Assembly: GCA_000424365.1 (NCBI GenBank) | Contig: AUJT01000006.1 | Coordinates: forward strand, 62,001 to 126,000 | Direction of reading: 5' to 3' | Origin: Lachnospiraceae bacterium NK4A144 | GTDB taxonomy: Bacteria > Bacillota > Clostridia > Lachnospirales > Lachnospiraceae | DNA length: 64,000 nt | In this document: piece after piece, positions 1 through 64,000 of the stretch | How positions within the stretch are numbered: position 1 is the stretch's first letter | How the letters are laid out: each line of letters starts with the position of its first letter | Position numbers and translations under genes: made by a program | Notes under the pieces: generated by a model | Seen by the model: only the letters and a program-made list of their open reading frames with translations | What the model was told of the DNA's origin: nothing | Databases searched by the model: none

Positions 1-1
1 T

Positions 2-493
2 GATTATTACTGGGAAGAAAATCCGCCCCATGAGGTGCAGAAGGAATTCTTCCGTTATCAGCTGGAAATGGCGAGGCGTCTCAATAAGCCTGTAATAATC
101 CATTCGAGAGAAGCAGCGCAGGATACTTTTGAAATAATGAAAGAAATGCGTGCAGAAGAAATAGGTGGTGTGGTACACTGTTATTCCTATTCAAAGGAGA
201 TGGCGAGAGAATACATAAAAATGGGATTCTATATCGGCATCGGCGGAGTAGTGACATTTAAGAACTCAAAGAAACTTAAGGAGATAGCGGCAGAGATACC
301 TTTAGAACGTATAGTTATAGAAACAGACTGCCCGTATCTCGCTCCTTCACCCCATAGAGGAGAGAGGAATTATTCAGGTTTTCTCCCTCTCGTAGCCGCT
401 GAGATAGCGGAACTTCGAGGAATAACGGCCGAAGAAGTCTGCAATACGACCTATCAGAATGCTTTGAGACTGTATAACATAAAGGACGTATAA
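2..493 (+). CDS. TatD-family metal-dependent hydrolase, 5' end missing
   Basis: The reading frame is open from base 2, so the N-terminus lies before the window. TatD proteins are cytoplasmic TIM-barrel metal-dependent deoxyribonucleases of the amidohydrolase superfamily. Visible family signatures are DYYWEENPP at the start, IIHSREA (a histidine ligand region), GVVHCYS and ETDCPYLAP, whose aspartate is a conserved metal ligand. The C-terminal end is complete. The stop is 18 bases before rsmA, so the two genes are probably co-transcribed; a TatD-rsmA neighbourhood is common in Firmicutes. Substrate and physiological role cannot be deduced from the sequence. Confidence 0.93.
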   Translation, partial: DYYWEENPPHEVQKEFFRYQLEMARRLNKPVIIHSREAAQDTFEIMKEMRAEEIGGVVHCYSYSKEMAREYIKMGFYIGIGGVVTFKNSKKLKEIAAEIPLERIVIETDCPYLAPSPHRGERNYSGFLPLVAAEIAELRGITAEEVCNTTYQNALRLYNIKDV

Positions 494-511
494 GATAAAG
501 AAAGGAATAAA

Positions 512-1375
512 ATGGCAGAACTTGGAAATCCCAGCAGCACGCTGGCGGTGATGAAAAAGCATGATTTTTCTGTTCGCAAAAAATACGGACAGAATTTTCT
601 CATAGATGACAACATCCTTAGAAAGATCATCAGTGCATCGGGAGTAACAAAGGACGACTTTGTAGTAGAGATCGGCCCCGGTATCGGAACCATGACACAG
701 TACCTCTGTGAAGCCGCCAGAGAAGTGGCAGCGGTGGAAATCGATGATAAGCTGATACCGGTTCTTGAGGATACATTGTCAGGATACGACAATGTAAGCG
801 TGATCCATAATGATATTCTGAAAGTGGATATAGCGGAGCTTGCCCGTGAGAAGAATGACGGCAGACCGATAAAGGTTGTTGCAAATCTGCCATATTACAT
901 CACGACTCCTATTATAATGGGGCTTTTGGAATCGAGGACGCCGATAGACAGCATAACTATCATGATCCAGAAGGAAGTGGCAGACCGCATGAAGTCTGAT
1001 CCGGGAAAGAAAACCTATGGTTCACTTTCACTGGCTGTTCAGTATTTTTCAGATATTGAGATAGTAGCGGAAGTGCCGCCCAGATGTTTCCTGCCGGCTC
1101 CTTCTGTCGGATCAACGGTGGTACACCTCGCAGTCCGCGAGAAGCCTGCTGTAGAAACAAAGGATGAGGAACTGCTCTTTAAACTTATAAGGGCGGCATT
1201 TAATCAGAGGAGAAAGACTCTCTCAAACAGTCTGAAAAATGCGCCGAACCTTGGATATACCAGAGAACAGGTACTGGAGGCAATCGAGAAACTCGGAGAA
1301 AAGCCAACGGTCCGGGGAGAAGAACTTTCGCTTGAGAAATTTGCACGTCTTGCCGACATTCTAGGAGAGATATAA
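512..1375 (+). CDS. rsmA: 16S rRNA (adenine1518/1519-N6)-dimethyltransferase
   Basis: 287 residues, the normal family length. RsmA (KsgA) uses S-adenosylmethionine to dimethylate two adjacent adenines in helix 45 of 16S rRNA during small-subunit maturation. The N-terminal KKYGQNFLID block, the SAM-binding motif VVEIGPGIGT and the catalytic NLPYYITTPI block (consensus NLPY) are all present. The C-terminal region carries the AFNQRRKTLSNSL helix expected of this family. The start is chosen for its position 18 bases after the tatD stop, with AAGGA upstream. It is the last gene before a structured gap that ends in a terminator. Confidence 0.97.
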   Translation: MAELGNPSSTLAVMKKHDFSVRKKYGQNFLIDDNILRKIISASGVTKDDFVVEIGPGIGTMTQYLCEAAREVAAVEIDDKLIPVLEDTLSGYDNVSVIHNDILKVDIAELAREKNDGRPIKVVANLPYYITTPIIMGLLESRTPIDSITIMIQKEVADRMKSDPGKKTYGSLSLAVQYFSDIEIVAEVPPRCFLPAPSVGSTVVHLAVREKPAVETKDEELLFKLIRAAFNQRRKTLSNSLKNAPNLGYTREQVLEAIEKLGEKPTVRGEELSLEKFARLADILGEI

Positions 1376-1415
1376 ATAATTCCTTGTAGATGGGTGAATT
1401 TTTGATAAAATTAAA

Positions 1416-1470
1416 ATGATGTAAGGGTCAAAAGGTCAAAAAATCGATTGTGCGGAGGGGGGCTTTGCAC
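1416..1470 (+). repeat. Decayed left end of the dispersed structured repeat
   Basis: The segment begins ATGATGTAAGGGTCAAAAGG, matching the left ends at 26410, 27101 and 52422. It also keeps the AAAAAATCGATTGTGC block and a later GCAC that resemble the copy at 52440-52465. The right half is absent, so this is read as a truncated copy. Confidence 0.6.
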
Positions 1471-1496
1471 GTGAGGTATAAAGGGGTTAGATATCA

Positions 1497-1520
1497 ACAG
1501 AGCGAAATGGCTCTGTGCTT
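1497..1520 (+). other. Hairpin followed by a short T-rich tail
   Basis: ACAGAGC (1497-1503) pairs with GCTCTGT (1510-1516) across a six-base loop, and GCTTTT follows. It may be a weak terminator or part of the leader of the HD-GYP gene at 1625. I cannot match it to a known riboswitch. Confidence 0.4.
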
Positions 1521-1541
1521 TTGTCATACAGATTATTATAT

Positions 1542-1590
1542 GCTCGATGAGGCAGTCTGTTTTTTACAGACCGCTTTGTCGAGCTTTTTT
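1542..1590 (+). terminator. Strong intrinsic terminator between rsmA and the HD-GYP gene
   Basis: GCTCGA (1542-1547) pairs with TCGAGC, and an inner GTCTG/CAGAC stem closes over a T-rich loop. The outer arm runs straight into TTTTTT at 1585-1590. It is 35 bases before the next start codon, so it either ends the rsmA transcript or sits in the leader of the signalling gene. Confidence 0.75.
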
Positions 1591-1624
1591 AACTCTATTT
1601 GTTCCGCATATGAGGTAATTTAAG

Positions 1625-3757
1625 GTGAAGACAAATTCGTATAGATCAGATACTATCCGACGGCACAGGTACATAACGATCATAGTGGGAACAGCGATCA
1701 ATGTTCTGCTTTATTACCTGACCAATAAAAATAATCTGCCGATTAATTTTGATATTGTCGGAACGATATGGGTTGTGGCGATCACAGGTCTGTTTCCGGG
1801 AGTGATGACGGCTGTGCTCACGAGTATTTTTTGCTCGTTCATCCGTGGCGTATCGTTTTATTTCGGGATTATTAATGTGCTGTTAGCGCTTTATACAGCA
1901 CACTTTATGTTGAAACGACCGCTTTCAAAACTAAATAACTTAATAACATATACAATTACAGTTTCGTCCATATGTGGGGGACTGAGTACGATCCTTCAAT
2001 GGATTCTCTTAGGAATGCCTGAAAAGGAGTCGGTGTCAACCGCAGTTGATACGTTAAGTGAATTAAGCGGTATCAACAGATTTATAATTTTCTTTATTGT
2101 AAATACCCTGCTTCATTTACTGGAAAAGGGAGCATCCGTAGGTGTAGTCGTTGTGCTGATGATGTTTATCCCTAAAAGCAGAGTTGAGGCGATCCGTGCC
2201 AGCGGACTTAAGCAGCGTCCGTATACATCGTCTGAAATGGACGATATGAAGCTGAGAAACAAAAACGTAAAGATCAACAGCGGAAGGCGTGTTTCTGTAA
2301 TACTGTTAGTTCTTTCTTTATCTCTTGTAATAATAATGGGATGTATCGGAGTAGAGCAGTATTTTAAGGTCATAAAGGATGAACGGATAGAAGTAGCAAA
2401 AAATACAGCGATGGCAGCGGCGGCTGTTATTGATCCCGATAAAGTCGATGCTTATATAAGTAATGGTGAGAGCGAAAAGGGGTATATGGGAACAAAGGAA
2501 ATACTCCAAAGAATATACGATAGCTCGACGGTGGTTCAGTATCTCTATGTGGTGAAGATCAGAGATGAAGGAGGAGTTATTGTTTTTGATCTGGATAATA
2601 AGGAGGACAAAGGATATTCGCCCGGTTACTATATGAAATTTGAAAAGTTATTTGATCCATATCTATCAGCAATGAGTGCAGGAGAAGATATCGAACCTAT
2701 TGAATCAGATTTTTCATCCGGATGGATCATTACGGCACTTTCGCCAGTAAGAAATGATAAAGGAATATGTGAGTGTTATGTCTGTGCTGATGTATCCCTT
2801 AAATATGCAGCCGGTGAGCTTTGGATATTTATTCTGAAGGTTATTTTGATGCTATCGCAATTTTTTGTATTGATAGTTGTCTATGGTCTTTGGAATACGG
2901 GAATTTATACGGTTTTCCCGATAGATGGAATAGTTATGTATGTCGAAAGGTTTATCCGTTCAGGGGATGATCAGGAGTCTCTGGATGAAAACGTGAGAAT
3001 GCTAAGAAAACTCGATATACATACTAATGACGAAATTGAGATGTTATATCATTCAATCTGCAATATGGCTGTAAATCAGGTCGAGCAGCTGCGAAGCGTC
3101 AGGCGATTGTCTGATTCTGCGCTAAAAATGCAGGACGGTCTGATCATTACCATGGCTAATCTCGTTGAAAACAGAGACTCGGATACGGGAGCACATATAC
3201 AAAAAACTGCAGCGTATGTAAAGATAATTGTGGAAGGACTGAAACGTAAGGGGTACTATGCAGAAAAAATAACACCGAAATTTATTTCTGACGTTGTTCG
3301 CAGCGCGCCCTTACATGATGTGGGAAAGATCAATATCCCGGATAGTGTACTGAATAAGCCGGGGAAGCTTACTGATGAAGAATATGAGATCATAAAAAAG
3401 CATACTATTGCAGGCAGAGAAATAATGGAGCAGGCAATTGATACGGTAGAAGGGGAAAACTACCTGAAAGAAGCCAGAAATATGGCAACCTACCATCATG
3501 AGCGATGGGATGGAAAGGGGTATCCTGAAGGTCTGCATGGAGAAGTAATACCACTTTCTGCCAGGATCATGGCAGTTGCGGATGTTTTTGACGCGCTGAC
3601 ATCAGCAAGAGTATATAAGCCGGCATTTCCGGTTGAAAAGGCTCTGCAGATGATCCGGGAAGGTTCAGGGAATCAGTTTGATCCAAAGTGCGTGGAAGTA
3701 TTTTTGGAATCTATTCAGGAAGTAAAAGTCATACTGAAAAAATATAATAATATCTAA
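1625..3757 (+). CDS. Membrane HD-GYP c-di-GMP phosphodiesterase with sensory domain
   Basis: 710 residues with a GTG start and a GAGGT Shine-Dalgarno upstream. Residues 1-180 form several membrane segments. A further TM segment near 220-245 is followed by an extracytoplasmic Cache-like region, a TM near 400-425, a HAMP-like linker and a C-terminal HD-GYP domain from about residue 500. HD-GYP proteins hydrolyse the second messenger c-di-GMP. The metal and signature motifs look intact: HDVGK (near residue 563), HHERWDGKGYP (near 623) and DVFDAL. This is the only HD-GYP domain in the window that looks catalytically competent. It leads a four-gene cluster, 21 bases upstream of the hybrid kinase, and could lower c-di-GMP in response to an external ligand. 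The ligand is unknown. Confidence 0.88.
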   Translation: MKTNSYRSDTIRRHRYITIIVGTAINVLLYYLTNKNNLPINFDIVGTIWVVAITGLFPGVMTAVLTSIFCSFIRGVSFYFGIINVLLALYTAHFMLKRPLSKLNNLITYTITVSSICGGLSTILQWILLGMPEKESVSTAVDTLSELSGINRFIIFFIVNTLLHLLEKGASVGVVVVLMMFIPKSRVEAIRASGLKQRPYTSSEMDDMKLRNKNVKINSGRRVSVILLVLSLSLVIIMGCIGVEQYFKVIKDERIEVAKNTAMAAAAVIDPDKVDAYISNGESEKGYMGTKEILQRIYDSSTVVQYLYVVKIRDEGGVIVFDLDNKEDKGYSPGYYMKFEKLFDPYLSAMSAGEDIEPIESDFSSGWIITALSPVRNDKGICECYVCADVSLKYAAGELWIFILKVILMLSQFFVLIVVYGLWNTGIYTVFPIDGIVMYVERFIRSGDDQESLDENVRMLRKLDIHTNDEIEMLYHSICNMAVNQVEQLRSVRRLSDSALKMQDGLIITMANLVENRDSDTGAHIQKTAAYVKIIVEGLKRKGYYAEKITPKFISDVVRSAPLHDVGKINIPDSVLNKPGKLTDEEYEIIKKHTIAGREIMEQAIDTVEGENYLKEARNMATYHHERWDGKGYPEGLHGEVIPLSARIMAVADVFDALTSARVYKPAFPVEKALQMIREGSGNQFDPKCVEVFLESIQEVKVILKKYNNI

Positions 3758-3778
3758 GACTTCTTTCGGAGGCAGTCT

Positions 3779-6700
3779 GTGAAAAGGAATAAGTTTGCCG
3801 AAAAAATAATAAGGGGATATGCGGCGCTTGTATCAGCGGTCTTGGTCATTGCGTGTTCATTAAATGTTTATGGAGCTGACGAACACGAAAAATGCGGCGG
3901 AGGATATGCGGTTACGGGGCAGAGAACCGGTGTAGGATATACATCGGTGGTTTACGATGCGACAAATGGGCTTCCGACTTCTGATGCAATGTGCATAATG
4001 AGCGCAAAAGACGGTCATATATGGATAGGCGGCTATAGTGGCGTTATCAAGTATGACGGTTCTGTTTTTGATCGTTTGGACACAGCTGAAGGGCTAACCA
4101 GCGCCAGAGTTATTTTTGAGGACAGCGTTGGGCGGATATGGGTAGGCACAAATGACAATGGTGTTGTCGTGATATCTGATGAGAAAAGACAGCATCTTAC
4201 ATATAGGGATGGTTTGACCTCATCGTCGATCCGGGCCTTTGCAGAAGATCAGGACGGACATGTTTTTATCGGAACAACAGAGGGACTATGCTTTGTTGAT
4301 GATGATATGAAGATACATGTTTGCCGTAATGAAGAATTAGAAACTGAGAGGATCTTGAGACTTGATACAGATGCTTCCGGGAAAAAAATATATGGACATA
4401 CATCTTCCGGCATCATCTTTGCGATCGAAAACTGTGTTGTTACAGAAATATACGAAAGCAGCCGCCTGGGATTAGATAAGATCACAACAATAATGGCAGA
4501 CCCGGAAAATGCGGGTAAGGTATACCTCGGAACTTCAGGGAGATCGATATATCATGGTGATTTTGGAGATACTGTTTACCAATTGAAGGAAATACAGGTA
4601 TCACCCCTTGAAAATGCTCATTGGTTAAGCTACGACTGTGGAAGAGTCTGGGTATCCTCAACCAGTATGGTTGGCTATGTCGATAAAAAGAATTATTTTC
4701 ATATACTTAGCAAGAACCCTGTTAACAGTTCTATAGAGATGACTACCTCGGACTATCAGGGAAATATATGGGTTGCGTCATCGGCACAGGGCGTAATGAA
4801 GGTAGTGACAAATAATTTTATAGATCTCACCAGATCAACAGAAATACCGGAAGAACTGACAAATGCAGTTTCAATGTTTAATGGTGAATTATATATCGGA
4901 ACGGATGATGGTCTGAGGATCATAGGGAAAAACGGTAAACGTATCTATAATGATCTGACATCATTTATCGGTCAGAGCAGGGTGCGCTGTATTCAGGCTG
5001 ACAGGGAAAAAAATCTGTGGATATCGACCTATACAATGAATAAGGGACTGGTATGCTATTCATCGGAGGGAAGTATAAAGAATTACACGATAGAGGACGG
5101 CATGCCTGATAATCAGATACGCTGTATTTATATTAGCAGACAGGGAAATGTGTTAGTTGGAACAAATAAAGGTCTGGCTGTTCTAAAAAATGGCAAGATC
5201 ATAAGAACGATAGGCGCGGCACAACACATTAAAAATAGTGTCATCCTGACGATCGGAGAGGGTGATAATGGGGAGATATTTGCCGGAACAGATGGTGATG
5301 GGATATATGTGATAAAAGGCCATGAAATAGAAAAAATCGGCAGAGACGAAGGTGTTACAAGTGATGTGATCATGAGGATGGTCAAAGACGATGAGCGGCA
5401 GGTATGGTGGATCGTCACCTCAAACTCCATCGAATATATGAGAGGCGGATACATATATAATGTCACGTCTTTTCCGTACAATAATAATTACGATATATAT
5501 TTTGAAGGCGAAAATGCATGGATTATTTCATCTCAGGGAGTGTACAGGGTCAATGCCGAAGAAATGCTGGAAGACAGTGTCAACGAATACAATCTGTATA
5601 CCCTAGATAACGGTTTACCGTTTATCCCGACGGGAAATGGGTTTAGCTTTTTAGATGAAAAAGATAATCTGTATATAGCATGTCGTAACGGAGTATGTAA
5701 GGTTAACCTAAAGAACCATTTTGAAGAGAGCGGAAAGATAAAGATCGCGATAAATTCTGTTTTTTGCGGAGATAAGAAGATAATTCCATCTGAAACAGGA
5801 AAATATGTGCTTCCTGTAAAAGGAGAGAGAATACGGATCACGGCATCGGTCATGGATTATACGCTTGTGAATCCGATCATCCGGGTATTTCTGCAGGGAG
5901 TGGCAGATGATGGTATCGAAGTGCCGAGAAGTGAACTGACGCCGCTGGAATTTACGGGGCTCGCCTATGGTGATTATAAACTCCATGTGCAGGTACTTGA
6001 TAATAATTCAAAAAAGGTCATACAAGATGAGACATTTTTTGTAAAAAAGAAACCAAGGCTAATGGAGCTTCCAATGATCCATGTCATGCTGCTTGCATTC
6101 ATAGCGATTTTTGCCGGTTTTATCGTATGGCGTGTAATGAAATCTACAGTTATACGGAGACAGTACAATGAACTGATACAGGCGCGAGATGAAGCGGAGA
6201 GAGCTAATACGGCAAAGTCACGATTCCTTGCAAATATGTCTCATGAGATAAGGACACCTATCAATACGATAATGGGCATGAATGAGATGATCATGAGAGA
6301 AGATGCCTCCGGAGTGCCGAAGGGGTATTTCATATCAATGCTCAATTATGCGATGGATATAAGGAATGCGTCAGAGTCGCTTTTAGGACTGGTCAATGAC
6401 CTGCTCGATATATCAAAGATCGAATCAGGAAAGATGAACGTTGTCAGGCAGTCATATGATGTGCAGGAAATGCTTAGGCAGATCATTTCTATGGTTCGTG
6501 TTCGAAGTACAGAGAAAGAGCTGGTTTTTGATGTAGTAGTGGATGAGCTGATGCCGAAAACACTGATAGGTGATGCAGGTAAGATAAAACAGATATTACT
6601 GAATCTGCTGACTAATGCCGTAAAGTATACGGAAAAGGGCGGATTCGTATTACTTGTCTCCATGGAGGAAAGAGTTGACGATATATGTCATGTCCGTTTT

Positions 6701-8002
6701 TCTGTAAAGGATACAGGAATCGGAGTACGTGAAGAGGACATGGAGAAACTTTTCCTGGCATATGAGCGGCTGGATGAAGAGAAAAACAGCTCTATTCAGG
6801 GCACGGGACTGGGACTCGACATATCCAGAAGATTCGCAGAGCTTATGGGAGGAAAGCTCTGGTGTGAAAGTGTATATGGCGAGGGGTCTGAGTTCATACT
6901 GACACTCGATCAGAAAATCGTAGATCCGACGCCGATCGGTGCATTTATAGAACATGACAATGTGAGTACAAAAGGACCGTATGTACCTAAATTTATCGCA
7001 CCGGACGCAGATGTACTTGTCGTTGATGATAACCCTATGAATCTGAATGTGATGAAGGGGCTTCTGAAAGCTACAAAGATCTTTGTGACTACTGCGATGA
7101 GCGGAGAAGAGGCTTTGGATAAGATCAAGGAGACATCGTTTAATGTGGTACTTCTGGATCATATGATGCCGGGAATGGACGGAATAGAAACCCTTTCAGA
7201 GATCAGAAAATTTGCTCCGGATCTTCCGGTATATGCTCTTACGGCAAATGATACAGCAGGAGAGGCTTTTTATAAGGAAAAGGGTTTTAACGGGTATCTG
7301 TCAAAACCGGTTGACTGTGAGGTGCTTGAGAGAACTATATTACAGCATATCCCGCCAAATCTTGTTCAAAAAACTGCTCAGGCGGATGCTGAGCAGGAGC
7401 CGGAAGAATTACCGGAGGATATGGGCTGGATAAAGAATGTTGAGGGCATTTCAGCAGAAGATGGTATAAACAATTCCGGCGGAATAACAAACTACTTAAT
7501 GGCATTAAAACTTTTCCTCGAAACGATCGATGATAATGCAAAGGTCATTACAGATGCGTATGAGAGCGGAAATATCAGATTATATACCATAAAGGTTCAT
7601 TCGTTGAAGAGTTCCGCCCGTATTATAGGTGCTTCGTCCTTATCTAAGTATGCACAGGAACTGGAAAATGCTGGAAATAACAACGATATGGATTTCATAA
7701 ATGATAATACCGGTCGTTTTCTGGCAGATTATCTGGAGTTTAAGGAAAAGCTCCGGCTTCTCGATGAAGAACATGAGGATGACGATAACGATAAGGAGAT
7801 GATCCCTGAGGATGAACTGAATGACGCATTTGATGCGCTTTCTGATGTGATACCGCAGATGGATTATGATGCGGTTGAAACAATAGTTAATGATCTAAGT
7901 AAATTCCGGCTTCCCGAAAAAGAAGCTGAGACAATTAAAAAACTTAGAAAAATGATGAAAGCATATGACTGGGATGGCATGGAAGAACTGATCAGTCGGT
8001 AA
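3779..8002 (+). CDS. Beta-propeller hybrid histidine kinase with receiver and HPt domains
   Basis: 1407 residues; GTG start preceded by TTCGGAGG. A signal peptide (about 1-33) leads a long extracytoplasmic region. Residues 50-640 hold repeated two-component propeller blades of the type [14 protein letters not shown] and [10 protein letters not shown], followed by a Y_Y_Y-like domain. A TM lies near 763-787. The kinase core follows: HisKA with the phospho-accepting histidine in MSHEIRTP near residue 822, and an HATPase with DTGIGV and GTGLGL. A receiver with [17 protein letters not shown] and SKPVD comes next, then an HPt domain with [10 protein letters not shown] near 1273. All phosphorelay residues are visible. 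This layout resembles the one-protein sensor-regulators of Bacteroidetes, but there is no DNA-binding domain, so output must pass to another protein. The next two genes are candidates. Confidence 0.92.
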
Positions 8003-8021
8003 TTATTGAAGGGAGATATAA

Positions 8022-8789
8022 ATGGCAAATAATCGGATAATCTTTACGGGGGAAAAAGAATCATATATTGTCCGCGTTCTTATCGGAAAAGTTCAGGAAG
8101 CAGGTATTGATTGTGAATTTATCCCCTGTACGGTGGATGATATCAATGCCAATTGGGATGAGGCATCGCTGCTGATACTGTATATGGATATCGAAATCCG
8201 GTCTAAAGAAAAGATTTTCCATTTTCTCACGGATATTATGGAGGAAAAAAACGGACAGCTCATTCTTATTGGAGAGCAGATAGATATAGATTATGTCTGC
8301 GACCATATTCCGGGTGATGTGATCTATAAAACCTTTGCGCGTCCTGTTGATAATGCGGCTTTCACAAAAACTATCACAGACTATTTTAATAAGCGTGAAT
8401 CAGGAGAATTTAAGAAGAGTATCCTGGTCGTTGATGATGATCCGCAGTTTTTGTCGCTTATAAGGCAGTGGCTAAAGGAAACCTATAAAGTGTCAATGGT
8501 CGGTTCCGGGCTTCAGGCATTAAAATTCCTCGGCAAGAATAAAGTAGATCTGATCCTGCTGGATCACGAGATGCCTGTAACCAGCGGACCTAAGGTACTG
8601 GAGATGCTTAGGAGCGATGATGAGACAAAAGATATTCCGGTAATGTTTCTTACAGGAAAGAGTGATAAAGAAAGTGTGATGGAGGTCGTTTCACTTAAAC
8701 CGGAAGGATATTTCCTTAAGAACATAACCAGAGAAGAGTTATTGGAAAAGCTGAATGAGTACTTTATGATGCATAAGAAACATATGTGA
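8022..8789 (+). CDS. Response regulator with pseudo-receiver and receiver domains
   Basis: 255 residues, starting 19 bases after the hybrid kinase behind GGGAG. Residues 130-250 form a normal receiver: acidic patch ILVVDDDP, phospho-acceptor aspartate in LILLDHEMP near residue 180, and the conserved lysine in LTGKSDKE. Residues 1-125 look like a second receiver-type fold that has lost the conserved acidic and lysine residues; this is inference from length and hydrophobic pattern. There is no output domain, so it probably acts by protein contact, for example with the downstream membrane protein or with the HPt domain of the kinase. Tight spacing on both sides supports co-transcription. Confidence 0.8.
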   Translation: MANNRIIFTGEKESYIVRVLIGKVQEAGIDCEFIPCTVDDINANWDEASLLILYMDIEIRSKEKIFHFLTDIMEEKNGQLILIGEQIDIDYVCDHIPGDVIYKTFARPVDNAAFTKTITDYFNKRESGEFKKSILVVDDDPQFLSLIRQWLKETYKVSMVGSGLQALKFLGKNKVDLILLDHEMPVTSGPKVLEMLRSDDETKDIPVMFLTGKSDKESVMEVVSLKPEGYFLKNITREELLEKLNEYFMMHKKHM

Positions 8790-8814
8790 GAAATCATATA
8801 AGGAGCCTTTTATC

Positions 8815-11190
8815 ATGTATGAACTGATACGGACCTATCAGATGGATATAATGCTTGCACTAAGTACAACGTGCATGCTGATGGCAATTCTGCTGCTTTT
8901 TACAAAGTATATGCTAAAGAGACGTAAATGGATCCTTTTTCTACTGGAGATCATTGCGGCATTTCTTTTATTCTTTGACAGGATGGCATATATTTATGCG
9001 GGAATGGAAGGAAAAAAAGCCTTTGTACTGGTCCGTCTCAGTAACTTTATGGTGTTTTTTCTGACAGCCTGGGTGGTATTTGGCTTCAATCTTTATCTTG
9101 TGAATATGCTGCGTCGTGATGACACAAAGGAATTAGTGATAAAAAGGCTGACAGTAGTAGGCGTTGCGTCGGTCGTTGAAATGATCATGGTCGTGATCAC
9201 GCAGTTTACCGGTTGGTATTATTACATAGATGAGACAAATCATTATCAAAGAGGTTCGCTTTTTTTGATGTGCTATATTGTCCCTATAGTTGGTCCGCTC
9301 ATACAGTTTACTGTTATATATGAGCATAGAAAGGAATTTTCAAAAAGAATATTTGCCTCTTTTATTCTGTATATTTTTGTACCTATCATTGCTGCAATAA
9401 TACAAATTTTTGCATATGGTTTGTCCCTCGTTAATATAGCAATGGTTCTGGTGTCTATTTCGCTGTATATATTTACGTATCTTGATATAAATGAAATGGC
9501 GGTGAAGGCTCATCGTAAAGAGATGGAGATACTTCAGGAAGATAAGCAGAGGGTAAAGCGCCTGCTAGATCAAGTATTGATGGCTATGGTAGCTGCGATC
9601 GAAACTAAGGATCCATTCTTAAAGGGACATTCAAAGCGTGTTGCAGAACTTGCAAGAAAGATTGCCAGGCTGAGTGGGAAAGATGAAGAAAAATGCGATG
9701 ACGTATATGATGCTGCATTACTTCACGAAATAGGGGTAATAGGAATTCCGGACAGTGTCCTTTCGAATGCACAGTATTTGTCGAAAGAAGACGAAGATTT
9801 TATAAAGGAAATGCCTCTCATTGCGGAAGAAATATTATCTCCGATCAAAGACTTCCCAAATATAAAAGCAGCTGCGCGCTACGGCAGTGAGAATTATGAT
9901 GGCAGCGGGTTTCCAGACGGATTAAAAGGAAATGAGATCCCGGATATCGCAAGGATCGTAAAGATCGCAGGTGCGTATGATTCGATGACCCTTAGAAAAA
10001 AAAGAGGAGAGATACTACCGCGTCAGCTGGTCAGAGAAGAATTTGTACAAGATTCAGGGAGCAAATATGATCCTGTATATTCAGAGATCATGGTTCGGCT
10101 GATCGATGAAGAAGAAAGAGAGAATACAGAAAAATACAAAGAAAACATGGAAACTGAGTTGGATTGCCGGGAATACAGAGACAGTATTTCCCAAGGTATC
10201 CGCATAATGGAGAATACTACACGGATAACTTTTCAGTGTTTTTCAGATAAAAAGAAAGCTGAGGATTTCAGTGCTCCCTCGATAGTTCTTTTTGATTCTT
10301 TTGACAGAAGCGTACATAAAAACGCAAAAGCGATCAGCGCGTTTAAGTACCTTGAATACGGTGAGATATGGTTTGACGGACATTATGTATGTACCTCTGC
10401 GAGAAATATGGAAGCAATAGAGGGAAATGATGGTGAAGATCGAACCGAAAGAGCGGATATGTACGAGATCGTAGCGTCCCGGGTAGAAGATCATCTGAAG
10501 ATAACTATGAAAAGTTTTGGTCGTGTTGTAGATGTTATAGTGGCGCTGCCGGACAAGTCAAAATGGGCCTATATAGGAATAACCGGAGAAAATTGTAAGA
10601 TCAGAGAGATTTCTATCAGGAGTTTTGATAAAAAACTGGAAAAGGGTGACGTAAAGCGGATAGCAAGTGACGTCAGCTATATTGACAGGCTGGAATCAGA
10701 TGTAAAAAATGTTCAGGTGGACTCTTTCCGTTCTGCACATACAAAAGGGGTTGTTGTAGAAAACGGTCTTAAACTGGTTTTTCATTCTATGAGTCTTCCG
10801 TCGGCAAGCTTTATCTGGAATTGCCCTTATGTAGTTCTTTTTTACTCAGAGGATAAAAAGGTGGACGGCAAAGGATATCATGAATACGCATTATTAAAGC
10901 TCAATGGTGAAAATGAGAATAAAGATGAATATGCCGATAATACGTTCACGATGAAAAAGCTTCCGGCTTTTGGGGGATGGGAGGAATGGAAAAGGTTAAA
11001 TAAAGTCGGTATGGAGTATACGGTGAGCTTTGAGGTTAAAGCGGATAAGGTGACCGTGCGTTCTGATAACATGGGAATTTATGTAAAAAATACATCGATC
11101 ATCAAAGACGGACAAAAAGAAATCTATGCAGCTCTTACCGGAGATCAGATAGCTCTTACCGATATACGTTGCGAAAAAATCTACAGGTGA
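8815..11190 (+). CDS. Seven-TM protein with degenerate HD-GYP domain and unknown C-terminal domain
   Basis: 791 residues. Residues 1-235 contain about seven membrane segments of the 7TM sensor type. A short helical linker and an HD-GYP-like domain (about 260-430) follow. The first histidine region GHSKRVAELARKIA is kept, but HD-(I/V)-GK is changed to LHEIGVIGIPD near residue 303. The paired histidines of the HH-x-R-x-DGxGYP block are replaced in YGSENYDGSGFPDG. Loss of these metal ligands suggests a non-catalytic c-di-GMP sensor or scaffold rather than a phosphodiesterase. The last 350 residues are beta-rich by eye and I do not recognise the family. It is the final gene of the signalling cluster, 25 bases after the receiver gene. 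Confidence 0.82.
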   Translation: MYELIRTYQMDIMLALSTTCMLMAILLLFTKYMLKRRKWILFLLEIIAAFLLFFDRMAYIYAGMEGKKAFVLVRLSNFMVFFLTAWVVFGFNLYLVNMLRRDDTKELVIKRLTVVGVASVVEMIMVVITQFTGWYYYIDETNHYQRGSLFLMCYIVPIVGPLIQFTVIYEHRKEFSKRIFASFILYIFVPIIAAIIQIFAYGLSLVNIAMVLVSISLYIFTYLDINEMAVKAHRKEMEILQEDKQRVKRLLDQVLMAMVAAIETKDPFLKGHSKRVAELARKIARLSGKDEEKCDDVYDAALLHEIGVIGIPDSVLSNAQYLSKEDEDFIKEMPLIAEEILSPIKDFPNIKAAARYGSENYDGSGFPDGLKGNEIPDIARIVKIAGAYDSMTLRKKRGEILPRQLVREEFVQDSGSKYDPVYSEIMVRLIDEEERENTEKYKENMETELDCREYRDSISQGIRIMENTTRITFQCFSDKKKAEDFSAPSIVLFDSFDRSVHKNAKAISAFKYLEYGEIWFDGHYVCTSARNMEAIEGNDGEDRTERADMYEIVASRVEDHLKITMKSFGRVVDVIVALPDKSKWAYIGITGENCKIREISIRSFDKKLEKGDVKRIASDVSYIDRLESDVKNVQVDSFRSAHTKGVVVENGLKLVFHSMSLPSASFIWNCPYVVLFYSEDKKVDGKGYHEYALLKLNGENENKDEYADNTFTMKKLPAFGGWEEWKRLNKVGMEYTVSFEVKADKVTVRSDNMGIYVKNTSIIKDGQKEIYAALTGDQIALTDIRCEKIYR

Positions 11191-11234
11191 TGACAAGTAA
11201 ATATATAGCAGGTGTCATTAAATGACATCGATTT

Positions 11235-11264
11235 GAAAAAAGCCGCGATTTATGCGGCTTTTTT
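11235..11264 (+). terminator. Terminator of the signalling cluster
   Basis: AGCCGC pairs with GCGGCT across a short loop, with A-run on one side and TTTTTT on the other. It follows the stop at 11190 by about 45 bases. Confidence 0.88.
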
Positions 11265-11277
11265 CAGTATATGGATT

Positions 11278-11306
11278 TTGACAGTGTTACTGCGCTGTGT
11301 TAAAAT
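11278..11306 (+). promoter_or_regulatory. Sigma-A-type promoter for the TPR protein-glgB unit
   Basis: TTGACA at 11278-11283 and TAAAAT at 11301-11306 are separated by exactly 17 bases. They lie about 50 bases upstream of the proposed start at 11357. Confidence 0.75.
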
Positions 11307-11356
11307 TTACTACAAGTATGTTCACATAAAAGTGATATTCATTGAGGTGGAGCAAA

Positions 11357-14056
11357 TTGGATCGCTACGAATATAAGGTGCGAATCGCACAGATAAAATC
11401 GCTGATCGAAAATGGGGAGTTTTTCGAGGCCTTACAAATCGTGAATACGATCGACTGGAGAAGGGTTCGAAGCATTCAGACGCTCTGTATGGTCAGTGAG
11501 ATTTATAAAGTAAATCGAAAATATGATGAAGCACGTGATGTGCTGATGCTTGCGTATAACCGGTATCCGGGGGCCCGTTCGGTGGTTTATGCGCTTTGCG
11601 AGCTTGCGATAAAGACGAACAGGATCACAGAAGCTGTTCATTATCTGAAAGAATTTATGAAGATCGCAAATGGTGACTCAGGCATGTATGTATTGCAGTA
11701 TAAGCTGTATGAGTCGCAGGGTGTCGGTATAGAGGAACGCATAGAAGTCTTAAAGAAGCTTAAGAGCCTGGATTATCAGGAAAAATGGGCATATGAGCTC
11801 GCAAAACTGTATCATGAGGACGGTCAGGAATCCCAGTGTATAGCTGAATGTGATGAGATGATCGTCTGGTTTGGGCACGGCTCTTTTGTCACAAAAGCAA
11901 TGGAGCTAAAGATGCTTCATACGCCGCTTACGCCCGAGCAGCAGAAGCGCTATGATCACAGAAATGACCTGAGACGGAGCGCAGCATATCTTAAATACGA
12001 CGAGGAAGAGGAAGAAGAAAACTATCCTGAGGAGACGCCGGTCGAGGAGCCTGTGAAGGTAAAAACGGAGGTACCTAAGGAAGAGATCCCGATAGAGATC
12101 AAAAAGGTAGAGGCTTCCAATCAGCCTACAAAGAAAATCCCGCAGAAAGAAATAGAAGCTCAGCTCAGGGCCGAAGATATAAAGATACATCCGGTAAACC
12201 TGGATAAGTACAGCACTATGAACCTTCAGGCCGAGCTTAAAAAGAATATGGCAGAGTTTGCGGCAAAGACGGGACTTCAGCTTAAAGAAGCAGAAATGCC
12301 GATCGAACCTGCCATGCCGGTAGAGTCTGCAAAGGAGCCTATTAAGCTTACCTTTGCGGGAGAGGAGGAACTTCCTGAGGAAAATGCCGCAACGGCAGAG
12401 GAGGAAGTACTTCCGCTCTACGAAGTAAAAAATGCGCCGGAAGAAATTCAGGAAGAATCGGAAACTGCTAAGGCAGAAGAAGAGATCACTGAATCTGAAG
12501 AAACTGCAGAAACAGCAGAGGCAGAAAGTGTACCGGCAGAATCAGAAGAGAATGAAGAGGAACCGGAAAACGGACTTGGAGCAGATGCGGATTATGTTTC
12601 TGATGAGACCGGACGGATCGATCTTGACGGTATCATGGAAGCATGGAACCGTAATGCGGAACAGCATGAAAAGGCACGTATAGCCAGAGCAAAGATCAAG
12701 TCACTGGAGCAGACCAATGATATCGTCAGTGAGCTTGTTGGTGTGATCCCGGGTGTGACCACTGCGCCCATACCGGAGATTCCTGAGGAAGCACTGGAAG
12801 AACCTGTATTATCCGATACCGATATGACAGAGCTTTCTCCTGAGTCAACCGAAGAATCTGCTGATAGTGAGACTGAGGCTGAGACTTCAGAAATGAAGAG
12901 GGAAACACTGGAAGAGACTACAGATCTCTCAGGTGTGCTCACAGGAAAGATCCCGGTAACAACAGGTGGTGTATTTGCCGGTGTCGATGAAGAAGCAGCA
13001 GAGGAAAGTGATCCTGAACAGGAAGAGGAAGAGGTTCAGGAGAGTAAGCCTAATAATATAATTTACAGACGCTTCACTGATACAGGTGATGATGAGGATG
13101 ATGAAGAAATCTATCCTGTACAGGAAGCTTCTGAGGAAAATGAGGAATCCGCGGCTCTGGAAGAAGCAGAGGAACTTCCTGCTGCAGAGATGGCAGATGA
13201 TGATGAAGACGAGGATGAGGACTATGTTCCGAGACGTCCGGTCATTGCGCCTGAGATCCGTATAGGACATTCTAAAAAGTATATCGCTCCGAGTGCCAGG
13301 GAGGCAGAAGGCTTTAACGAAGATGAGAAGGAAATCTTCGCAGAATTTCTGTCGGCACACGGACTTCCGGAAGAAATCCGTGAAACGGTGGATGGAATGG
13401 CAATGCAGGGAAATACAGGTAATGTTGTCATTACCGGTAATGAACAGTCCATCCGTGTAAAGCTCGCGCAGGCACTTGCCAGAGGTTGGCAGGCAAAGGA
13501 CGATTCTTTTGAAGGGAAGATCGCATGTATTGATGCTAACAAGTTCAATACAAAGAATGTAGAGAAGAGTCTGAATGCGCTTAACGGCGGTATCCTTGTG
13601 ATCGCACATGCGGGAGATCTAGAGGATTCGACACTTCTGGATCTGAAAAAATATCTTGAAAATCCTGAAGCACAGGCTATCGTTATTCTTGAAGAAAATA
13701 ATATGGCAGCCAGAAGGATGGAGAAAAACTTCGGCTGGTTTGAAGGGATCTTTAATCAAAAGATCGATATTCCGACTTATACAAATGACGATCTGGTATT
13801 CCATGGCAGAGAATATGCCAGAGGAAAAGAATATACTATTGATGACATGGGCGTACTCGCACTGTACACCAGGATCGATGAGATGCAGACAGCGGATCAT
13901 TTTGTCACAGTAGATGAAGTTGAAGAAATCGTCGATCAGGCGATACGTCATGCAGATCGCAGAACACCACAGCATTTCATAGATCTGATCGTTGGAAAGA
14001 GGTACGATGACAATGATCTGATCGTATTACGCGAAAAAGATTTCGCAAGAGGCTGA
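11357..14056 (+). CDS. TPR protein with long acidic linker and degenerate AAA-like C-terminus
   Basis: A TTG start at 11357 is preferred because GAGGTGG lies six bases upstream, giving 899 residues. The first 200 residues are helical repeats of TPR type. About residues 210-640 are glutamate-rich, low-complexity sequence. The last 240 residues resemble an AAA+ module: VVITGNEQSIRVKLAQAL occupies the P-loop position but lacks the GxxGxGK pattern, and GGILVIAHAGDL sits where Walker B should be but lacks the DE pair. It therefore probably does not hydrolyse ATP. It shares a promoter with glgB 31 bases downstream, which suggests a link to glycogen or energy storage, but its function is unknown. 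Confidence 0.75.
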   Translation: MDRYEYKVRIAQIKSLIENGEFFEALQIVNTIDWRRVRSIQTLCMVSEIYKVNRKYDEARDVLMLAYNRYPGARSVVYALCELAIKTNRITEAVHYLKEFMKIANGDSGMYVLQYKLYESQGVGIEERIEVLKKLKSLDYQEKWAYELAKLYHEDGQESQCIAECDEMIVWFGHGSFVTKAMELKMLHTPLTPEQQKRYDHRNDLRRSAAYLKYDEEEEEENYPEETPVEEPVKVKTEVPKEEIPIEIKKVEASNQPTKKIPQKEIEAQLRAEDIKIHPVNLDKYSTMNLQAELKKNMAEFAAKTGLQLKEAEMPIEPAMPVESAKEPIKLTFAGEEELPEENAATAEEEVLPLYEVKNAPEEIQEESETAKAEEEITESEETAETAEAESVPAESEENEEEPENGLGADADYVSDETGRIDLDGIMEAWNRNAEQHEKARIARAKIKSLEQTNDIVSELVGVIPGVTTAPIPEIPEEALEEPVLSDTDMTELSPESTEESADSETEAETSEMKRETLEETTDLSGVLTGKIPVTTGGVFAGVDEEAAEESDPEQEEEEVQESKPNNIIYRRFTDTGDDEDDEEIYPVQEASEENEESAALEEAEELPAAEMADDDEDEDEDYVPRRPVIAPEIRIGHSKKYIAPSAREAEGFNEDEKEIFAEFLSAHGLPEEIRETVDGMAMQGNTGNVVITGNEQSIRVKLAQALARGWQAKDDSFEGKIACIDANKFNTKNVEKSLNALNGGILVIAHAGDLEDSTLLDLKKYLENPEAQAIVILEENNMAARRMEKNFGWFEGIFNQKIDIPTYTNDDLVFHGREYARGKEYTIDDMGVLALYTRIDEMQTADHFVTVDEVEEIVDQAIRHADRRTPQHFIDLIVGKRYDDNDLIVLREKDFARG

Positions 14057-14087
14057 GGATATATAATTTTGAAAGGGAGCATAAGGA

Positions 14088-16007
14088 ATGCGGGGCACAG
14101 AAAAGGTATTTATATCAGAGCAGGATCAGTATCTGTTTGGACAGGGCGTGCATTATGAGATTTATAAAAAGCTCGGTGCACATTATTCTGAGGAAGATGG
14201 CAAAAAGGGATTTTATTTTGCAGTATGGGCACCACACGCACAGGCAGTAAGCGTAGTAGGTGACTTTAACGGCTGGAATACGGAAGCCGCACCGATGAAG
14301 CGTCTGGAACCCCTCGGAATATGGGAAGTATTTATTCCGGGAGTAGTTTCCGGACAGCTGTATAAGTTCTTCATCGTAAAGAGAAACGGAGGAACGGTTT
14401 ATAAAGCAGATCCGTTTGCTTCATATGCAGAGGAGAGACCGGGGAATGCATCCTGCACCTTTATTTCAGGAAAGGATGGAAAGCCTTATGCCTGGAGTGA
14501 TGCTAAATGGATCGCAGAGAGAGAAAAGCAGGACGTAAACCGTATCCCGATCTCGATCTATGAGGTACATATGGGCTCCTGGATGCGTCATCCGGACCCG
14601 GAGAATGACGGATTTTACAGCTATCGCGAGTTTGCGGACAGACTTGTAAAATACCTGAAAAAGATGCAGTTCACACATGTGGAACTAATGGGTATCGCTG
14701 AGTACCCGTTTGACGGATCCTGGGGATATCAGGTGACAGGTTACTATGCGCCTACATCACGTTATGGAAATCCTGACGATTTCAGATATCTGGTAGATAC
14801 ACTGCATAAAAATCACATAGGAATAATACTTGACTGGGTTCCGGCTCACTTCCCGAGAGATGAGCATGGTCTGGCTGACTTTGACGGAGAGGCACTTTTT
14901 GAATATGCGGATCCGCGAAAGGGTGAGCATCCCGATTGGGGAACAAAGATCTTTGATTACGGAAAGAATGAGGTCTGCAACTTCCTCATTGCTAATGCGA
15001 TCTACTGGTTCAGTGAGTTCCATATCGACGGACTGAGAGTAGATGCGGTCGCATCCATGCTTTATCTTGACTATGGAAAGCAGGATGGACAGTGGGTAGC
15101 AAATAAATACGGCGGAAATAAGAACCTTGAAGCTATCGGATTCTTTAAGCACTTAAATTCCGTTGTACTAGGTAAATTCCATGGCGCGATGATGATCGCT
15201 GAGGAATCGACAGCATGGCCGAAGGTTACAGATAAGCCTGAAAATGACGGCCTTGGATTTTCCTTTAAGTGGAATATGGGATGGATGCATGACTTCTGCG
15301 ATTACATGAAGCTCGACCCGTATTTCCGTAAGGACAATCATTACAAGATGACTTTTGCCATGAGCTACAATCATGCGGAGAATTACATTCTGGTACTTTC
15401 TCACGATGAAGTAGTTCATCTGAAATGCTCTATGTTCAATAAAATGCCCGGAAGCCGTGAGGAAAAGTTTGCAAACCTCCGCGCAGGCTATGCATTTATG
15501 ATGGCTCACAGTGGAAAGAAACTCCTCTTTATGGGTCAGGAATTCGGACAGGAAAGAGAGTGGAGCGAGGAACGCGAGATCGACTGGTTCCTGCTGCAGG
15601 AGCCCGGACATGCAAATATGCAGAGATACTCTGAAGATCTCTTAAAGATCTACAGAAAGTATCCTGCTCTCTGGGAACTCGATAATGACGACAGAGGCTT
15701 TAAGTGGATCAATGCAGATGATACGGAAAAGAGTCTTTATTCCTTTATCCGTATGGATTCCACAGGCAAGAACAATCTGGCAGTAGTTATCAACTTCACA
15801 CCTGTACAGAGAGATGATTACAGAATGGGACTTCCGAAAGCAGCTACATGCTCACTGGTACTTAACTCTGATGAAACAAAGTACGGCGGAATAGGTGTTC
15901 GTATCCCCAAGACTATCAAGGCAAAGAAACAGGAGTGGGATAATCAGCCTTATTCCATCGGATTTACACTTCCTCCTTTCGGAGCAGTGATCTATAAATT
16001 TAATTGA
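14088..16007 (+). CDS. glgB: 1,4-alpha-glucan branching enzyme
   Basis: 639 residues, typical for GlgB. The enzyme transfers alpha-1,4-glucan segments to form alpha-1,6 branches during glycogen synthesis. An N-terminal CBM48 (VVGDFNGWN) leads the GH13 barrel. The catalytic aspartate lies in DGLRVDAVASMLYLDY, the acid/base glutamate in MIAEESTAWP and the transition-state stabiliser region in LSHDEV. A C-terminal beta domain follows. AAAGGGAGC precedes the ATG. The window also ends in a glycogen debranching gene, so the strain probably stores glycogen. Confidence 0.96.
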   Translation: MRGTEKVFISEQDQYLFGQGVHYEIYKKLGAHYSEEDGKKGFYFAVWAPHAQAVSVVGDFNGWNTEAAPMKRLEPLGIWEVFIPGVVSGQLYKFFIVKRNGGTVYKADPFASYAEERPGNASCTFISGKDGKPYAWSDAKWIAEREKQDVNRIPISIYEVHMGSWMRHPDPENDGFYSYREFADRLVKYLKKMQFTHVELMGIAEYPFDGSWGYQVTGYYAPTSRYGNPDDFRYLVDTLHKNHIGIILDWVPAHFPRDEHGLADFDGEALFEYADPRKGEHPDWGTKIFDYGKNEVCNFLIANAIYWFSEFHIDGLRVDAVASMLYLDYGKQDGQWVANKYGGNKNLEAIGFFKHLNSVVLGKFHGAMMIAEESTAWPKVTDKPENDGLGFSFKWNMGWMHDFCDYMKLDPYFRKDNHYKMTFAMSYNHAENYILVLSHDEVVHLKCSMFNKMPGSREEKFANLRAGYAFMMAHSGKKLLFMGQEFGQEREWSEEREIDWFLLQEPGHANMQRYSEDLLKIYRKYPALWELDNDDRGFKWINADDTEKSLYSFIRMDSTGKNNLAVVINFTPVQRDDYRMGLPKAATCSLVLNSDETKYGGIGVRIPKTIKAKKQEWDNQPYSIGFTLPPFGAVIYKFN

Positions 16008-16018
16008 TGATATATGCG

Positions 16019-16048
16019 ATCCGGGCAGTGAAAACTGTCCGGATTTTT
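16019..16048 (+). terminator. glgB terminator
   Basis: ATCCGG..CAGT (16019-16029) pairs with ACTG..CCGGAT (16034-16044) around a GAAA-type loop, followed by TTTTT. Confidence 0.88.
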
Positions 16049-16080
16049 GCTTAAAAATAAAAACATAATCTGTAAAGGTG

Positions 16081-16106
16081 TGAAAAATAGGCGTTTTTGC
16101 CGATAT
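16081..16106 (+). promoter_or_regulatory. Sigma-28 (SigD/FliA)-like promoter
   Basis: GCCGATAT at 16099-16106 is identical to the Bacillus sigma-D -10 consensus. TGAA at 16081-16084 is a partial match to the TAAA -35 element at 14-base rather than 15-base spacing. Its position before late flagellar genes supports the call. Confidence 0.6.
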
Positions 16107-16159
16107 GTACGGTACAAAATATGTGTGCAGTATACAAAGAACACGAAAGGGGGTCGGAC

Positions 16160-16564
16160 ATGAGAGTAAATAGCACAATACCAAGTTTTTATAATGCATC
16201 AGCGAAGATAAATGCCGAGGCTGATAAGGTACGTGCGGCGAAGATCCAGCAAATGTCCGACAGCGCCTCCTCGGGTGGTTCGGGTTCGTCCGGTCAGAGA
16301 CAGAGCTATATTTCTGATGAGAAAAGAATGCTGATACAGACAAAAGTATCTCCGGAGAATGCATATCAAAAAACGATGCTGAATGACCATTCCTTTGCGA
16401 TGGAAAGGTTGGCGAGTAAACTCATGCCGCATCTGGATGCGATAATAAGAGATATGAAGAATCTTTCTGCCGCAGATGAATTACAGGCTGACGATATGCT
16501 GTTATCTGATCATCAGGTTCAGAACGTATTGAATAAAGATAAAAAGATCAATGTTGAAATATAA
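16160..16564 (+). CDS. Small uncharacterised protein of the late flagellar group
   Basis: The ATG at 16160 has AAAGGGGG upstream and gives 134 residues. I do not recognise a family. The protein has a Ser/Gly-rich stretch near residues 35-50 and a helical, charged C-terminal half, with no signal peptide or membrane segment. The sigma-28-like promoter just upstream and the flagellin gene downstream suggest a flagellar role, perhaps a chaperone or export substrate. It does not resemble FlgM. A terminator follows, so it may be transcribed separately from the next gene. Confidence 0.65.
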   Translation: MRVNSTIPSFYNASAKINAEADKVRAAKIQQMSDSASSGGSGSSGQRQSYISDEKRMLIQTKVSPENAYQKTMLNDHSFAMERLASKLMPHLDAIIRDMKNLSAADELQADDMLLSDHQVQNVLNKDKKINVEI

Positions 16565-16589
16565 TGTAATAATGCACAAAGAGACAAAT

Positions 16590-16620
16590 GAGCCGGTGTA
16601 TTCCGGTTCTTTTTTCTTTT
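16590..16620 (+). terminator. Intrinsic terminator after the small flagellar-group gene
   Basis: (G)AGCCGG pairs with CCGGTTC across TGTATT, followed by a run of T residues. Confidence 0.85.
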
Positions 16621-16790
16621 AAAATAAATAAAATTATGTGTAAAATGCTTAAAATCGTTCAATTACAATACAAGGGTTCAGAAAAGCGGCTCATATACCG
16701 AAATAGTGTGTGTAGAAGTAAATACACGGTATGCAGATTACAGAAAAAAATGAAAAGCAACATACAAGGGACGCCATTCGGAGAAGAAAT

Positions 16791-19700
16791 ATGAAAATTG
16801 AGTTTCTTACTAATGAACAGAACGACGTCGAAGTCATCCGAAATTCTGAAAAAACTGAAAAGCAGACCACCCCGAAAACAGGACGTTTTACAGGTGGTTA
16901 TAGATTGGACATTTCCGGCAATGTTAAGGATAACGCAGCTTACAGCTTTCAGGGAAACATGCTGAAAGCCGGCAGGGGTCAAGGAAAGACTATTGGAGAA
17001 CGCCTGCAGGAAATGGGCACCACAGATGTGGCGACCCAGGCCAGATACCTTGCGGTAATGTCCAATACTATGTCTTCGGAAGATTTTGGACGCCTGACAC
17101 AGGATGGATTTAATCCGGCAAAAATACCGGCAGGAGAAACAATTACAAATTTAGACAGGATAAAGGTTAAGCTTGCCCAGGCAGGAATACATGTGGCAGG
17201 TTTTACTGATACTGTCGATCGTGCGGCTGCAGCAGAGATAACAGGCAGCGTAGCTTCAGCAAATTCCTATGTAAATGGCGAAAAGCAGGCCGTAACATCG
17301 GGACAGGATAGTGGTGCAGGCGTCTTGTCGGTAGAAGAAATAAAGGCACAGCTCATGGGAAGTGACCTTCCGGCAACCGATGAAAATATCCGAAACACGG
17401 TTCAGGCTATGACAGAAGCAGAAGCGCTGCAGCCTATGGATGACAGCAGCATGGTATATATGCTTCAAAATGAGCTGGAACCTACGATACGAAACGTCTA
17501 CGAGGCCCAGTATGCAGGCGGCAGCGGGACCATGTCTCAGGGACAGGGTTATTTTTCGGCAGACGGCGGCAATTACTATGTAGAAAAGGCAGATTCATCC
17601 GACATGGAGAGTCTTACGGATCAGATAAAAGATATCATCACTGATGCGGGATTTTCGCCGGATGAAGAGGTTATGGCAGATGCTCAGTGGATCATACAGA
17701 ACGGTATCCCTCTTACAAAAGAAACACTGCAGTCTTATGAAGATCTGAAGAGTGTAGTGATACCGGTTGATTCGGAGGAACTTATGGCAGAGATCGCAGA
17801 TGCCATAGGATCAGGAAAAGAAGCATCTGATGCATATCTTATCCGTGGTTACCGGCTCACAAAACAGGAGCGTATCCTTTCTGAAACCAGACTTAAGATG
17901 ACGGCGGAGGCAAATCAGGCGCTTGCGGAAAGCAACTACGGCATCGATACAGATGAACTGGAAGCAGAAGTAGAAGCCCTTAAAGCGAGGGAAGATGCTT
18001 TTTACAGAGCAGCTTTTGGAAGAGACAATATAGCGGCAGAAGAAGTTGAAAAAAGAGTGGATCTCGCAGAGCTTACACTAAAAACTGTGAGTGAGATCCG
18101 AGAGATGCCGGCAGCACTTATCGGCTCCTTTGCTTCTGCGGAAGACTTTACGCTGAAAGAAGCACATGATGCAGGACTTGCGGCATCTGCAAAGTTTAAG
18201 GCAGCTACAGAACTCTACGAAGCAGTTGGAACAGAAGTCCGTGAAGATCTGGGAGACAGCATAACAAAAGCCTTTCAAAATATTGATGACATTTTGGAAG
18301 ATATGGGACTGGAGACCAGTTCTGATAATCAGCGAGCTGTCAGGATACTTGGCTACAACAGCATGGAGATCACGGAGGAAAATATATACAGAGTTCGGAG
18401 CGCAGATATTACGCTTAGGAATCTCCTAAACCGCATGACTCCCGCAACGACAATAGAACTCATACGAAATCAGCTGAATCCTCTGGAAGCGTCCGTTAAG
18501 GATCTGACAGATGAGATCGACAAAATGAATGTAAATGAGGCAACAGGTGAGAAATACAGTGAGTATCTGTTCCGTTTGGAGAGACAGGGACAGGTTACGG
18601 AGGAAGAGACAAATTCCTATATCGGAATCTACAGGCTTTTCTATCAGATTGAAAAATCAGATGGTGCAGTGATAGGAAGCCTGGTGGAATCCGGACGGGA
18701 ACTGAGTCTTAAGAATCTGCTGCAGGAAGTCAGATCCCGCAACAAGGGAAAGATCGATATAAACATTGATGACAAGTTTGCGGGGATCGATCCTGTGAAA
18801 GAAGATCCGCAGCATCTTCGTATAGATACGCAGATAAAAAGTGCATTTAAGGATGGAAACACGAGACATCAGGACAATTCCGGAAGTGAAAGTGCCTCTG
18901 ATGGACGTGACTATTCTGAGGTATCAGAAGAAAGTCAGATTGTTCGAAATGTGGAGCGGTATTTCAATGAGGCAGCAAAGGAAGTTTTTGACAGAATAGA
19001 TCCGGATATTCTGGCAAAAGCTAATATTTCTGAAAACACAACAGTCACGAAACTGCTGGAAATCCTTCGGAAAAATACTAAAGATACTGAAAGCACAGAA
19101 GCCTATAGAAATGAGAGAACAGAGGAGATCGGACAGGCAGTAAGGTCCGAAGAAGGTATCTACGAACTTCTGATAAATTATGGAAAAGAAGTTACTCCGG
19201 ATAATTTATTGGCTGTATATGACCTTTTGAATAAGAGAGGATCTCTTTTCTCAGGAGTTGAAGCAAGGGCAGACCGGTCAGGAAAGTCTAAACTTAAAGA
19301 AAAAAGGGAGAACCTCATAGAAAGTCTGGACAAGGGTGGATCCGATGAAGTTAAAGAGGCCTATGAATCGCTGGCTGAAAGTGTAGAAGAAATCCTTAAT
19401 GAAGCTGAAGAAAGTACGACAAAGAGGCTGGATCTTAAGAGACTTCATGGTCTGCACAGACAGATGACCGTGGCGAGGAGCCTTGTATCCGAAGAAAACT
19501 ATGAGATCCCGGTAGAAATTAATGGAAGCATCACCAGTATTAATCTAAAACTCCTTCATGGAAATGGTGATCCGCATGTGGATATCACTCTGGAAACAGA
19601 AGCTCTTGGAAAAGCCGAGGCAACATTCTCTGTTGAAAAGAATGAAGTCAAGGGATTTGTTGCAGCATCAGATTCTGCAGGAGCAGAGTTTTTTAAGGGA

Positions 19701-19910
19701 TTTTTGGAAAAATTTGACAGGGCACTTAAGAGTAACGGCATGGAGAGCGGAGAGATACATCTGGTTGAAAGCCGAAAGCTGAATATCAACAGAACTCCGG
19801 GAAAAGAAGAGATATCAAGCCGCGAAAAAGACGGAAAAGAGCAGGCAGACTCCCTGGCACTCTACCGTACAGCAAAAACATTTATTACCGTGCTTCAGAG
19901 TATCGGTTGA
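16791..19910 (+). CDS. Large flagellar-locus protein, possibly FliK-like at its C-terminus
   Basis: The ATG at 16791 is preferred over an upstream in-frame one because GGAGAAG lies just before it; this gives 1039 residues. The protein is acidic, mostly helical and has no membrane segment. The C-terminal 120 residues have alternating strands and a helix (LGKAEATFSVEKNEVKGFVA, then EFFKGFLEKFDRALKSNGM). That pattern is like the Flg_hook domain of the hook-length regulator FliK; this is inference. It may be one of the DUF-type proteins of Lachnospiraceae flagellar loci (perhaps DUF6240), which I cannot confirm. The stop is 37 bases before flagellin. Confidence 0.65.
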   Translation: MKIEFLTNEQNDVEVIRNSEKTEKQTTPKTGRFTGGYRLDISGNVKDNAAYSFQGNMLKAGRGQGKTIGERLQEMGTTDVATQARYLAVMSNTMSSEDFGRLTQDGFNPAKIPAGETITNLDRIKVKLAQAGIHVAGFTDTVDRAAAAEITGSVASANSYVNGEKQAVTSGQDSGAGVLSVEEIKAQLMGSDLPATDENIRNTVQAMTEAEALQPMDDSSMVYMLQNELEPTIRNVYEAQYAGGSGTMSQGQGYFSADGGNYYVEKADSSDMESLTDQIKDIITDAGFSPDEEVMADAQWIIQNGIPLTKETLQSYEDLKSVVIPVDSEELMAEIADAIGSGKEASDAYLIRGYRLTKQERILSETRLKMTAEANQALAESNYGIDTDELEAEVEALKAREDAFYRAAFGRDNIAAEEVEKRVDLAELTLKTVSEIREMPAALIGSFASAEDFTLKEAHDAGLAASAKFKAATELYEAVGTEVREDLGDSITKAFQNIDDILEDMGLETSSDNQRAVRILGYNSMEITEENIYRVRSADITLRNLLNRMTPATTIELIRNQLNPLEASVKDLTDEIDKMNVNEATGEKYSEYLFRLERQGQVTEEETNSYIGIYRLFYQIEKSDGAVIGSLVESGRELSLKNLLQEVRSRNKGKIDINIDDKFAGIDPVKEDPQHLRIDTQIKSAFKDGNTRHQDNSGSESASDGRDYSEVSEESQIVRNVERYFNEAAKEVFDRIDPDILAKANISENTTVTKLLEILRKNTKDTESTEAYRNERTEEIGQAVRSEEGIYELLINYGKEVTPDNLLAVYDLLNKRGSLFSGVEARADRSGKSKLKEKRENLIESLDKGGSDEVKEAYESLAESVEEILNEAEESTTKRLDLKRLHGLHRQMTVARSLVSEENYEIPVEINGSITSINLKLLHGNGDPHVDITLETEALGKAEATFSVEKNEVKGFVAASDSAGAEFFKGFLEKFDRALKSNGMESGEIHLVESRKLNINRTPGKEEISSREKDGKEQADSLALYRTAKTFITVLQSIG

Positions 19911-19947
19911 GTATTACGCGGGGATCGCGTTGGAAAGGTGTGATCAT

Positions 19948-21231
19948 ATGAGAATCAACAGTAATATCACAGCATACATTACAAACAATGCACTGCTTAG
20001 AAACGAGAATAACTTTGGACTTTCTACAGAGAAATTGTCATCCGGTTACAAGATCAATAAAGCTGGTGATGATCCTACGGGATATGCTATTTCAAATCGT
20101 ATGAGACTGCAGCTCGCAGCACTCGACAGTGCAGAAGTAAATGCGACGACCGGTAAGTCCGCTCTGGAAACCGCAGACGGAGCATTGACAGAAGTAACAA
20201 ACATGATACAGCGAATGAACGAACTCGCAATAAAGGCGGCAAACGGAACGCTTTCCACAGGTGATCGTGAGACTATTCAGGATGAAGTTGAGCAGCTTTG
20301 CAAGGAGATCGATCGTATCACTGAACAGACAGAGCTAAATGAGAGAAAGCTTCTTGACGGATCGATGGAGAGGACAGGTTACTGCACAAATAATCCTCTT
20401 GTAAAGATCGATTCTTATAGCGATGCGACCAGAACCGGCGGATACACGCTTTCGCAAATAACCGAGACAGCTTCAGGCAACACGCTTACCGTAACGGTTG
20501 CAGGTTTCCCGACGTCATCAGATTCGGTGACTATGACCTATGAGTATCCGAAGTACTATGATGAGCAAAAGACTACACTTAATGGTACGGATGTGATCGG
20601 CACAGCTATAACAACAGGTCTTTATGAAGACAGTGCAGGTCGCGGAAGTGTAAAGATCTGCGCAGATGGTTCGCAGTATATTACAGTGAACGGAACAGAT
20701 GGTGAATCGCTTACTTTGTTTTTAGCTCCGACAGCTATTACGACAACAAACGTGGTAGAAACGCGTGACGGTGCAGATTACGCTAAAAAGCAATACTCAG
20801 TTAATATTACAAATGCTAAGCTTGACCTCACAGGAAAGGGTGAGATGATCCTTCAGGTCGGTGCAAATGAAGAGCAGAAGATCAAATGTACTTTGCCGAA
20901 GATCACGCTTGAAAGGCTGGATATCGATGATATAGATATGACAACGGCAAAGGGTGCAACGGCAGCAATAGGTAAAATCACAACTGCTCTTGCATATGTA
21001 AATGAGGCACGTTCAAAAATAGGTGCTTATCAGAACCGCGTTGAGATGACGCTTAGCTATCTGGCAGCTAATACGGAAAATCTGAACAGTGCACTTAGTC
21101 GTATCAAAGACACCGATATGGCAGACGAGATGACAAATTATGCTAATCAGCAGATTCTCGTTCAGGCAGCGACATCGATGCTTGCTCAGGCTAACCAGGC
21201 TCCGCAGGAAGCATTGCAGCTGCTTCAGTAA
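19948..21231 (+). CDS. fliC: Flagellin
   Basis: The start at 19948 gives MRINSNITAYITNNALLRNE, the classic flagellin N-terminus; an upstream TTG would add six non-conserved residues. At 427 residues it has the conserved N-terminal D0/D1 helices (LSSGYKINKAGDDPTGYAIS) and the C-terminal helix ending LAQANQAPQEALQLLQ. Residues 140-345 form a variable surface domain. It is exported by the flagellar type III apparatus and polymerises into the filament. GGAAAGGTG lies upstream. The adjacent fliS supports the assignment. Confidence 0.97.
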   Translation: MRINSNITAYITNNALLRNENNFGLSTEKLSSGYKINKAGDDPTGYAISNRMRLQLAALDSAEVNATTGKSALETADGALTEVTNMIQRMNELAIKAANGTLSTGDRETIQDEVEQLCKEIDRITEQTELNERKLLDGSMERTGYCTNNPLVKIDSYSDATRTGGYTLSQITETASGNTLTVTVAGFPTSSDSVTMTYEYPKYYDEQKTTLNGTDVIGTAITTGLYEDSAGRGSVKICADGSQYITVNGTDGESLTLFLAPTAITTTNVVETRDGADYAKKQYSVNITNAKLDLTGKGEMILQVGANEEQKIKCTLPKITLERLDIDDIDMTTAKGATAAIGKITTALAYVNEARSKIGAYQNRVEMTLSYLAANTENLNSALSRIKDTDMADEMTNYANQQILVQAATSMLAQANQAPQEALQLLQ

Positions 21232-21293
21232 ACTCAGTCTTTGACCGATAAATAAAGAGATATCCATAAGAGTTCTTAGAAGGGGGAAAACAC

Positions 21294-21755
21294 ATGACAG
21301 ATGAGATGAAACAAGAGTTTACTCGCAGGATCACTGCGGCAAATCGTACCGAAATGGTAGTGATCACCTATGAGATCGCGCTTGAGTACCTTAAAGAAGC
21401 CGACGAAGCGGGAAGCGGAGAGTCGTTTTATGAGGCAGTTAAGCATGCGAAGAGATGTGTAGAGCAGCTTAGAAGCGTACTGGATTATAATTACGAAATC
21501 TCACACACACTCATGCGCCTCTATAATTTTATTTCAGAGGAACTTGACCGCGCTGTTATGAGAAATGATCCGTCCTGCTATGCAGAAAGCAGAAAGATCC
21601 TCACAGAACTTCACGATGCGTGGGATGAGATCTCTGATCAGGATGACAGTGGGCAGATGATGCAGAACACAGAAAAAGTATATGCAGGTCTCACCTATGG
21701 AAGAGAAGGTGCTGCAGAAAGTACAGCAGATCCCGTAAGAGGGTTTACTGTATAA
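21294..21755 (+). CDS. fliS: Flagellin export chaperone FliS-like
   Basis: 153 residues, start preceded by AAGGGGG. FliS is a small four-helix cytosolic chaperone that binds the flagellin C-terminus before export. The pattern VVITYEIALEYLKEA, then VEQLRSVLDYNYEISHTLMR and LYNFISEELDRAV, matches the FliS helices. The C-terminal 25 residues extend beyond the usual family length. Position just after flagellin is normal for fliS. Confidence 0.85.
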   Translation: MTDEMKQEFTRRITAANRTEMVVITYEIALEYLKEADEAGSGESFYEAVKHAKRCVEQLRSVLDYNYEISHTLMRLYNFISEELDRAVMRNDPSCYAESRKILTELHDAWDEISDQDDSGQMMQNTEKVYAGLTYGREGAAESTADPVRGFTV

Positions 21756-21785
21756 GAAAGACATGATTTAATAGGGGTAAGGAAA

Positions 21786-21844
21786 CAACGACCATTAGAT
21801 ATAGCAGTTAATGTTCAAATTTTTGCTTTATCTAATGGTCGTTG
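21786..21844. repeat. Perfect 16-bp inverted repeat before the SIMPL gene
   Basis: CAACGACCATTAGATA (21786-21801) and its exact reverse complement (21829-21844) flank a 27-base spacer. There is no following T-run on the plus strand, so it may be an operator, an mRNA hairpin or a decayed terminator. It ends 35 bases before the start codon at 21880. Confidence 0.7.
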
Positions 21845-21879
21845 AGGTTGTGTTAAAAAATCATTTACGGGGGATGAAT

Positions 21880-22635
21880 ATGGAAGAGAAAAGAAGAAAT
21901 CTAAGTTGGCTCAGTGCGCTGATAATTGGAATATGTGTGATCGCGAGCTGCGTAGCACTTTCCTTTGGTCTGTCACACTTCCGCTCGCAAAATGTTCACA
22001 GCATCGCCGCGACAGGAAGCGCCAGTAAAGATTTTGAGTCAGATCTCATAACCTGGGGCGGTTCCTTTAAGGCAAAATCCTACACTTCAAAGCAGGCATA
22101 TCAGAAGATCCAGAAAGATGCGGAGATCGTAAAGAAATATCTGAAGGCAAACGGGCTTGACGACGGTGAGATCCTGTTTAGTTCAGTAGATATATATGAA
22201 AAGTACAAAGATATTTATGACAGTGCCGGAAATTATGTAGGACAGGAAGAAGACGGTTATGAATTAAGTCAGAGCGTGAATATCTCTTCTGAAAAGATAG
22301 ATACGGTAGAAAAGATCTCAAGAGACATCTCGAGTCTTCTTGATTCCGGAGTAGAGTTTACTTCAGATTCACCTCAGTATTATTATACAGACCTTGATTC
22401 TATGAAGTTAGAGCTCATAGAAGAAGCATCGGAAAATGCGAGGGACCGTGTAAATATCATCGCCAAGAGTTCGGATGCAAAGCTTGGAAAGCTTATGAAT
22501 TCAAACCTTGGAGTATTTCAGATAACTGCAAGAAATTCCGGTACGAGCAGCTATTCCTATGATGGAGCCTTTGACACGAGTTCCAGATGGAAGACAGCAA
22601 CCGTAACAGTGAGACTGGAATATGATCTTAAATAA
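21880..22635 (+). CDS. SIMPL/DUF541-domain membrane-anchored protein
   Basis: The ATG at 21880 is favoured because ACGGGGG lies six bases upstream; this gives 251 residues. One N-terminal TM segment (about 10-32) is followed by an extracytoplasmic SIMPL domain. Visible features are the SIAATGSASKDFESDLITWG opening strand, the long coiled KYLKANGLDDGEI region and the VTVRLEYDL terminal strand. SIMPL-domain proteins are found in many bacterial envelopes but have no agreed biochemical role. It lies between fliS and the riboswitch-controlled CAP gene. Confidence 0.82.
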   Translation: MEEKRRNLSWLSALIIGICVIASCVALSFGLSHFRSQNVHSIAATGSASKDFESDLITWGGSFKAKSYTSKQAYQKIQKDAEIVKKYLKANGLDDGEILFSSVDIYEKYKDIYDSAGNYVGQEEDGYELSQSVNISSEKIDTVEKISRDISSLLDSGVEFTSDSPQYYYTDLDSMKLELIEEASENARDRVNIIAKSSDAKLGKLMNSNLGVFQITARNSGTSSYSYDGAFDTSSRWKTATVTVRLEYDLK

Positions 22636-22649
22636 GAACAGTACAAGGA

Positions 22650-22678
22650 TTGACATATCATAATAATGGATGTATATT
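22650..22678 (+). promoter_or_regulatory. Sigma-A promoter for the tandem riboswitch transcript
   Basis: TTGACA at 22650-22655 and TATATT at 22673-22678 have an ideal 17-base spacing. An imperfect palindrome TGTATA-TTG-TATACA overlaps the -10 region (22671-22685) and could be an operator. Confidence 0.82.
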
Positions 22679-22745
22679 GTATACATAAGTATGGATGACT
22701 ATGTTTTCTTGGAGAAAAACATACGAAGAATTAAATAATTTATAT

Positions 22746-22810
22746 GAGCAAACCTGCCGTAAGACAGGGACGCAAAGCTAAAGGGGCCCGAAAGAGCCAG
22801 CCAGTTGCCG
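22746..22810 (+). ncRNA. Cyclic di-GMP-I (GEMM-I) riboswitch, first aptamer
   Basis: The GEMM-I core is present: GCAAACC, a P2 stem CCTG..CAGG closed by a GUAA (GNRA) tetraloop, the conserved GGGACGCAAAGC block and the 3' side CCAGCCAGTTGCC. This class binds c-di-GMP. The aptamer starts about 60 bases after the predicted transcription start and is followed by an intrinsic terminator at 22833-22878, so transcriptional control is likely. A CTTTGCGTC segment in the terminator loop is the exact complement of the aptamer's GACGCAAAG (22769-22777). Confidence 0.9.
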
Positions 22811-22832
22811 GACAGAACTCCGATAAGTATCT

Positions 22833-22878
22833 AAAAGCCCTTTTCTTTGCGTCAGGAACGTGAAGTAAGGGCTTTTTT
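22833..22878 (+). terminator. Expression-platform terminator between the two aptamers
   Basis: AAAAGCCCTT (22833-22842) pairs with AAGGGCTTTT (22867-22876), and the T-run extends to 22878. The loop holds CTTTGCGTC (22845-22853), which could pair instead with GACGCAAAG of either aptamer. Confidence 0.85.
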
Positions 22879-22889
22879 GAACTACAAAT

Positions 22890-22952
22890 GGGCAAACTTA
22901 CCGCGAGGTAAGGACGCAAAGCTAAAGGGACTCTAAGAGTCAGCCAGTTACC
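22890..22952 (+). ncRNA. Cyclic di-GMP-I (GEMM-I) riboswitch, second aptamer
   Basis: A second complete GEMM-I core: GGCAAACTTACC, P2 with a GCGA tetraloop, AGGACGCAAAGCTAAAGGGA, a P3 hairpin GACTC-TAA-GAGTC and the 3' side CAGCCAGTTACC. It ends 17 bases before the Shine-Dalgarno sequence of the CAP-domain gene and has no terminator after it, so this copy may act on translation. Confidence 0.9.
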
Positions 22953-22978
22953 ATGAAGTAGTTTTCCGGGAGAGGAAA

Positions 22979-23617
22979 ATGAACATGAAAAAAAGAACGA
23001 AAAATGTATTAAAAGCATTTATAGCGGCAGTAACTGTAGCAGCGCTCTCCTATACTTTCACTTTTACAAATGTGTCGATAGTCAATGCCGCAAAAACAGC
23101 AGTTGAAAAAACGACTAAGACAAGCACGGTAAAGAAGGCAGCGGTAAAGACAACCTCAAAGGTAATGGAGGCAAAAGCCGGTGTGGTAAAAAAGACAGAT
23201 GAGAGAACCGGAGAGGTCAATGATAAATTGTTGTCTGAGATCAATTCACTCAGGGCATCCAAGGGTCTTGGGGAACTGAAAATGGACAGCACTCTGGTAT
23301 CTATTGCAGGAACGAGATCCGAAGAAGCATCCGAAAAGTGGAGTCATGAGAGACCTAATGGTGAACAGGGAATAGATATGATAGACAGTACTCGTTGGAG
23401 AGGGGAAAATCTCTCATATGTAGTCTATCCCGGGTATGAAGGCAGCGAAAAGGAACAGGATAAAGTTGTGGAGAAGATGTTTGATAGTCTGGTAGCATCT
23501 CCTACGCATTATGACAATATGGTATTCGGAAATTTCACAAAGATCGGTATAGCAACCGATATTACCGAAACATCCGAAGGCACAAAATTAACTACAGCTT
23601 ATATGTTTTCCAATTGA
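22979..23617 (+). CDS. Secreted CAP (SCP/PR1)-domain protein under c-di-GMP control
   Basis: 212 residues; GGGAGAGG precedes two possible starts (22979 and 22985). A signal peptide or anchor spans about residues 8-36, followed by a Thr/Lys/Ala-rich linker. A CAP domain covers about residues 75-212, with LLSEINSLRASKGLGEL, WSHERPNG (the conserved histidine/glutamate region), RGENLSY and SPTHYDNMV. Bacterial CAP proteins are extracellular or wall-associated; their activity is mostly unknown. The tandem c-di-GMP riboswitches upstream imply that its amount follows the motile/sessile switch, and the neighbouring flagellar and Tad genes fit that idea. Confidence 0.88.
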   Translation: MNMKKRTKNVLKAFIAAVTVAALSYTFTFTNVSIVNAAKTAVEKTTKTSTVKKAAVKTTSKVMEAKAGVVKKTDERTGEVNDKLLSEINSLRASKGLGELKMDSTLVSIAGTRSEEASEKWSHERPNGEQGIDMIDSTRWRGENLSYVVYPGYEGSEKEQDKVVEKMFDSLVASPTHYDNMVFGNFTKIGIATDITETSEGTKLTTAYMFSN

Positions 23618-23718
23618 ATCTGGCACAAAAAAAGGAACCTCTTTTAGAGGGTTGGACTTAGGGATTTTCTTGAAACAGAAATTTTCAAGCGACAATCTTC
23701 AAGCGGAGAGCAAGAAAC

Positions 23719-23760
23719 AAGCCATGTAGGAACAATAAAATGTTCTTGCATGGCTTTTCT
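23719..23760 (+). terminator. Terminator downstream of the CAP gene
   Basis: AAGCCATG (23719-23726) pairs with CATGGCTT (23749-23756) with further GAACA/TGTTC pairing inside; TTTTCT follows. A smaller CCTCT-TTT-AGAGG hairpin lies nearer the gene, around 23637-23649. Confidence 0.75.
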
Positions 23761-23818
23761 CATTTCATTTGTGCAGCAATTGTTGCATAAACATTTTATG
23801 CGGCTCAGCTCTTACAGA

Positions 23819-24811
23819 TTATCTAAGAGTCAATATTGGATGTGAAAGAAGATTCTTAACGCACTCCTTATAGACATCTGTTTCATTGATTTCTATGATA
23901 GCTGTAATCTTATTCCCGGAATCCTTGCTGCTCGAACCACAAAGATAAACTTTCATTGATTTCGTGCCATAATCCAGAATGATGAATCGGTCGTGTACTT
24001 TGTTCTGGGCCTTGATAAACTTAATCTGCATCCCCGGATATTCCGTCTGGAAATCAGTATACTCAGTAAGCCTGAGCGGCGAATAACCTTTGTTGTCGCT
24101 TATAATCGTAATGTTAATTCCGGACTTGGCATGGGTAAGATGGCGTAGAGTCTTTACTCCAAGATAATCATCAACTATGATTATGCTTTTCTTCGCTTTC
24201 TTATAGATTCTCTGGAAAGCTTCATCCGCCTTGAATGGTTCGCCGTTGAGGATGAGTATCTCCTCGGATTTGATGCCGGTGTCAAACAGTTTCATTAGAT
24301 CTGACAAGTCCGCACGGGTGAGCATGTTACGCTCTATATTCTGAACTTTGTCGGACAGCTGATAATGCTTTAGTTCGAGAGCCTTAAGCTCATCATACGG
24401 TAACAACTGACGGTTCTGACGGATGTAATGCGACATCTCGACGAATGCTTCCATAATCTGAATGCTTGCTTCAATAGCCCTATCAGTATGTAGCGCGGAA
24501 GTGAGCATTGCCACACCCTGCTCAGTATAAACATATGGATTATATGTTCTTCCACCTTTAACACCAGCAGTTTGCATCGAGATTCCAAATTGGAATCTCG
24601 ATATTTCTTCATCTGTAAGTTGAAAGCAGAAGTTCTCAGGGAAACGTTTTATGTTTCGTTTCATTGCTTTATTCAGATTTCCGGTAGTTACACCAAAATA
24701 TATGGCTATATCTTTGTCGAGCATAACCCGGAAACCTCGAATATCGTATATCTGTGCCTTTACCTTTTCTTTATCTATAGGCTCATAGATTGTAATCTCG
24801 TTATCTGCCAT
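23819..24811 (-). CDS. ORF6N-domain protein with PLD-like C-terminal domain
   Basis: 330 residues. Residues 15-105 match the ORF6N/KilA-N-type DNA-binding domain typical of phage and phage-derived genes (RGFRVMLDKDIAIYFGVTTG, then YVYTEQGVAML). A helical linker follows. Residues 190-330 resemble a phospholipase D-like module: VHDRFIILDYG is an HKD-type motif with Arg in place of Lys, followed by LCGSSSKDSG. Such fusions occur in accessory islands; the biochemical role is not established. It is downstream of an XRE regulator on the same strand. I infer a small acquired islet. Confidence 0.82.
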   Translation of the reverse strand: MADNEITIYEPIDKEKVKAQIYDIRGFRVMLDKDIAIYFGVTTGNLNKAMKRNIKRFPENFCFQLTDEEISRFQFGISMQTAGVKGGRTYNPYVYTEQGVAMLTSALHTDRAIEASIQIMEAFVEMSHYIRQNRQLLPYDELKALELKHYQLSDKVQNIERNMLTRADLSDLMKLFDTGIKSEEILILNGEPFKADEAFQRIYKKAKKSIIIVDDYLGVKTLRHLTHAKSGINITIISDNKGYSPLRLTEYTDFQTEYPGMQIKFIKAQNKVHDRFIILDYGTKSMKVYLCGSSSKDSGNKITAIIEINETDVYKECVKNLLSHPILTLR

Positions 24812-24825
24812 ATTGTCCTTCCCTT

Positions 24826-24854
24826 TTCTAAGGTGACAAAATGGAACCTTAGAA
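24826..24854. promoter_or_regulatory. Inverted repeat between the XRE and ORF6N genes, possible operator
   Basis: TTCTAAGGT (24826-24834) and ACCTTAGAA (24846-24854) form a perfect 9-bp inverted repeat with an 11-base spacer. It lies 15 bases before the ORF6N start on the minus strand. It could be an operator for the adjacent XRE protein. Confidence 0.55.
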
Positions 24855-24882
24855 TTATCATTTGTCTTAAAAGCGATATTGT

Positions 24883-25335
24883 CTAATCTGTATGTTGCCC
24901 CTCATCATCAGATGTAAGGGTTTTTATTCCGATTTTGATATTTGAAATATCCTGATCCGTCCCCTGCTCAAGGCACCGCAGGAACTCCCGCTGTATCAGC
25001 GTTTTCACATTCATTCTTCCGTATGCGTCCAGCCTTAGAAACTGTCGTATCACATCAATCTGTTCACTTTGGATTTCCCATTTTCCAAGTTCCTCAATCT
25101 CTTCCTGCGTGAGTTTGGGAGATGTGGGATCATCGGAATATCCCAGAATATAATCAATCCTGCGGTCGAACATATCGGACATGGTATTTATAATCTCGTA
25201 GTCTGGGGTTCTTTTACCAGTTTCCCACATAGCAACAGTTCCTTTTGATAGTCCGAGAGCTTCCGCCAGCATGACCTGAGTATATCCGTTTTCTTTTCGT
25301 AATTCCTTTAACCGTTCAGCAAACTTCATCTTCAT
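24883..25335 (-). CDS. XRE-family transcriptional regulator
   Basis: 150 residues from the ATG at 25335, which has GGAG seven bases upstream; a longer in-frame form would add an unlikely 25-residue extension. The N-terminal HTH (about residues 3-60) is clear: KELRKENGYTQVMLAEALGL, then SKGTVAMWETGKRTP. The remainder is a helical domain with no family I can name. It is upstream of the ORF6N/PLD gene in the same orientation and probably controls it, perhaps through the inverted repeat at 24826. Confidence 0.9.
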   Translation of the reverse strand: MKMKFAERLKELRKENGYTQVMLAEALGLSKGTVAMWETGKRTPDYEIINTMSDMFDRRIDYILGYSDDPTSPKLTQEEIEELGKWEIQSEQIDVIRQFLRLDAYGRMNVKTLIQREFLRCLEQGTDQDISNIKIGIKTLTSDDEGQHTD

Positions 25336-25492
25336 ATCTGATCTCCGTACTACAAATACAGTGAGTAAACATTCCAGCAAACAGAATAACATATTTTTGC
25401 ATTTTCTCAAGCCTGTATTTTACAATCTGATACAATTTCTCACAATATTTAAGAATTGCATTTTAACATCAATCACAGTTAGTGATATTATA

Positions 25493-25555
25493 ATGGCGAG
25501 ACAGGAAAACTGTCTCGGAGAATTTATACCGTCGGTAAAGGAAAAAACGGCGTAG
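25493..25555 (+). other. Possible 20-codon ORF in a hairpin-rich segment
   Basis: ATG at 25493 opens MARQENCLGEFIPSVKEKTA and stops at 25555. It overlaps a GAGACAG-GAAAA-CTGTCTC hairpin (25498-25516), and its end forms one arm of the terminator at 25548-25577. TATAAT at 25489-25494 touches the start, and no Shine-Dalgarno sequence is visible, so translation is doubtful; a small RNA is as likely. Confidence 0.2.
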
Positions 25556-25582
25556 CCACTCCTACATGACTACGCCGATATT
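25542..25582 (-). terminator. Bidirectional terminator downstream of upp
   Basis: CGGCGTAG (25548-25555) pairs with CTACGCCG (25570-25577). An A-run at 25542-25547 gives a T-run on the minus strand, and TTTTT follows on the plus strand. Confidence 0.75.
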
Positions 25583-25607
25583 TTTCAGGGATAGAAAATC
25601 CCTATGT

Positions 25608-25635
25608 GGAACCATCTTTCAGGGGTTCCCTTTTT
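25608..25635 (+). terminator. Plus-strand hairpin with T-run at the upp end
   Basis: GGAACC (25608-25613) pairs with GGTTCC (25624-25629), followed by CTTTTT. A GGGAT/ATCCC hairpin (25588-25602) lies beside it. Confidence 0.5.
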
Positions 25636-25642
25636 AATGTAA

Positions 25643-26290
25643 TTATTTTGTACCAAAGATACGGTCTCCGGCATCGCCAAGACCCGGGCAGATGTAAGCA
25701 TCTTCATTAAGCTGACGATCGAGATGTCCAACATAGATCTGGATATCAGGATGAGCCTCGTGGAGTGCCTTAAGTCCCTCAGGAGCAGCAATGATACACA
25801 TAAACTTGATCTTTACGCCGCCCTTTTCCTTGATGAAATTGATAGCATCGATAGCGGATCCGCCTGTTGCGAGCATAGGATCGGTAACGATGATGGTACG
25901 GAGGCTGATAGGATCAGGAAGCTTGCAGTAGTATGCATGGGGCTTGTGTGTCTCCTCGTCTCTGTAAAGACCGATGTGACCTACTTTTGCAGCAGGAAGG
26001 AGTCTGAGCACGCCGTCTGTCATACCAAGACCTGCACGGAGGATCGGAACTACAGCCTGCTTCTTTCCAGCGAGAACAGGGGATTTGCAGGTTTCGATCG
26101 GTGTTTCAACATCGATATCTGTGGTCTCGAGGTCGCGAAGTGCCTCGTAACCCATCAGCATGGCGATCTCATTTACCAGCTGGCGGAACTCTGCAGTACC
26201 TGTTGTCTTGTCGCGAAGTCGTGTGATCTTGTGCTGGATAAGCGGATGATCAAGGATTTCGACATTCTCAAGGTTTCTTAAATCTTCCAT
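25643..26290 (-). CDS. upp: Uracil phosphoribosyltransferase
   Basis: 215 residues, normal length. Upp converts uracil and PRPP to UMP in pyrimidine salvage. The PRPP-binding loop [16 protein letters not shown], the [11 protein letters not shown] block and the C-terminal uracil-binding [10 protein letters not shown] motif are complete. It is a single-gene unit with its own promoter at 26362-26390 and terminators downstream. Confidence 0.97.
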
Positions 26291-26361
26291 TTTGGTACTC
26301 CATTCTTAAATTCTTTTACAAATATTCATTCGGGAAAACTTCACTCGAAAATTCCTTGTAT

Positions 26362-26390
26362 ATTCTAAACTTTAGTTTATTTTAGGTCAA
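26362..26390 (-). promoter_or_regulatory. Sigma-A promoter of upp
   Basis: On the minus strand TTGACC (26390-26385) and TAGAAT (26367-26362) are separated by 17 bases. The predicted start of transcription gives a leader of about 65 bases. Confidence 0.78.
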
Positions 26391-26402
26391 CCTGAAACCA
26401 AT

Positions 26403-26529
26403 ATGTAAAGATGTCAGGGTCAAAAGGTCAAAATCCGTTACGTGAGCGAGCTGGAAGCGAGTGAACAGTAACCAATCCGTGACATCAGTAAGGGGCAAAA
26501 TTTACTTTTGACCCTTACATCATGTAAAG
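26403..26529. repeat. Structured dispersed repeat with possible target duplication
   Basis: The element carries GATGTCA (26410-26416) complementary to TGACATC (26480-26486), and a second hairpin at 26488-26518 (GTAAGGG..CCCTTAC). Its interior is the 36-base GTTAC..GTAAC module (26437-26472). The outer ends GATGTCAGGGTCAAAAG and CTTTTGACCCTTACATC are near-perfect inverted repeats. ATGTAAAG occurs directly on both sides (26403-26410, 26522-26529), as a target-site duplication would. The rest of the 399-base gap between upp and the peptidase holds the upp promoter and no gene I can see. Confidence 0.7.
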
Positions 26530-26689
26530 TAGTGCACTTAAATTAAAACATAAAAAACACTGGACAAAACATAGAGAATATTGTAAAGTAGCTTTCGTCA
26601 ATTCGGTCGTAGATAATTCTTTCTGCGTCATACTGCTGATTCAGCAGAAAATTCAAAAATTACTAACTGCATATTGAAAGGGAAGAAGC

Positions 26690-27097
26690 ATGGAAGAACA
26701 TGTGCTGTTCCTGCTGCTCGCGGCTTCCTCCATGACTGATCTGAAATATCGATACGTAGATAATCAGTTGATCTTATTTTGCATGATCTCAGGGCTTGGT
26801 ATCCGCCTTGGCCATGGAGTGACTGATCCGGCAGATCTGATAGCTGGCGTGATATGTCCGTTTTTATTATTGTATCCGTTTTATGCGATGCGTCTTATCG
26901 GAGCCGGTGATGTGAAGCTGCTTATGGCAGCGGGAGTTTTTACAGGACTTAACGGATTAAAGATGAGCCTGATACCGGTCACTGTAATATCGGTGATACT
27001 TACGATCTCCATGGCGATAAAAGAGAAAAAGATCCGTGGTCTAAAGATACCGATGGCAATACCAATAAGTCTCGGAATACTAATATCAAGATTATGA
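26690..27097 (+). CDS. tadV: A24-type prepilin peptidase (TadV/CpaA-like), first copy
   Basis: 135 residues, mostly membrane segments; GAAAGGGAAG precedes the ATG. TadV-type aspartic peptidases cleave the leader of Flp pilins at the cytoplasmic face. Both catalytic aspartates are visible: one in SSMTDLKYR and the second in GAGDVKLLMAAG. It lacks the N-terminal methylase domain of PilD, which is normal for Tad systems. It opens the pilus locus but is separated from tadZ by a structured repeat. A second peptidase lies at 34387. Confidence 0.88.
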   Translation: MEEHVLFLLLAASSMTDLKYRYVDNQLILFCMISGLGIRLGHGVTDPADLIAGVICPFLLLYPFYAMRLIGAGDVKLLMAAGVFTGLNGLKMSLIPVTVISVILTISMAIKEKKIRGLKIPMAIPISLGILISRL

Positions 27098-27099
27098 AC

Positions 27100-27291
27100 T
27101 ATGACAGGGTCAAAAGTAAAAAATCCGATTGAGTTTACTCAAAAAGGATTTTTTATTTGGGACCCGCAAAACACGAGCATGTAGCGTAATTACGCGGAAT
27201 GCGAGTGTTTTAGAATTGCGTGAGCTTCATAAGAAGCGAAGCAATTCGTGTCATAAGTAAGAGACAAAGGTACTTTTGACTCTTACGTCAT
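27100..27291. repeat. Full-length structured dispersed repeat
   Basis: About 190 bases. TATGACA (27100-27106) pairs with TGTCATA (27249-27255). Inside are GGGTC/GACCC with AAAAAATCC/GGATTTTTT and the TTGAGT-TT-ACTCAA tip. A second hairpin runs AAAACAC..GTGTTTT around GCGTAATTACGC. A third is GAATTGC..GCTTC-ATAA-GAAGC..GCAATTC. A final hairpin is GTAAGAG..CTCTTAC (27257-27286). The copy at 52422 has the same plan with compensating changes. It separates the first prepilin peptidase from tadZ. Confidence 0.8.
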
Positions 27292-27315
27292 TATAAATTA
27301 AGAAAGGAAAAACAA

Positions 27316-28311
27316 ATGGATAAGAATGTGCTTGCGGTTTTTGATACAAATGAAGAATATGTAACAAAACTCATGAACTATCTTATGGAATGCAGGTCGG
27401 TCCCGCTTGAAATACAGGGATTTACCGATAAGTCCTGCCTCAGGGACTATGTCAGGGAAAATGAGCCGGATATCTTGTTGATCCCGGAGGAACAGATAGA
27501 CGAGGAACTGGAAGCGGTTAATACAGGAGAAACAATGATCCTGTCAGAAGATGATACGGTTCATGATGACAAAGGGAGACGGACGATATTTCGATATCAG
27601 TCATCGGAAAATATAATGCGGGAAGTCATGAGTTATTATGCAGACAGACCGGAAACCGAATTTGTCACAAGTAATTCTACATCTACAAAAATGATCGGAA
27701 TATATTCTCCGGTAGGGAGATGTTTTAGGACGTCCTTTGCATTGGCGTTGGGACAGGTACTTGCAGAGAGGAACAAAGTGCTTTATGTAAACCTTGAAGG
27801 TTATTCCGGTTTTAACCAGCTTTTGCAGCAAAACTTTATGTCGGATATCTCGGATCTCCTTTTTTACGTGGGACAGAAAAAAAGAAATTTCCCGTGTAAG
27901 CTTGCGAGCATGGTTCAGAAGCTTGGAAATATGGACTTCATACCTCCTGTGATCTCGCCGCTTGATATCAGGTCTGTAGATAGAGAAAACTGGTTTATTT
28001 TCTTTAATGAGATCTTGAAATGCGACTATGACCACGTAATAGTGGATTTTGGCGATACGGTTGATGGATTTCTGGAACTTCTGCAGGGGTGCAGCAGGAT
28101 CTACACTCCTGTGCGCGAAGGCACGGTTTCTGACGCAAAAGTAGAGCAGTATGAAGCGATGCTCAGGATACTTGAAAAGGATGATATCCTTGAAAAAACG
28201 CTTAAACTTCGGATCCCGTATTTCAGCAGTCTTTCATGTCCTCCGCAGAATCTTGGACGGAGTGAACTCGGGGAATATGCAAGAAAACTTGTGGGCGGTG
28301 GAGCAGAATGA
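27316..28311 (+). CDS. tadZ: TadZ/CpaE-like pilus assembly ATPase-family protein
   Basis: 331 residues, AGAAAGGA upstream. TadZ/CpaE proteins are MinD/ParA relatives that place the Tad machinery at its cellular site. An N-terminal receiver-like domain (1-115) lacks clear phosphorylation residues. The C-terminal domain has the MinD layout (VLYVNLEGYSG, then DHVIVDFGD). The P-loop is deviant: SPVGRCFRTSF replaces KGGxGKT, with Arg at the lysine positions. It may not hydrolyse ATP normally. The gene overlaps tadA by four bases. Confidence 0.82.
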   Translation: MDKNVLAVFDTNEEYVTKLMNYLMECRSVPLEIQGFTDKSCLRDYVRENEPDILLIPEEQIDEELEAVNTGETMILSEDDTVHDDKGRRTIFRYQSSENIMREVMSYYADRPETEFVTSNSTSTKMIGIYSPVGRCFRTSFALALGQVLAERNKVLYVNLEGYSGFNQLLQQNFMSDISDLLFYVGQKKRNFPCKLASMVQKLGNMDFIPPVISPLDIRSVDRENWFIFFNEILKCDYDHVIVDFGDTVDGFLELLQGCSRIYTPVREGTVSDAKVEQYEAMLRILEKDDILEKTLKLRIPYFSSLSCPPQNLGRSELGEYARKLVGGGAE

Positions 28312-29501
28312 AAGATCTAAAGGAGATCCGTACAGAACTCCATGACATGATACTTAAGAAGATCGATCTCACGCGGGAAGTTCAGGATGAAGAGATAGAA
28401 GAACTTATTAGTCAGGTGATCACTGATAAAGGCAGGAGCATTTATTTAAGCCTCAAAGAAAAACAGAGACTTAAAACAGAGCTTTTTGATTCTATAAGGA
28501 AAAAGGGTGTTATACAGCCGCTTATCGATGATCCGAGCGTCACTGAAATAATGGTGAACGGAACAGAAAATATTTTTATAGAAAAAAATGGCAGGCTCAG
28601 CATGTGGGACAGGAGATTCGAATCCAGAGAAGCGCTTAACGATGTGGTTCAGCAGATAGCAGCATCCTCAAACAGGGTTGTAAACGAAGCGTCTCCCATA
28701 GTAGATGCCAGACTCGAAAACGGTTCCCGTGTAAATATTGTGATGAATCCTGTGGCACTTAATGGTCCGGTTATAACTATCCGTAGGTTTCCCGATCAGC
28801 CGATACGAATGGACGACCTTATCCGATTCGGGGCGGTGACAACTGAAGCCGTTGAATTTTTGAAAAAGTTGGTGATAAGCGGATACAACATCTTTATATC
28901 CGGTGGAACCGGCAGCGGAAAGACAACTTTTCTGAATGCCTTATCCGCTTTTATACCGGAGGAGACACGGGTAATCACTATCGAAGACTCAGCAGAGCTT
29001 CAGATCCAGGGAATCCCCAATCTCGTGAGCCTGGAAACCAGAAATGCAAACGTGGAGGGATGCCGCCCGATAACGATAAGAGATCTTATAAAATCATCAC
29101 TTCGTATGCGGCCGGACCGGATAGTAGTTGGAGAAGTACGTGACGGTGCGGCGTTGGATTTTCTTCAGGCTGCGAATACAGGACATGACGGCAGCTTGTC
29201 CACGGGACATGCAAATAGCGCAAAGGATATGCTCCTGCGTCTCGAAGTCATGGTATTAATGGCAGGAATGGAGCTTCCTCTTACGGCTATCAGGCGCCAG
29301 ATCGCTTCGGCGGTTGACATAATCGTTCATTTGGGACGTCTCCGTGATAAAAGCCGTAAAGTGCTTGAGATCACAGAAATCAGGGGATTTGAGAACGGGG
29401 AGATAATTATCCGTCCTGTATATCAATTTGACGGAGAGAGACTCACACAGATAAATCCGCTTATACACACAGAAAAACTTGAAAGGAGCGGACTTCTGTG
29501 A
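28308..29501 (+). CDS. tadA: Tad pilus secretion ATPase TadA/CpaF
   Basis: 397 residues; start overlaps the tadZ stop (ATGA). It is the hexameric ATPase that drives Flp pilin assembly. The Walker A motif GGTGSGKTTFLNAL, the Asp box, the Walker B region (DRIVVGEVRDGAALDFLQA) and the His box region GHDGSLSTGHAN are all intact. The N-terminal helical domain contains the CpaF signature VTEIMVNG. The next gene, tadB, overlaps its stop, so expression is probably coupled. Confidence 0.96.
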   Translation: MKDLKEIRTELHDMILKKIDLTREVQDEEIEELISQVITDKGRSIYLSLKEKQRLKTELFDSIRKKGVIQPLIDDPSVTEIMVNGTENIFIEKNGRLSMWDRRFESREALNDVVQQIAASSNRVVNEASPIVDARLENGSRVNIVMNPVALNGPVITIRRFPDQPIRMDDLIRFGAVTTEAVEFLKKLVISGYNIFISGGTGSGKTTFLNALSAFIPEETRVITIEDSAELQIQGIPNLVSLETRNANVEGCRPITIRDLIKSSLRMRPDRIVVGEVRDGAALDFLQAANTGHDGSLSTGHANSAKDMLLRLEVMVLMAGMELPLTAIRRQIASAVDIIVHLGRLRDKSRKVLEITEIRGFENGEIIIRPVYQFDGERLTQINPLIHTEKLERSGLL

Positions 29502-30235
29502 ATTATAAAGTTTATACTTTTTCATCAAATGAAAAGATACTCTATTCTATCGAAGGCGCGATCATTATTGCGATCACGGCATTCACTTTTTACAGATCAG
29601 TAATAGCATTTTTTATAATGCTTCCATCTCTTTATTTTTTCCTAAAATACAAAAAAGAACAATTGATACATAAGCGAAGACAAGAGCTGCTGCTGGAATT
29701 CCGTGAGCTCATTTTGTCGGTACAGTCTGCACTGAATGCAGGAAATTCCGTAGAGAATGCATTTATAGATGCGGGACGGGAAATTGAAAAAATATACGGT
29801 TCGGATGGACTGATGGCAAGAGAAGCAGCGATCATGACAAGGCGTCTCAGGTCAAATGAGACATTGGAAAGGATACTTCAGGATCTTGCAGATCGGTCAG
29901 GAATAGAAGACATATTGGATTTCGCAAATGTATTTGATGCGGCAAAGAGAAGTGGAGGAGATCTGACCGGTATTATACGGCGTGCGAGTAATGTGATCGG
30001 AGACAAGATAGATGTGCTCCGAGAGATCGAGACAGAACTCAGCGCAAAGCAGTATGAGACCCGGGTTATGGAAGTCGTTCCATTTGGGATAATTTTTTAC
30101 TTAAACATCACTCAATCGGATTTTCTATCCGTTCTTTATCACAATATAGCAGGCATTGCAGTAATGACGGTGTGTCTCATATTGTATTTCATTTCTTTCA
30201 AAATGGCTGAAAAGATCACAGCTATCGAGGTTTGA
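29498..30235 (+). CDS. tadB: Tad pilus inner-membrane platform protein TadB
   Basis: 245 residues; a GTG start overlaps the tadA stop. It has an N-terminal pair of TM helices (about 18-50), a cytoplasmic T2SSF domain containing QSALNAGNSVENAF and a C-terminal TM pair. TadB and TadC form the membrane platform contacted by TadA. It is somewhat shorter than many TadB proteins but keeps the whole T2SSF pattern. Confidence 0.9.
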   Translation: MNYKVYTFSSNEKILYSIEGAIIIAITAFTFYRSVIAFFIMLPSLYFFLKYKKEQLIHKRRQELLLEFRELILSVQSALNAGNSVENAFIDAGREIEKIYGSDGLMAREAAIMTRRLRSNETLERILQDLADRSGIEDILDFANVFDAAKRSGGDLTGIIRRASNVIGDKIDVLREIETELSAKQYETRVMEVVPFGIIFYLNITQSDFLSVLYHNIAGIAVMTVCLILYFISFKMAEKITAIEV

Positions 30236-30238
30236 TCA

Positions 30239-31696
30239 ATGCTCTTTTTTCATTTTCTGATAATCCTGATATTCCTGTTCTTGATCATATGGACATTGCG
30301 CGTTTCTGTACATGATATCTCAGATAAAAAGGACAGCGCTATTTATCGGATATTTCTAAAGATAGCGGTCTTTCTTATGAGGTATATACCTGCGTTAAAG
30401 AATGAAGACATTAGGAAAAAGCAAAAGCTGCTGGTGCCCTCAGGTGACGGAAAGACAGAGACAAAAAAGTATCTTGCAAGAAAACTTGCAGAAATCCTTC
30501 TGATAGTTTTTGTAGGAAATATTCTGGGGATGGGTATCACCTGTAAAAATACGCTTGAAAGCGGGATCATCCCGGGAAACCGGCTGATGCGGAATACTTA
30601 TGGTGGAGGAGACAGTGAAAATACCTTAACGGCTGAGGTTGGCGGAAAGACGCTGCCAGAAGAACTGCAGATAACAGTTGGAGAGCGTCAGTTAGACAGC
30701 AACGAAACAGAAGAAGCGTTTGAACGCATAGAAAACAGGCTTTATACGGAAATCCTCGGAGAAAACCGGAGTCTCGACCATGTGGATCATGATCTGTATC
30801 TGCCGGAAACAGTTGATGGAGAAAATGTGGTCATAAGCTGGCGGCCGGACACCTATGAGTGTATAGAAGGGGATGGCCGGATCCGTGAGGATTTTCGTGA
30901 TCCAAAAGGTATGGCGGTAATTCTTACGGCAGAGCTTTCTTACTTTGATAAAAGAAAAGAGATACGATTTCCGGTTAAGATCTATCCTGCTGTACAAAGT
31001 ACGGAAGAAGCGATCCATGACGCACTGCTTCATAAGATCGGGCAGATTGATGAAAAAACAGTATCAGAGGAAGAACTGAGATTACCCGGAAAGATCGGTG
31101 ATAAAAGTGTGATCTACCGCAGAAAAACAAAGCATACAGGGGCATTGATCCTTTTTCTCACATTTTTATGCGGTGGAGCTGTCTATATTGGCAGAGACAG
31201 GGATCTCGATGAAAAGTTAAGACTTAGAGAAAAGGAAATGCTCAGGGACTATCCTGAGATTCTGAGTAAGATGATCCTGCTTTTTAGTGCGGGAATGACC
31301 ATTCGGGGAACTGTTGACAAGCTGGTACACGATTACGAAAAGCGAAAGGAAACAACCGGAAAAGCAGCATATGCCTATGAGGAACTTCGAGTCACCTTGT
31401 ATGAAATGAATAGCGGTGTATCAGAGGCACAGGCATATGAAAACCTTGGAAATCGTGTTGGGATAAGGCATTACAGCAGACTGGGAGCTCTTCTCAGTCA
31501 GAATCTGAGAAAAGGAAGTGCCGGACTTCTGAGTGCTTTAGAGCAGGAAGCAGGGGAAGCTTTTGCGGAAAGAAAGTCTTTTGCCAGAAAGAGGGGCGAA
31601 GAAGCCGGGACAAAGCTCCTGCTTCCGATGGGGATAATGCTCATGATAGTCATGGTAATAGTTATAATACCGGCATTTTTATCATTTTCATTATAA
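30239..31696 (+). CDS. tadC: TadC-like platform protein with an extracytoplasmic Ig-like insert
   Basis: 485 residues, starting three bases after the tadB stop and much longer than usual for TadC. Residues 1-20 and 78-100 are TM segments. About 100-298 is a hydrophilic region without TM segments, predicted outside the membrane. Within it LYLPETVDGENVVISWRPDT resembles atrophied bacterial Ig-like domains. After a TM at 300-318, residues 325-485 are a T2SSF domain (FSAGMTIRGTVDKLV) ending in a TM segment. The insert could contact the pilus or the wall; this is inference. Confidence 0.82.
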   Translation: MLFFHFLIILIFLFLIIWTLRVSVHDISDKKDSAIYRIFLKIAVFLMRYIPALKNEDIRKKQKLLVPSGDGKTETKKYLARKLAEILLIVFVGNILGMGITCKNTLESGIIPGNRLMRNTYGGGDSENTLTAEVGGKTLPEELQITVGERQLDSNETEEAFERIENRLYTEILGENRSLDHVDHDLYLPETVDGENVVISWRPDTYECIEGDGRIREDFRDPKGMAVILTAELSYFDKRKEIRFPVKIYPAVQSTEEAIHDALLHKIGQIDEKTVSEEELRLPGKIGDKSVIYRRKTKHTGALILFLTFLCGGAVYIGRDRDLDEKLRLREKEMLRDYPEILSKMILLFSAGMTIRGTVDKLVHDYEKRKETTGKAAYAYEELRVTLYEMNSGVSEAQAYENLGNRVGIRHYSRLGALLSQNLRKGSAGLLSALEQEAGEAFAERKSFARKRGEEAGTKLLLPMGIMLMIVMVIVIIPAFLSFSL

Positions 31697-31749
31697 GAAT
31701 TAACAATTTTTGGGCGGGCGGGTGGAAAAATACGAAAGGAGGAAAGACT

Positions 31750-31911
31750 ATGCTTAAGAATTTTTTTGCAGAAGAAGACGCTATCGGAACAGTTGAGATG
31801 ATCTTGATTTTGGTTGTGCTTATTGGCCTTGTGATCATTTTTAAGGAACAGCTCACATCTCTTGTAAATAAGATCTTTAAGACCATTAACAGCAAGGCAA
31901 CATCTATCTAA
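31750..31911 (+). CDS. flp: Flp-type (Flp1-like) type IVb pilin
   Basis: 53 residues, start with AAAGGAGG upstream. The sequence begins MLKNFFAEEDAIGTVEMILI. It has a short charged leader, a GTVE motif in which the glutamate is the +5-like residue of type IV pilins, then a hydrophobic helix (ILILVVLIGLVIIF) and a short polar tail. This matches the putative Flp1-like pilin family of Firmicutes. It should be processed by one of the two A24 peptidases and form the pilus shaft. Position between tadC and the pseudopilins fits. Confidence 0.88.
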   Translation: MLKNFFAEEDAIGTVEMILILVVLIGLVIIFKEQLTSLVNKIFKTINSKATSI

Positions 31912-31989
31912 TAATTTCTTTTTGTCAAATTTCTTTTCGAACGATATTTAATTACTAACATTCACTGTATTCCTGAAAGGAGGTGTCGC

Positions 31990-33399
31990 ATGAGAAAAAA
32001 GGGCACGATAACAGTTTTTTTAAGTCTGATAATGGCGGTGATACTGTCGCTTGTGGGAGCTATAGTCATGAGCGCCAGATACAGTGCTGCGAGATGCAGG
32101 GCAGAGATGGTCATGGACATGGGATTGACTTCAATCTTTGCTGAATATAACAGAGAGCTGTTATCGCGCTATGATCTTTATTTCATCGATACCTCCTATG
32201 GAACAGGAAAAGCATCTGAAAAAAATACCGAAGAACATCTTCGTAAATATATAGATCATAACTGCAATCCTGCAAAAGGACTGTTGATATTTGATGCAGC
32301 GGACATGGCAGGACTGAAGCGAAAAAAAGTTCAGATACTGAGAGGGTCACTGGCAACTGACAATGGAGGCAGGGTTTTTAAGAGGCAGGCTATACATGCT
32401 GTTAAGGACAGATTTGGAATGTCGGTCATAGACGCGCTTAAGTCAAACTGCAATGAATATAAAGGCAGTGAAAAAGAGCGTGACAGTATCGAAATACGGA
32501 GAAGGGATATCCAGGAAAAGATGGATGGTCTGGACCTTGATGGAGACGCAAAAAAGATATCAAAAGTCTTTGACAGAAGGAAAGGAATCCTTAAGTACGT
32601 GCAGGACAACCTGGCGAAGGTTCCTGACACGGGGCTTCCTTTGGATAATACGGTTTCTTATAGGAAAAACATGGAAGGAATCGGAATCGTACGGCCTGAC
32701 AGTGACCCTGATTCAGCAGTTAACGAATTGCTTTTCACAGAATATATCGGCTGGAAAATGCATAATTACGCGGATGGTGAGAAAGACGGTCCTCAGCAGT
32801 GTGAAATGGAATATGTCATATGCGGCAAAAATACGGATATTGCCAATCTAAGAGCCGTATCTGAGAGGATTTTTGCATCGAGGGAACTGGTAAATACCAT
32901 TGCAGTATTTCAGGATGCCGGAAAGAAAGATCAGGCAAAACTTCTGGCTGCGGCTGCGGCGCTTCTCCTTGTATCGCCCGAACTCGAGGAACCGCTTACG
33001 AACATGATACTCATGGCATGGGGAACAGCTGAAAGTTTTGTGGATGTAAAGACTCTGCTTAATGGCGGTAAAGTTCCATTTATTAAAAAGGGAGAAGATT
33101 TCAGCATAGCGAATGTCCTGCAGATTCCGCTATACAAGGGCGTTTCGCCCAAAGCACAGGACAAAGGTGTTAGCTATGAAGATTATCTGAAGATCTTTCT
33201 TATGATGACAAATAAAACCGATAAGGTCAGACGTGCCATGGATGTAATTGAAATGAATGTCAGGGAAACACCGGGAAATAAGGGATTTCGTATGGATGGG
33301 TGTACGGAATATCTGGAAGTTGAGGCCTTTTTTAAGACAAAAAGCGGAAAAGACATATCAATAAGACGTGACTACGCATATGAACCGATCATAGAGTGA
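31990..33399 (+). CDS. DUF5702-like Tad-locus membrane-anchored protein
   Basis: 469 residues, start with AAAGGAGG upstream. The N-terminus MRKKGTITVFLSLIMAVILS is a TadE/TadG-like membrane anchor that could be a pseudopilin leader. A large extracytoplasmic region follows, with mixed alpha/beta character and one hydrophobic stretch near residues 315-350. The length and anchor resemble the DUF5702 family of clostridial Tad loci; the assignment is by pattern memory. Its role is unknown; a minor pilin or tip component is possible. Confidence 0.7.
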   Translation: MRKKGTITVFLSLIMAVILSLVGAIVMSARYSAARCRAEMVMDMGLTSIFAEYNRELLSRYDLYFIDTSYGTGKASEKNTEEHLRKYIDHNCNPAKGLLIFDAADMAGLKRKKVQILRGSLATDNGGRVFKRQAIHAVKDRFGMSVIDALKSNCNEYKGSEKERDSIEIRRRDIQEKMDGLDLDGDAKKISKVFDRRKGILKYVQDNLAKVPDTGLPLDNTVSYRKNMEGIGIVRPDSDPDSAVNELLFTEYIGWKMHNYADGEKDGPQQCEMEYVICGKNTDIANLRAVSERIFASRELVNTIAVFQDAGKKDQAKLLAAAAALLLVSPELEEPLTNMILMAWGTAESFVDVKTLLNGGKVPFIKKGEDFSIANVLQIPLYKGVSPKAQDKGVSYEDYLKIFLMMTNKTDKVRRAMDVIEMNVRETPGNKGFRMDGCTEYLEVEAFFKTKSGKDISIRRDYAYEPIIE

Positions 33400-33424
33400 T
33401 CAAGTAGAAAGGAGGTGGATACAG

Positions 33425-34372
33425 GTGGTATTTCACCGAAAAATTAATGTATGGCATGATACATTATGTAAACTAAAAAACACATCAATATTTATACTAA
33501 GTAAATCCCCCGAAGAAATAAATAAACAAAACCCGAAGAAAACCTTAAACACCGGCGAAATACCATCTGTATCCGCTTCCTTTAGGGGAAGCCTGACATT
33601 GGAAACAGCGATAGCCCTGCCGCTATTTTTATTTGCCATGATCGGACTCATGATGCTTGTAGAAGCCATACGCTTTTCCGGAAATATGCAGGCATCGCTG
33701 CATCAGGCTGCGAGAAACATGACGAATCATTCTTATGCGTATTCTTATTTGCCGGGCAGCGGAGGAGCAGGAGGAGAAGCCGCGGGGCGGATCATTTCAG
33801 TGACAGCCGGAAAGAGTATGACACTCGACGATCTGGGACGGGATTACACTGATGATTCACCCGTTGAAAACGGAAGTGACGGGATAAGCTTTATCCATTC
33901 ATCGATTATGGGGAGCGATCAGATGATAGATCTGTCAGCTGTCTACAAGATACGTACAGATATCCCGTTTCTTGGTTCACCGACATTTAAGGTGGCTGAC
34001 AGAGCTCGGATACGGGCATTTACGGGTTATGACAATACTCACGGACATGATACGGAAGATGATGAAGAAATGGTCTATGTCACGGATAAGGGTGTTGTAT
34101 ATCACAGAGACCGAGGATGCAAACATCTGGAACTCACTATCCGGGAGACAACGCCGGAAAACGTCGGAACAGAGCGTAATGCCGGAGGAGGTAAGTATTA
34201 TCCCTGTGAACACTGCGGAAAGAGAAAAGTGTCTAATGGAGATGATCTTTATATAGCCGAGGATGGCGACAGATGGCATACGTCAGTAACCTGCCCCGGA
34301 CTAAAAAGAACAATAAGTGTAGTTCCCTTGTCCGAAACAGGGCTTCCGCCATGTGCGGATTGCGGAATGTAG
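33425..34372 (+). CDS. tadE: TadE-like pseudopilin with two Cys-rich metal-binding-like modules
   Basis: 315 residues from a GTG preceded by AAAGGAGG. Residues 50-80 carry the TadE anchor GSLTLETAIALPLFLFAMIG. The last 100 residues hold two similar modules. One has YHRDRGCKHL followed by PCEHC; the other has WHTSVTCPGL followed by PCADC. Each offers one histidine and three cysteines, as expected for a small zinc site. This is unusual in a pseudopilin. The N-terminal 50 residues before the anchor are long for this family, so a later start is possible. Confidence 0.72.
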   Translation: MVFHRKINVWHDTLCKLKNTSIFILSKSPEEINKQNPKKTLNTGEIPSVSASFRGSLTLETAIALPLFLFAMIGLMMLVEAIRFSGNMQASLHQAARNMTNHSYAYSYLPGSGGAGGEAAGRIISVTAGKSMTLDDLGRDYTDDSPVENGSDGISFIHSSIMGSDQMIDLSAVYKIRTDIPFLGSPTFKVADRARIRAFTGYDNTHGHDTEDDEEMVYVTDKGVVYHRDRGCKHLELTIRETTPENVGTERNAGGGKYYPCEHCGKRKVSNGDDLYIAEDGDRWHTSVTCPGLKRTISVVPLSETGLPPCADCGM

Positions 34373-34386
34373 AGAAAGAGGCAGAA

Positions 34387-34803
34387 ATGATCGCAAATCT
34401 TTTATCTGGTGCATGTCTTTTAACCTGTACTGTCACAGATATACGAAAAAGAGTGATATATCCTATATTGCTCCTGCCGTTTTTTATAGCCGGTATTATG
34501 TGGCAGTTCATGAGCCGCGGCAGAGGAGTGATGGATATCGCAGGAGGAGTTTTCACAGGAATTGTATTGCTCATAACAAGTCATCTTACGAAAGGGAAGA
34601 TCGGTGCCGGAGATGGACTTATTTTTATCGTTACAGGGGTTTTATTGGGGACACTGGAGAATATAAGACTTTTAACGATGGCATCGGTATTGTCGGCTGT
34701 TTGTTCAATAGTATTGCTTATTACCCGCAGGTGTGGGAGAGATACGGAGCTGCCTTTTGCACCGTTTATTTTGGCCGCTTTTATTATAGGGATCGTATTG
34801 TGA
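34387..34803 (+). CDS. A24-type prepilin peptidase, second copy
   Basis: The ATG at 34387, 14 bases after the previous stop and behind GAGGC, is preferred over a longer frame that would overlap the upstream gene. This gives 138 residues with several TM segments. The catalytic aspartates are in TCTVTDIRKR and KIGAGDGLIF. It resembles the peptidase at 26690 in layout but differs in sequence, so it is a divergent paralogue. It may serve a different substrate, such as the pseudopilins flanking it. Confidence 0.85.
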   Translation: MIANLLSGACLLTCTVTDIRKRVIYPILLLPFFIAGIMWQFMSRGRGVMDIAGGVFTGIVLLITSHLTKGKIGAGDGLIFIVTGVLLGTLENIRLLTMASVLSAVCSIVLLITRRCGRDTELPFAPFILAAFIIGIVL

Positions 34804-34810
34804 GGGATAT

Positions 34811-35299
34811 ATGAAAAAAGTGTATAAAGGTTCTCTGACGATAGAAGCATCGTTGCTGTTTCCGCTGATCATGATGGTCATAGTCATATGCATATATGCC
34901 ATGTTTTTTATGCATGACAGAGCAGTGCTTGACGCATCGGCATATGAAGCAGCACTCAGGGGATGTGAGATCACATCGGAACATGGCGATGTTATGTCAA
35001 CTGTAAGGGCTACAAGTGAGGAGACGATAGAAGGCAGGCTTTTATCCACTAAAAATGTCAAAACAGAAATCGAGATCACGGGACATGACATAAAAGTGCG
35101 TTATACAGGAAACTTTATGGTTCCCGGAGGAGTTAATCTCGTGCCGGAAGCCGGATTCAAAGAGTTAAAAATAAAAGCCGAAGGGCATTGCAGCAGGAGA
35201 AATCCTGTAAGTTTCGTAAGAGAATGCAGAACAGTGATAAATACGGGTAACAGTTCACACGTAAACGGAGCACTACGCTGCGGAGTTTACGATCAATAA
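34811..35299 (+). CDS. TadE-like minor pseudopilin
   Basis: 162 residues, starting seven bases after the peptidase gene. The N-terminus has KGSLTIEASLLFPLIMMVIV, the typical TadE signature with the conserved Glu after a short basic leader. The rest is a small extracytoplasmic domain with beta-strand pattern. It is probably a minor component needed for pilus initiation or stability. Confidence 0.8.
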   Translation: MKKVYKGSLTIEASLLFPLIMMVIVICIYAMFFMHDRAVLDASAYEAALRGCEITSEHGDVMSTVRATSEETIEGRLLSTKNVKTEIEITGHDIKVRYTGNFMVPGGVNLVPEAGFKELKIKAEGHCSRRNPVSFVRECRTVINTGNSSHVNGALRCGVYDQ

Positions 35300-35314
35300 C
35301 GATGAATAGCCACT

Positions 35315-35392
35315 GGATTTTGTCCATCGCCGAAGGCGATTTAATTGGCAAAATCCGTTACGTGAGCGAGCTGTAAGCGAGTGAACAGTAAC
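35315..35392. repeat. Intergenic hairpin plus 36-base repeat module
   Basis: GGATTTTG (35315-35322) pairs with CAAAATCC (35349-35356), with ATCGCC-GAA-GGCGAT inside. The 36-base module GTTAC..GTAAC follows at 35357-35392. It differs from the copies at 26437 and 42947 by only one or two bases. Confidence 0.7.
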
Positions 35393-35439
35393 AAATGTAG
35401 CGGAAGATCTTGGGAAAAGACGCGGCAGGAGGTAAAGCA

Positions 35440-36828
35440 ATGGAAATTGAGTTCAGGTGGGATGCAGAACGCAGATTTTTATCTGTTAAGAGAGAAAATG
35501 AGCAGACCGGCTTTCAGGAAAAGATGGTCATGAAAAATACGATACCGGGGCTCGCAAAGATGTCTGTAAAGCATCTTAACGGTCAGGCATGGTACAGCTA
35601 TGACGCGAGAAACAGGCAGATTTTTAGTGATTTTTTTGAAGGAAATATGATTTCGGGCGAGGAACTGCGAAAGATACTTCGATGCCTTTCCGGAGTGATG
35701 AAAGAGCTGGAAAGGTACCTTTTACGTACCGATGATCTGCTTTTAGATCCAAAGGGGATAATGTGGGATCTGGAGAGGGGGGAACCGGTATTTTGTTATT
35801 ATCCGGACCTTATGCAGTATGAAAATAAGGGCGCGGAAATGCTGGCGGAGTTTCTGATGGAGCATGTTGACCAAAAAGATGAGAAAGCTGTTGAAATTGC
35901 TTATCAGTGGTTTGACCGGGTGTGTGACGGAGTAACTGACCCCGGTGAGCTGTTGGGAGATACAGTAAAAGAGAAAATGGATAATAGATCTGAGTTCTCA
36001 AATACAGATCAGACATATAGAAATCAGTCATATCTAAATATTCCAAATATAAAGCGGATAGAGGAACCGGTATTTCCCGAAGAGGCAGAATGGAATCACA
36101 GACAGGAACGGGAAAACTATTATCTAAAAGAGGAAGAAAAAGTCGGAATCGATGCAGGATCCGGGGAAAAAAAGGCGAAGAGCGGGATAATCGTGTGTTT
36201 ATTACTGACTGCGGCAGCTGCAGGAATTTATGCATTTTTGTTATTTAATCCCGGAGTTACGGAATATTTTAATCTTTCTGACAGAGACTATGTGATCGCC
36301 GGTATTTGTATAGCGATATTTTTTTCAGCGGCGATCCTTAGTGCAGTTCATTTTATTGATAAGAAAAATCAGAAGGAAGAGATTCCGGATTTTCTGTTGG
36401 AAGAATGTGATGAACCAGCTTTCAGGCCTGATATCGGAGAGAGGGAGATATCAGGAAAACTAAGTAAGGCAGACGTCTATGATAATAACGAAACAGTATT
36501 ACTTTCTGATATACGCAATGAGAGGAAGGCGCGTCCGGTACTCAGCGGGATCATAAACGGAGAGGAACGGAATTTTCGCATAAACCGCAGCACGTTTATG
36601 ATAGGTAAGATGAGGGGGAAAGCAGACGGACTCATAGAAAGTAGAGGTGTAAGCCGCATTCATGCCTGCATCAGAGAAGACAGAGGAAAGTATTATCTGT
36701 CAGATCTTCACTCCACTAATGGTACAACTCTTAATGACAGGAGTCTTAAAGCCGGAGAAACCGTAGAATTACGCCATGGGGACAGAGTTTCATTTGCTGA
36801 TATTACTATGACCTTCCGCCTTGCATAA
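35440..36828 (+). CDS. FHA-domain membrane protein of the Tad locus (DUF6382-like N-terminus)
   Basis: The ATG at 35440 has AGGAGG upstream; this gives 462 residues. The N-terminal 170 residues look like the DUF6382 domain often paired with FHA in clostridia. Two TM segments lie near residues 245-310. The C-terminal FHA domain (about 375-462) has the phosphothreonine-binding pattern SRGVSRIHACI, then LSDLHSTNGTTLNDRSL. FHA domains read Ser/Thr phosphorylation, so the pilus may be under kinase control, but no Ser/Thr kinase is visible in this window. Confidence 0.85.
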   Translation: MEIEFRWDAERRFLSVKRENEQTGFQEKMVMKNTIPGLAKMSVKHLNGQAWYSYDARNRQIFSDFFEGNMISGEELRKILRCLSGVMKELERYLLRTDDLLLDPKGIMWDLERGEPVFCYYPDLMQYENKGAEMLAEFLMEHVDQKDEKAVEIAYQWFDRVCDGVTDPGELLGDTVKEKMDNRSEFSNTDQTYRNQSYLNIPNIKRIEEPVFPEEAEWNHRQERENYYLKEEEKVGIDAGSGEKKAKSGIIVCLLLTAAAAGIYAFLLFNPGVTEYFNLSDRDYVIAGICIAIFFSAAILSAVHFIDKKNQKEEIPDFLLEECDEPAFRPDIGEREISGKLSKADVYDNNETVLLSDIRNERKARPVLSGIINGEERNFRINRSTFMIGKMRGKADGLIESRGVSRIHACIREDRGKYYLSDLHSTNGTTLNDRSLKAGETVELRHGDRVSFADITMTFRLA

Positions 36829-36913
36829 AAAAATTCATCAGTGTAAAATTAACTCTATATAGATATTTAACAGGGCCGCTGTTTATAAAAACAGTAACCG
36901 GAAAGGGTTTCTA

Positions 36914-37960
36914 TTGGAAGCAGTAGTTGCTGAATTTCTTACACAGCGCGGATACTCCCGCCTTCAGTCATCGATGCCGCAGGTCAATGTTTTCTTCCGG
37001 GTGGCAGATAATCTTGCGATGGCTATTCTTGTTATCGATGGACGGCAGTTCATAGTAGATGTCCCGACTTATCAGCAGTTAAAAAATCAGATAGGGAGAA
37101 TGTTTGAGGCAAAGGGATACGCAAAGATAAGTGTATTTTCAATTTTTCTCACGCCAAATCTCGCAAATGTACAGGAAATAGCCAGAAACGATGAGTTTTT
37201 CTGGGCGGTTGATCTCAGAGGCAAGAGACTGTGCATTTTTGAAAACGGGATGTGTGATTTTGACAATTTGAGGGAAGGTCTGGCAGAGGCTATTAATGTA
37301 GCAGCTGACCGCAAGGATGGATATCAGACCGTTGGACAATGGATCATAAATCATACGCTGCGCAATCCCGCACCGGTAACGGTATGCATAATATTACTTA
37401 ATGTACTCGTATTTATCGCAGTTATCATGTATGGTTCTGTGTCGAACCTGGAATACATGGTATCGGTCGGGGCTTTATATGCACCTTATGTGTTTGAAAA
37501 GTCGCAGTTTTACAGGCTTTTTACCAGTATGTTCCTTCACTTTGGGGCGGAACATCTGGGAGCAAATATGTTGTCACTTGCGGTTTTTGGTTCAAGAGTG
37601 GAAAAATTACTGGGGCATGGTAAGTATTTGCTGCTCTATATCCTGAGTGGCCTTTCTGCATCGATGGTTTCGATAGGAGCAGGGCTTTTGCTCCATAATA
37701 CAAGTGTATCAGCCGGAGCGAGCGGTGCGATCTTTGGGGTTATAGGCGCAATGTTCGTTATACTAATCCGAAACAGGGGAAGACTCGGAAATATGACTGT
37801 CGGCAGAGCGGGATTTCTCATAGCATACAGTGTATTTTCGGGATTTATGGCTCATGGAATTGATAATGCGGCTCATATAGGCGGGCTGATCATGGGACTT
37901 TTGCTTGGATTTATTCTTTATAAAAAAACTGGAGGAGAGACAACACAAACGCAGACATAA
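36914..37960 (+). CDS. Rhomboid-family intramembrane serine protease
   Basis: 348 residues from a TTG start with GGAAAGGG upstream. The first 150 residues are a soluble domain I do not recognise. From about residue 160 there are six or more TM segments of the GlpG/rhomboid type. The HFGAEHLGANM block, the nucleophile in GASGAIFG (near residue 268) and the catalytic histidine in DNAAHIGG are present. Rhomboids cleave membrane-anchored substrates. Its position after the Tad locus makes pilus-associated proteins possible substrates, but this is only suggestive. Confidence 0.9.
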   Translation: MEAVVAEFLTQRGYSRLQSSMPQVNVFFRVADNLAMAILVIDGRQFIVDVPTYQQLKNQIGRMFEAKGYAKISVFSIFLTPNLANVQEIARNDEFFWAVDLRGKRLCIFENGMCDFDNLREGLAEAINVAADRKDGYQTVGQWIINHTLRNPAPVTVCIILLNVLVFIAVIMYGSVSNLEYMVSVGALYAPYVFEKSQFYRLFTSMFLHFGAEHLGANMLSLAVFGSRVEKLLGHGKYLLLYILSGLSASMVSIGAGLLLHNTSVSAGASGAIFGVIGAMFVILIRNRGRLGNMTVGRAGFLIAYSVFSGFMAHGIDNAAHIGGLIMGLLLGFILYKKTGGETTQTQT

Positions 37961-37984
37961 GCTGGTCTTAACGGAGGAGAGGGT

Positions 37985-39007
37985 ATGAAAATAAATATTT
38001 ATTACGGAGGGCGTGGAATCGTAGGGGACCCCACGTTATTTGTCCTGACAAGGATGCAGGCAGTTTTGGAGGAACTGAATGTACAGGTCGAGCGTATTAA
38101 TCTTTATGATGAAAAGCGAAAGATCACAGCTCTGCCAAGCACATTGAACGATGCTGATGGCGCGATACTGGCGACCACTGTTGAGTGGTTCGGTATCGGC
38201 GGATATATGACAGAATTTCTGGATGCCTGCTGGTTTTACGGGAATAAGGAAAAAATGACCGGTATATATATGATGCCTGTTGTTATGTCAACCTCTTTCG
38301 GAGAGAGACAGGGGCTACTTACATTGCAGTCAGCGTGGGATCTTCTGGGAGGAAAACTGTGCAACGGCCTTTCAGCGTATGTTCGTGATCCGGTGGCATT
38401 TGAACTAAATCAGGAATATATAAAGCTCATAGAAAAAGCTGCTGAGAACCTGTACAGAGTGGTTTCCAGGAGAACTGTTACATTGCCTGCAAGTAACCAG
38501 GCTATGACACAGATGGTAAATACCAGAGAACCTATCGACCTTACACCTCAGGAAACAGAGCAGCTTTCCAGATATGCGTCGGATGATAATTATGTACAGA
38601 AGCAGAAAGAAGATATACGTGAACTTACGGATCATTTCCGTACGCTCTTAAAGAATGACGGAAAGTCAGAGGATGAAGTGATAAGCGCGTCCTTCAGAAG
38701 TCATTTTGTACCGCAGAGCAGTTTTGAGGCAGTGTATCAGTTTGTGATCAAGGGAATGGAAAAACCGATGATCATAGAAGTTCATGATGAAGTCCTGAAT
38801 ATCACCTATGAAAAGCGTGATGAGCAGACAGTTCTTTGCAAACTTACGCAGGAGAAGCTTGATCAGATCACAAAGGGAGAGCTCACATTCCAGAATGCTT
38901 TTATGTCAGGTGAGATGCAGGTTAAGGGCGATTTCCGTATGCTTCGAATGCTTGATACGATATTTAATTTTCAAGGAGCTGCAAAGCCGGAACCACAGTT
39001 AGTTTAA
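37985..39007 (+). CDS. Flavodoxin-like/NADPH-FMN reductase with SCP2 domain
   Basis: 340 residues, GGAGAGG upstream. Residues 1-150 form a flavodoxin-like fold (MKINIYYGGRGIVGDPTLFV, then ATTVEWFGIGGYMTEFLDAC). Residues 240-335 look like an SCP2 sterol-carrier-type domain (ITKGELTFQNAFMSGEMQVK). The combination suggests a flavin-dependent enzyme acting on a hydrophobic ligand. Neither cofactor nor substrate is proven by the sequence. It is 25 bases after the rhomboid gene. Confidence 0.72.
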   Translation: MKINIYYGGRGIVGDPTLFVLTRMQAVLEELNVQVERINLYDEKRKITALPSTLNDADGAILATTVEWFGIGGYMTEFLDACWFYGNKEKMTGIYMMPVVMSTSFGERQGLLTLQSAWDLLGGKLCNGLSAYVRDPVAFELNQEYIKLIEKAAENLYRVVSRRTVTLPASNQAMTQMVNTREPIDLTPQETEQLSRYASDDNYVQKQKEDIRELTDHFRTLLKNDGKSEDEVISASFRSHFVPQSSFEAVYQFVIKGMEKPMIIEVHDEVLNITYEKRDEQTVLCKLTQEKLDQITKGELTFQNAFMSGEMQVKGDFRMLRMLDTIFNFQGAAKPEPQLV

Positions 39008-39025
39008 GCATATCAGCTAAGATAA

Positions 39026-39083
39026 AAAACTCTGTGAAGCCGCTACGATAAGACAATTCGTAGATATCGCTTCACAGAGTTTT
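39026..39083. terminator. Bidirectional terminator between convergent genes
   Basis: AAAACTCTGTGAAGC (39026-39040) is the exact complement of GCTTCACAGAGTTTT (39069-39083). An inner CTACGA/TCGTAG stem lies in the loop. It serves both the flavodoxin gene and the HIT gene. Confidence 0.88.
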
Positions 39084-39099
39084 CAGATTTAAAGATTCT

Positions 39100-39507
39100 T
39101 TATTTACGCAGCTCTTCAGCAAGTTTCTTCTGATCTTCATCAGACGGACTTCCGGGCTTCCAGCCGATCTTCTGTCCATCGTCGGAATATCTGGGGATCA
39201 GGTGCATATGGAAATGGAATACTGTCTGACCTGCAAGCTCTCCGTTATTCTGAACAATGTTGAAGCCTTCTGCATGAAGTTTGTCTGTCATGTGGGCTGC
39301 CATCTTCTTTGCGAGAACAAGTGCATGAGCAGCGGTTTCATCCGGAAGTTCATAGATATTTGCGTAGTGCTCTTTCGGAATGATAAGCGCGTGACCGCGT
39401 GTTGCCGGACCGGCATCCAGGATCACATTAAACTCATCATCCTCGTAGATGGAATTTGTAGGGATGATACCGTTTGCAAGTTTGCAGAAAATACAATCGT
39501 CTTTCAT
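39100..39507 (-). CDS. HIT-family nucleotide-binding protein
   Basis: 135 residues. Histidine-triad proteins hydrolyse nucleotide phosphoramidates or related AMP conjugates. The DCIFCKLANG start and the triad HFHMHLIPR are canonical, with HGNGA-type region ALIIPKEHY. It is 20 bases downstream of murG on the same strand and may be co-transcribed. The natural substrate is unknown. Confidence 0.94.
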   Translation of the reverse strand: MKDDCIFCKLANGIIPTNSIYEDDEFNVILDAGPATRGHALIIPKEHYANIYELPDETAAHALVLAKKMAAHMTDKLHAEGFNIVQNNGELAGQTVFHFHMHLIPRYSDDGQKIGWKPGSPSDEDQKKLAEELRK

Positions 39508-39527
39508 GAGTAGTGTCCTTTCTGGTT

Positions 39528-40607
39528 TTATTTTCGGTGTTCATCTGTGATGTCATTAAGTAGGCCGCATATGATCTTTACCGCACCGCTTTCTACAGAT
39601 TCTTCCATGGTCTGGATATAGTCAAAACGATGTTCGGCCACAAATTCGATTGCCTTCAGCAGAGATTCATCTGTCATGTTTTCTTCCTGAAGAACGTAGG
39701 AATAGCCTGCTTTTTCAAATGCCTCAGCATTTAAGATCTGATCGCCTCTGGATGCGCCGGCAGGCAGCGGGATCAGGATATGTGGTTTTTTAAGTGCCAG
39801 GAGCTCAAAGATCGCATTGGAACCTGCGCGGGAAATGACCAGATCGGACATGGCGAAGAGATCAGGGAGCTCTTTCTGGATGTAATCATACTGAACGTAA
39901 CCGTCAGTGGAATTAAGCGTGGGATCAAGTTTTCCTTTACCGCAGAGGTGTACCACATTGTAATGCGGCAGGATCTTCGGAAGTATACGTCGAACCTGTT
40001 CATTTACGTTCTGTGCGCCGAGAGAACCTCCGATAACGAGGATCGTTGGGTAATCTCCGCTTCTGATGCCGGTAAATGATCTTGCCTTGGCTCTGTCACC
40101 TTTAAGAAGGCTTGCGCGAATAGGAGAACCGGTGAAAACAGCTTTGTCAGCCGGAAGCAGGTCGAGTGTCTTCCTAAAAGAGCAGCAGATCTTTTCTGCA
40201 GAGTTGTAGCAGAGTTTATTTGCGAGTCCCGGTGTCATATCGGATTCGTGGATCACTACGGGAATCTTCAGCATAGCAGCAGCTTTAACGACCGGAACAG
40301 ATACAAATCCTCCCTTTGAAAAAACGATGTCCGGTTTTTCTTTTTTTAAGATATTGTAAGCCTCTGCAAAGCCCTTGATCACGCGGAAAGGATCCGTGAA
40401 GTTTTTGAGGTCAAAGTAACGGCGGAGTTTTCCGGTAGAAATGCCGAAATAAGGGATTTTGGCAGACTCTACCAGTTTCTTCTCTATTCCATTATAGGAA
40501 CCGATATATGCGACCTCAAAATCCAGCTCTTGCAAAGTGGGGACCAGAGCAAGATTAGGAACACAGTGACCGGCTGTCCCACCGCCGGTTAATATAATCT
40601 TTTTCAT
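39528..40607 (-). CDS. murG: UDP-GlcNAc:lipid I N-acetylglucosaminyltransferase
   Basis: The start at 40607 gives MKKIILTGGGTAGHCVPNLA, the normal MurG N-terminus, and 359 residues; a longer frame adds 43 residues without homology. MurG makes lipid II in peptidoglycan synthesis at the inner face of the membrane. The GGTAGH loop, the ILVIGGSLGAQNVN block and the sugar-nucleotide region SRAGSNAIFELLA are intact. It is away from the usual division/cell-wall cluster. An extended -10 promoter lies only seven bases upstream of the start codon. Confidence 0.96.
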   Translation of the reverse strand: MKKIILTGGGTAGHCVPNLALVPTLQELDFEVAYIGSYNGIEKKLVESAKIPYFGISTGKLRRYFDLKNFTDPFRVIKGFAEAYNILKKEKPDIVFSKGGFVSVPVVKAAAMLKIPVVIHESDMTPGLANKLCYNSAEKICCSFRKTLDLLPADKAVFTGSPIRASLLKGDRAKARSFTGIRSGDYPTILVIGGSLGAQNVNEQVRRILPKILPHYNVVHLCGKGKLDPTLNSTDGYVQYDYIQKELPDLFAMSDLVISRAGSNAIFELLALKKPHILIPLPAGASRGDQILNAEAFEKAGYSYVLQEENMTDESLLKAIEFVAEHRFDYIQTMEESVESGAVKIICGLLNDITDEHRK

Positions 40608-40614
40608 AAGAAAA

Positions 40615-40623
40615 ATTATACCA
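40615..40623 (-). promoter_or_regulatory. Extended -10 promoter abutting murG
   Basis: On the minus strand TGGTATAAT ends seven bases before the murG ATG, so a normal transcription start would fall at or next to the start codon. There is no Shine-Dalgarno sequence in that gap and no well-spaced -35. Confidence 0.5.
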
Positions 40624-40694
40624 CAATCATGGGCGTGCGATTTGCAAATAAAAAATCCCTTTGTTAAAATCTGAGATAGGTAAAAACGTTGATC

Positions 40695-40735
40695 TGCGGA
40701 ACAGGAGAAATAATGGTATTTCGTTTTGTTCCGCA
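40695..40735 (+). other. Long hairpin in the leader of the SAH/MTA deaminase gene
   Basis: TGCGGAACA (40695-40703) pairs with TGTTCCGCA (40727-40735), with GAAAT/ATTTC pairing inside. A T-rich stretch and then AAGGAGCG follow. It may be an attenuator or an mRNA 5' structure. Confidence 0.55.
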
Positions 40736-40756
40736 TATTATTTTTAAGGAGCGAAT

Positions 40757-42055
40757 ATGGGAATTAAGATAAAAGACGCGCAGGTTGTACTTCCGGAAAA
40801 TGGAAAAGATGTGATCGGAACTCATTCTATCTATATAGAAGGAGAAAATATCGTTGGCATTGATACCGCTCCGGAGGGATTTAAGGAAGATACTGTAATT
40901 GACGGAAAGGACCGTCTTGTAATACCTGGACTTATCAATGCACATACACATACCTATATGTCAATGATGCGAAATTGCGCTGATGACCTTTCTTTCACTG
41001 ACTGGCTTTTTAATACTATCAGTCCTATCGAAGATAAGCTCACACCGGAAGACGCTTACTGGGGCTCCATGCTCGGTCAGCTTGAGATGATCCAGTCAGG
41101 AACGACTACGTTTAACGATCAGCAGATGCACATCCACCAGACCACACAGGCCGCTATTGACAGCGGTATGAGAGCCGTGATCGGCAGAGGTCTTGTCGGT
41201 GGTGAGTATGATAAAAATGATTTCCGTCTGAAGGAAGCTTTTGAAGAAATGAAGGATGGAGAAAAGTGTGATCGCCTCTCATTTTTCCTTAATCCTCATG
41301 CACCTTATTCCTGCGGCCCGGATTATTTAAGAATGGTTGCTGATATCGCAAAGGAGAACCACTTCGGTATCCATATTCATCTCGCTGAGGGACAGACAGA
41401 AAGTGACAATATGTTAAAGGATCATAACTGCACTCCCACAGAATATGTTCGTGATGCAGGCGTATTTGAAGTTCCGACTATCGCTGCACACGGTATCCGT
41501 CTGAGTGACAGTGATATGGACATCCTTAAGGCTCATAATGTCAGCATCGTTACCAATCCGGCATCCAATGCAAAGCTTGGAAACGGTGTAGCTCCGGTTC
41601 CGAAGATGTTTGAAAAGGGCATTAATGTGTGTCTCGGAACAGATGGTGCGGCATCCAATAACGGTCAGAATATGTTCCGTGAGATGGCGATCGAAGCACT
41701 GATCCATAAGGCTGTTAATAATACTCCGCAGTGCGTAGGGGCAAGGGAAGTATTCCGCATGGCTACTATTAACGGAGCAAAGGCTCTGCAGCTCGGAGAT
41801 GTAACAGGTTCAATAGAGGTAGGAAAGAAGGCGGATCTCGCGATCTTAAGACTTGATGTTCCGTCAATGATGCCGAATAACAACCTGATCGCTGCCCTTA
41901 CATATTCTGCAAACGGTTCTGAAGTTGATACAGTTATCATCAACGGACAGATTGTAATGGAAAAACGTGAGGTCAAAACAATCGATTCTGAGCGTGTATA
42001 TTTTGAGATACGAAAGATGTGCGATCGCCTCGGTTTAAGCGGAAGAAATTATTAA
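40757..42055 (+). CDS. mtaD: 5-methylthioadenosine/S-adenosylhomocysteine deaminase
   Basis: 432 residues, AAGGAGCG upstream. This amidohydrolase deaminates SAH, MTA or adenosine-type substrates. The metal motif HTHTYMSMMR, HIHLAEG, AAHGIRLSD and the catalytic DGAASNNG block are all present. An intact ahcY lies 1.1 kb downstream, so the strain may have two routes for SAH. Substrate preference cannot be read from sequence alone. Confidence 0.9.
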   Translation: MGIKIKDAQVVLPENGKDVIGTHSIYIEGENIVGIDTAPEGFKEDTVIDGKDRLVIPGLINAHTHTYMSMMRNCADDLSFTDWLFNTISPIEDKLTPEDAYWGSMLGQLEMIQSGTTTFNDQQMHIHQTTQAAIDSGMRAVIGRGLVGGEYDKNDFRLKEAFEEMKDGEKCDRLSFFLNPHAPYSCGPDYLRMVADIAKENHFGIHIHLAEGQTESDNMLKDHNCTPTEYVRDAGVFEVPTIAAHGIRLSDSDMDILKAHNVSIVTNPASNAKLGNGVAPVPKMFEKGINVCLGTDGAASNNGQNMFREMAIEALIHKAVNNTPQCVGAREVFRMATINGAKALQLGDVTGSIEVGKKADLAILRLDVPSMMPNNNLIAALTYSANGSEVDTVIINGQIVMEKREVKTIDSERVYFEIRKMCDRLGLSGRNY

Positions 42056-42205
42056 GAAAATTAAAACTTTATTGTCAAAAAATTAAAAACTACTTAATTT
42101 CTGTACTGTTTTAAGAGCATAGGGCTTGACATATTGAATTTTAAAAAATGCAGTGATATTATGACGCTGTAATAAATATTTTTTCCTATTAGGAGGGCGT
42201 TATCA

Positions 42206-42877
42206 ATGAAGAAAAAAATCGCAGCATTATTTGTATGCCTCACAGTCGCAGTTATGTCTGTAGTACCTGTTTCAGCAGCTAACTATGCAGAGGTAGCCGC
42301 AGCAGCAAACGCAGCTCAGGCAGAGCGCACAGCAGCCTATGTTTCTTACCAGAGTGCACTTGAGTCATTCAGAGCAGCTCAGGTAGCACAGGGCGTAGCT
42401 AACACAGCAGCAGGTCAGGCAGCTTACGTTGCTTACCAGGCAGCACTTGAGCAGTTCAGAGCAGCTCAGGTTGCTAAGGGAATCGCTGAGACAGCAGCAG
42501 GTCAGGCAGCATTCGCAGCTTATCAGCAGAATCTCGCAGCATTCTACGCACAGCAGCTCGCAAAGGGTGTAGCTGAGACAGCAGCAGGTCAGGCAGCATT
42601 CGCTACTTACCAGCAGAATCTCGCAGCATTCTATGCACAGCAGCTCGCAACAGGCGTAGCTCAGACAGCAGCAGGTCAGGCAGCATTCGCAGCTTACCAG
42701 CAGAATCTTGCAGCATTCTATGCACAGCAGCTCGCAACAGGCGCAGCTCAGACAGCAGCAGGCCAGGCAGCTTACGCTGAGTATCAGACAAGACTTGCAG
42801 CATTCTATGCATCAAACCTTGCAGCTCAGGCTGATTGGAATGCAAGAAGAGCAGCAGCTGCAGCATTACTGAAGTAA
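42206..42877 (+). CDS. Secreted Ala/Gln-rich protein with 29-residue repeats
   Basis: 223 residues, AGGAGGG upstream. A signal peptide ends near VSA at residue 24. The mature protein is built from repeats of the form TAAGQAAFAAYQQNLAAFYA plus QQLAKGVAE. Four full repeats and a degenerate fifth follow a more divergent first unit. The pattern suggests long amphipathic helices, with Ala on one face and Gln/Tyr/Phe on another. No known enzyme domain is present. Codon use is strongly biased to GCA and CAG, which suggests high expression. A surface, adhesive or structural role is inference. A strong terminator follows. Confidence 0.8.
   Translation: MKKKIAALFVCLTVAVMSVVPVSAANYAEVAAAANAAQAERTAAYVSYQSALESFRAAQVAQGVANTAAGQAAYVAYQAALEQFRAAQVAKGIAETAAGQAAFAAYQQNLAAFYAQQLAKGVAETAAGQAAFATYQQNLAAFYAQQLATGVAQTAAGQAAFAAYQQNLAAFYAQQLATGAAQTAAGQAAYAEYQTRLAAFYASNLAAQADWNARRAAAAALLK
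42404..42838 (+). repeat. Coding tandem repeat, 87-base units
   Basis: Five units of 87 bases start at 42404, 42491, 42578, 42665 and 42752; the last is divergent. The middle units are nearly identical at the DNA level, implying recent duplication and likely length variation between strains. Confidence 0.88.
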
Positions 42878-42904
42878 TAAGTGCAGATAATTAAGTAATA
42901 CCGG

Positions 42905-42930
42905 AGCGGGGCTTATGCCCCGCTTTTTTT
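42905..42930 (+). terminator. Terminator of the repeat-protein gene
   Basis: AGCGGGGC pairs with GCCCCGCT across TTAT, followed by TTTTTTT. Confidence 0.93.
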
Positions 42931-42946
42931 GCATATAGGAAATTCC

Positions 42947-42982
42947 GTTACGTGAGCGAGCTGGAAGCGAGCGAACAGTAAC
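42947..42982. repeat. 36-base repeat module, third copy
   Basis: GTTACGTGAGCGAGCTGGAA through GCGAACAGTAAC; one base different from the copy at 26437. GTTAC and GTAAC form the outer stem. It is placed just after a terminator. Confidence 0.75.
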
Positions 42983-43167
42983 GTTTTTACAATCTTTTTA
43001 TAAATATGTTGTTAGAAAAAACTGTGTGTTAGCGTACATTTATGATAATATGGTACAGGCGTCGTCGGTGGTGAGTCGTGAGATCTGTTTCGGTCAACTG
43101 CTCAAGCTGAAGGCGAAATAAGTTAATAACTTAGACAGGTCTATACATGCGTTTTAGAGGAGGAAAA
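42983..43167 (+). other. Leader region of ahcY, possibly structured
   Basis: The 185 bases before ahcY include an AT-rich section with TATGATAATAT near 43030-43041, a GC-richer stretch (43060-43125) and the palindrome AAGTTAATAACTT. AGGAGG is positioned for the ATG at 43168. I looked for the SAH riboswitch core and did not find a clear match. No gene is visible here. Confidence 0.3.
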
Positions 43168-44415
43168 ATGTCTAGCGAAATTAAGGATATCAATCTCTGG
43201 GAGTCCGGCGAGCGTAAAATTCAGTGGGTTAGAAAGAACTGCCCGCTTCTTTCAATGCTTCATGATGAGTTTGAAAAGACAAAGCCCTTTGCAGGAAAGA
43301 AAGTAGCTCTTTCCGTACACCTTGAAGCAAAGACAGCATACCTTTGCCTTACACTGGCAGCAGGTGGCGCTGAGATGTATGTAACAGGTTCAAATCCGCT
43401 CTCTACACAGGATGATGTTGCTGCTGCTCTCGTACATGCAGGTCTTGAGGTACATGCATGGCACGGAACTACTCCGGAAGAGTATGAGAAGCATATCCGC
43501 GCTGTACTGGAAGTAGGTCCTGATATCATTATTGATGATGGTGGAGATCTGGTACACATGATGCACACAGAGTATCGTGATCTTGCAGCAAAGGTTATCG
43601 GCGGATGTGAGGAGACAACAACAGGTATCCTTCGTCTGGAAGCTATGAATCGTGCTAATGAGCTTCTGTTCCCGATGGTACGTGTAAACAACGCTATGAT
43701 GAAGCACTTCTTTGATAACCGTTATGGTACAGGTCAGTCTGTATGGGATGGTATTAACCGTACAACAAACCTGATCGTAGCAGGAAAGATCGTAGTAGTT
43801 GCAGGTTACGGCTGGTGCGGTAAGGGTACTGCAATGCGTGCAAAGGGTCTTGGCGCACGTGTTATCGTTACAGAGATCGATCCGGTTAAGGCGATCGAGG
43901 CAGTTATGGATGGCTTTGATGTAATGCCGATGAAGGAAGCAGCTAAGCTTGGTGACTTCTTCGTAACAGTTACAGGCTGCGATAAGGTAATCGACGCTGA
44001 GGACTTCGCTGTAATGAAGGATGGAGCTATCCTTTCAAATGCAGGTCACTTTGATTGCGAGATCGATATGGCAGGTCTTCGCGAGATCGCTGTCGAAAAG
44101 GCAGAGATGAGAGAAAACATCATGGGTTACAAGCTGCCTACAGGTCAGTGGATCTATGTACTTGGAGAGGGCCGTCTCGTTAACCTTGCATGTGGTGACG
44201 GACATCCTGCAGAGATCATGGATATGTCTTTCGCTATTCAGGCTCTTTCTGCAAAGTATCTTGTTGAGCATGCATCCGAGCTCAAGGAGAAGCTTATAGA
44301 TGTTCCGAATGAAGTTGATATCGATGTAGCTAAGAAGAAGCTGGCATTTATGGGTAAAGAGATCGACGTGCTTACACCTGAGCAGGAAAAGTATCTCAAC
44401 AGCGCAAGCGTATAA
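43168..44415 (+). CDS. ahcY: Adenosylhomocysteinase
   Basis: The ATG at 43168 has AGGAGG upstream; 415 residues, the short bacterial/archaeal-type length. AhcY cleaves S-adenosylhomocysteine to adenosine and homocysteine with a bound NAD. The Rossmann motif VVVAGYGWCGKGTAMRAKGL, the ETTTGILRLEAM substrate block and SNAGHFDCEID are intact. It works in the activated methyl cycle, next to a possible SAH/MTA deaminase. Confidence 0.96.
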   Translation: MSSEIKDINLWESGERKIQWVRKNCPLLSMLHDEFEKTKPFAGKKVALSVHLEAKTAYLCLTLAAGGAEMYVTGSNPLSTQDDVAAALVHAGLEVHAWHGTTPEEYEKHIRAVLEVGPDIIIDDGGDLVHMMHTEYRDLAAKVIGGCEETTTGILRLEAMNRANELLFPMVRVNNAMMKHFFDNRYGTGQSVWDGINRTTNLIVAGKIVVVAGYGWCGKGTAMRAKGLGARVIVTEIDPVKAIEAVMDGFDVMPMKEAAKLGDFFVTVTGCDKVIDAEDFAVMKDGAILSNAGHFDCEIDMAGLREIAVEKAEMRENIMGYKLPTGQWIYVLGEGRLVNLACGDGHPAEIMDMSFAIQALSAKYLVEHASELKEKLIDVPNEVDIDVAKKKLAFMGKEIDVLTPEQEKYLNSASV

Positions 44416-44450
44416 ATAATTGAGTACAAAATTTAGTACATTCCTTAAAA

Positions 44451-44490
44451 GCCGCCGACAGACTGGATCTGTTGGCGGTTCTTCTGTTTG
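44451..44490 (+). terminator. ahcY terminator
   Basis: GCCGCCGACAGA (44451-44462) pairs with TCTGTTGGCGGT (44468-44479), allowing G-T pairs. TTCTTCTGTTT follows, a modest T tail. Confidence 0.75.
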
Positions 44491-44616
44491 CATTGGCTAA
44501 AATGCTGAAAAACTATTGAAAATCTTCTGAATTTCGTGCAACATGATGACAAGAACCAATGAGGCTGGGGTACAATTTTTAAAGGTCAAAGGTAAGAGGC
44601 TGAAAGGAGAATTTTT

Positions 44617-45156
44617 ATGAAGTTTGTATGTCAGGTTTGCGGTTATGTCCATGAAGGAGATGCAGCTCCGGAGAAGTGTCCGGTTTGTAATGCACCGGCG
44701 TCCAAGTTCACTGTTCAGGGCGAGGATATGGTATGGGCAGCTGAGCATGTAGTTGGCGTAGCACAGGGTGTTCCGGATGACATCATAGAGGATCTTCGTT
44801 CTAACTTCACAGGTGAGTGCTCTGAGGTTGGTATGTATCTCGCTATGAGCAGAGTTGCCATGAGAGAAGGTTATCCTGAAATTGGAATGTATTATCGCCA
44901 GGCTGCTTTTGAGGAAGCAGATCATGCTGCAAGATTCGCAGAGCTTCTCGGTGAGGTCGTTACTGATTCCACAAAGAAGAATCTGGAACTCAGAGTTGAC
45001 GCTGAGAATGGCGCTACAGCAGGAAAGACAGATCTTGCAAAGAGAGCAAAGGCTCTTAATCTCGATGCGATCCATGATACAGTTCATGAGATGGCTCGTG
45101 ACGAGGCAAGACACGGCAAGGCATTCAAGGGACTCCTTGACAGATACTTTGGCTGA
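44617..45156 (+). CDS. Rubrerythrin with N-terminal rubredoxin domain (reverse rubrerythrin)
   Basis: 179 residues, GAAAGGAG upstream. The rubredoxin domain is N-terminal (CQVCGY and CPVCNAP, residues 5-25), the reverse of classic rubrerythrin. The rest is a ferritin-like diiron domain with glutamate/histidine motifs in [25 protein letters not shown] and [11 protein letters not shown]. These proteins reduce hydrogen peroxide in anaerobes using electrons from NADH or rubredoxin reductases. It forms a single-gene unit. Confidence 0.94.
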
Positions 45157-45181
45157 TTTAAAAATAAAATACATTCTAAGG

Positions 45182-45211
45182 CCGGGGAAAATAACATTTC
45201 CCCGGTTTTTT
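45182..45211 (+). terminator. Rubrerythrin terminator
   Basis: CCGGGGAAA (45182-45190) pairs with TTTCCCCGG (45197-45205), followed by TTTTTT. Confidence 0.93.
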
Positions 45212-45337
45212 ATGCACAAAGGATTGCATATATTCAATTTTCGTAAAGGGGTTAATAAAAACACAGTGGAGGACGATATAAAAGGTGGAGCGGTGATAGT
45301 TATTTTCTCGCTTACAAGATACTCTCCCCCATATAAG

Positions 45338-45403
45338 GAACCAATGGCAGGCACTGTTGGTTCCGGCAAAGGACAGGTTTTGCGGCCTGTCCTTTTGCTT
45401 GCC
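45338..45403 (+). ncRNA. Two strong hairpins in a gene-free gap, candidate small RNA end or terminator
   Basis: GGAACCAA (45338-45345) pairs with TTGGTTCC. Next, GGCAAAGGACAGG (45365-45377) pairs with CCTGTCCTTTTGC, which contains a T-run. The 370-base gap 45157-45526 has no convincing ORF in either strand. The AT-rich stretch 45410-45480 may hold the promoter of the sensor kinase (TATACT near 45479). Confidence 0.35.
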
Positions 45404-45526
45404 CGCAGAACTCCGGTTTTTACAAAAAGTTTATAAGTTTTTATAAAGCTTTTTCTTAAGAGAGGTTTTTAGTCTGTTATACTGTAAAAGAGTTTATAGG
45501 GATGGCTTTAACAGTGAGTGATAACA

Positions 45527-47149
45527 ATGAAAACTAATCTAAAAGCGAGACTATTCGGAACATTTCTTGCAGTGGTTTTGATACCGATAATGCTGTTTTC
45601 GATATCGATCATGTGTCTCACAAATTACCAAAGAAGTCTGGTACTTAAAAATTTTGGAATACAATCAGATGCCTACGGGTTACTGACCAACAGTGTCGGT
45701 TTGTTTTCCAGTGTAACGGATGATATATTTAATACGTTGGTGCAGTATTCGGAATTATCGTCAGAGAAACTTGAGGATAAGACCGTCCTTCGTGAGATCA
45801 ATGCTGAGCTGAGCGCAAAATCGTCTTTTTTGATCGTCCGTAAGGATAAGGATATATACTATACCGGAGATGAAAAAGATACTCTCGAGGTGCTTAGCGT
45901 ACTTCCGTCAGGAAACAGTAAAGAGGATAATAAAGACGGTGAAGTATACTTAAGAGACAGTGGATACTTAATAAAACAGGTATGTTTTGATTTTTCGGAT
46001 GGGTCTGATGGAAGCGCATTTATCATAACTCACGTAAATGATCTGGTGCCCCAGATGAAATCTACGGCTGTACAGCTTTGTATAGCGTTTATAATAATAT
46101 TGGTGATAACGGGACTCATGCTGGTGTCATGGATCTATCGGACTATGGTAGCACCCCTTCGACAGATAACGGATGCTACGCAGAAAGTCGCTGAGGGAGA
46201 GCTTGATTTTGAGATCAGCATACCTCGCGGCGATGATGAGATAGCGACGCTTTGCAGAAACTTTGATGAGATGCGTATACGTCTGAAACGGTCAGCAGAT
46301 AAGAGCGTCGAGAGTGAAAGTGAGAATCGTACTCTGATCAGTAATATCACGCATGATCTGAAGACCCCGGTGACTTCCATTAAAGGTTATGCCGAGGGTA
46401 TACTTGATGGAGTGGCGGACACGCCTGAAAAGCAGGAAAGATACGTACGAACGATCCTCAATAAAGCCAATGATATGAACAGGCTTATTAATGAGCTGAC
46501 TTTTTATTCAGGTATAGATACGAACCGTATCCCATATAATTTTGCCCGCATAAATATAAGTGATTATTTTGATGATTGTGTAGATGAAATAGGAATGGAT
46601 CTGGACAGTCAGAATATAGAGCTTAACTATATGAATTATTTGGATCGGGGAACGCAGATAATCGCTGATCCGGAGCAGCTTAAAAAAGTAATAAACAATA
46701 TCATCGGAAATTCCGTAAAGTATATGGATAAGCCCAAAGGAGTGATCTCCATAAGACTTAAGGATCAGGAGTCATCCGTAGTTGTAGAGATAGAGGATAA
46801 CGGCAAGGGAATAGACGTTAAGGATATACCATATATTTTCGACCGCTTTTATCGAAGCGATGCTTCCAGAAATTCTGCTCGAGGCGGTTCCGGTATAGGA
46901 TTGTCCATCGTAAAGAAGATCGTGGAAGATCATGGCGGACGTGTTTGGGCGACGAGCCATCCCGGAACAGGAACTACTATTCTGATAGAATTTCGTAAAT
47001 ATATAGAAGTTAAGGAAACTGAAGATGCTGCAGGCAATGAAAATGAGCATGACAGGAATGGAAACAGGAAAAATAACCGAAAATCCGGTAAGAGGATCAT
47101 GGGCATTTTCGGCGGCGACACTAATGGGCATAGAACGGAGGAAATATGA
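45527..47149 (+). CDS. Membrane sensor histidine kinase with HAMP domain
   Basis: 540 residues from the ATG at 45527; an in-frame GTG nine bases earlier is also possible. TM segments at about 10-30 and 190-212 flank an extracytoplasmic sensor. A HAMP domain follows, then HisKA with the phospho-accepting histidine in ISNITHDLKTPVTSIKGYA near residue 276. The ATPase domain has NNIIGNSVKYMD, VEIEDNGKGID and GGSGIGLSIVKKI. The C-terminal 40 residues are charged and low-complexity. It overlaps the regulator gene by four bases, so the two form a pair. Confidence 0.93.
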   Translation: MKTNLKARLFGTFLAVVLIPIMLFSISIMCLTNYQRSLVLKNFGIQSDAYGLLTNSVGLFSSVTDDIFNTLVQYSELSSEKLEDKTVLREINAELSAKSSFLIVRKDKDIYYTGDEKDTLEVLSVLPSGNSKEDNKDGEVYLRDSGYLIKQVCFDFSDGSDGSAFIITHVNDLVPQMKSTAVQLCIAFIIILVITGLMLVSWIYRTMVAPLRQITDATQKVAEGELDFEISIPRGDDEIATLCRNFDEMRIRLKRSADKSVESESENRTLISNITHDLKTPVTSIKGYAEGILDGVADTPEKQERYVRTILNKANDMNRLINELTFYSGIDTNRIPYNFARINISDYFDDCVDEIGMDLDSQNIELNYMNYLDRGTQIIADPEQLKKVINNIIGNSVKYMDKPKGVISIRLKDQESSVVVEIEDNGKGIDVKDIPYIFDRFYRSDASRNSARGGSGIGLSIVKKIVEDHGGRVWATSHPGTGTTILIEFRKYIEVKETEDAAGNENEHDRNGNRKNNRKSGKRIMGIFGGDTNGHRTEEI

Positions 47150-47838
47150 GCAGCAGAATTCTTATCATTGAAGATGAAGAATCTATTGCAGAGCTTGAAA
47201 AGGATTATCTTGAGCTTTCGGATTTTGAAGTCGAAACAGAAAATAATGGAAAAACAGGTCTTGATCGGGCGCTTAAAGAAGAATGGAATCTGATCATTCT
47301 CGATCTGATGCTTCCGGACGTAGATGGTTTCAAGATCTGCGAACAGATAAGAGCCGCAAAAAATACTCCGGTGATCATTGTGTCAGCCAAGAAGGATGAT
47401 GTAGATAAGATACACGGTCTCGGGCTCGGTGCAGACGATTATATGACAAAGCCATTTTCGCCAAGTGAGCTCGTAGCCAGAGTAAAGGCACACCTCGCAA
47501 GGTATGAGCGTTTGATAAAGAGCGGCATGCCGGAAAATGATATGGTTGAGATACGCGGTCTAAAGATCGATAAGACCGCCCGTCGGGTATGGGTCAATGG
47601 TGAAGAAAAACCTTTTACTACAAAGGAATTTGATCTTCTTACGTTCCTTGCATCCCATCCGAACCACGTATATTCTAAAGAGGAGTTATTTAGGAATATC
47701 TGGGATATGGACTCTATAGGAGATATAGCAACAGTAACTGTCCATATCAAAAAGATCCGAGAAAAGATCGAGATCGACTCATCAAATCCGCAATACATAG
47801 AGACTATATGGGGGGTGGGTTACCGCTTCAGAATCTAG
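47146..47838 (+). CDS. OmpR/PhoB-family response regulator
   Basis: 230 residues; start overlaps the kinase stop (ATGA) and has GGAGG upstream. An N-terminal receiver with LIIEDEE, the phospho-acceptor aspartate in IILDLMLPDVDG (near residue 53) and MTKPFSPSEL leads a C-terminal winged helix (about 130-228, with TVTVHIKKIREKIE as recognition helix). It is a DNA-binding activator or repressor. Its targets cannot be deduced here. Confidence 0.95.
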   Translation: MSSRILIIEDEESIAELEKDYLELSDFEVETENNGKTGLDRALKEEWNLIILDLMLPDVDGFKICEQIRAAKNTPVIIVSAKKDDVDKIHGLGLGADDYMTKPFSPSELVARVKAHLARYERLIKSGMPENDMVEIRGLKIDKTARRVWVNGEEKPFTTKEFDLLTFLASHPNHVYSKEELFRNIWDMDSIGDIATVTVHIKKIREKIEIDSSNPQYIETIWGVGYRFRI

Positions 47839-47839
47839 T

Positions 47840-47959
47840 AAATACTGGTCTTCTTGTCCGATAGCACGTATCTCAAAGTCTCGGCGTAGCCCACTACGCC
47901 TTCGACTTTGAGATACGCACTCTCGAACAAGAATCCTGCGTATTTACAACGTGACATCA
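47840..47959. repeat. Long hairpin with CCCA loop and repeat-family end
   Basis: Left arm 47840-47889 and right arm 47894-47945 are largely complementary around the loop CCCA (47890-47893). The perfectly paired core covers CGTATCTCAAAGTC and GGCGTAG. CGTGACATCA at 47950-47959 then matches the right end of the repeats at 26479 and 52572. It starts one base after the regulator stop. Confidence 0.75.
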
Positions 47960-47994
47960 TTAAGTTGTCATTATATAAAAAAAGGGGAGAAATA

Positions 47995-48849
47995 GTGTCT
48001 GAGGTTAAGAGATTTGCTGTTTTGATTGATATAGAGAATGTCTCGCAGAAATATGTGGGACTCATTATGGATGAGGCGAGTAACTATGGGGATCTCACGA
48101 TCAAGAGAGCCTATGGGGACTGGACTCAGCCGGCAAGCGCTTCGTGGAGAAAGCTGCTTCTTGAGAATTCGATCATTCCTATGCAGCAGTTCAATAATAC
48201 GTTTGGGAAGAATTCATCGGATTCGGCATTGATAATAGATGCTATGAAGATATTATATAACAACAATGTTGATGGATTTTGCCTTGTATCCAGTGATTCT
48301 GACTTTACCCGTCTTGCAGCGACACTCAAGGAAGAGGGAAAAACAGTAGTCGGAATGGGAGAAAGTAAGACTCCGTCAGCGCTTATCAAGGCATGCGATT
48401 CCTTCAAAATGCTTGATGTGCTCTACAGAGAACAGAACCAGGAAAAGGAAAAAGAGAAGGACGCATCGAAGACACAGGAAAAGGAAAGCGCAAAGACCGC
48501 TAAGGGAAAGACGACAAAAAGGGTATCAACCCGTACAACTGTCAGAAAAACTGCGCTGAAAGCATCTGAGTCAGGAAAGGCAGAGACTGCCGCAGAAAAG
48601 GATGTAGAGAAGCCGCAGAGCAATCTTACAAAGCTGTCTACTATTGAGAAGGCTATCCGCCAAATCATCACTGCAAATGATGATGAAAACGGCATGAATA
48701 TTTCGAGTCTGGGAAACAGTCTGCAGCGCAGATATCCGGATTTTGATACCCGTAATTATGGTTCGCCAAAGCTCAGTAAATTCCTCGTTCAGTTTAATTC
48801 GCTTGAACTGACGAAGATCGGTAACTCTACATACGTAAATATAAAATAA
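47995..48849 (+). CDS. NYN-domain putative ribonuclease with OST-HTH/LOTUS domain
   Basis: GTG at 47995 behind GGGGAG gives 284 residues; a longer frame would run through the hairpin. The N-terminal NYN (PIN-like) domain has FAVLIDIENVS, KNSSDSALIIDAMKIL and CLVSSDSDFTRLA, which supply the acidic residues of a metal-dependent RNase. A Lys/Thr-rich linker follows. The last 75 residues match the OST-HTH/LOTUS fold (DENGMNISSLGNSLQRRYPD). The pair of domains suggests an RNA-degrading enzyme that binds RNA, but no target is known. Confidence 0.86.
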   Translation: MSEVKRFAVLIDIENVSQKYVGLIMDEASNYGDLTIKRAYGDWTQPASASWRKLLLENSIIPMQQFNNTFGKNSSDSALIIDAMKILYNNNVDGFCLVSSDSDFTRLAATLKEEGKTVVGMGESKTPSALIKACDSFKMLDVLYREQNQEKEKEKDASKTQEKESAKTAKGKTTKRVSTRTTVRKTALKASESGKAETAAEKDVEKPQSNLTKLSTIEKAIRQIITANDDENGMNISSLGNSLQRRYPDFDTRNYGSPKLSKFLVQFNSLELTKIGNSTYVNIK

Positions 48850-48901
48850 TGACAGGGTCAAAAGTAAAAATCCGACAATGTCGGATTTTTTACTTTTGGG
48901 A
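48849..48901. repeat. Short form of the dispersed repeat, terminator-like
   Basis: ATGACAGGGTCAAAAGTAAA starts at the NYN stop codon. AAAAGTAAAAATCCGACA pairs with TCGGATTTTTTACTTTT. The T-run in the stem may terminate transcription on the plus strand. Confidence 0.65.
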
Positions 48902-48907
48902 TTTAAC

Positions 48908-49639
48908 ATGATATATAAGAGAAATAAATTAAGAGTAATATTTGAGGATAAGGATATCCTTGTAATTCACAAGAACGCCGGAGTGGCATCCGAGACACGA
49001 CGGATCGGAGAACAGGATTGTGTCAGCCTCGCAAAGAATTATCTGGCGGACAGGCAGCGCGCAGAAAATCCCGGAAAGCAGGGAAAAGCGCCGTGGGTAG
49101 CATTGGTTCACAGGCTGGACCAGCCGGTAGAGGGAATATTGGTACTGGCAAAAAACAGTAAAGCAGCAGCGATTCTTTCGGAACAGATTAAAAAGGGGGA
49201 AATGTATAAGGAGTACATGACACTCGTGCTTCCGGAAGAAGGCATCGGACTTACAAGCGGAGAAAGTGTACACCTTACGGACTTTTTGCTTAAGGACGCA
49301 AAGACAAATACCAGCAAAGCGGTGGATGAAGGTACTCCCGATGCAAAATGCGCGGAGTTGGAATATGAAGTTGTTGATGAGGAAAATCCTTTTTCGGAAA
49401 GCGGAGCAAGACTTCTAAAGATACATCTATTGACCGGGCGTCATCACCAGATACGGGTGCAGCTCTCACACGCCGGACTTCCGGTGATCGGAGACAGAAA
49501 GTATGGAGCTATGCCGGAGGGGTACAGAGGAGCTCTTTGCCTCGCTGCAAGAAAACTGGTATTTCGTCATCCGGGATCGGGAAAGGAAATGACATTTGAG
49601 CTGGAGACATCAGAGATAGATTTTATGAAAAAAAAATAA
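48908..49639 (+). CDS. RluA/RluD-family RNA pseudouridine synthase
   Basis: The ATG at 48908 gives 243 residues; only a weak GGGA lies upstream and the repeat element reaches almost to the start. The family isomerises uridine to pseudouridine in rRNA or tRNA. The catalytic aspartate lies in ALVHRLDQPVEGILVLAKN, where the usual TSG is changed to VEG. The block TGRHHQIRVQLSHAGLPVIG is typical. There is no N-terminal S4 domain. The exact RNA target is unknown. Confidence 0.9.
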   Translation: MIYKRNKLRVIFEDKDILVIHKNAGVASETRRIGEQDCVSLAKNYLADRQRAENPGKQGKAPWVALVHRLDQPVEGILVLAKNSKAAAILSEQIKKGEMYKEYMTLVLPEEGIGLTSGESVHLTDFLLKDAKTNTSKAVDEGTPDAKCAELEYEVVDEENPFSESGARLLKIHLLTGRHHQIRVQLSHAGLPVIGDRKYGAMPEGYRGALCLAARKLVFRHPGSGKEMTFELETSEIDFMKKK

Positions 49640-49652
49640 GCTCATAAAGAGG

Positions 49653-49694
49653 GCGGAGATCGTTGAAAAATTAACATACGATCTCCGTTTTTTT
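49653..49694 (+). terminator. Terminator after the pseudouridine synthase
   Basis: GCGGAGATCGT (49653-49663) pairs with ACGATCTCCGT (49678-49688), followed by TTTTTT. Confidence 0.92.
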
Positions 49695-49719
49695 CGCATA
49701 AAATAAGGACTTCCGCAGG

Positions 49720-49748
49720 TTGACAACAGGGTAGCACACGGATAAAAT
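49720..49748 (+). promoter_or_regulatory. Sigma-A promoter of ackA-cca
   Basis: TTGACA (49720-49725), 17-base spacer, TAAAAT (49743-49748), about 70 bases before the ackA start. Confidence 0.8.
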
Positions 49749-49818
49749 CAAAACAGTGTGTCTAGAAAAGATTTAGTCAAATAACAACAAACGTTGTTAG
49801 TGATTGGAGGAGAAGGAA

Positions 49819-51018
49819 ATGAAAGTTCTTGTAATAAACTGTGGAAGTTCATCACTTAAGTACCAGCTTATCGATTCCGAGACTGAGCTTGTAATGGCAA
49901 AGGGTCTCTGCGAGAGGATCGGTATTGATGGAAGCAATCTTGAGTATAAGAGAGGCGAGAGCCCGAAGACAAGCACTCAGGTTGAGATGAAGGATCACAC
50001 AGATGCAGTTAATCTGGTCCTCGAGAAATTAAGCGATCCTGAAGAGGGCGTTGTATCTTCTCTTTCCGAGATCGAGGCAGTTGGACACCGCGTAGTCCAT
50101 GGCGGTGAGAAATTTACAAAGTCTGTTCTTATCACAGAGGAAGTTATTAAGGGAATCGAAGAGTGCAATGATCTGGCACCTCTTCACAATCCTGCAAATA
50201 TCATCGGTATCCGTGCATGTCAGTCACTTATGCCGGGAGTACCGCAGGTTGCTGTATTTGATACAGCTTTCCATCAGACGATGGAGCCGAAGTCATACCT
50301 CTATGCGGTTCCTTATGAGTACTATAAGAAATATAAGGTTCGTCGTTACGGTTTCCACGGCACAAGCCACGATTATGTATCAAAGCGCGCAGCAGAGATG
50401 CTTGCAAAGGACATCACAGATCTCAAGCTTATCATCTGCCATCTTGGAAATGGTGCATCCGTAAGTGCAGTTCAGAACGGTAAATGTGTAGATACATCAA
50501 TGGGTCTTACTCCTCTTGAAGGTCTTATCATGGGTACACGTTCCGGAGATATTGATCCTGCAGTTATCACATATCTTATGGAAAAGGAAAATATGTCTGC
50601 TCCTGAGGTGCTTAATATACTTAATAAAAAATCAGGCATTCTCGGTCTTTCAGATGGCATTTCTTCTGACTTCCGTGATATTTCTGAGGCAGTAGCATCC
50701 GGAAATGAGCAGGCAGAGGTTACTCTCGATGCATATGCTTTAAGAGTAGCAAAGTACATCGGCGCCTATGCAACAGAGATGCAGGGAGTAGATGCTATCG
50801 TTATGACAGCAGGTGCAGGTGAGAATAACTCAACCGTTCGTGAGAAGATCTGCAAGTATCTCGGATGGCTCGGAACAAGCTTTGATCCTGAGATGAACAA
50901 GATCCGTGGTGAGGAGTTATTCTTAAGCAAGCCTGAGGACAAGGTACAGCTTATGGTTGTACCGACAAACGAGGAACTTGCGATCGCACGTCAGACAGTA
51001 GGAGTAGTAAGAGGCTAA
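49819..51018 (+). CDS. ackA: Acetate kinase
   Basis: The ATG at 49819 has GGAGGAGAAGGA upstream; 399 residues, the usual length. AckA interconverts acetyl phosphate and acetate with ATP formation, a main energy step in fermentation. VLVINCGSSSLKYQLID, VGHRVVHGGEKF, RRYGFHGTSH and MGTRSGDIDP are all canonical. No pta is visible beside it. The next gene, cca, starts at its stop codon. Confidence 0.98.
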   Translation: MKVLVINCGSSSLKYQLIDSETELVMAKGLCERIGIDGSNLEYKRGESPKTSTQVEMKDHTDAVNLVLEKLSDPEEGVVSSLSEIEAVGHRVVHGGEKFTKSVLITEEVIKGIEECNDLAPLHNPANIIGIRACQSLMPGVPQVAVFDTAFHQTMEPKSYLYAVPYEYYKKYKVRRYGFHGTSHDYVSKRAAEMLAKDITDLKLIICHLGNGASVSAVQNGKCVDTSMGLTPLEGLIMGTRSGDIDPAVITYLMEKENMSAPEVLNILNKKSGILGLSDGISSDFRDISEAVASGNEQAEVTLDAYALRVAKYIGAYATEMQGVDAIVMTAGAGENNSTVREKICKYLGWLGTSFDPEMNKIRGEELFLSKPEDKVQLMVVPTNEELAIARQTVGVVRG

Positions 51019-52406
51019 TGAAGATCGAACTTCCCGAAAAAGTGAGATTTATCATAGAGACTATTGAGAACGCAGGCTTCGAGGCATTTGCCGTCGGAGG
51101 CTGCGTTCGTGATTCTATGATGAATAGACAACCTAATGACTGGGATATAACCACCAGTGCAAAGCCGCAGGAGATAAAGGCTCTCTTTCACAGGACTATA
51201 GATACCGGTATCCAGCATGGCACAGTTACGGTCATGATAAAAAAAGAGGGCTTTGAGGTTACAACTTATCGTATTGACGGTGAGTATGAAGATTCCCGAC
51301 ATCCAAAGGAAGTGACTTTTACACCTGACCTGTCTGAAGATCTGAGACGTCGTGACTTTACGATCAATGCCATGGCATATAATGACAGGACAGGACTCGT
51401 AGATCTCTTTAATGGTGCAGATGATCTGGAGAAAAAGGTGATAAGGGCTGTGGGAGATCCTGAAGAACGCTTCACAGAAGATGCTCTTCGTATCATGAGG
51501 GCTTTTCGTTTTGCGGCTCAGCTTGATTTCTCTATAGATGAAGTCACACGTACTGCGGCGGAAAAACTCGCTCCTACACTCAAAAATATCTCAGGGGAAC
51601 GTATCCGCGACGAGCTTACAAAACTTATCGTTTCAGATCATCCTGAATATCTGAAAGAACTGTATGATTCCGGTATTACCGCAATAGTCATGCCTGAATT
51701 TGATAAGTGCATGGAAACACCTCAAAACAATCCTCATCACGTGTATAACGTAGGTGATCATATCCTGTGCTCCATGATGGAACTTGAGCATAAATGTCTC
51801 AGTGAATTTTTGAAGAAATCAGGATATGAAGAGGATGAGAATACATTCAGGATACTGAGATTTGCCATGATGCTCCATGACATAGGTAAGCCGGACTGCC
51901 GTGTTACGGATGAAGATGGTGTGGATCATTTTTACAGGCATGCTGACAAGGGTGAACGCATTGCAGAAGAGATATTACGGAGATTAAAAGAGGACAATCA
52001 TACGATAGATCTCGTGCGTAGACTGGTCCGTTTTCATGATGACAGACCGGCACCTAATGCAAAGTCAGTCCGCAAGGCTGCATCCAGGATAGGAAGCGAT
52101 ATCTTTCCGCTTTATCTCGCAGTTCATCATTGCGATGTTCTTGCCCAGAGTGATCACCTAAAGGAAGAAAAACTCGAGCATGAAAAGCAGATACTGGACC
52201 TGTTCCTAAAGAGCAGAGAGCAGGGAGAATGTCTCTCACTCAAGGAACTGGACATCAATGGCGGAGATCTTATTAAAGAAGTTGGAATGAAGCCGGGACC
52301 GGAGATGGGACAGGTTCTTAATGCACTTCTTGATAAGGTAATAGATGATCCTGTATTGAATGAGAAACAAAAGCTGATTTCACTCGCAAAAGACTTGATT
52401 AGATGA
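51018..52406 (+). CDS. cca: CCA-adding tRNA nucleotidyltransferase with HD domain
   Basis: 462 residues; the start overlaps the ackA stop (TAATG). The class II nucleotidyltransferase core has AFAVGGCVRDSMMNRQPNDW, the DWDIT metal site and RRRDFTINAMAY (written RRDFTINAMAY here). An HD domain with MLHDIGKPDC lies near residues 285-400. The enzyme adds or repairs the 3' CCA of tRNA; the HD domain may give additional phosphodiesterase activity. A structured repeat follows its stop. Confidence 0.95.
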   Translation: MKIELPEKVRFIIETIENAGFEAFAVGGCVRDSMMNRQPNDWDITTSAKPQEIKALFHRTIDTGIQHGTVTVMIKKEGFEVTTYRIDGEYEDSRHPKEVTFTPDLSEDLRRRDFTINAMAYNDRTGLVDLFNGADDLEKKVIRAVGDPEERFTEDALRIMRAFRFAAQLDFSIDEVTRTAAEKLAPTLKNISGERIRDELTKLIVSDHPEYLKELYDSGITAIVMPEFDKCMETPQNNPHHVYNVGDHILCSMMELEHKCLSEFLKKSGYEEDENTFRILRFAMMLHDIGKPDCRVTDEDGVDHFYRHADKGERIAEEILRRLKEDNHTIDLVRRLVRFHDDRPAPNAKSVRKAASRIGSDIFPLYLAVHHCDVLAQSDHLKEEKLEHEKQILDLFLKSREQGECLSLKELDINGGDLIKEVGMKPGPEMGQVLNALLDKVIDDPVLNEKQKLISLAKDLIR

Positions 52407-52421
52407 CAATAAGACAATAAT

Positions 52422-52581
52422 ATGATGTCAGGGTAAAAAGTAAAAAATTCGATTGTGCTTGCACAAGAAGAATTTTTTATTTGGAACCCGCAAAACACGA
52501 GCATGTAGCGTAATTACGCGGAATGCGAGTGTTTTAGAATTGCGGGAGCTGCATAAGCAGCGTAGCAATTCGTGACATCAG
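52422..52581. repeat. Full-length structured dispersed repeat, second large copy
   Basis: TGATGTCA (52423-52430) is the exact complement of TGACATCA (52573-52580). Internal stems are GGGT/ACCC with AAAAAATTC/GAATTTTTT and tip TTGTGC-TT-GCACAA, the AAAACAC..GTGTTTT hairpin and GAATTGC..GCTGC-ATAA-GCAGC..GCAATTC. It follows cca and is the only notable feature of the 259-base gap 52407-52665. Confidence 0.8.
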
Positions 52582-52665
52582 ATATGAGGCCTGTCATGCC
52601 GGACAGGCTATAGAGACTCGTTCATTTGGGGAAGTGAATGAGATATGTATAAAAGAGGGGATCAT

Positions 52666-54213
52666 ATGGGGAGAAGGACAAAAATATGCCGGGCGCAGTT
52701 TACTCAGGGTCGGAAAAGAGCACAGCTTCTTTTCCTGCTTCTTTGTACTGCGCTTATTTTTGTTGCATGCAAAAAAGGTGGTACTACCCAGGTTGAAGCA
52801 GCCTCTGAAAATAGCGTACTTACGGCAGCGGGGGATGAAGACTTGAAAGCCGGCGGAACGGCAGTGATACTTCAGGTAGATGAAAACCGTCAAAAAATCA
52901 TATTTGAAGCAATAGATACGTCAGAGCAGTATGAGCTCTCATATGATGGGAAAACTCTGATGTTTGATGAATATGGAGCAGCACAGGTTCCCGCTGAACT
53001 CAGGGTCGGAGATATAGTGGATATAGTAGTATCCATTCATTCCGGTGTCCTGACTGAGGTCAATGGTACAAAAGGTACTTTCTGTGTACAGGATCTAACA
53101 GATTATGAGATAAATCTGAATCGTGGAGTTTTTTCTACAGATGGAAAAAATTACAGGATAACGGACAAAACTGTTGTGGTTGAAAACGGTGTTCCCGGTA
53201 AATTTGCGGACATAAAAAAGGGTGACCGTCTGACGATCCGTGGAATAGATCATGATATTTATTCCATAATTGAGAATGGCGGAGTAGGTTATGTGCGTAT
53301 CCGCGGGGCAGAATCATTTCAGGGGGGATGGATAGAACTTGGAGAAAAAATCCTCCCTGTTGAGAACAATATGCTTGTGGAAGTTCCGGAAGGAAGCTAT
53401 GAAATGATGGTTTCCTATCATAAATACGGCGGGACGAAGAGCGTCAGCGTTCAAAGAGGAAAAGAAGTATCCGTGGATGTAAGTGATCTGAAGGGAGAAC
53501 TGTTAAAGTATGGAAAGATCACCTTTACATTCACACCGCAGGGGGCAGCGCCTACTGTGCGGATAGATGGAGAAAAGGTTTCTACGGCGATACCTGTTGA
53601 ACTGGAATACGGCATACATTCGCTTGATATCTTTGCTGATGGATATGTAACGATCCGTAAATACATCAGTGTAGGATCACCGATGGCAAATCTGGATGTA
53701 CAGCTGGAGGAAGTGAAAGAGTCGGAAGCAGCGTCTGAAGAAGCAGAAAGCACTAAAGAGGCTCACGAAGCAAAGCCCGATTCGACCACTTTACCTGATA
53801 AATTTACAAAGGATGATGAAAAGGAAGAAGAGGAGAAAAAGGAAGAAGAGAAGAAAAAGGAAGAAAAGACTGAGACAGGCAATAGCAACACAGGAAATAC
53901 TCAGACGGGAAACACAAATACTCCGGTAAATACGCCGGAAGATCCGACTTCTGTAAGCTCCACTACCAACCAGCTCTATATAGACAGCCCGGAAGGTGTG
54001 GAAGTGTATTTTGACGGTTCTTATAAGGGAATAGCGCCCTGCCACTTTGTAAAGAGCGCGGGAACTCATGTTGTGACCCTTATGAAAAACGGATATGTGA
54101 CAAAAAATTACACGATCACGTTAAGTGCCACAACTGATAATGAATCCTACTCTTTTAATGAACTAAAAAAAGAAAAGAAGAAGGATGATGATGTACAGAC
54201 TGTAAGCGATTAG
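52666..54213 (+). CDS. PEGA-domain probable lipoprotein
   Basis: ATG at 52666 with GAGGGG upstream, 515 residues. LLCTALIFVACKKGG looks like a lipobox with Cys near residue 36; the aromatic at -3 is a less usual fit. Several beta-rich domains follow. Two PEGA modules are visible: one around residues 290-345 (YGIHSLDIFADGYVTIRKY) and one at the C-terminus (EGVEVYFDGSYKGIAP). A Lys/Glu and Asn/Thr-Gly rich linker separates them. PEGA domains occur in wall or S-layer-like proteins. Its end overlaps the convergent DHH gene by four bases. Confidence 0.8.
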   Translation: MGRRTKICRAQFTQGRKRAQLLFLLLCTALIFVACKKGGTTQVEAASENSVLTAAGDEDLKAGGTAVILQVDENRQKIIFEAIDTSEQYELSYDGKTLMFDEYGAAQVPAELRVGDIVDIVVSIHSGVLTEVNGTKGTFCVQDLTDYEINLNRGVFSTDGKNYRITDKTVVVENGVPGKFADIKKGDRLTIRGIDHDIYSIIENGGVGYVRIRGAESFQGGWIELGEKILPVENNMLVEVPEGSYEMMVSYHKYGGTKSVSVQRGKEVSVDVSDLKGELLKYGKITFTFTPQGAAPTVRIDGEKVSTAIPVELEYGIHSLDIFADGYVTIRKYISVGSPMANLDVQLEEVKESEAASEEAESTKEAHEAKPDSTTLPDKFTKDDEKEEEEKKEEEKKKEEKTETGNSNTGNTQTGNTNTPVNTPEDPTSVSSTTNQLYIDSPEGVEVYFDGSYKGIAPCHFVKSAGTHVVTLMKNGYVTKNYTITLSATTDNESYSFNELKKEKKKDDDVQTVSD

Positions 54214-55178
54214 TCGGAGAAAAAGTTCTGGTAGCGTTCTGAGAAGAATGCTTCAAAATGAAGATCCGGGAAAGCTTCTTTGTACTTAGTGAGGTTTATA
54301 AGACCACCGGCTTTGTCGGTATGACCTCCACCGTTTCCTATACCCTTTGCGATATAGGCGGCAAGTTCATTAGCCAGAACTTCTTTAACACAGCTTCGCA
54401 CAGAAAATTTTACATAATCAGGATGCTCCGCATAGACGATACACGAATAGATCGTGTCGACCTGCAGGCAGATATCGCTTATGAGTCCAAGAATATTTGA
54501 ATCGCAGTCATCGGCCTTTAAGATGGCAAAATGCCACTTCTCGTTTACGATAGCCCGTATCATAGCGAGCCCGGCGATCTCCAGCTCTCTGAGTGAGAGA
54601 TTGGAGTTATTCATAAGTTTTATCAGATCATAATCAGCATTCAGTGTGTCCTGCATTTCCCGGTCGAGAGGATTGTAGATCTCGGCAAAAGCTCCGGTGT
54701 CGGTGTAAAGCCCGTAAAAAAGGGCTGTTGCTAGATCCGGGTGAGCATTTACATCAAATCCTGCGTCTGAAAGGAGCTTCCAGATGATAGTGGAGCAGCT
54801 TCCGTACTCAGGACGGATATCTCGTAGGCATCCGCTTGGAAGACGTCCGGGCTGATGATGATCGATTATCACGATATTATCGGACGGAAAACGAGTCACG
54901 TTTCCGGAACCGTACTGGCAGTCTACATTTACGAGAACGCCTGATACACGGTAGGGAGTCGGAACATATTCTATCGGAATATTTAGCTCTTCCACCATGA
55001 TCTGGAGATTTTTCTTTGTTATCTGTTCATGTCCGGAATAAATGAGCTTTATCCGGTACTTTCCTCGAGTCATGAAATACTTATATAGAGCAAATCCAGA
55101 TGCAATAGTATCGGCATCTGGATTGTCATGACACTGTATAGTTATACTCAGGTTATCTGCTATCTGGTCAAGAATCAT
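54210..55178 (-). CDS. DHH-family phosphoesterase (NrnA-like)
   Basis: 322 residues. DHH/DHHA1 proteins such as NrnA degrade very short RNAs, pAp or cyclic dinucleotide products. HDNPDADTIASGFAL, the DHH motif in NIVIIDHHQPGR and the C-terminal GNGGGHTDKAGG block are present. In an organism that makes c-di-GMP, such an enzyme could also degrade pGpG; this is inference. It is transcribed from the gap it shares with ispE. Confidence 0.88.
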   Translation of the reverse strand: MILDQIADNLSITIQCHDNPDADTIASGFALYKYFMTRGKYRIKLIYSGHEQITKKNLQIMVEELNIPIEYVPTPYRVSGVLVNVDCQYGSGNVTRFPSDNIVIIDHHQPGRLPSGCLRDIRPEYGSCSTIIWKLLSDAGFDVNAHPDLATALFYGLYTDTGAFAEIYNPLDREMQDTLNADYDLIKLMNNSNLSLRELEIAGLAMIRAIVNEKWHFAILKADDCDSNILGLISDICLQVDTIYSCIVYAEHPDYVKFSVRSCVKEVLANELAAYIAKGIGNGGGHTDKAGGLINLTKYKEAFPDLHFEAFFSERYQNFFSD

Positions 55179-55388
55179 ATAGTCACCATTTTTCGTCCCC
55201 TGCTTTGGATGATTCTACCATAAATTAAGAGAATATTAAACGAAAAAAAATGATTATTGTATTGACTTTTATACAAGAATGCTCCAAAATGTATACAAGA
55301 CTTTATACGTGAGACTGCGTCAGATCAGTCGTAACACAAACGGACATCCGACAACATTTTGTTAGAAATGTTTATAGAGGAGATGGTA

Positions 55389-56258
55389 TTGAAACAGAAA
55401 GCATACGCCAAGATCAATCTGGGACTTGATATTGTCGGATTGCGCGAAGGAGACGGTTATCATCTGCTTCGTATGGTCATGCAGACATTAAAGCTCTGCG
55501 ATTTCGTGACAGTAGAGAGTGTTCCCGGAAAATCAGGCATACAGACTCATACAGATAATGCTGATATCCCGGATGATAAGCATAATCTGGCATATCGTGC
55601 GGCAGCATTGCTGGCTGAAGAATTTCATATCGAGGATGGTATTGATATAACTATCGAAAAAAAGATCCCGGCAGAGGCAGGTCTTGCGGGAGGAAGTACA
55701 GATGCGGCAGCAGTTCTCAGGGCAGTAAATGAAGTATTTGGCCTGGGGCTTACTGCAGAAGAACTTATGGAAAGAGGCGTGCGTCTCGGTGCCGATGTTC
55801 CGTACTGCATTGTCGGAGGCACAAAGCTTGCTGAGGGTATCGGAGAGAAGCTTACAGAGGTGGATCCGCCGCTTCGTGAATGCGGCGTGCTGTTAGTTAA
55901 GCCGCCGGAAGGTGCATCTACACAGGAAGTTTATCGTGACTATGATAGAAGCGAGCATAGTTATCATCCTGACATTGACGGTATCCTGACAGCTATCAGG
56001 ACAGACGACTATGACAGTGTCTGCCGTCTGCTTGGCAACGTGCTTGAGGATGTTACTATCCCGAAGGTGCCGGTGATCGGCGAGATAAAGAAATTTCTTC
56101 AGAAAGAAGGAGCGGATGGTGTTCTGATGAGCGGAAGCGGTTCAACCGTATTTGCGCTTTTTGGAAATAAAGATAGATTGGCAGAGGCTGCGAAGGCAGC
56201 AAAAGCCGAATTTCCGGATGCGGCGGTCATACAGACGGAAACAATAAGCAATATCTGA
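55389..56258 (+). CDS. ispE: 4-diphosphocytidyl-2-C-methyl-D-erythritol kinase
   Basis: A TTG at 55389 gives MKQKAYAKINLGLDIV, the expected IspE start, with GAGGAG seven to eight bases upstream; 289 residues. IspE phosphorylates CDP-methylerythritol in the MEP isoprenoid pathway. AKINLGL, the GHMP ATP loop PAEAGLAGGSTDAAAVL and the C-terminal LMSGSGSTVFALF are intact. The gap before it (55179-55388) is AT-rich and repeats TATACAAGA near 55270-55305; TTGACT at 55264 may be its -35. Confidence 0.95.
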   Translation: MKQKAYAKINLGLDIVGLREGDGYHLLRMVMQTLKLCDFVTVESVPGKSGIQTHTDNADIPDDKHNLAYRAAALLAEEFHIEDGIDITIEKKIPAEAGLAGGSTDAAAVLRAVNEVFGLGLTAEELMERGVRLGADVPYCIVGGTKLAEGIGEKLTEVDPPLRECGVLLVKPPEGASTQEVYRDYDRSEHSYHPDIDGILTAIRTDDYDSVCRLLGNVLEDVTIPKVPVIGEIKKFLQKEGADGVLMSGSGSTVFALFGNKDRLAEAAKAAKAEFPDAAVIQTETISNI

Positions 56259-56315
56259 AACCATCGGAATACGGTGTAAACCGGGAAAACAATACAGAAA
56301 AGGGGAGCTACAGAA

Positions 56316-57023
56316 ATGAGTAATTATTCAACGTATCAGGACAAACAGAATGAGGCATTTCTTACGTTAAGAGATACCGTGTTCAATCAGCTCAGACTTC
56401 AGATCCTTCACGGTGAGCTGAAGCCGGGTGAGAGACTGATGGAAGTGGCACTGGCTGAGAGACTGGGTGTTTCACGTACACCGGTACGTGAAGCGATCCG
56501 TATGCTTGAGCAGGAAGGTCTTGCAGTACTTCTGCCGCGTCGTGGTGCTCATGTAGCAAGTATCGATAATAAGCAGCTTGAGGATATGCTTGAGGCAAGA
56601 CGTACACTTGAGACATTTACAGTAAATGCGGCTTGCAGCCATATTACAAAGGCACAGCTCGCAGAGCTTCGTCAGCTCAATGCAAAGTTCAGAGAAGCTG
56701 TAGAGAGCAAGGATGTTGTTGCGATCGCTGATACAGACTTTATCTTCCACGAAGCTATTGCTAAGGATTCGGGAAATGAGCGTATCACAGAGATACTTCA
56801 GCACCTTAAGGAGCAGCTTTTCCGTTATAATTATGAGTATCTTAAGGATACAAAGGATCACAGACATCTGATCGATGAGCATGAAGCTATCTGTGATGCA
56901 TTTGAGATAGGTGAGAATAATACCGCTGTTGAGATCATCAAGATGCACATTGACAATCAGGAACTCGGTATTTATTATCATCTCGAGCAGGAAGAAAAAG
57001 AAAAGCAGAAGAAAAAGCGCTGA
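56316..57023 (+). CDS. GntR-family transcriptional regulator (FadR/FCD type)
   Basis: 235 residues, AAAAGGGGAG upstream. The winged helix covers about residues 15-85 (LKPGERLMEVALAERLGVSR then TPVREAIRMLEQEG), and the helical FCD ligand-binding domain covers 95-225, with metal-binding histidine candidates in FIFHEAIAKDSGN and DEHEAI. FCD regulators respond to small organic acids or metal-bound ligands. The gene lies 57 bases after ispE; no target site is evident. Confidence 0.93.
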   Translation: MSNYSTYQDKQNEAFLTLRDTVFNQLRLQILHGELKPGERLMEVALAERLGVSRTPVREAIRMLEQEGLAVLLPRRGAHVASIDNKQLEDMLEARRTLETFTVNAACSHITKAQLAELRQLNAKFREAVESKDVVAIADTDFIFHEAIAKDSGNERITEILQHLKEQLFRYNYEYLKDTKDHRHLIDEHEAICDAFEIGENNTAVEIIKMHIDNQELGIYYHLEQEEKEKQKKKR

Positions 57024-57055
57024 ATGCCGTCCGGCATCCGGTGCCGGAGGAATAT

Positions 57056-57478
57056 ATGACAGAAGAAGTGCTGGTCAGCATCCGTGGATTTCAGTTTGGC
57101 GGAGATAATGGCGAGGACTCGGTTGAGATCGTCACTAACGGCAAGTACAAAAAGAAGGGTACAAAGGGATATCTTCGTTTTGAGCAGTTTGAAGAAGATG
57201 AAGGTATGACAAAAAATATCCTGTCATTTGAAGAAGGAACTGTTTCATTGACCCGACGGGGTGCTTCCCAGCTGCATATGAGTTTTCTTACAGGAAAGAA
57301 AACCCTTACCAGCTACGGAACTCCTTTCGGGGAAATTGTGATGGGACTGGATACAAAGAAGATCCGTATTGAAGAATCGGAAAATGAGATACGGGTCGTT
57401 ATTAACTATGCCATGGATATGAACTATGAATATCTTACGGATTGTGAGTTAACGGTTCTGATAACGCCAAGAGTATGA
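57056..57478 (+). CDS. DUF1934-family protein
   Basis: ATG at 57056 preceded by GGAGGA, 140 residues. The beta-barrel pattern (EEVLVSIRGFQF, then GTPFGEIVMGLDTKKIRI and VVINYAMDMN) matches the YwiB/DUF1934 family, a calycin-like fold of unknown function found across Firmicutes. It is 32 bases after the GntR gene and ends in a bidirectional terminator. Confidence 0.83.
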   Translation: MTEEVLVSIRGFQFGGDNGEDSVEIVTNGKYKKKGTKGYLRFEQFEEDEGMTKNILSFEEGTVSLTRRGASQLHMSFLTGKKTLTSYGTPFGEIVMGLDTKKIRIEESENEIRVVINYAMDMNYEYLTDCELTVLITPRV

Positions 57479-57508
57479 AAAAAGCACCCCTTGTGGGGTG
57501 CCTTTTTT
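57478..57508. terminator. Bidirectional terminator between convergent genes
   Basis: AAAAAAGCACCCC and GGGGTGCCTTTTTT flank a TTGT loop, giving a T-run on both strands. It reaches the stop codon of the minus-strand gene. Confidence 0.92.
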
Positions 57509-57989
57509 ATAGCGGCTTTGCGCCTGCTTTCTTCTGAAGTTCTTCTTTCCACTGAGCGAACTTTGACTTTTTCTTTGGCGGTTCACTGGAAATGCTGTTT
57601 CCGCGGAGTCCCTTTACGCTTGTGATGTAAAGACCGCTTACGGTTGCCTTAACTTCTTTCTTTACCGGGATGGAATCAAAGATCTTATCATCACAGATAA
57701 AGCTCATGATCTGCGGACCAACCTTTCCCTTTACGATGGGAACCTTGGAACCACGGAGAAGTTTCGGTGTCTGCTGAACTACGATATCCGGAAGACCGGC
57801 ATCTTTAAGCTTCATACGCTTTTTGTCAATGATCAGCATGGTGACATTTTGCTTTGCTGCATCGATTGCGGCCTGCTGCTCTTCCTGTTTTTTCTGGGCT
57901 TTACGGCCAAGGATATAGAGAACAATCAGTGCAATGATGAGAATTGCAAGGATTACGAGTAATACGATGGTGACGGGATGTAACTGCAA
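57507..57989 (-). CDS. Single-TM protein of unknown function
   Basis: A TTG start at 57989 is preferred since AGGAGG lies eight bases upstream; this gives 160 residues. A TM helix (VTIVLLVILAILIIALIVLY) is close to the N-terminus, followed by a basic helical segment and a small soluble beta domain (residues 50-130), then a Lys-rich tail. I do not recognise the family. It is widely spaced from other genes and forms a single unit. Confidence 0.7.
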   Translation of the reverse strand: MQLHPVTIVLLVILAILIIALIVLYILGRKAQKKQEEQQAAIDAAKQNVTMLIIDKKRMKLKDAGLPDIVVQQTPKLLRGSKVPIVKGKVGPQIMSFICDDKIFDSIPVKKEVKATVSGLYITSVKGLRGNSISSEPPKKKSKFAQWKEELQKKAGAKPL

Positions 57990-58184
57990 TTTCACTTCCT
58001 CCTGAAAAGCTATAAATAACAGACGATACAAAACATTATACAGAAATCGTCTGTATACCATATAAGAATATACCATTAATTTCCTATGGAATCAATTCAA
58101 AACCGCTTAATGCTTTATAGAAGCGTAGATTTGTGTTATAAATATTAGTAAGTTTGTTTAAAAAAACAAAAGGAGTCAATGATT

Positions 58185-59279
58185 ATGAAGCGAGCAGCAG
58201 TTTATTTCGGCGCTGCATTACTTGCGACAGTTTTTCTTGCCGGTTGTGAGAAATCCGGAGAAGACAAACTGAGTAAGATCGATGCAAAAAAGTATGTGAC
58301 ACTTGGCGAATACAAGGGGCTGGAAGTAACTATCAATGATACAACTGTTTCTGAGGAAGAAGTTGACGAAGCAGTTAAGAGTGCGCTTTCCGCAAAAGCG
58401 ACAAAAGAACCGGTGACTGATCGTGCGGTCCAGGATTCGGACACAGTTAATATCGACTATGTCGGAAAAAAGGATGGCGTGGCATTTGATGGTGGTACAG
58501 CAGCCGGTTATGATCTTACTATCGGAAGTCATACATTTATCGATGGCTTTGAAGATGGGCTCATTGGCGCAAAGATTGGAGAGAAGCGTACACTGAATCT
58601 CACATTTCCTGAGAATTATTCATCAGAGGAGCTTGCAGGAAAGGCTGTTACCTTTGACGTGACCGTTAATTCCATCAGCGCAAATGTAGTTCCGGAACTT
58701 ACCGATGATGTAGCTAAGGAACTTGACAGCACAGTAAGCACTGCAGACGAGTATGTACAGAAAAAACGTGAGAGCCTTGAAAAGTCAAAGAGCGATGCTG
58801 CAAAGTCAGCTGCCTTTGCAGATCTTCTGACACAGGTTCAGGAGAAATCAACCATCGTTTCCGGTGATGAGATCCCGAAGTGGCTTGTAGAAAAGAATGT
58901 TGAGACTGAAAAGAAGGGCTTTGAAGCAAGCCTCACGATGTATGGTCTCGATATGGAAACATATCTGAAGCAGTATGGCATGACCGAAGACGAGTTTAAT
59001 ACTCAGGTAAAGGAATATGCGGCAACCGAAGCTCAGCAGCAGCTCCTTGTGGAAGCGCTTGCCCAGGCTGAAAATATAAAACTCGATGCTGAGTATGTCG
59101 AAACAAAATTAAAAGAAGATGCTGAAAAATACGGCTATGATGACGTAGAGACCTTTAAGAAGATGCTTTCAAGTCAGGGTGCAGCAGATACATACAGGAT
59201 CACTCTTCTGTCAGAGCTTGTTGAAGATATGCTGCTTAAGAATGCAAAGGTCACCAATCCGGAGATGATCAACTGGTAA
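58185..59279 (+). CDS. Trigger-factor-like lipoprotein with FKBP domain
   Basis: ATG at 58185 is preferred because AGGAG is nine bases upstream; 364 residues. VFLAGCEKSG is a good lipobox, so the protein should be anchored outside the membrane. Residues 85-165 match an FKBP-type prolyl isomerase (VNIDYVGKKDGVAFDGG, FIDGFEDGLIGAKIGEK). The remaining part is like the C-terminal chaperone arm of trigger factor. This is not the ribosome-bound trigger factor. It probably folds secreted proteins at the outer face of the membrane. Confidence 0.88.
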   Translation: MKRAAVYFGAALLATVFLAGCEKSGEDKLSKIDAKKYVTLGEYKGLEVTINDTTVSEEEVDEAVKSALSAKATKEPVTDRAVQDSDTVNIDYVGKKDGVAFDGGTAAGYDLTIGSHTFIDGFEDGLIGAKIGEKRTLNLTFPENYSSEELAGKAVTFDVTVNSISANVVPELTDDVAKELDSTVSTADEYVQKKRESLEKSKSDAAKSAAFADLLTQVQEKSTIVSGDEIPKWLVEKNVETEKKGFEASLTMYGLDMETYLKQYGMTEDEFNTQVKEYAATEAQQQLLVEALAQAENIKLDAEYVETKLKEDAEKYGYDDVETFKKMLSSQGAADTYRITLLSELVEDMLLKNAKVTNPEMINW

Positions 59280-59300
59280 GTTGAGACCAAGCAGGTACAT

Positions 59301-59318
59301 AAAGGCAATTTTGCCTTT
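59301..59318 (+). other. Short hairpin upstream of asnS
   Basis: AAAGGCAA pairs with TTGCCTTT across TT, 55 bases before the asnS start. There is no T-run after it, so a terminator is doubtful. Confidence 0.35.
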
Positions 59319-59372
59319 AATATGCTGCCGAATGAACGCAGCACAGATAGAATATTAAGGAGAAAATTTACA

Positions 59373-60767
59373 ATGGAAAAACTGGTAGAGGTTCGGGAGT
59401 TATTCCGCAACACAGAGAAGTATATCGATCAGGTTATTACAGTAGGCGGATGGATCCGTTCAAACCGTGATTCCAAAACTTTTGGATTTGCAGTGATCAG
59501 CGATGGTACATTCTTTAACACACTGCAGATCGTTTATCATGATAAGCTCGCAAACTTTCAGGAGATCGCAAAGCTCAATATCGGCGCGGCAATAATCGCA
59601 AAGGGTAAGCTTGTAGCTACTCCGGATGCAAAGCAGCCTTTTGAGATCCAGGCAGATGAGATCCTTGTTGAGGGCCCTTCAACACCGGATTATCCTATCC
59701 AGAATAAGCGTCATACACTGGAGTATCTCCGTACTGTTTCTCATCTGAGACCCAGAACAAATACTTTCCAGGCTACATTCAGAGTACGTTCTCTCATTGC
59801 ATACGCTATCCACAGATTTTTCCAGGAGAGAGATTTTGTATACGTACACACTCCCCTTATAACAGCATCTGATGCTGAGGGAGCTGGAGAAATGTTCCAG
59901 GTAACAACTCTTCCGCTTGAGAACGCACCTAAGACAGAGGATGGAAGCATCGACTACTCTGAGGATTTCTTTGGAAAGCACACAAGCCTTACAGTATCAG
60001 GTCAGCTGAACGGTGAGACATTTGCTCAGGCATTTAGAAATATTTATACATTCGGACCTACATTCCGTGCAGAAAACTCCAATACAACCAGACATGCTGC
60101 TGAGTTCTGGATGATCGAGCCTGAGATCGCATTTGCAGATCTTGAGGATGACATGCAGCTTGCTGAGGACATGCTTAAGTATGTCATTAAGTACGTAATG
60201 GATAATGCTCCGGAAGAAATGGAGTTCTTCAATAAGTTTATCGACAAGGGACTTATTGAGCGTCTGAACCATGTACTTAACTCTGATTTTGGCCGTGTAA
60301 CCTATACAGAGGCTATCGAGCTTCTTGAGAAGCACAATGATAAGTTTGAATACAAGGTATCATGGGGTGTAGATCTCCAGACAGAGCATGAGAGATACCT
60401 TACAGAGCAGATCTTTAAGAGACCGGTATTCGTAACAGATTATCCGAAGGAGATCAAGGCATTCTATATGAAGCTCAATCCGGATGGAAAGACTGTTGCT
60501 GCTATGGACTGCCTCGTACCGGGTATCGGTGAGATCATCGGTGGTTCTCAGAGAGAAGATGACTATGCAAAGCTCAAGGAGAGGATCGAGGAGCTTGGAA
60601 TGGACGAGAGCCAGTATGGATTCTACATGGATCTCAGAAAGTACGGTTCAACCCGTCATGCCGGCTTCGGACTTGGATTTGAAAGAGCAGTAATGTACAT
60701 CACAGGTATGGAAAATATCCGTGACGTGCTTCCTTTCCCGAGAACAGTAGGAACCTGCGAGCTGTAA
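59373..60767 (+). CDS. asnS: Asparaginyl-tRNA synthetase
   Basis: 464 residues from the ATG at 59373 (AAGGAG upstream). A class II aminoacyl-tRNA synthetase. An N-terminal OB-fold anticodon-binding domain ([19 protein letters not shown]) is followed by a catalytic core with motif 2 FRAEN and motif 3 [15 protein letters not shown]. The presence of SVSG-type and DSEGAGE-like sequence ([13 protein letters not shown]) points to AsnS rather than AspS. No T-box is seen in the 93-base gap upstream. Confidence 0.97.
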
Positions 60768-60805
60768 TGTCATGACGACAGGGGTATAAACGAGTAAAGG
60801 GTGCT

Positions 60806-62164
60806 GTGGAGATGAAATTCAGAAGAATACTATGCGTTATGCTGACCGGACTGTTAACGGTCGGACTCACAGTAAATGCAGCGGCAGCAAAATCCACAAG
60901 CCAGATCAAGAAAGAACAGCAGCAATCCCAAAAGAACCTTGAGGAGGCCGAAAACAAGGCCTCCGATATCAAAGGGGAAAGAGATGCTGCACAGGCAGAA
61001 GTGGACGAATCGCAGAAGCAGTTAGTCCAGATACTTGCAAGTGTGGACATAGTAGAGAGTGAAATAGATAGTAAGTCAAAAGCTGCCGATGAAGCTAAAG
61101 AACAGTATGATAAGGCTGTTGAAGAAGAAAAAGCCCAATATGATGCAATGAAAAAGCGTATCCGCTACATGTATGAGCATGGGGGAGCGCAAAGTCAGTA
61201 TCTGCAGCTTTTTCTTGAGTCATCAAGTTTTGCTGATGCACTGAATAGAGCCGGATATGCAGAGGAGCTTTATGAATACGATCAGAAGCTCCTTTCGACT
61301 TATCAGGAAAAAAAGCAGAACGTAAAAGAAAGTCAGGAAAAACTCCAGACTGAGCTTGATGAGCTGACTGAGGTGAAAGATACCTATGAAGAACAGTCAG
61401 AAGAATTAAAGAGGACTATTGAAGAGCAGAAAGCCACAGTAGAAAACTTCAGCGAAAAGCTGGCAAGCGCTCAGGCAGAAGCAAAGAGCTACCGTGATGA
61501 GATAGCTAAGCAGAATGAGGAAATCCGTAAGATCGCTGAGGCAGAAGCAAAGGCTATTGCTGAAAAAAAGAAAAAGGAAGCAGAAGCTTTGGCAAAGAAA
61601 AAGGCAGAAGCAGAAGCTGCAAAGAAAGCTGCGGAAGCGGCTCAGAAAAAGGCTGCCGAAGAAGCTGCAAAAGAGGCATCAAAAGCTGCATCAGAGGCAG
61701 AACAGCATGACGATGGAGACTCTGATGAAGCCGGTGAAGATGATGACGATGGCGGTTCCAATGGTGGTGGTTCCAATAACGGAGGCGGTTCGGGTTCCGG
61801 CGGAGGAAGCTCTTCCGGTTCGGCTACAGGAAACGAGATAGCAGCGTTTGCTCAGAAATTCCTCGGTAATCCGTATGTAGCGGGTGGAACAAGCCTTACG
61901 AACGGAACGGACTGTTCTGGATTTACAATGTCCGTATATGCTCATTTTGGCTATAGCATACCTCGTACAAGCTACGCACAGCAGACAATAGGACGGGCAG
62001 TGTCATATTCTGAGGCACAGCCCGGAGATATCGTGTGCTACGCAGGACATGTGGGAATCTATGTAGGAAACGGAACGATATGCCATGCATCGACTCCTGC
62101 AACGGGAATCAAGCTCACGACAGCTACATACCGGCAGATTGTTACCATAAGACGTGTAGTATAG
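60806..62164 (+). CDS. Secreted NlpC/P60 peptidoglycan hydrolase with coiled-coil domain
   Basis: 452 residues from a GTG with AAAGGG upstream; an ATG six bases later is an alternative. A signal peptide (about 8-30) precedes a long coiled coil (32-300, PcsB-like) with Glu/Lys/Ala repeats. A Gly/Ser-rich linker leads to a NlpC/P60 domain. The catalytic Cys is in NGTDCSGFTMS (near residue 370) and the His in AGHVGIYVG. Such proteins cleave wall peptides, often in cell separation; the coiled coil may be an FtsEX-type contact region, which is inference. Confidence 0.93.
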   Translation: MEMKFRRILCVMLTGLLTVGLTVNAAAAKSTSQIKKEQQQSQKNLEEAENKASDIKGERDAAQAEVDESQKQLVQILASVDIVESEIDSKSKAADEAKEQYDKAVEEEKAQYDAMKKRIRYMYEHGGAQSQYLQLFLESSSFADALNRAGYAEELYEYDQKLLSTYQEKKQNVKESQEKLQTELDELTEVKDTYEEQSEELKRTIEEQKATVENFSEKLASAQAEAKSYRDEIAKQNEEIRKIAEAEAKAIAEKKKKEAEALAKKKAEAEAAKKAAEAAQKKAAEEAAKEASKAASEAEQHDDGDSDEAGEDDDDGGSNGGGSNNGGGSGSGGGSSSGSATGNEIAAFAQKFLGNPYVAGGTSLTNGTDCSGFTMSVYAHFGYSIPRTSYAQQTIGRAVSYSEAQPGDIVCYAGHVGIYVGNGTICHASTPATGIKLTTATYRQIVTIRRVV

Positions 62165-62178
62165 GAAAGAGGGTACAA

Positions 62179-63471
62179 ATGACAGAAGGCGAAAAAATGT
62201 ATGACCTCTGCGGAAGACTTTTTCCGATCTGCAGAAGCATAACGGGAAACGGCGTCCGTGAAACATTTCGTATAATTCAGGCTGAGATACCTGATATTCC
62301 CATAGAGCTCCATGAGGTGCCGACAGGAACACAGGTCTTTGACTGGACTGTTCCTAAGGAATGGAACATTAGAGACGCATATATTGAGACTCCTGACGGA
62401 CGCAAAATATGTGAATTTAAGAAAAATAACCTTAATATCCTGCATTATTCGGTACCGGTAGATGCAACGGTGAGTCTCTCGGAATTAAGGGAGCACATCA
62501 CAACGCTTGAAGATCAGCCGGATCTCATTCCGTACGCATCCAGCTATTATAAGGAGCGATGGGGCTTCTGCATGGCGTATAACGAGCTTAAGAGCCTGCC
62601 GGAGGGGGATTATCATGTCTATATCGATTCAGAGCTAAAAGACGGTTCTCTGACCTATGGACAGATACTTATACCCGGAAAATTTGATGAGGAGATCCTG
62701 TTTTCCAGTTATACCTGTCATCCGTCAATGGCAAATAACGAGTGCTCAGGACCGAGCCTCATAACAGCTCTTGCACGATATATAAAGGATATGCCTGAGC
62801 GCCGTTACACTTACAGACTGGTGCTCGCGCCGGAAACAATAGGTGCCATAACCTATATCAGCAGAAACTTAGATCACCTAAAGAGTCATGTACGCGCGGC
62901 ATTTAACCTGACCTGCGTTGGCGATGACAGAACCTATTCCATCGTTCATTCCAGATATGGGGATACTCTCGCAGATAAGATACTCACAAATATCCTGAAG
63001 TATCATGATCCGGAATATTGTGATTATCCGTATACAGCGCGCGGCTCAGACGAGAGACAGTATCAGGCCCCGGGAGTTGATGTGCCGATGGTCTGCTTCT
63101 GCAGATCAAAGTATCATGTATATCCGGAATATCACACAAGCGCAGATAATATGGATCTTATCTCTCCTGCAGGACTTCAGGGTTCCTTCGATGTAATGAA
63201 AAAGGCGATCCATGCGTTGGAATACAACCGTTATTATAAAACTCAGACATTATGTGAACCACAGCTCGGAAAACGGGGGCTCGTTCCGACCATGTCCAGT
63301 AAGGAAACTTATAAATCCACGCTGGCACTGAAAGATCTGATAGCATACGCAGACGGCAGGAATGATCTGGTTGACATAAGTAACATTATCGGAGCACCGG
63401 TAGATATCCTGATCCCTCTTGTGGATCAGTTGATGGAGTGCAGGCTTTTCCGTGAGGTTGCCCACGACTGA
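62179..63471 (+). CDS. DUF4910-type aminopeptidase-like protein
   Basis: ATG at 62179 with AAAGAGGG upstream; 430 residues. The Zn-peptidase-like core has SSYTCHPSMANNECSG, where TCHPS...NNE..G resembles the M28-type metal site, plus RLVLAPETIG and ARGSDERQYQAPG, with a His in PEYHTSADN. A winged helix may form the last 70 residues. The family is known from polysaccharide and modification clusters; its substrate is not established. It follows the wall hydrolase by 14 bases. Confidence 0.8.
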   Translation: MTEGEKMYDLCGRLFPICRSITGNGVRETFRIIQAEIPDIPIELHEVPTGTQVFDWTVPKEWNIRDAYIETPDGRKICEFKKNNLNILHYSVPVDATVSLSELREHITTLEDQPDLIPYASSYYKERWGFCMAYNELKSLPEGDYHVYIDSELKDGSLTYGQILIPGKFDEEILFSSYTCHPSMANNECSGPSLITALARYIKDMPERRYTYRLVLAPETIGAITYISRNLDHLKSHVRAAFNLTCVGDDRTYSIVHSRYGDTLADKILTNILKYHDPEYCDYPYTARGSDERQYQAPGVDVPMVCFCRSKYHVYPEYHTSADNMDLISPAGLQGSFDVMKKAIHALEYNRYYKTQTLCEPQLGKRGLVPTMSSKETYKSTLALKDLIAYADGRNDLVDISNIIGAPVDILIPLVDQLMECRLFREVAHD

Positions 63472-63478
63472 GGCTTGT

Positions 63479-63560
63479 TATAATTCCCATATTCTTCGTT
63501 AAATCCGCTTATCGATGCCCACATCGATTGCGCGGCTTTGCCTCGAATATGTGAATTATA
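63479..63560. repeat. 39-base-arm hairpin with CCCA loop
   Basis: Arms 63479-63517 and 63522-63560 pair at both ends (TATAATTC, CATATTC at the base and TCGATG at the tip) with mismatches in the middle. The loop CCCA is the same as in the element at 47840. It begins eight bases after the stop codon. Confidence 0.7.
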
Positions 63561-63594
63561 CCTGCGCCTTAATGTCAAATTTTTGTATTATGTT

Positions 63595-63640
63595 AAAAAG
63601 CAGTTTTGTTTGAAATTTATTTTCAGCAGAACTGCTTTTT
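63595..63640 (+). terminator. Terminator before the glycogen debranching gene
   Basis: AAAAAGCAGTT (63595-63605) pairs with AACTGCTTTTT (63630-63640). Confidence 0.83.
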
Positions 63641-63745
63641 CTGATTAAAGGAAAAGCAACAATTGCCGAAATAGATATAGAGACTAGGTGGATTTATGTT
63701 CAGAGGTTTGCCGAAAAATGGTCAGTGAGTGAAAAGGGGATTATC

Positions 63746-64000
63746 ATGGATAACGAGTTAAGGGGAAACATGAATGATACAGAGGATGGTCAGATCAATA
63801 TGGATGCACCGTCTTATAGCGACGGGATTCATCTGATACCACTGGATAATATTGCAGGATACAATGTCCGTCCGGGATTTTATGATATGAACGGCGCGAC
63901 AGTAATTCCCTGTGGTGTAAATTTCACGATCACTTCTTGCGGAGCTACGTCAGTAGAGCTGCTGCTTTTCCACAGGATGGAGGACGAACCCTGTGCAGTG
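63746..64000 (+). CDS. glgX: Glycogen debranching enzyme (GlgX-type), 3' part missing
   Basis: The first 85 codons, starting at the ATG at 63746 behind AAAAGGGGA. After a 25-residue variable start, residues 38-85 show a CBM48-like opening (VRPGFYDMNGATVIPCGVNF, then TSCGATSVELLLFHR), as in GlgX/isoamylase-type proteins. These remove alpha-1,6 branches of glycogen or starch. The catalytic domain lies outside the window, so the exact member of the family is not certain. It would complement glgB at 14088. Confidence 0.8.
   Translation, partial: MDNELRGNMNDTEDGQINMDAPSYSDGIHLIPLDNIAGYNVRPGFYDMNGATVIPCGVNFTITSCGATSVELLLFHRMEDEPCAV

What the first reader, a model, noticed from the sequence alone, without database searches (positions are those of the whole stretch)
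27100..52581. Dispersed intergenic repeat family with compensating base changes at several stems
The copies at 27100-27291 and 52422-52581 share one plan but differ inside stems in a paired way. Outer pair: TATGACA/TGTCATA against TGATGTCA/TGACATCA. First hairpin: ATCC/GGAT against ATTC/GAAT, with tip TTGAGT-TT-ACTCAA against TTGTGC-TT-GCACAA. Third hairpin: GCTTC-ATAA-GAAGC against GCTGC-ATAA-GCAGC. Loops are unchanged while both arms change together, so the folded form is selected or regenerated. Relatives lie at 1416, 26410, 48849 and 47950.
Basis: seen in the sequence. Interest (0 to 1): 0.8.

Follow-up and report, generated by a model that had tools for sequence, protein, structure and literature searches.

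The report
Jumping DNA repeat carrying folded RNA
The repeats are copies of a catalogued but unexplained bacterial RNA shape, and here that shape turns out to be the body of a tiny mobile DNA element that spreads in Lachnospiraceae bacteria while keeping its fold.

Summary
Both window copies match Rfam RF01699 (Clostridiales-1, a candidate sRNA from 2010, no function assigned) at 116 and 127 bits; the host genome has 87 matches. They are not fixed RNA genes. They are the body of a ~190-bp non-autonomous DNA transposon (MITE) with 17-bp inverted ends and 7-8 bp target duplications (26 of 49 end pairs, against 0.55% of mismatched flanks). Genome G030 lacks both window copies; G009 has a ~36-bp end-to-end mini-element at one site and nothing at the other. 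Young (~99% identical) and older (~88%) copies coexist. In 45 copies from 29 genomes, 28 of 30 tested pairs have double changes and 94.7% of cells pair (shuffled 76%), so the fold is maintained. The left transposon end is part of the fold, and tandem neighbour genes run with the RNA strand 28 to 9. G-U pairs are few (1.8% or 3.8% of stem cells, depending on pairs kept; riboswitch control 7.1%). RNA selection, folded DNA and templated arm repair thus stay partly unresolved. No transposase was found. New variant of a known kind.

The parts
27091..27097 (.). left target-site duplication ATTATGA; includes the stop codon of the upstream A24 prepilin peptidase gene
   Evidence: the same site in genome G009 has ATTATGA on both sides of its mini-element
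27098..27289 (+). full-length MITE (192 bp), older subfamily B; RF01699 match at 27099-27256
   Evidence: insertion absent in G030 and G039. In one search this copy itself scored no exact duplication (1 mismatch)
27100..27106 (+). left transposon end, which is also the 5' strand of outer stem P0 (partner 27249-27255)
   Evidence: fold
27107..27165 (+). stems P1 and P2 with the apex hairpin
   Evidence: fold; covariation
27168..27211 (+). stem P3, with conserved tandem G-A and GNA/GGA internal loops
   Evidence: fold; loop conservation
27213..27247 (+). stem P4, with GGGA/GGA-type internal loop
   Evidence: fold
27257..27286 (+). 3' hairpin; its 3' arm is most of the right terminal inverted repeat
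   Evidence: fold
27290..27296 (.). right target-site duplication ATTATAA (1 mismatch to the left one)
52424..52580 (+). second copy, subfamily B, lacking the 3' hairpin and right end; RF01699 match at 52423-52580
   Evidence: insertion absent in G009 and G030, which have about 35 bp of flank that the host copy lacks
26403..26409 (.). left target-site duplication ATGTAAA of the 112-bp sister element
26410..26521 (+). 112-bp sister MITE with the same ends but an unrelated hairpin body in place of the RNA
   Evidence: absent in G030
26522..26528 (.). right target-site duplication ATGTAAA
48848..48908 (+). shortened derivative (right limit approximate): left end with the P2 arms as a near-perfect palindrome
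   Evidence: left end found
1418..1457 (+). truncated left end, broken inside the apex hairpin (right limit approximate)

Best explanation
Each copy is a miniature, non-autonomous DNA transposon. Shown: 17-bp inverted ends, 7-8 bp duplication of an AT-rich target, empty sites in sister genomes, young and old copies side by side. Inferred: an unidentified transposase, probably of the DDE type, acts in trans on the ends and inserts the element at AT-rich intergenic sites. Shown: the body is a conserved multi-stem fold (RF01699), and the left end of the transposon forms the 5' side of its outer stem and first inner stem. Inferred: the fold is kept by selection on the source copies that stay mobile, most likely as an RNA read from the sense strand. 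In that form it is tolerated or useful in leaders and intergenic gaps of transcripts and offers conserved internal-loop purines to a protein. Dead copies then decay. Local template switching at hairpin arms probably helps produce the paired changes.
For: Ends: 236 matches to the end motif (up to 2 mismatches) in the genome against 1 for the reversed control. Duplications: 26 of 49 end pairs have exact 7-8 bp duplications; mismatched flank pairs reach 0.55%. In copies taken from other genomes, 23 of 57 (16 of 30 genomes) have a 7-bp duplication against 4.5% in the control. Empty sites for both window copies. Young burst: 45 subfamily-A copies at median 98.7% identity, 14 of them identical; 15 subfamily-B copies at 88%. 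Structure: 28 of 30 pairs with double changes, 94.7% of cells paired, 0 of 500 shuffles reach either. The tandem G-A loop bases are 96-100% conserved, while paired columns average 78%. Orientation: of 53 insertions with open frames on both sides, tandem neighbours run with the element 28 times and against it 9 times (p = 0.0026). G-U exceeds A-C 25 to 11 on the core pairs plus P0, 61 to 15 with all 32 pairs plus P0.
Against: No transposase gene between these ends was found: five Pfam families in 11 or 15 genomes and 42 loci with the end motif. G-U pairs are only 1.8% of stem cells (23 of 1259, 28 pairs) or 3.8% (55 of 1439, all 32 pairs), against 7.1% (17 of 240) in a c-di-GMP-I control. In that control G-U exceeds A-C 17 to 3, a stronger strand signal than here. 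The antisense strand folds nearly as significantly (z -9.9 against -10.3), and the lower sense energy in 45 of 45 copies is mostly a composition effect. In relatives the orientation bias is weak: 8 to 4 tandem once the one host copy is set aside. Not every internal-loop base is conserved (several sit at 51-71%). Elements with the same ends but no RNA also carry duplications, so the fold is not needed for movement as such. 23 of 49 end pairs lack an exact 7-8 bp duplication. No expression data were available.
Confidence: 0.62

Rival explanations
1. The element is a MITE, but the paired changes come from templated repair: polymerase switches between hairpin arms and copies one arm onto the other. 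The fold is thus regenerated and not selected.
For: Several double changes in one genome are transversions with no intermediate seen, such as T-A, G-C and A-T at one P4 pair. G-U is scarce. The apex loop CTTG appears as its reverse complement CAAG in 2 of 45 copies. The 48848 derivative and the 36-37 bp end-to-end elements look like fold-back palindromes.
Against: Templated repair would erase the internal mismatches, yet the tandem G-A bases are among the most conserved positions. Long-range stem P0, about 150 nt apart, also covaries. Older copies substitute half as often at paired as at unpaired sites, 0.056 against 0.111.
Confidence: 0.2
2. The fold acts as single-stranded DNA, recognised by a transposase or host protein when the strand is exposed, as integron attC sites are.
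For: Mostly Watson-Crick covariation with few G-U; GNA triloops and sheared G-A pairs also form in DNA (recalled).
Against: A clean 7-8 bp duplication points to ordinary double-strand insertion. G-U still exceeds A-C, 25 to 11 or 61 to 15. The CUUG apex loop is a known stable RNA loop (recalled).
Confidence: 0.12
3. RF01699 is a genuine host small-RNA gene or cis-regulator that simply exists in many copies.
For: Filed by Rfam as Gene; sRNA; copies sit upstream of or between genes, more often in the sense direction.
Against: Target duplications, empty sites, near-identical bursts and composite forms. Conserved gene neighbourhoods across genera were not tested systematically.
Confidence: 0.04

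Closest known systems
Clostridiales-1 RNA (Rfam RF01699)
   Same: Sequence and fold: both window copies score 116-127 bits against a gathering score of 48.
   Different: Rfam files it as an sRNA gene and the table of Weinberg 2010 as a probable RNA, not cis-regulatory (PMC2864571, passages). Mobility, ends and target duplications are not mentioned in the passages seen; Additional File 1 could not be read.
BOX elements of Streptococcus pneumoniae
   Same: Modular, hairpin-rich, short, non-autonomous repeats with inverted ends paired to one another in the predicted fold, thought to affect co-transcribed genes (PMC3049150, passages).
   Different: Different sequence and host. Here the fold shows extensive cross-genus covariation; the word stem 'covari' does not occur in that paper's held text.
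QMITE2 of Coxiella burnetii and prokaryotic MITEs in general
   Same: 7-9 bp duplications, inverted repeats and a short core that folds as a transcript (PMC10969869, passages).
   Different: The core here is an independently conserved RNA family. The review's held text contains no 'clostridi', 'lachnospir', 'butyrivibrio' or 'rfam'.
REPIN-RAYT elements (recalled)
   Same: Dispersed palindromes moved in trans.
   Different: REPINs make no target duplication (recalled); these elements do.

Membership tests
Clostridiales-1 RNA (RF01699) | covariance-model score above the gathering cut-off over the full model | tested here: met
   127.4 and 116 bits, model positions 1-166 of 166, cut-off 48
Clostridiales-1 RNA (RF01699) | transcribed as a discrete small RNA | not testable with these tools
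   no expression data available
MITE | terminal inverted repeats | tested here: met
MITE | target-site duplication of near-constant length | tested here: met
   7 or 8 bp in 26 of 49 end pairs, control 0.55%; 23 of 57 copies from other genomes, control 4.5%
MITE | insertion polymorphism (empty sites) | tested here: met
   27098 element absent in G030 and G039, a mini-element in G009; 52424 copy absent in G009 and G030
MITE | too short to encode a transposase, high copy number | tested here: met
   190-192 bp; 87 RF01699 matches, 68 over the cut-off
MITE | partner transposon with matching ends | tested here: inconclusive
   none found in the fetched loci of five Pfam transposase families over 11 or 15 genomes or in 42 loci with the end motif; the search was partial
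BOX element | boxA-boxB-boxC module sequence | not tested
   no BOX sequence was compared; analogy only
REPIN-RAYT / IS200-IS605 type | insertion without target duplication (recalled) | tested here: not met
   duplications present

The most novel reading that the evidence does not exclude
The RNA is a working part of the transposon. The left end is shared between the transposase site and the RNA's outer stems, so RNA and ends must evolve together, and the folded RNA (or nascent transcript) recruits or licenses an unusual trans-acting transposase. That would make Clostridiales-1 an RNA-assisted MITE and explain why a parasite keeps a cross-genus RNA fold.
Probability: 0.17. Interest if true: 0.85.

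Novelty: new variant of a known kind. Interest (0 to 1): 0.52.

Why it matters
A structured RNA candidate listed since 2010 gets a concrete identity, which changes how RF01699 annotations should be read: as insertions, not host sRNA genes. It also gives a rare system in which one genome holds dozens of copies of a fold at different ages. Selection on structure, decay after insertion and templated repair of stems can then be separated, and the co-evolution of a transposon end with an RNA stem can be tested directly.

Tried and rejected
Host sRNA gene: rejected because of duplications and empty sites. Transposase hunt: PF00872, PF01609, PF01610 and PF12762 in 11 genomes and PF13610 in 15 genomes. 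Inverted ends around the hits were listed for the fetched loci, and none listed match the MITE ends; 5 of 35 PF01609 places were not fetched, 8 identical copies were left out, and several loci stop at contig ends. The nearest in design is a 483-aa protein in G032 with ends GGTAGTGTCAAAT / GATAGTGTCAAATG and an 8-bp duplication; I do not claim it as partner. The own-genome ISL3 copies have different ends. Among 42 loci with the exact end, 8 have convergent ends 1-3.5 kb apart; open frames between them are ordinary genes (L346; 10 proteins from the other 7 loci, none a transposase). A scan of viral contigs for an 18-base form of the end gave 2 stretches, looked at only with the end-motif scan. 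Internal promoter: pattern scan at chance level, 4 found against 3.4 expected. Lower sense-strand folding energy as evidence for RNA: set aside, because shuffles show it is composition.

Rows and pairs dropped: of 87 genome matches, the own-genome alignment used 63 (68 over the cut-off, then length 145-170); of these, 41 and 15 went into subfamilies A and B (45 and 15). The orientation count used 57 of 68, with both neighbours in 53; 2 of the 57 lie inside an open frame. A1 holds 45 copies chosen for diversity from those fetched. One search used 57 of 59 copies (2 cut by contig ends). In one search a few end pairs are alternative registers of one element (L073, L082). For the G-U count of 1.8% I left out 4 of the 32 RNAalifold pairs, among them 22-66, which reads G-U in 29 of 45 rows; one search shows that 23 of those 29 rows have a G-C one column over, so the pair is out of register. 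With all 32 pairs G-U is 3.8%. In one search I printed the wrong stretch for L185.

Literature: search listings only; passages from PMC2864571, PMC10969869 and PMC3049150. No report of RF01699 as a mobile element was found in those searches; supplements were not readable.

Full report
What is there. Rfam assigns both to RF01699, Clostridiales-1, over the whole model at 116 and 127 bits against a gathering score of 48. Folded as RNA they are far more stable than shuffles (z -10.3 and -11.4). The host genome (4.09 Mb, 68 contigs) has 87 matches, 68 over the cut-off.

It moves. Beyond the Rfam boundaries the commonest element is 190 bp. It starts GATGTCAGGGTCAAAAG, and after the RNA body it has a short hairpin ending in CTTTTGACCCTTACATC, the inverted repeat of the start. 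The end motif occurs 236 times in the genome with up to two mismatches, against one for the reversed control pattern. Among 49 end pairs in the fetched loci, 26 are flanked by exact duplications of 7 bp (17) or 8 bp (9); pairing the left flank of one with the right flank of another gives 7-8 bp in 0.55%. The other 23 have shorter or no exact duplication, the 27098 element among them (1 mismatch). In copies from other genomes, 23 of 57 (16 of 30 genomes) show a 7-bp duplication, control 4.5%. The duplicated sequences are AT-rich.

Empty sites. At the 27098 site, genomes G030 and G039 carry the same gene pair (A24 peptidase, then a TadZ-like gene) with no element. G009 has only a ~36-bp element made of the two ends at the same site, with ATTATGA on both sides. 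The 26410 sister element is also absent in G030. At the 52424 site, between a CCA-adding-enzyme-like gene and a PEGA-domain gene, G009 and G030 have uninterrupted sequence; the host copy also lacks its right end and about 35 bp of that flank.

Ages and modules. Forty-five copies form a young subfamily (median pairwise identity 98.7%, 14 identical) and 15 an older one at 88%; both window RNA copies are in the older one. Elements with the same ends carry the RNA body alone (mostly 182-191 bp), an unrelated hairpin module (112 bp), combinations of modules (199-399 bp), or little but the ends (36-90 bp). The RNA is therefore one cargo of a wider family.

Distribution. In the relatives sample, 67 of 145 genomes (host included) match, 59 over the cut-off; 65 of the 67 are in the host family and two in other families of the order (strict filters, few candidates scored per genome, so a lower bound). 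In an even draw of the phylum, 4 of 299 match: the host and three of its family. Genomes appear to carry their own subfamily with its own end sequence. Of 42 named stretches with the host's exact end, 41 are titled Lachnospiraceae or Butyrivibrio and one is a Gastranaerophilales MAG.

The fold is maintained. On a sequence-only alignment of 45 copies from 29 genomes (A1), RNAalifold finds 32 pairs, 29 with double changes. On a 30-pair structure, 94.7% of 1349 cells pair, 28 of 30 pairs have double changes, 265 cells are double-changed (shuffled mean 80), and no shuffle of 500 reaches any of the five measures; sliding the partner by 1-3 columns drops pairing to 29-46%. Key unpaired bases are better conserved than the stems: G87/A88 at 98 and 100%, G134/A135 at 96%, P4 loop A156 and A173 at 100%, with paired columns at 78% on average; other loop positions vary (51-71%). 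That is the mark of a three-dimensional motif and not of a palindrome alone.

Selected or regenerated. Within the host genome's 15 older copies, 26 pair cells are compensated, 29 mismatched and 5 are G-U; substitutions per site are 0.056 at paired and 0.111 at unpaired positions. Selection on active source copies explains this, with later decay giving the mismatches. Two things do not fit a plain selected RNA. First, G-U makes up 23 of 1259 stem cells on 28 pairs, or 55 of 1439 on all 32 pairs, where 29 of the 55 come from one pair that is out of register. The c-di-GMP-I control from an overlapping set of genomes has 17 of 240 (alignment A2; mainly one helix, so a rough yardstick). Second, some derivatives are fold-backs (48848; 36-37 bp elements), and the apex loop occurs in both orientations. 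I read this as selection plus some templated repair. The conserved mismatched loops argue against repair alone.

Which strand. G-U exceeds A-C by 25 to 11 on core pairs plus P0 (p = 0.03, sequences not independent) and 61 to 15 with all pairs plus P0; the riboswitch control is more lopsided, 17 to 3. Conserved loop bases are purines on the sense strand. Among 53 insertions with open frames on both sides, tandem neighbours are codirectional with the element 28 times and opposed 9 times (p = 0.0026), 14 lie between divergent and 2 between convergent frames (open frames, not curated genes). A small sample from relatives gives 8 and 4 once one host copy is set aside. These favour an RNA in the sense direction but do not prove it. 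The energy advantage of the sense strand is mainly composition.

Mechanism. Best reading: a MITE mobilised in trans by an unidentified, probably DDE, transposase, with a body kept folded because source copies that lose the fold leave fewer descendants. The left end doubles as the 5' side of stems P0 and P1, so the end sequence and the RNA must change together, as the representatives from other genomes suggest. Shown: mobility, duplication, covariation, the shared end. Inferred: transposase type, RNA form, the reason for selection.

What is not settled. The mobiliser was not found in five transposase families, nor between convergent ends in eight loci of relatives. G027, rich in copies, has one weak hit in one of the five families and none in the others, so the mobiliser may belong to a family not searched or may have been lost.

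Known or new. MITEs with folded transcripts are known (PMC10969869 and PMC3049150, passages), and RF01699 is known as a candidate RNA (PMC2864571, passages). Joining the two, with target duplications, empty sites and copies of different age, was not found in the papers searched. I rate it a new variant of a known kind.

Noticed in passing
L105:2048-2083, L117:2183-2218, L082:1931-1967, L100:1957-1993: 36-37 bp elements that consist only of the ends; they look like fold-back palindromes of a single end, and may be the smallest mobile form or deletion products.
   Followed up: partly
window:35355-35393 and window:42945-42982: Another dispersed hairpin (GTTACGTGAGCGAGC...GCGAGTGAACAGTAAC) occurs alone and as a module inside the composites. 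In G032 a 457-aa IS4-like element sits in or beside a GTGTGAACAGTAAC-type repeat at several of its nine sites.
   Followed up: partly
window:22737-22812 and window:22881-22955: Two c-di-GMP-I riboswitch aptamers in tandem upstream of the open frame at 22979.
   Followed up: no
alignment A1, columns 42-45: The apex tetraloop CTTG appears as its reverse complement CAAG in 2 of 45 copies (L229, L235) and as CTAG in three others (L138, L206, L219), as if the hairpin tip had been inverted.
   Followed up: partly
A1 stem columns: G-U pairs are few for a structured RNA (1.8-3.8% of stem cells against 7.1% in a riboswitch control); unexplained.
   Followed up: partly
L014, L016, L053, L058, L063, L065, L067: Several contig ends of the host assembly fall in or close to these elements, so the copy number is probably underestimated.
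   Followed up: no
window:42332-42811: An 87-nt tandem repeat inside an open frame.
   Followed up: no
L142, L144, L146 (G032): Three copies of an element with a 483-aa IS240-like protein, ends GATAGTGTCAAATG and 8-bp duplications: similar in design to the MITE ends.
   Followed up: partly
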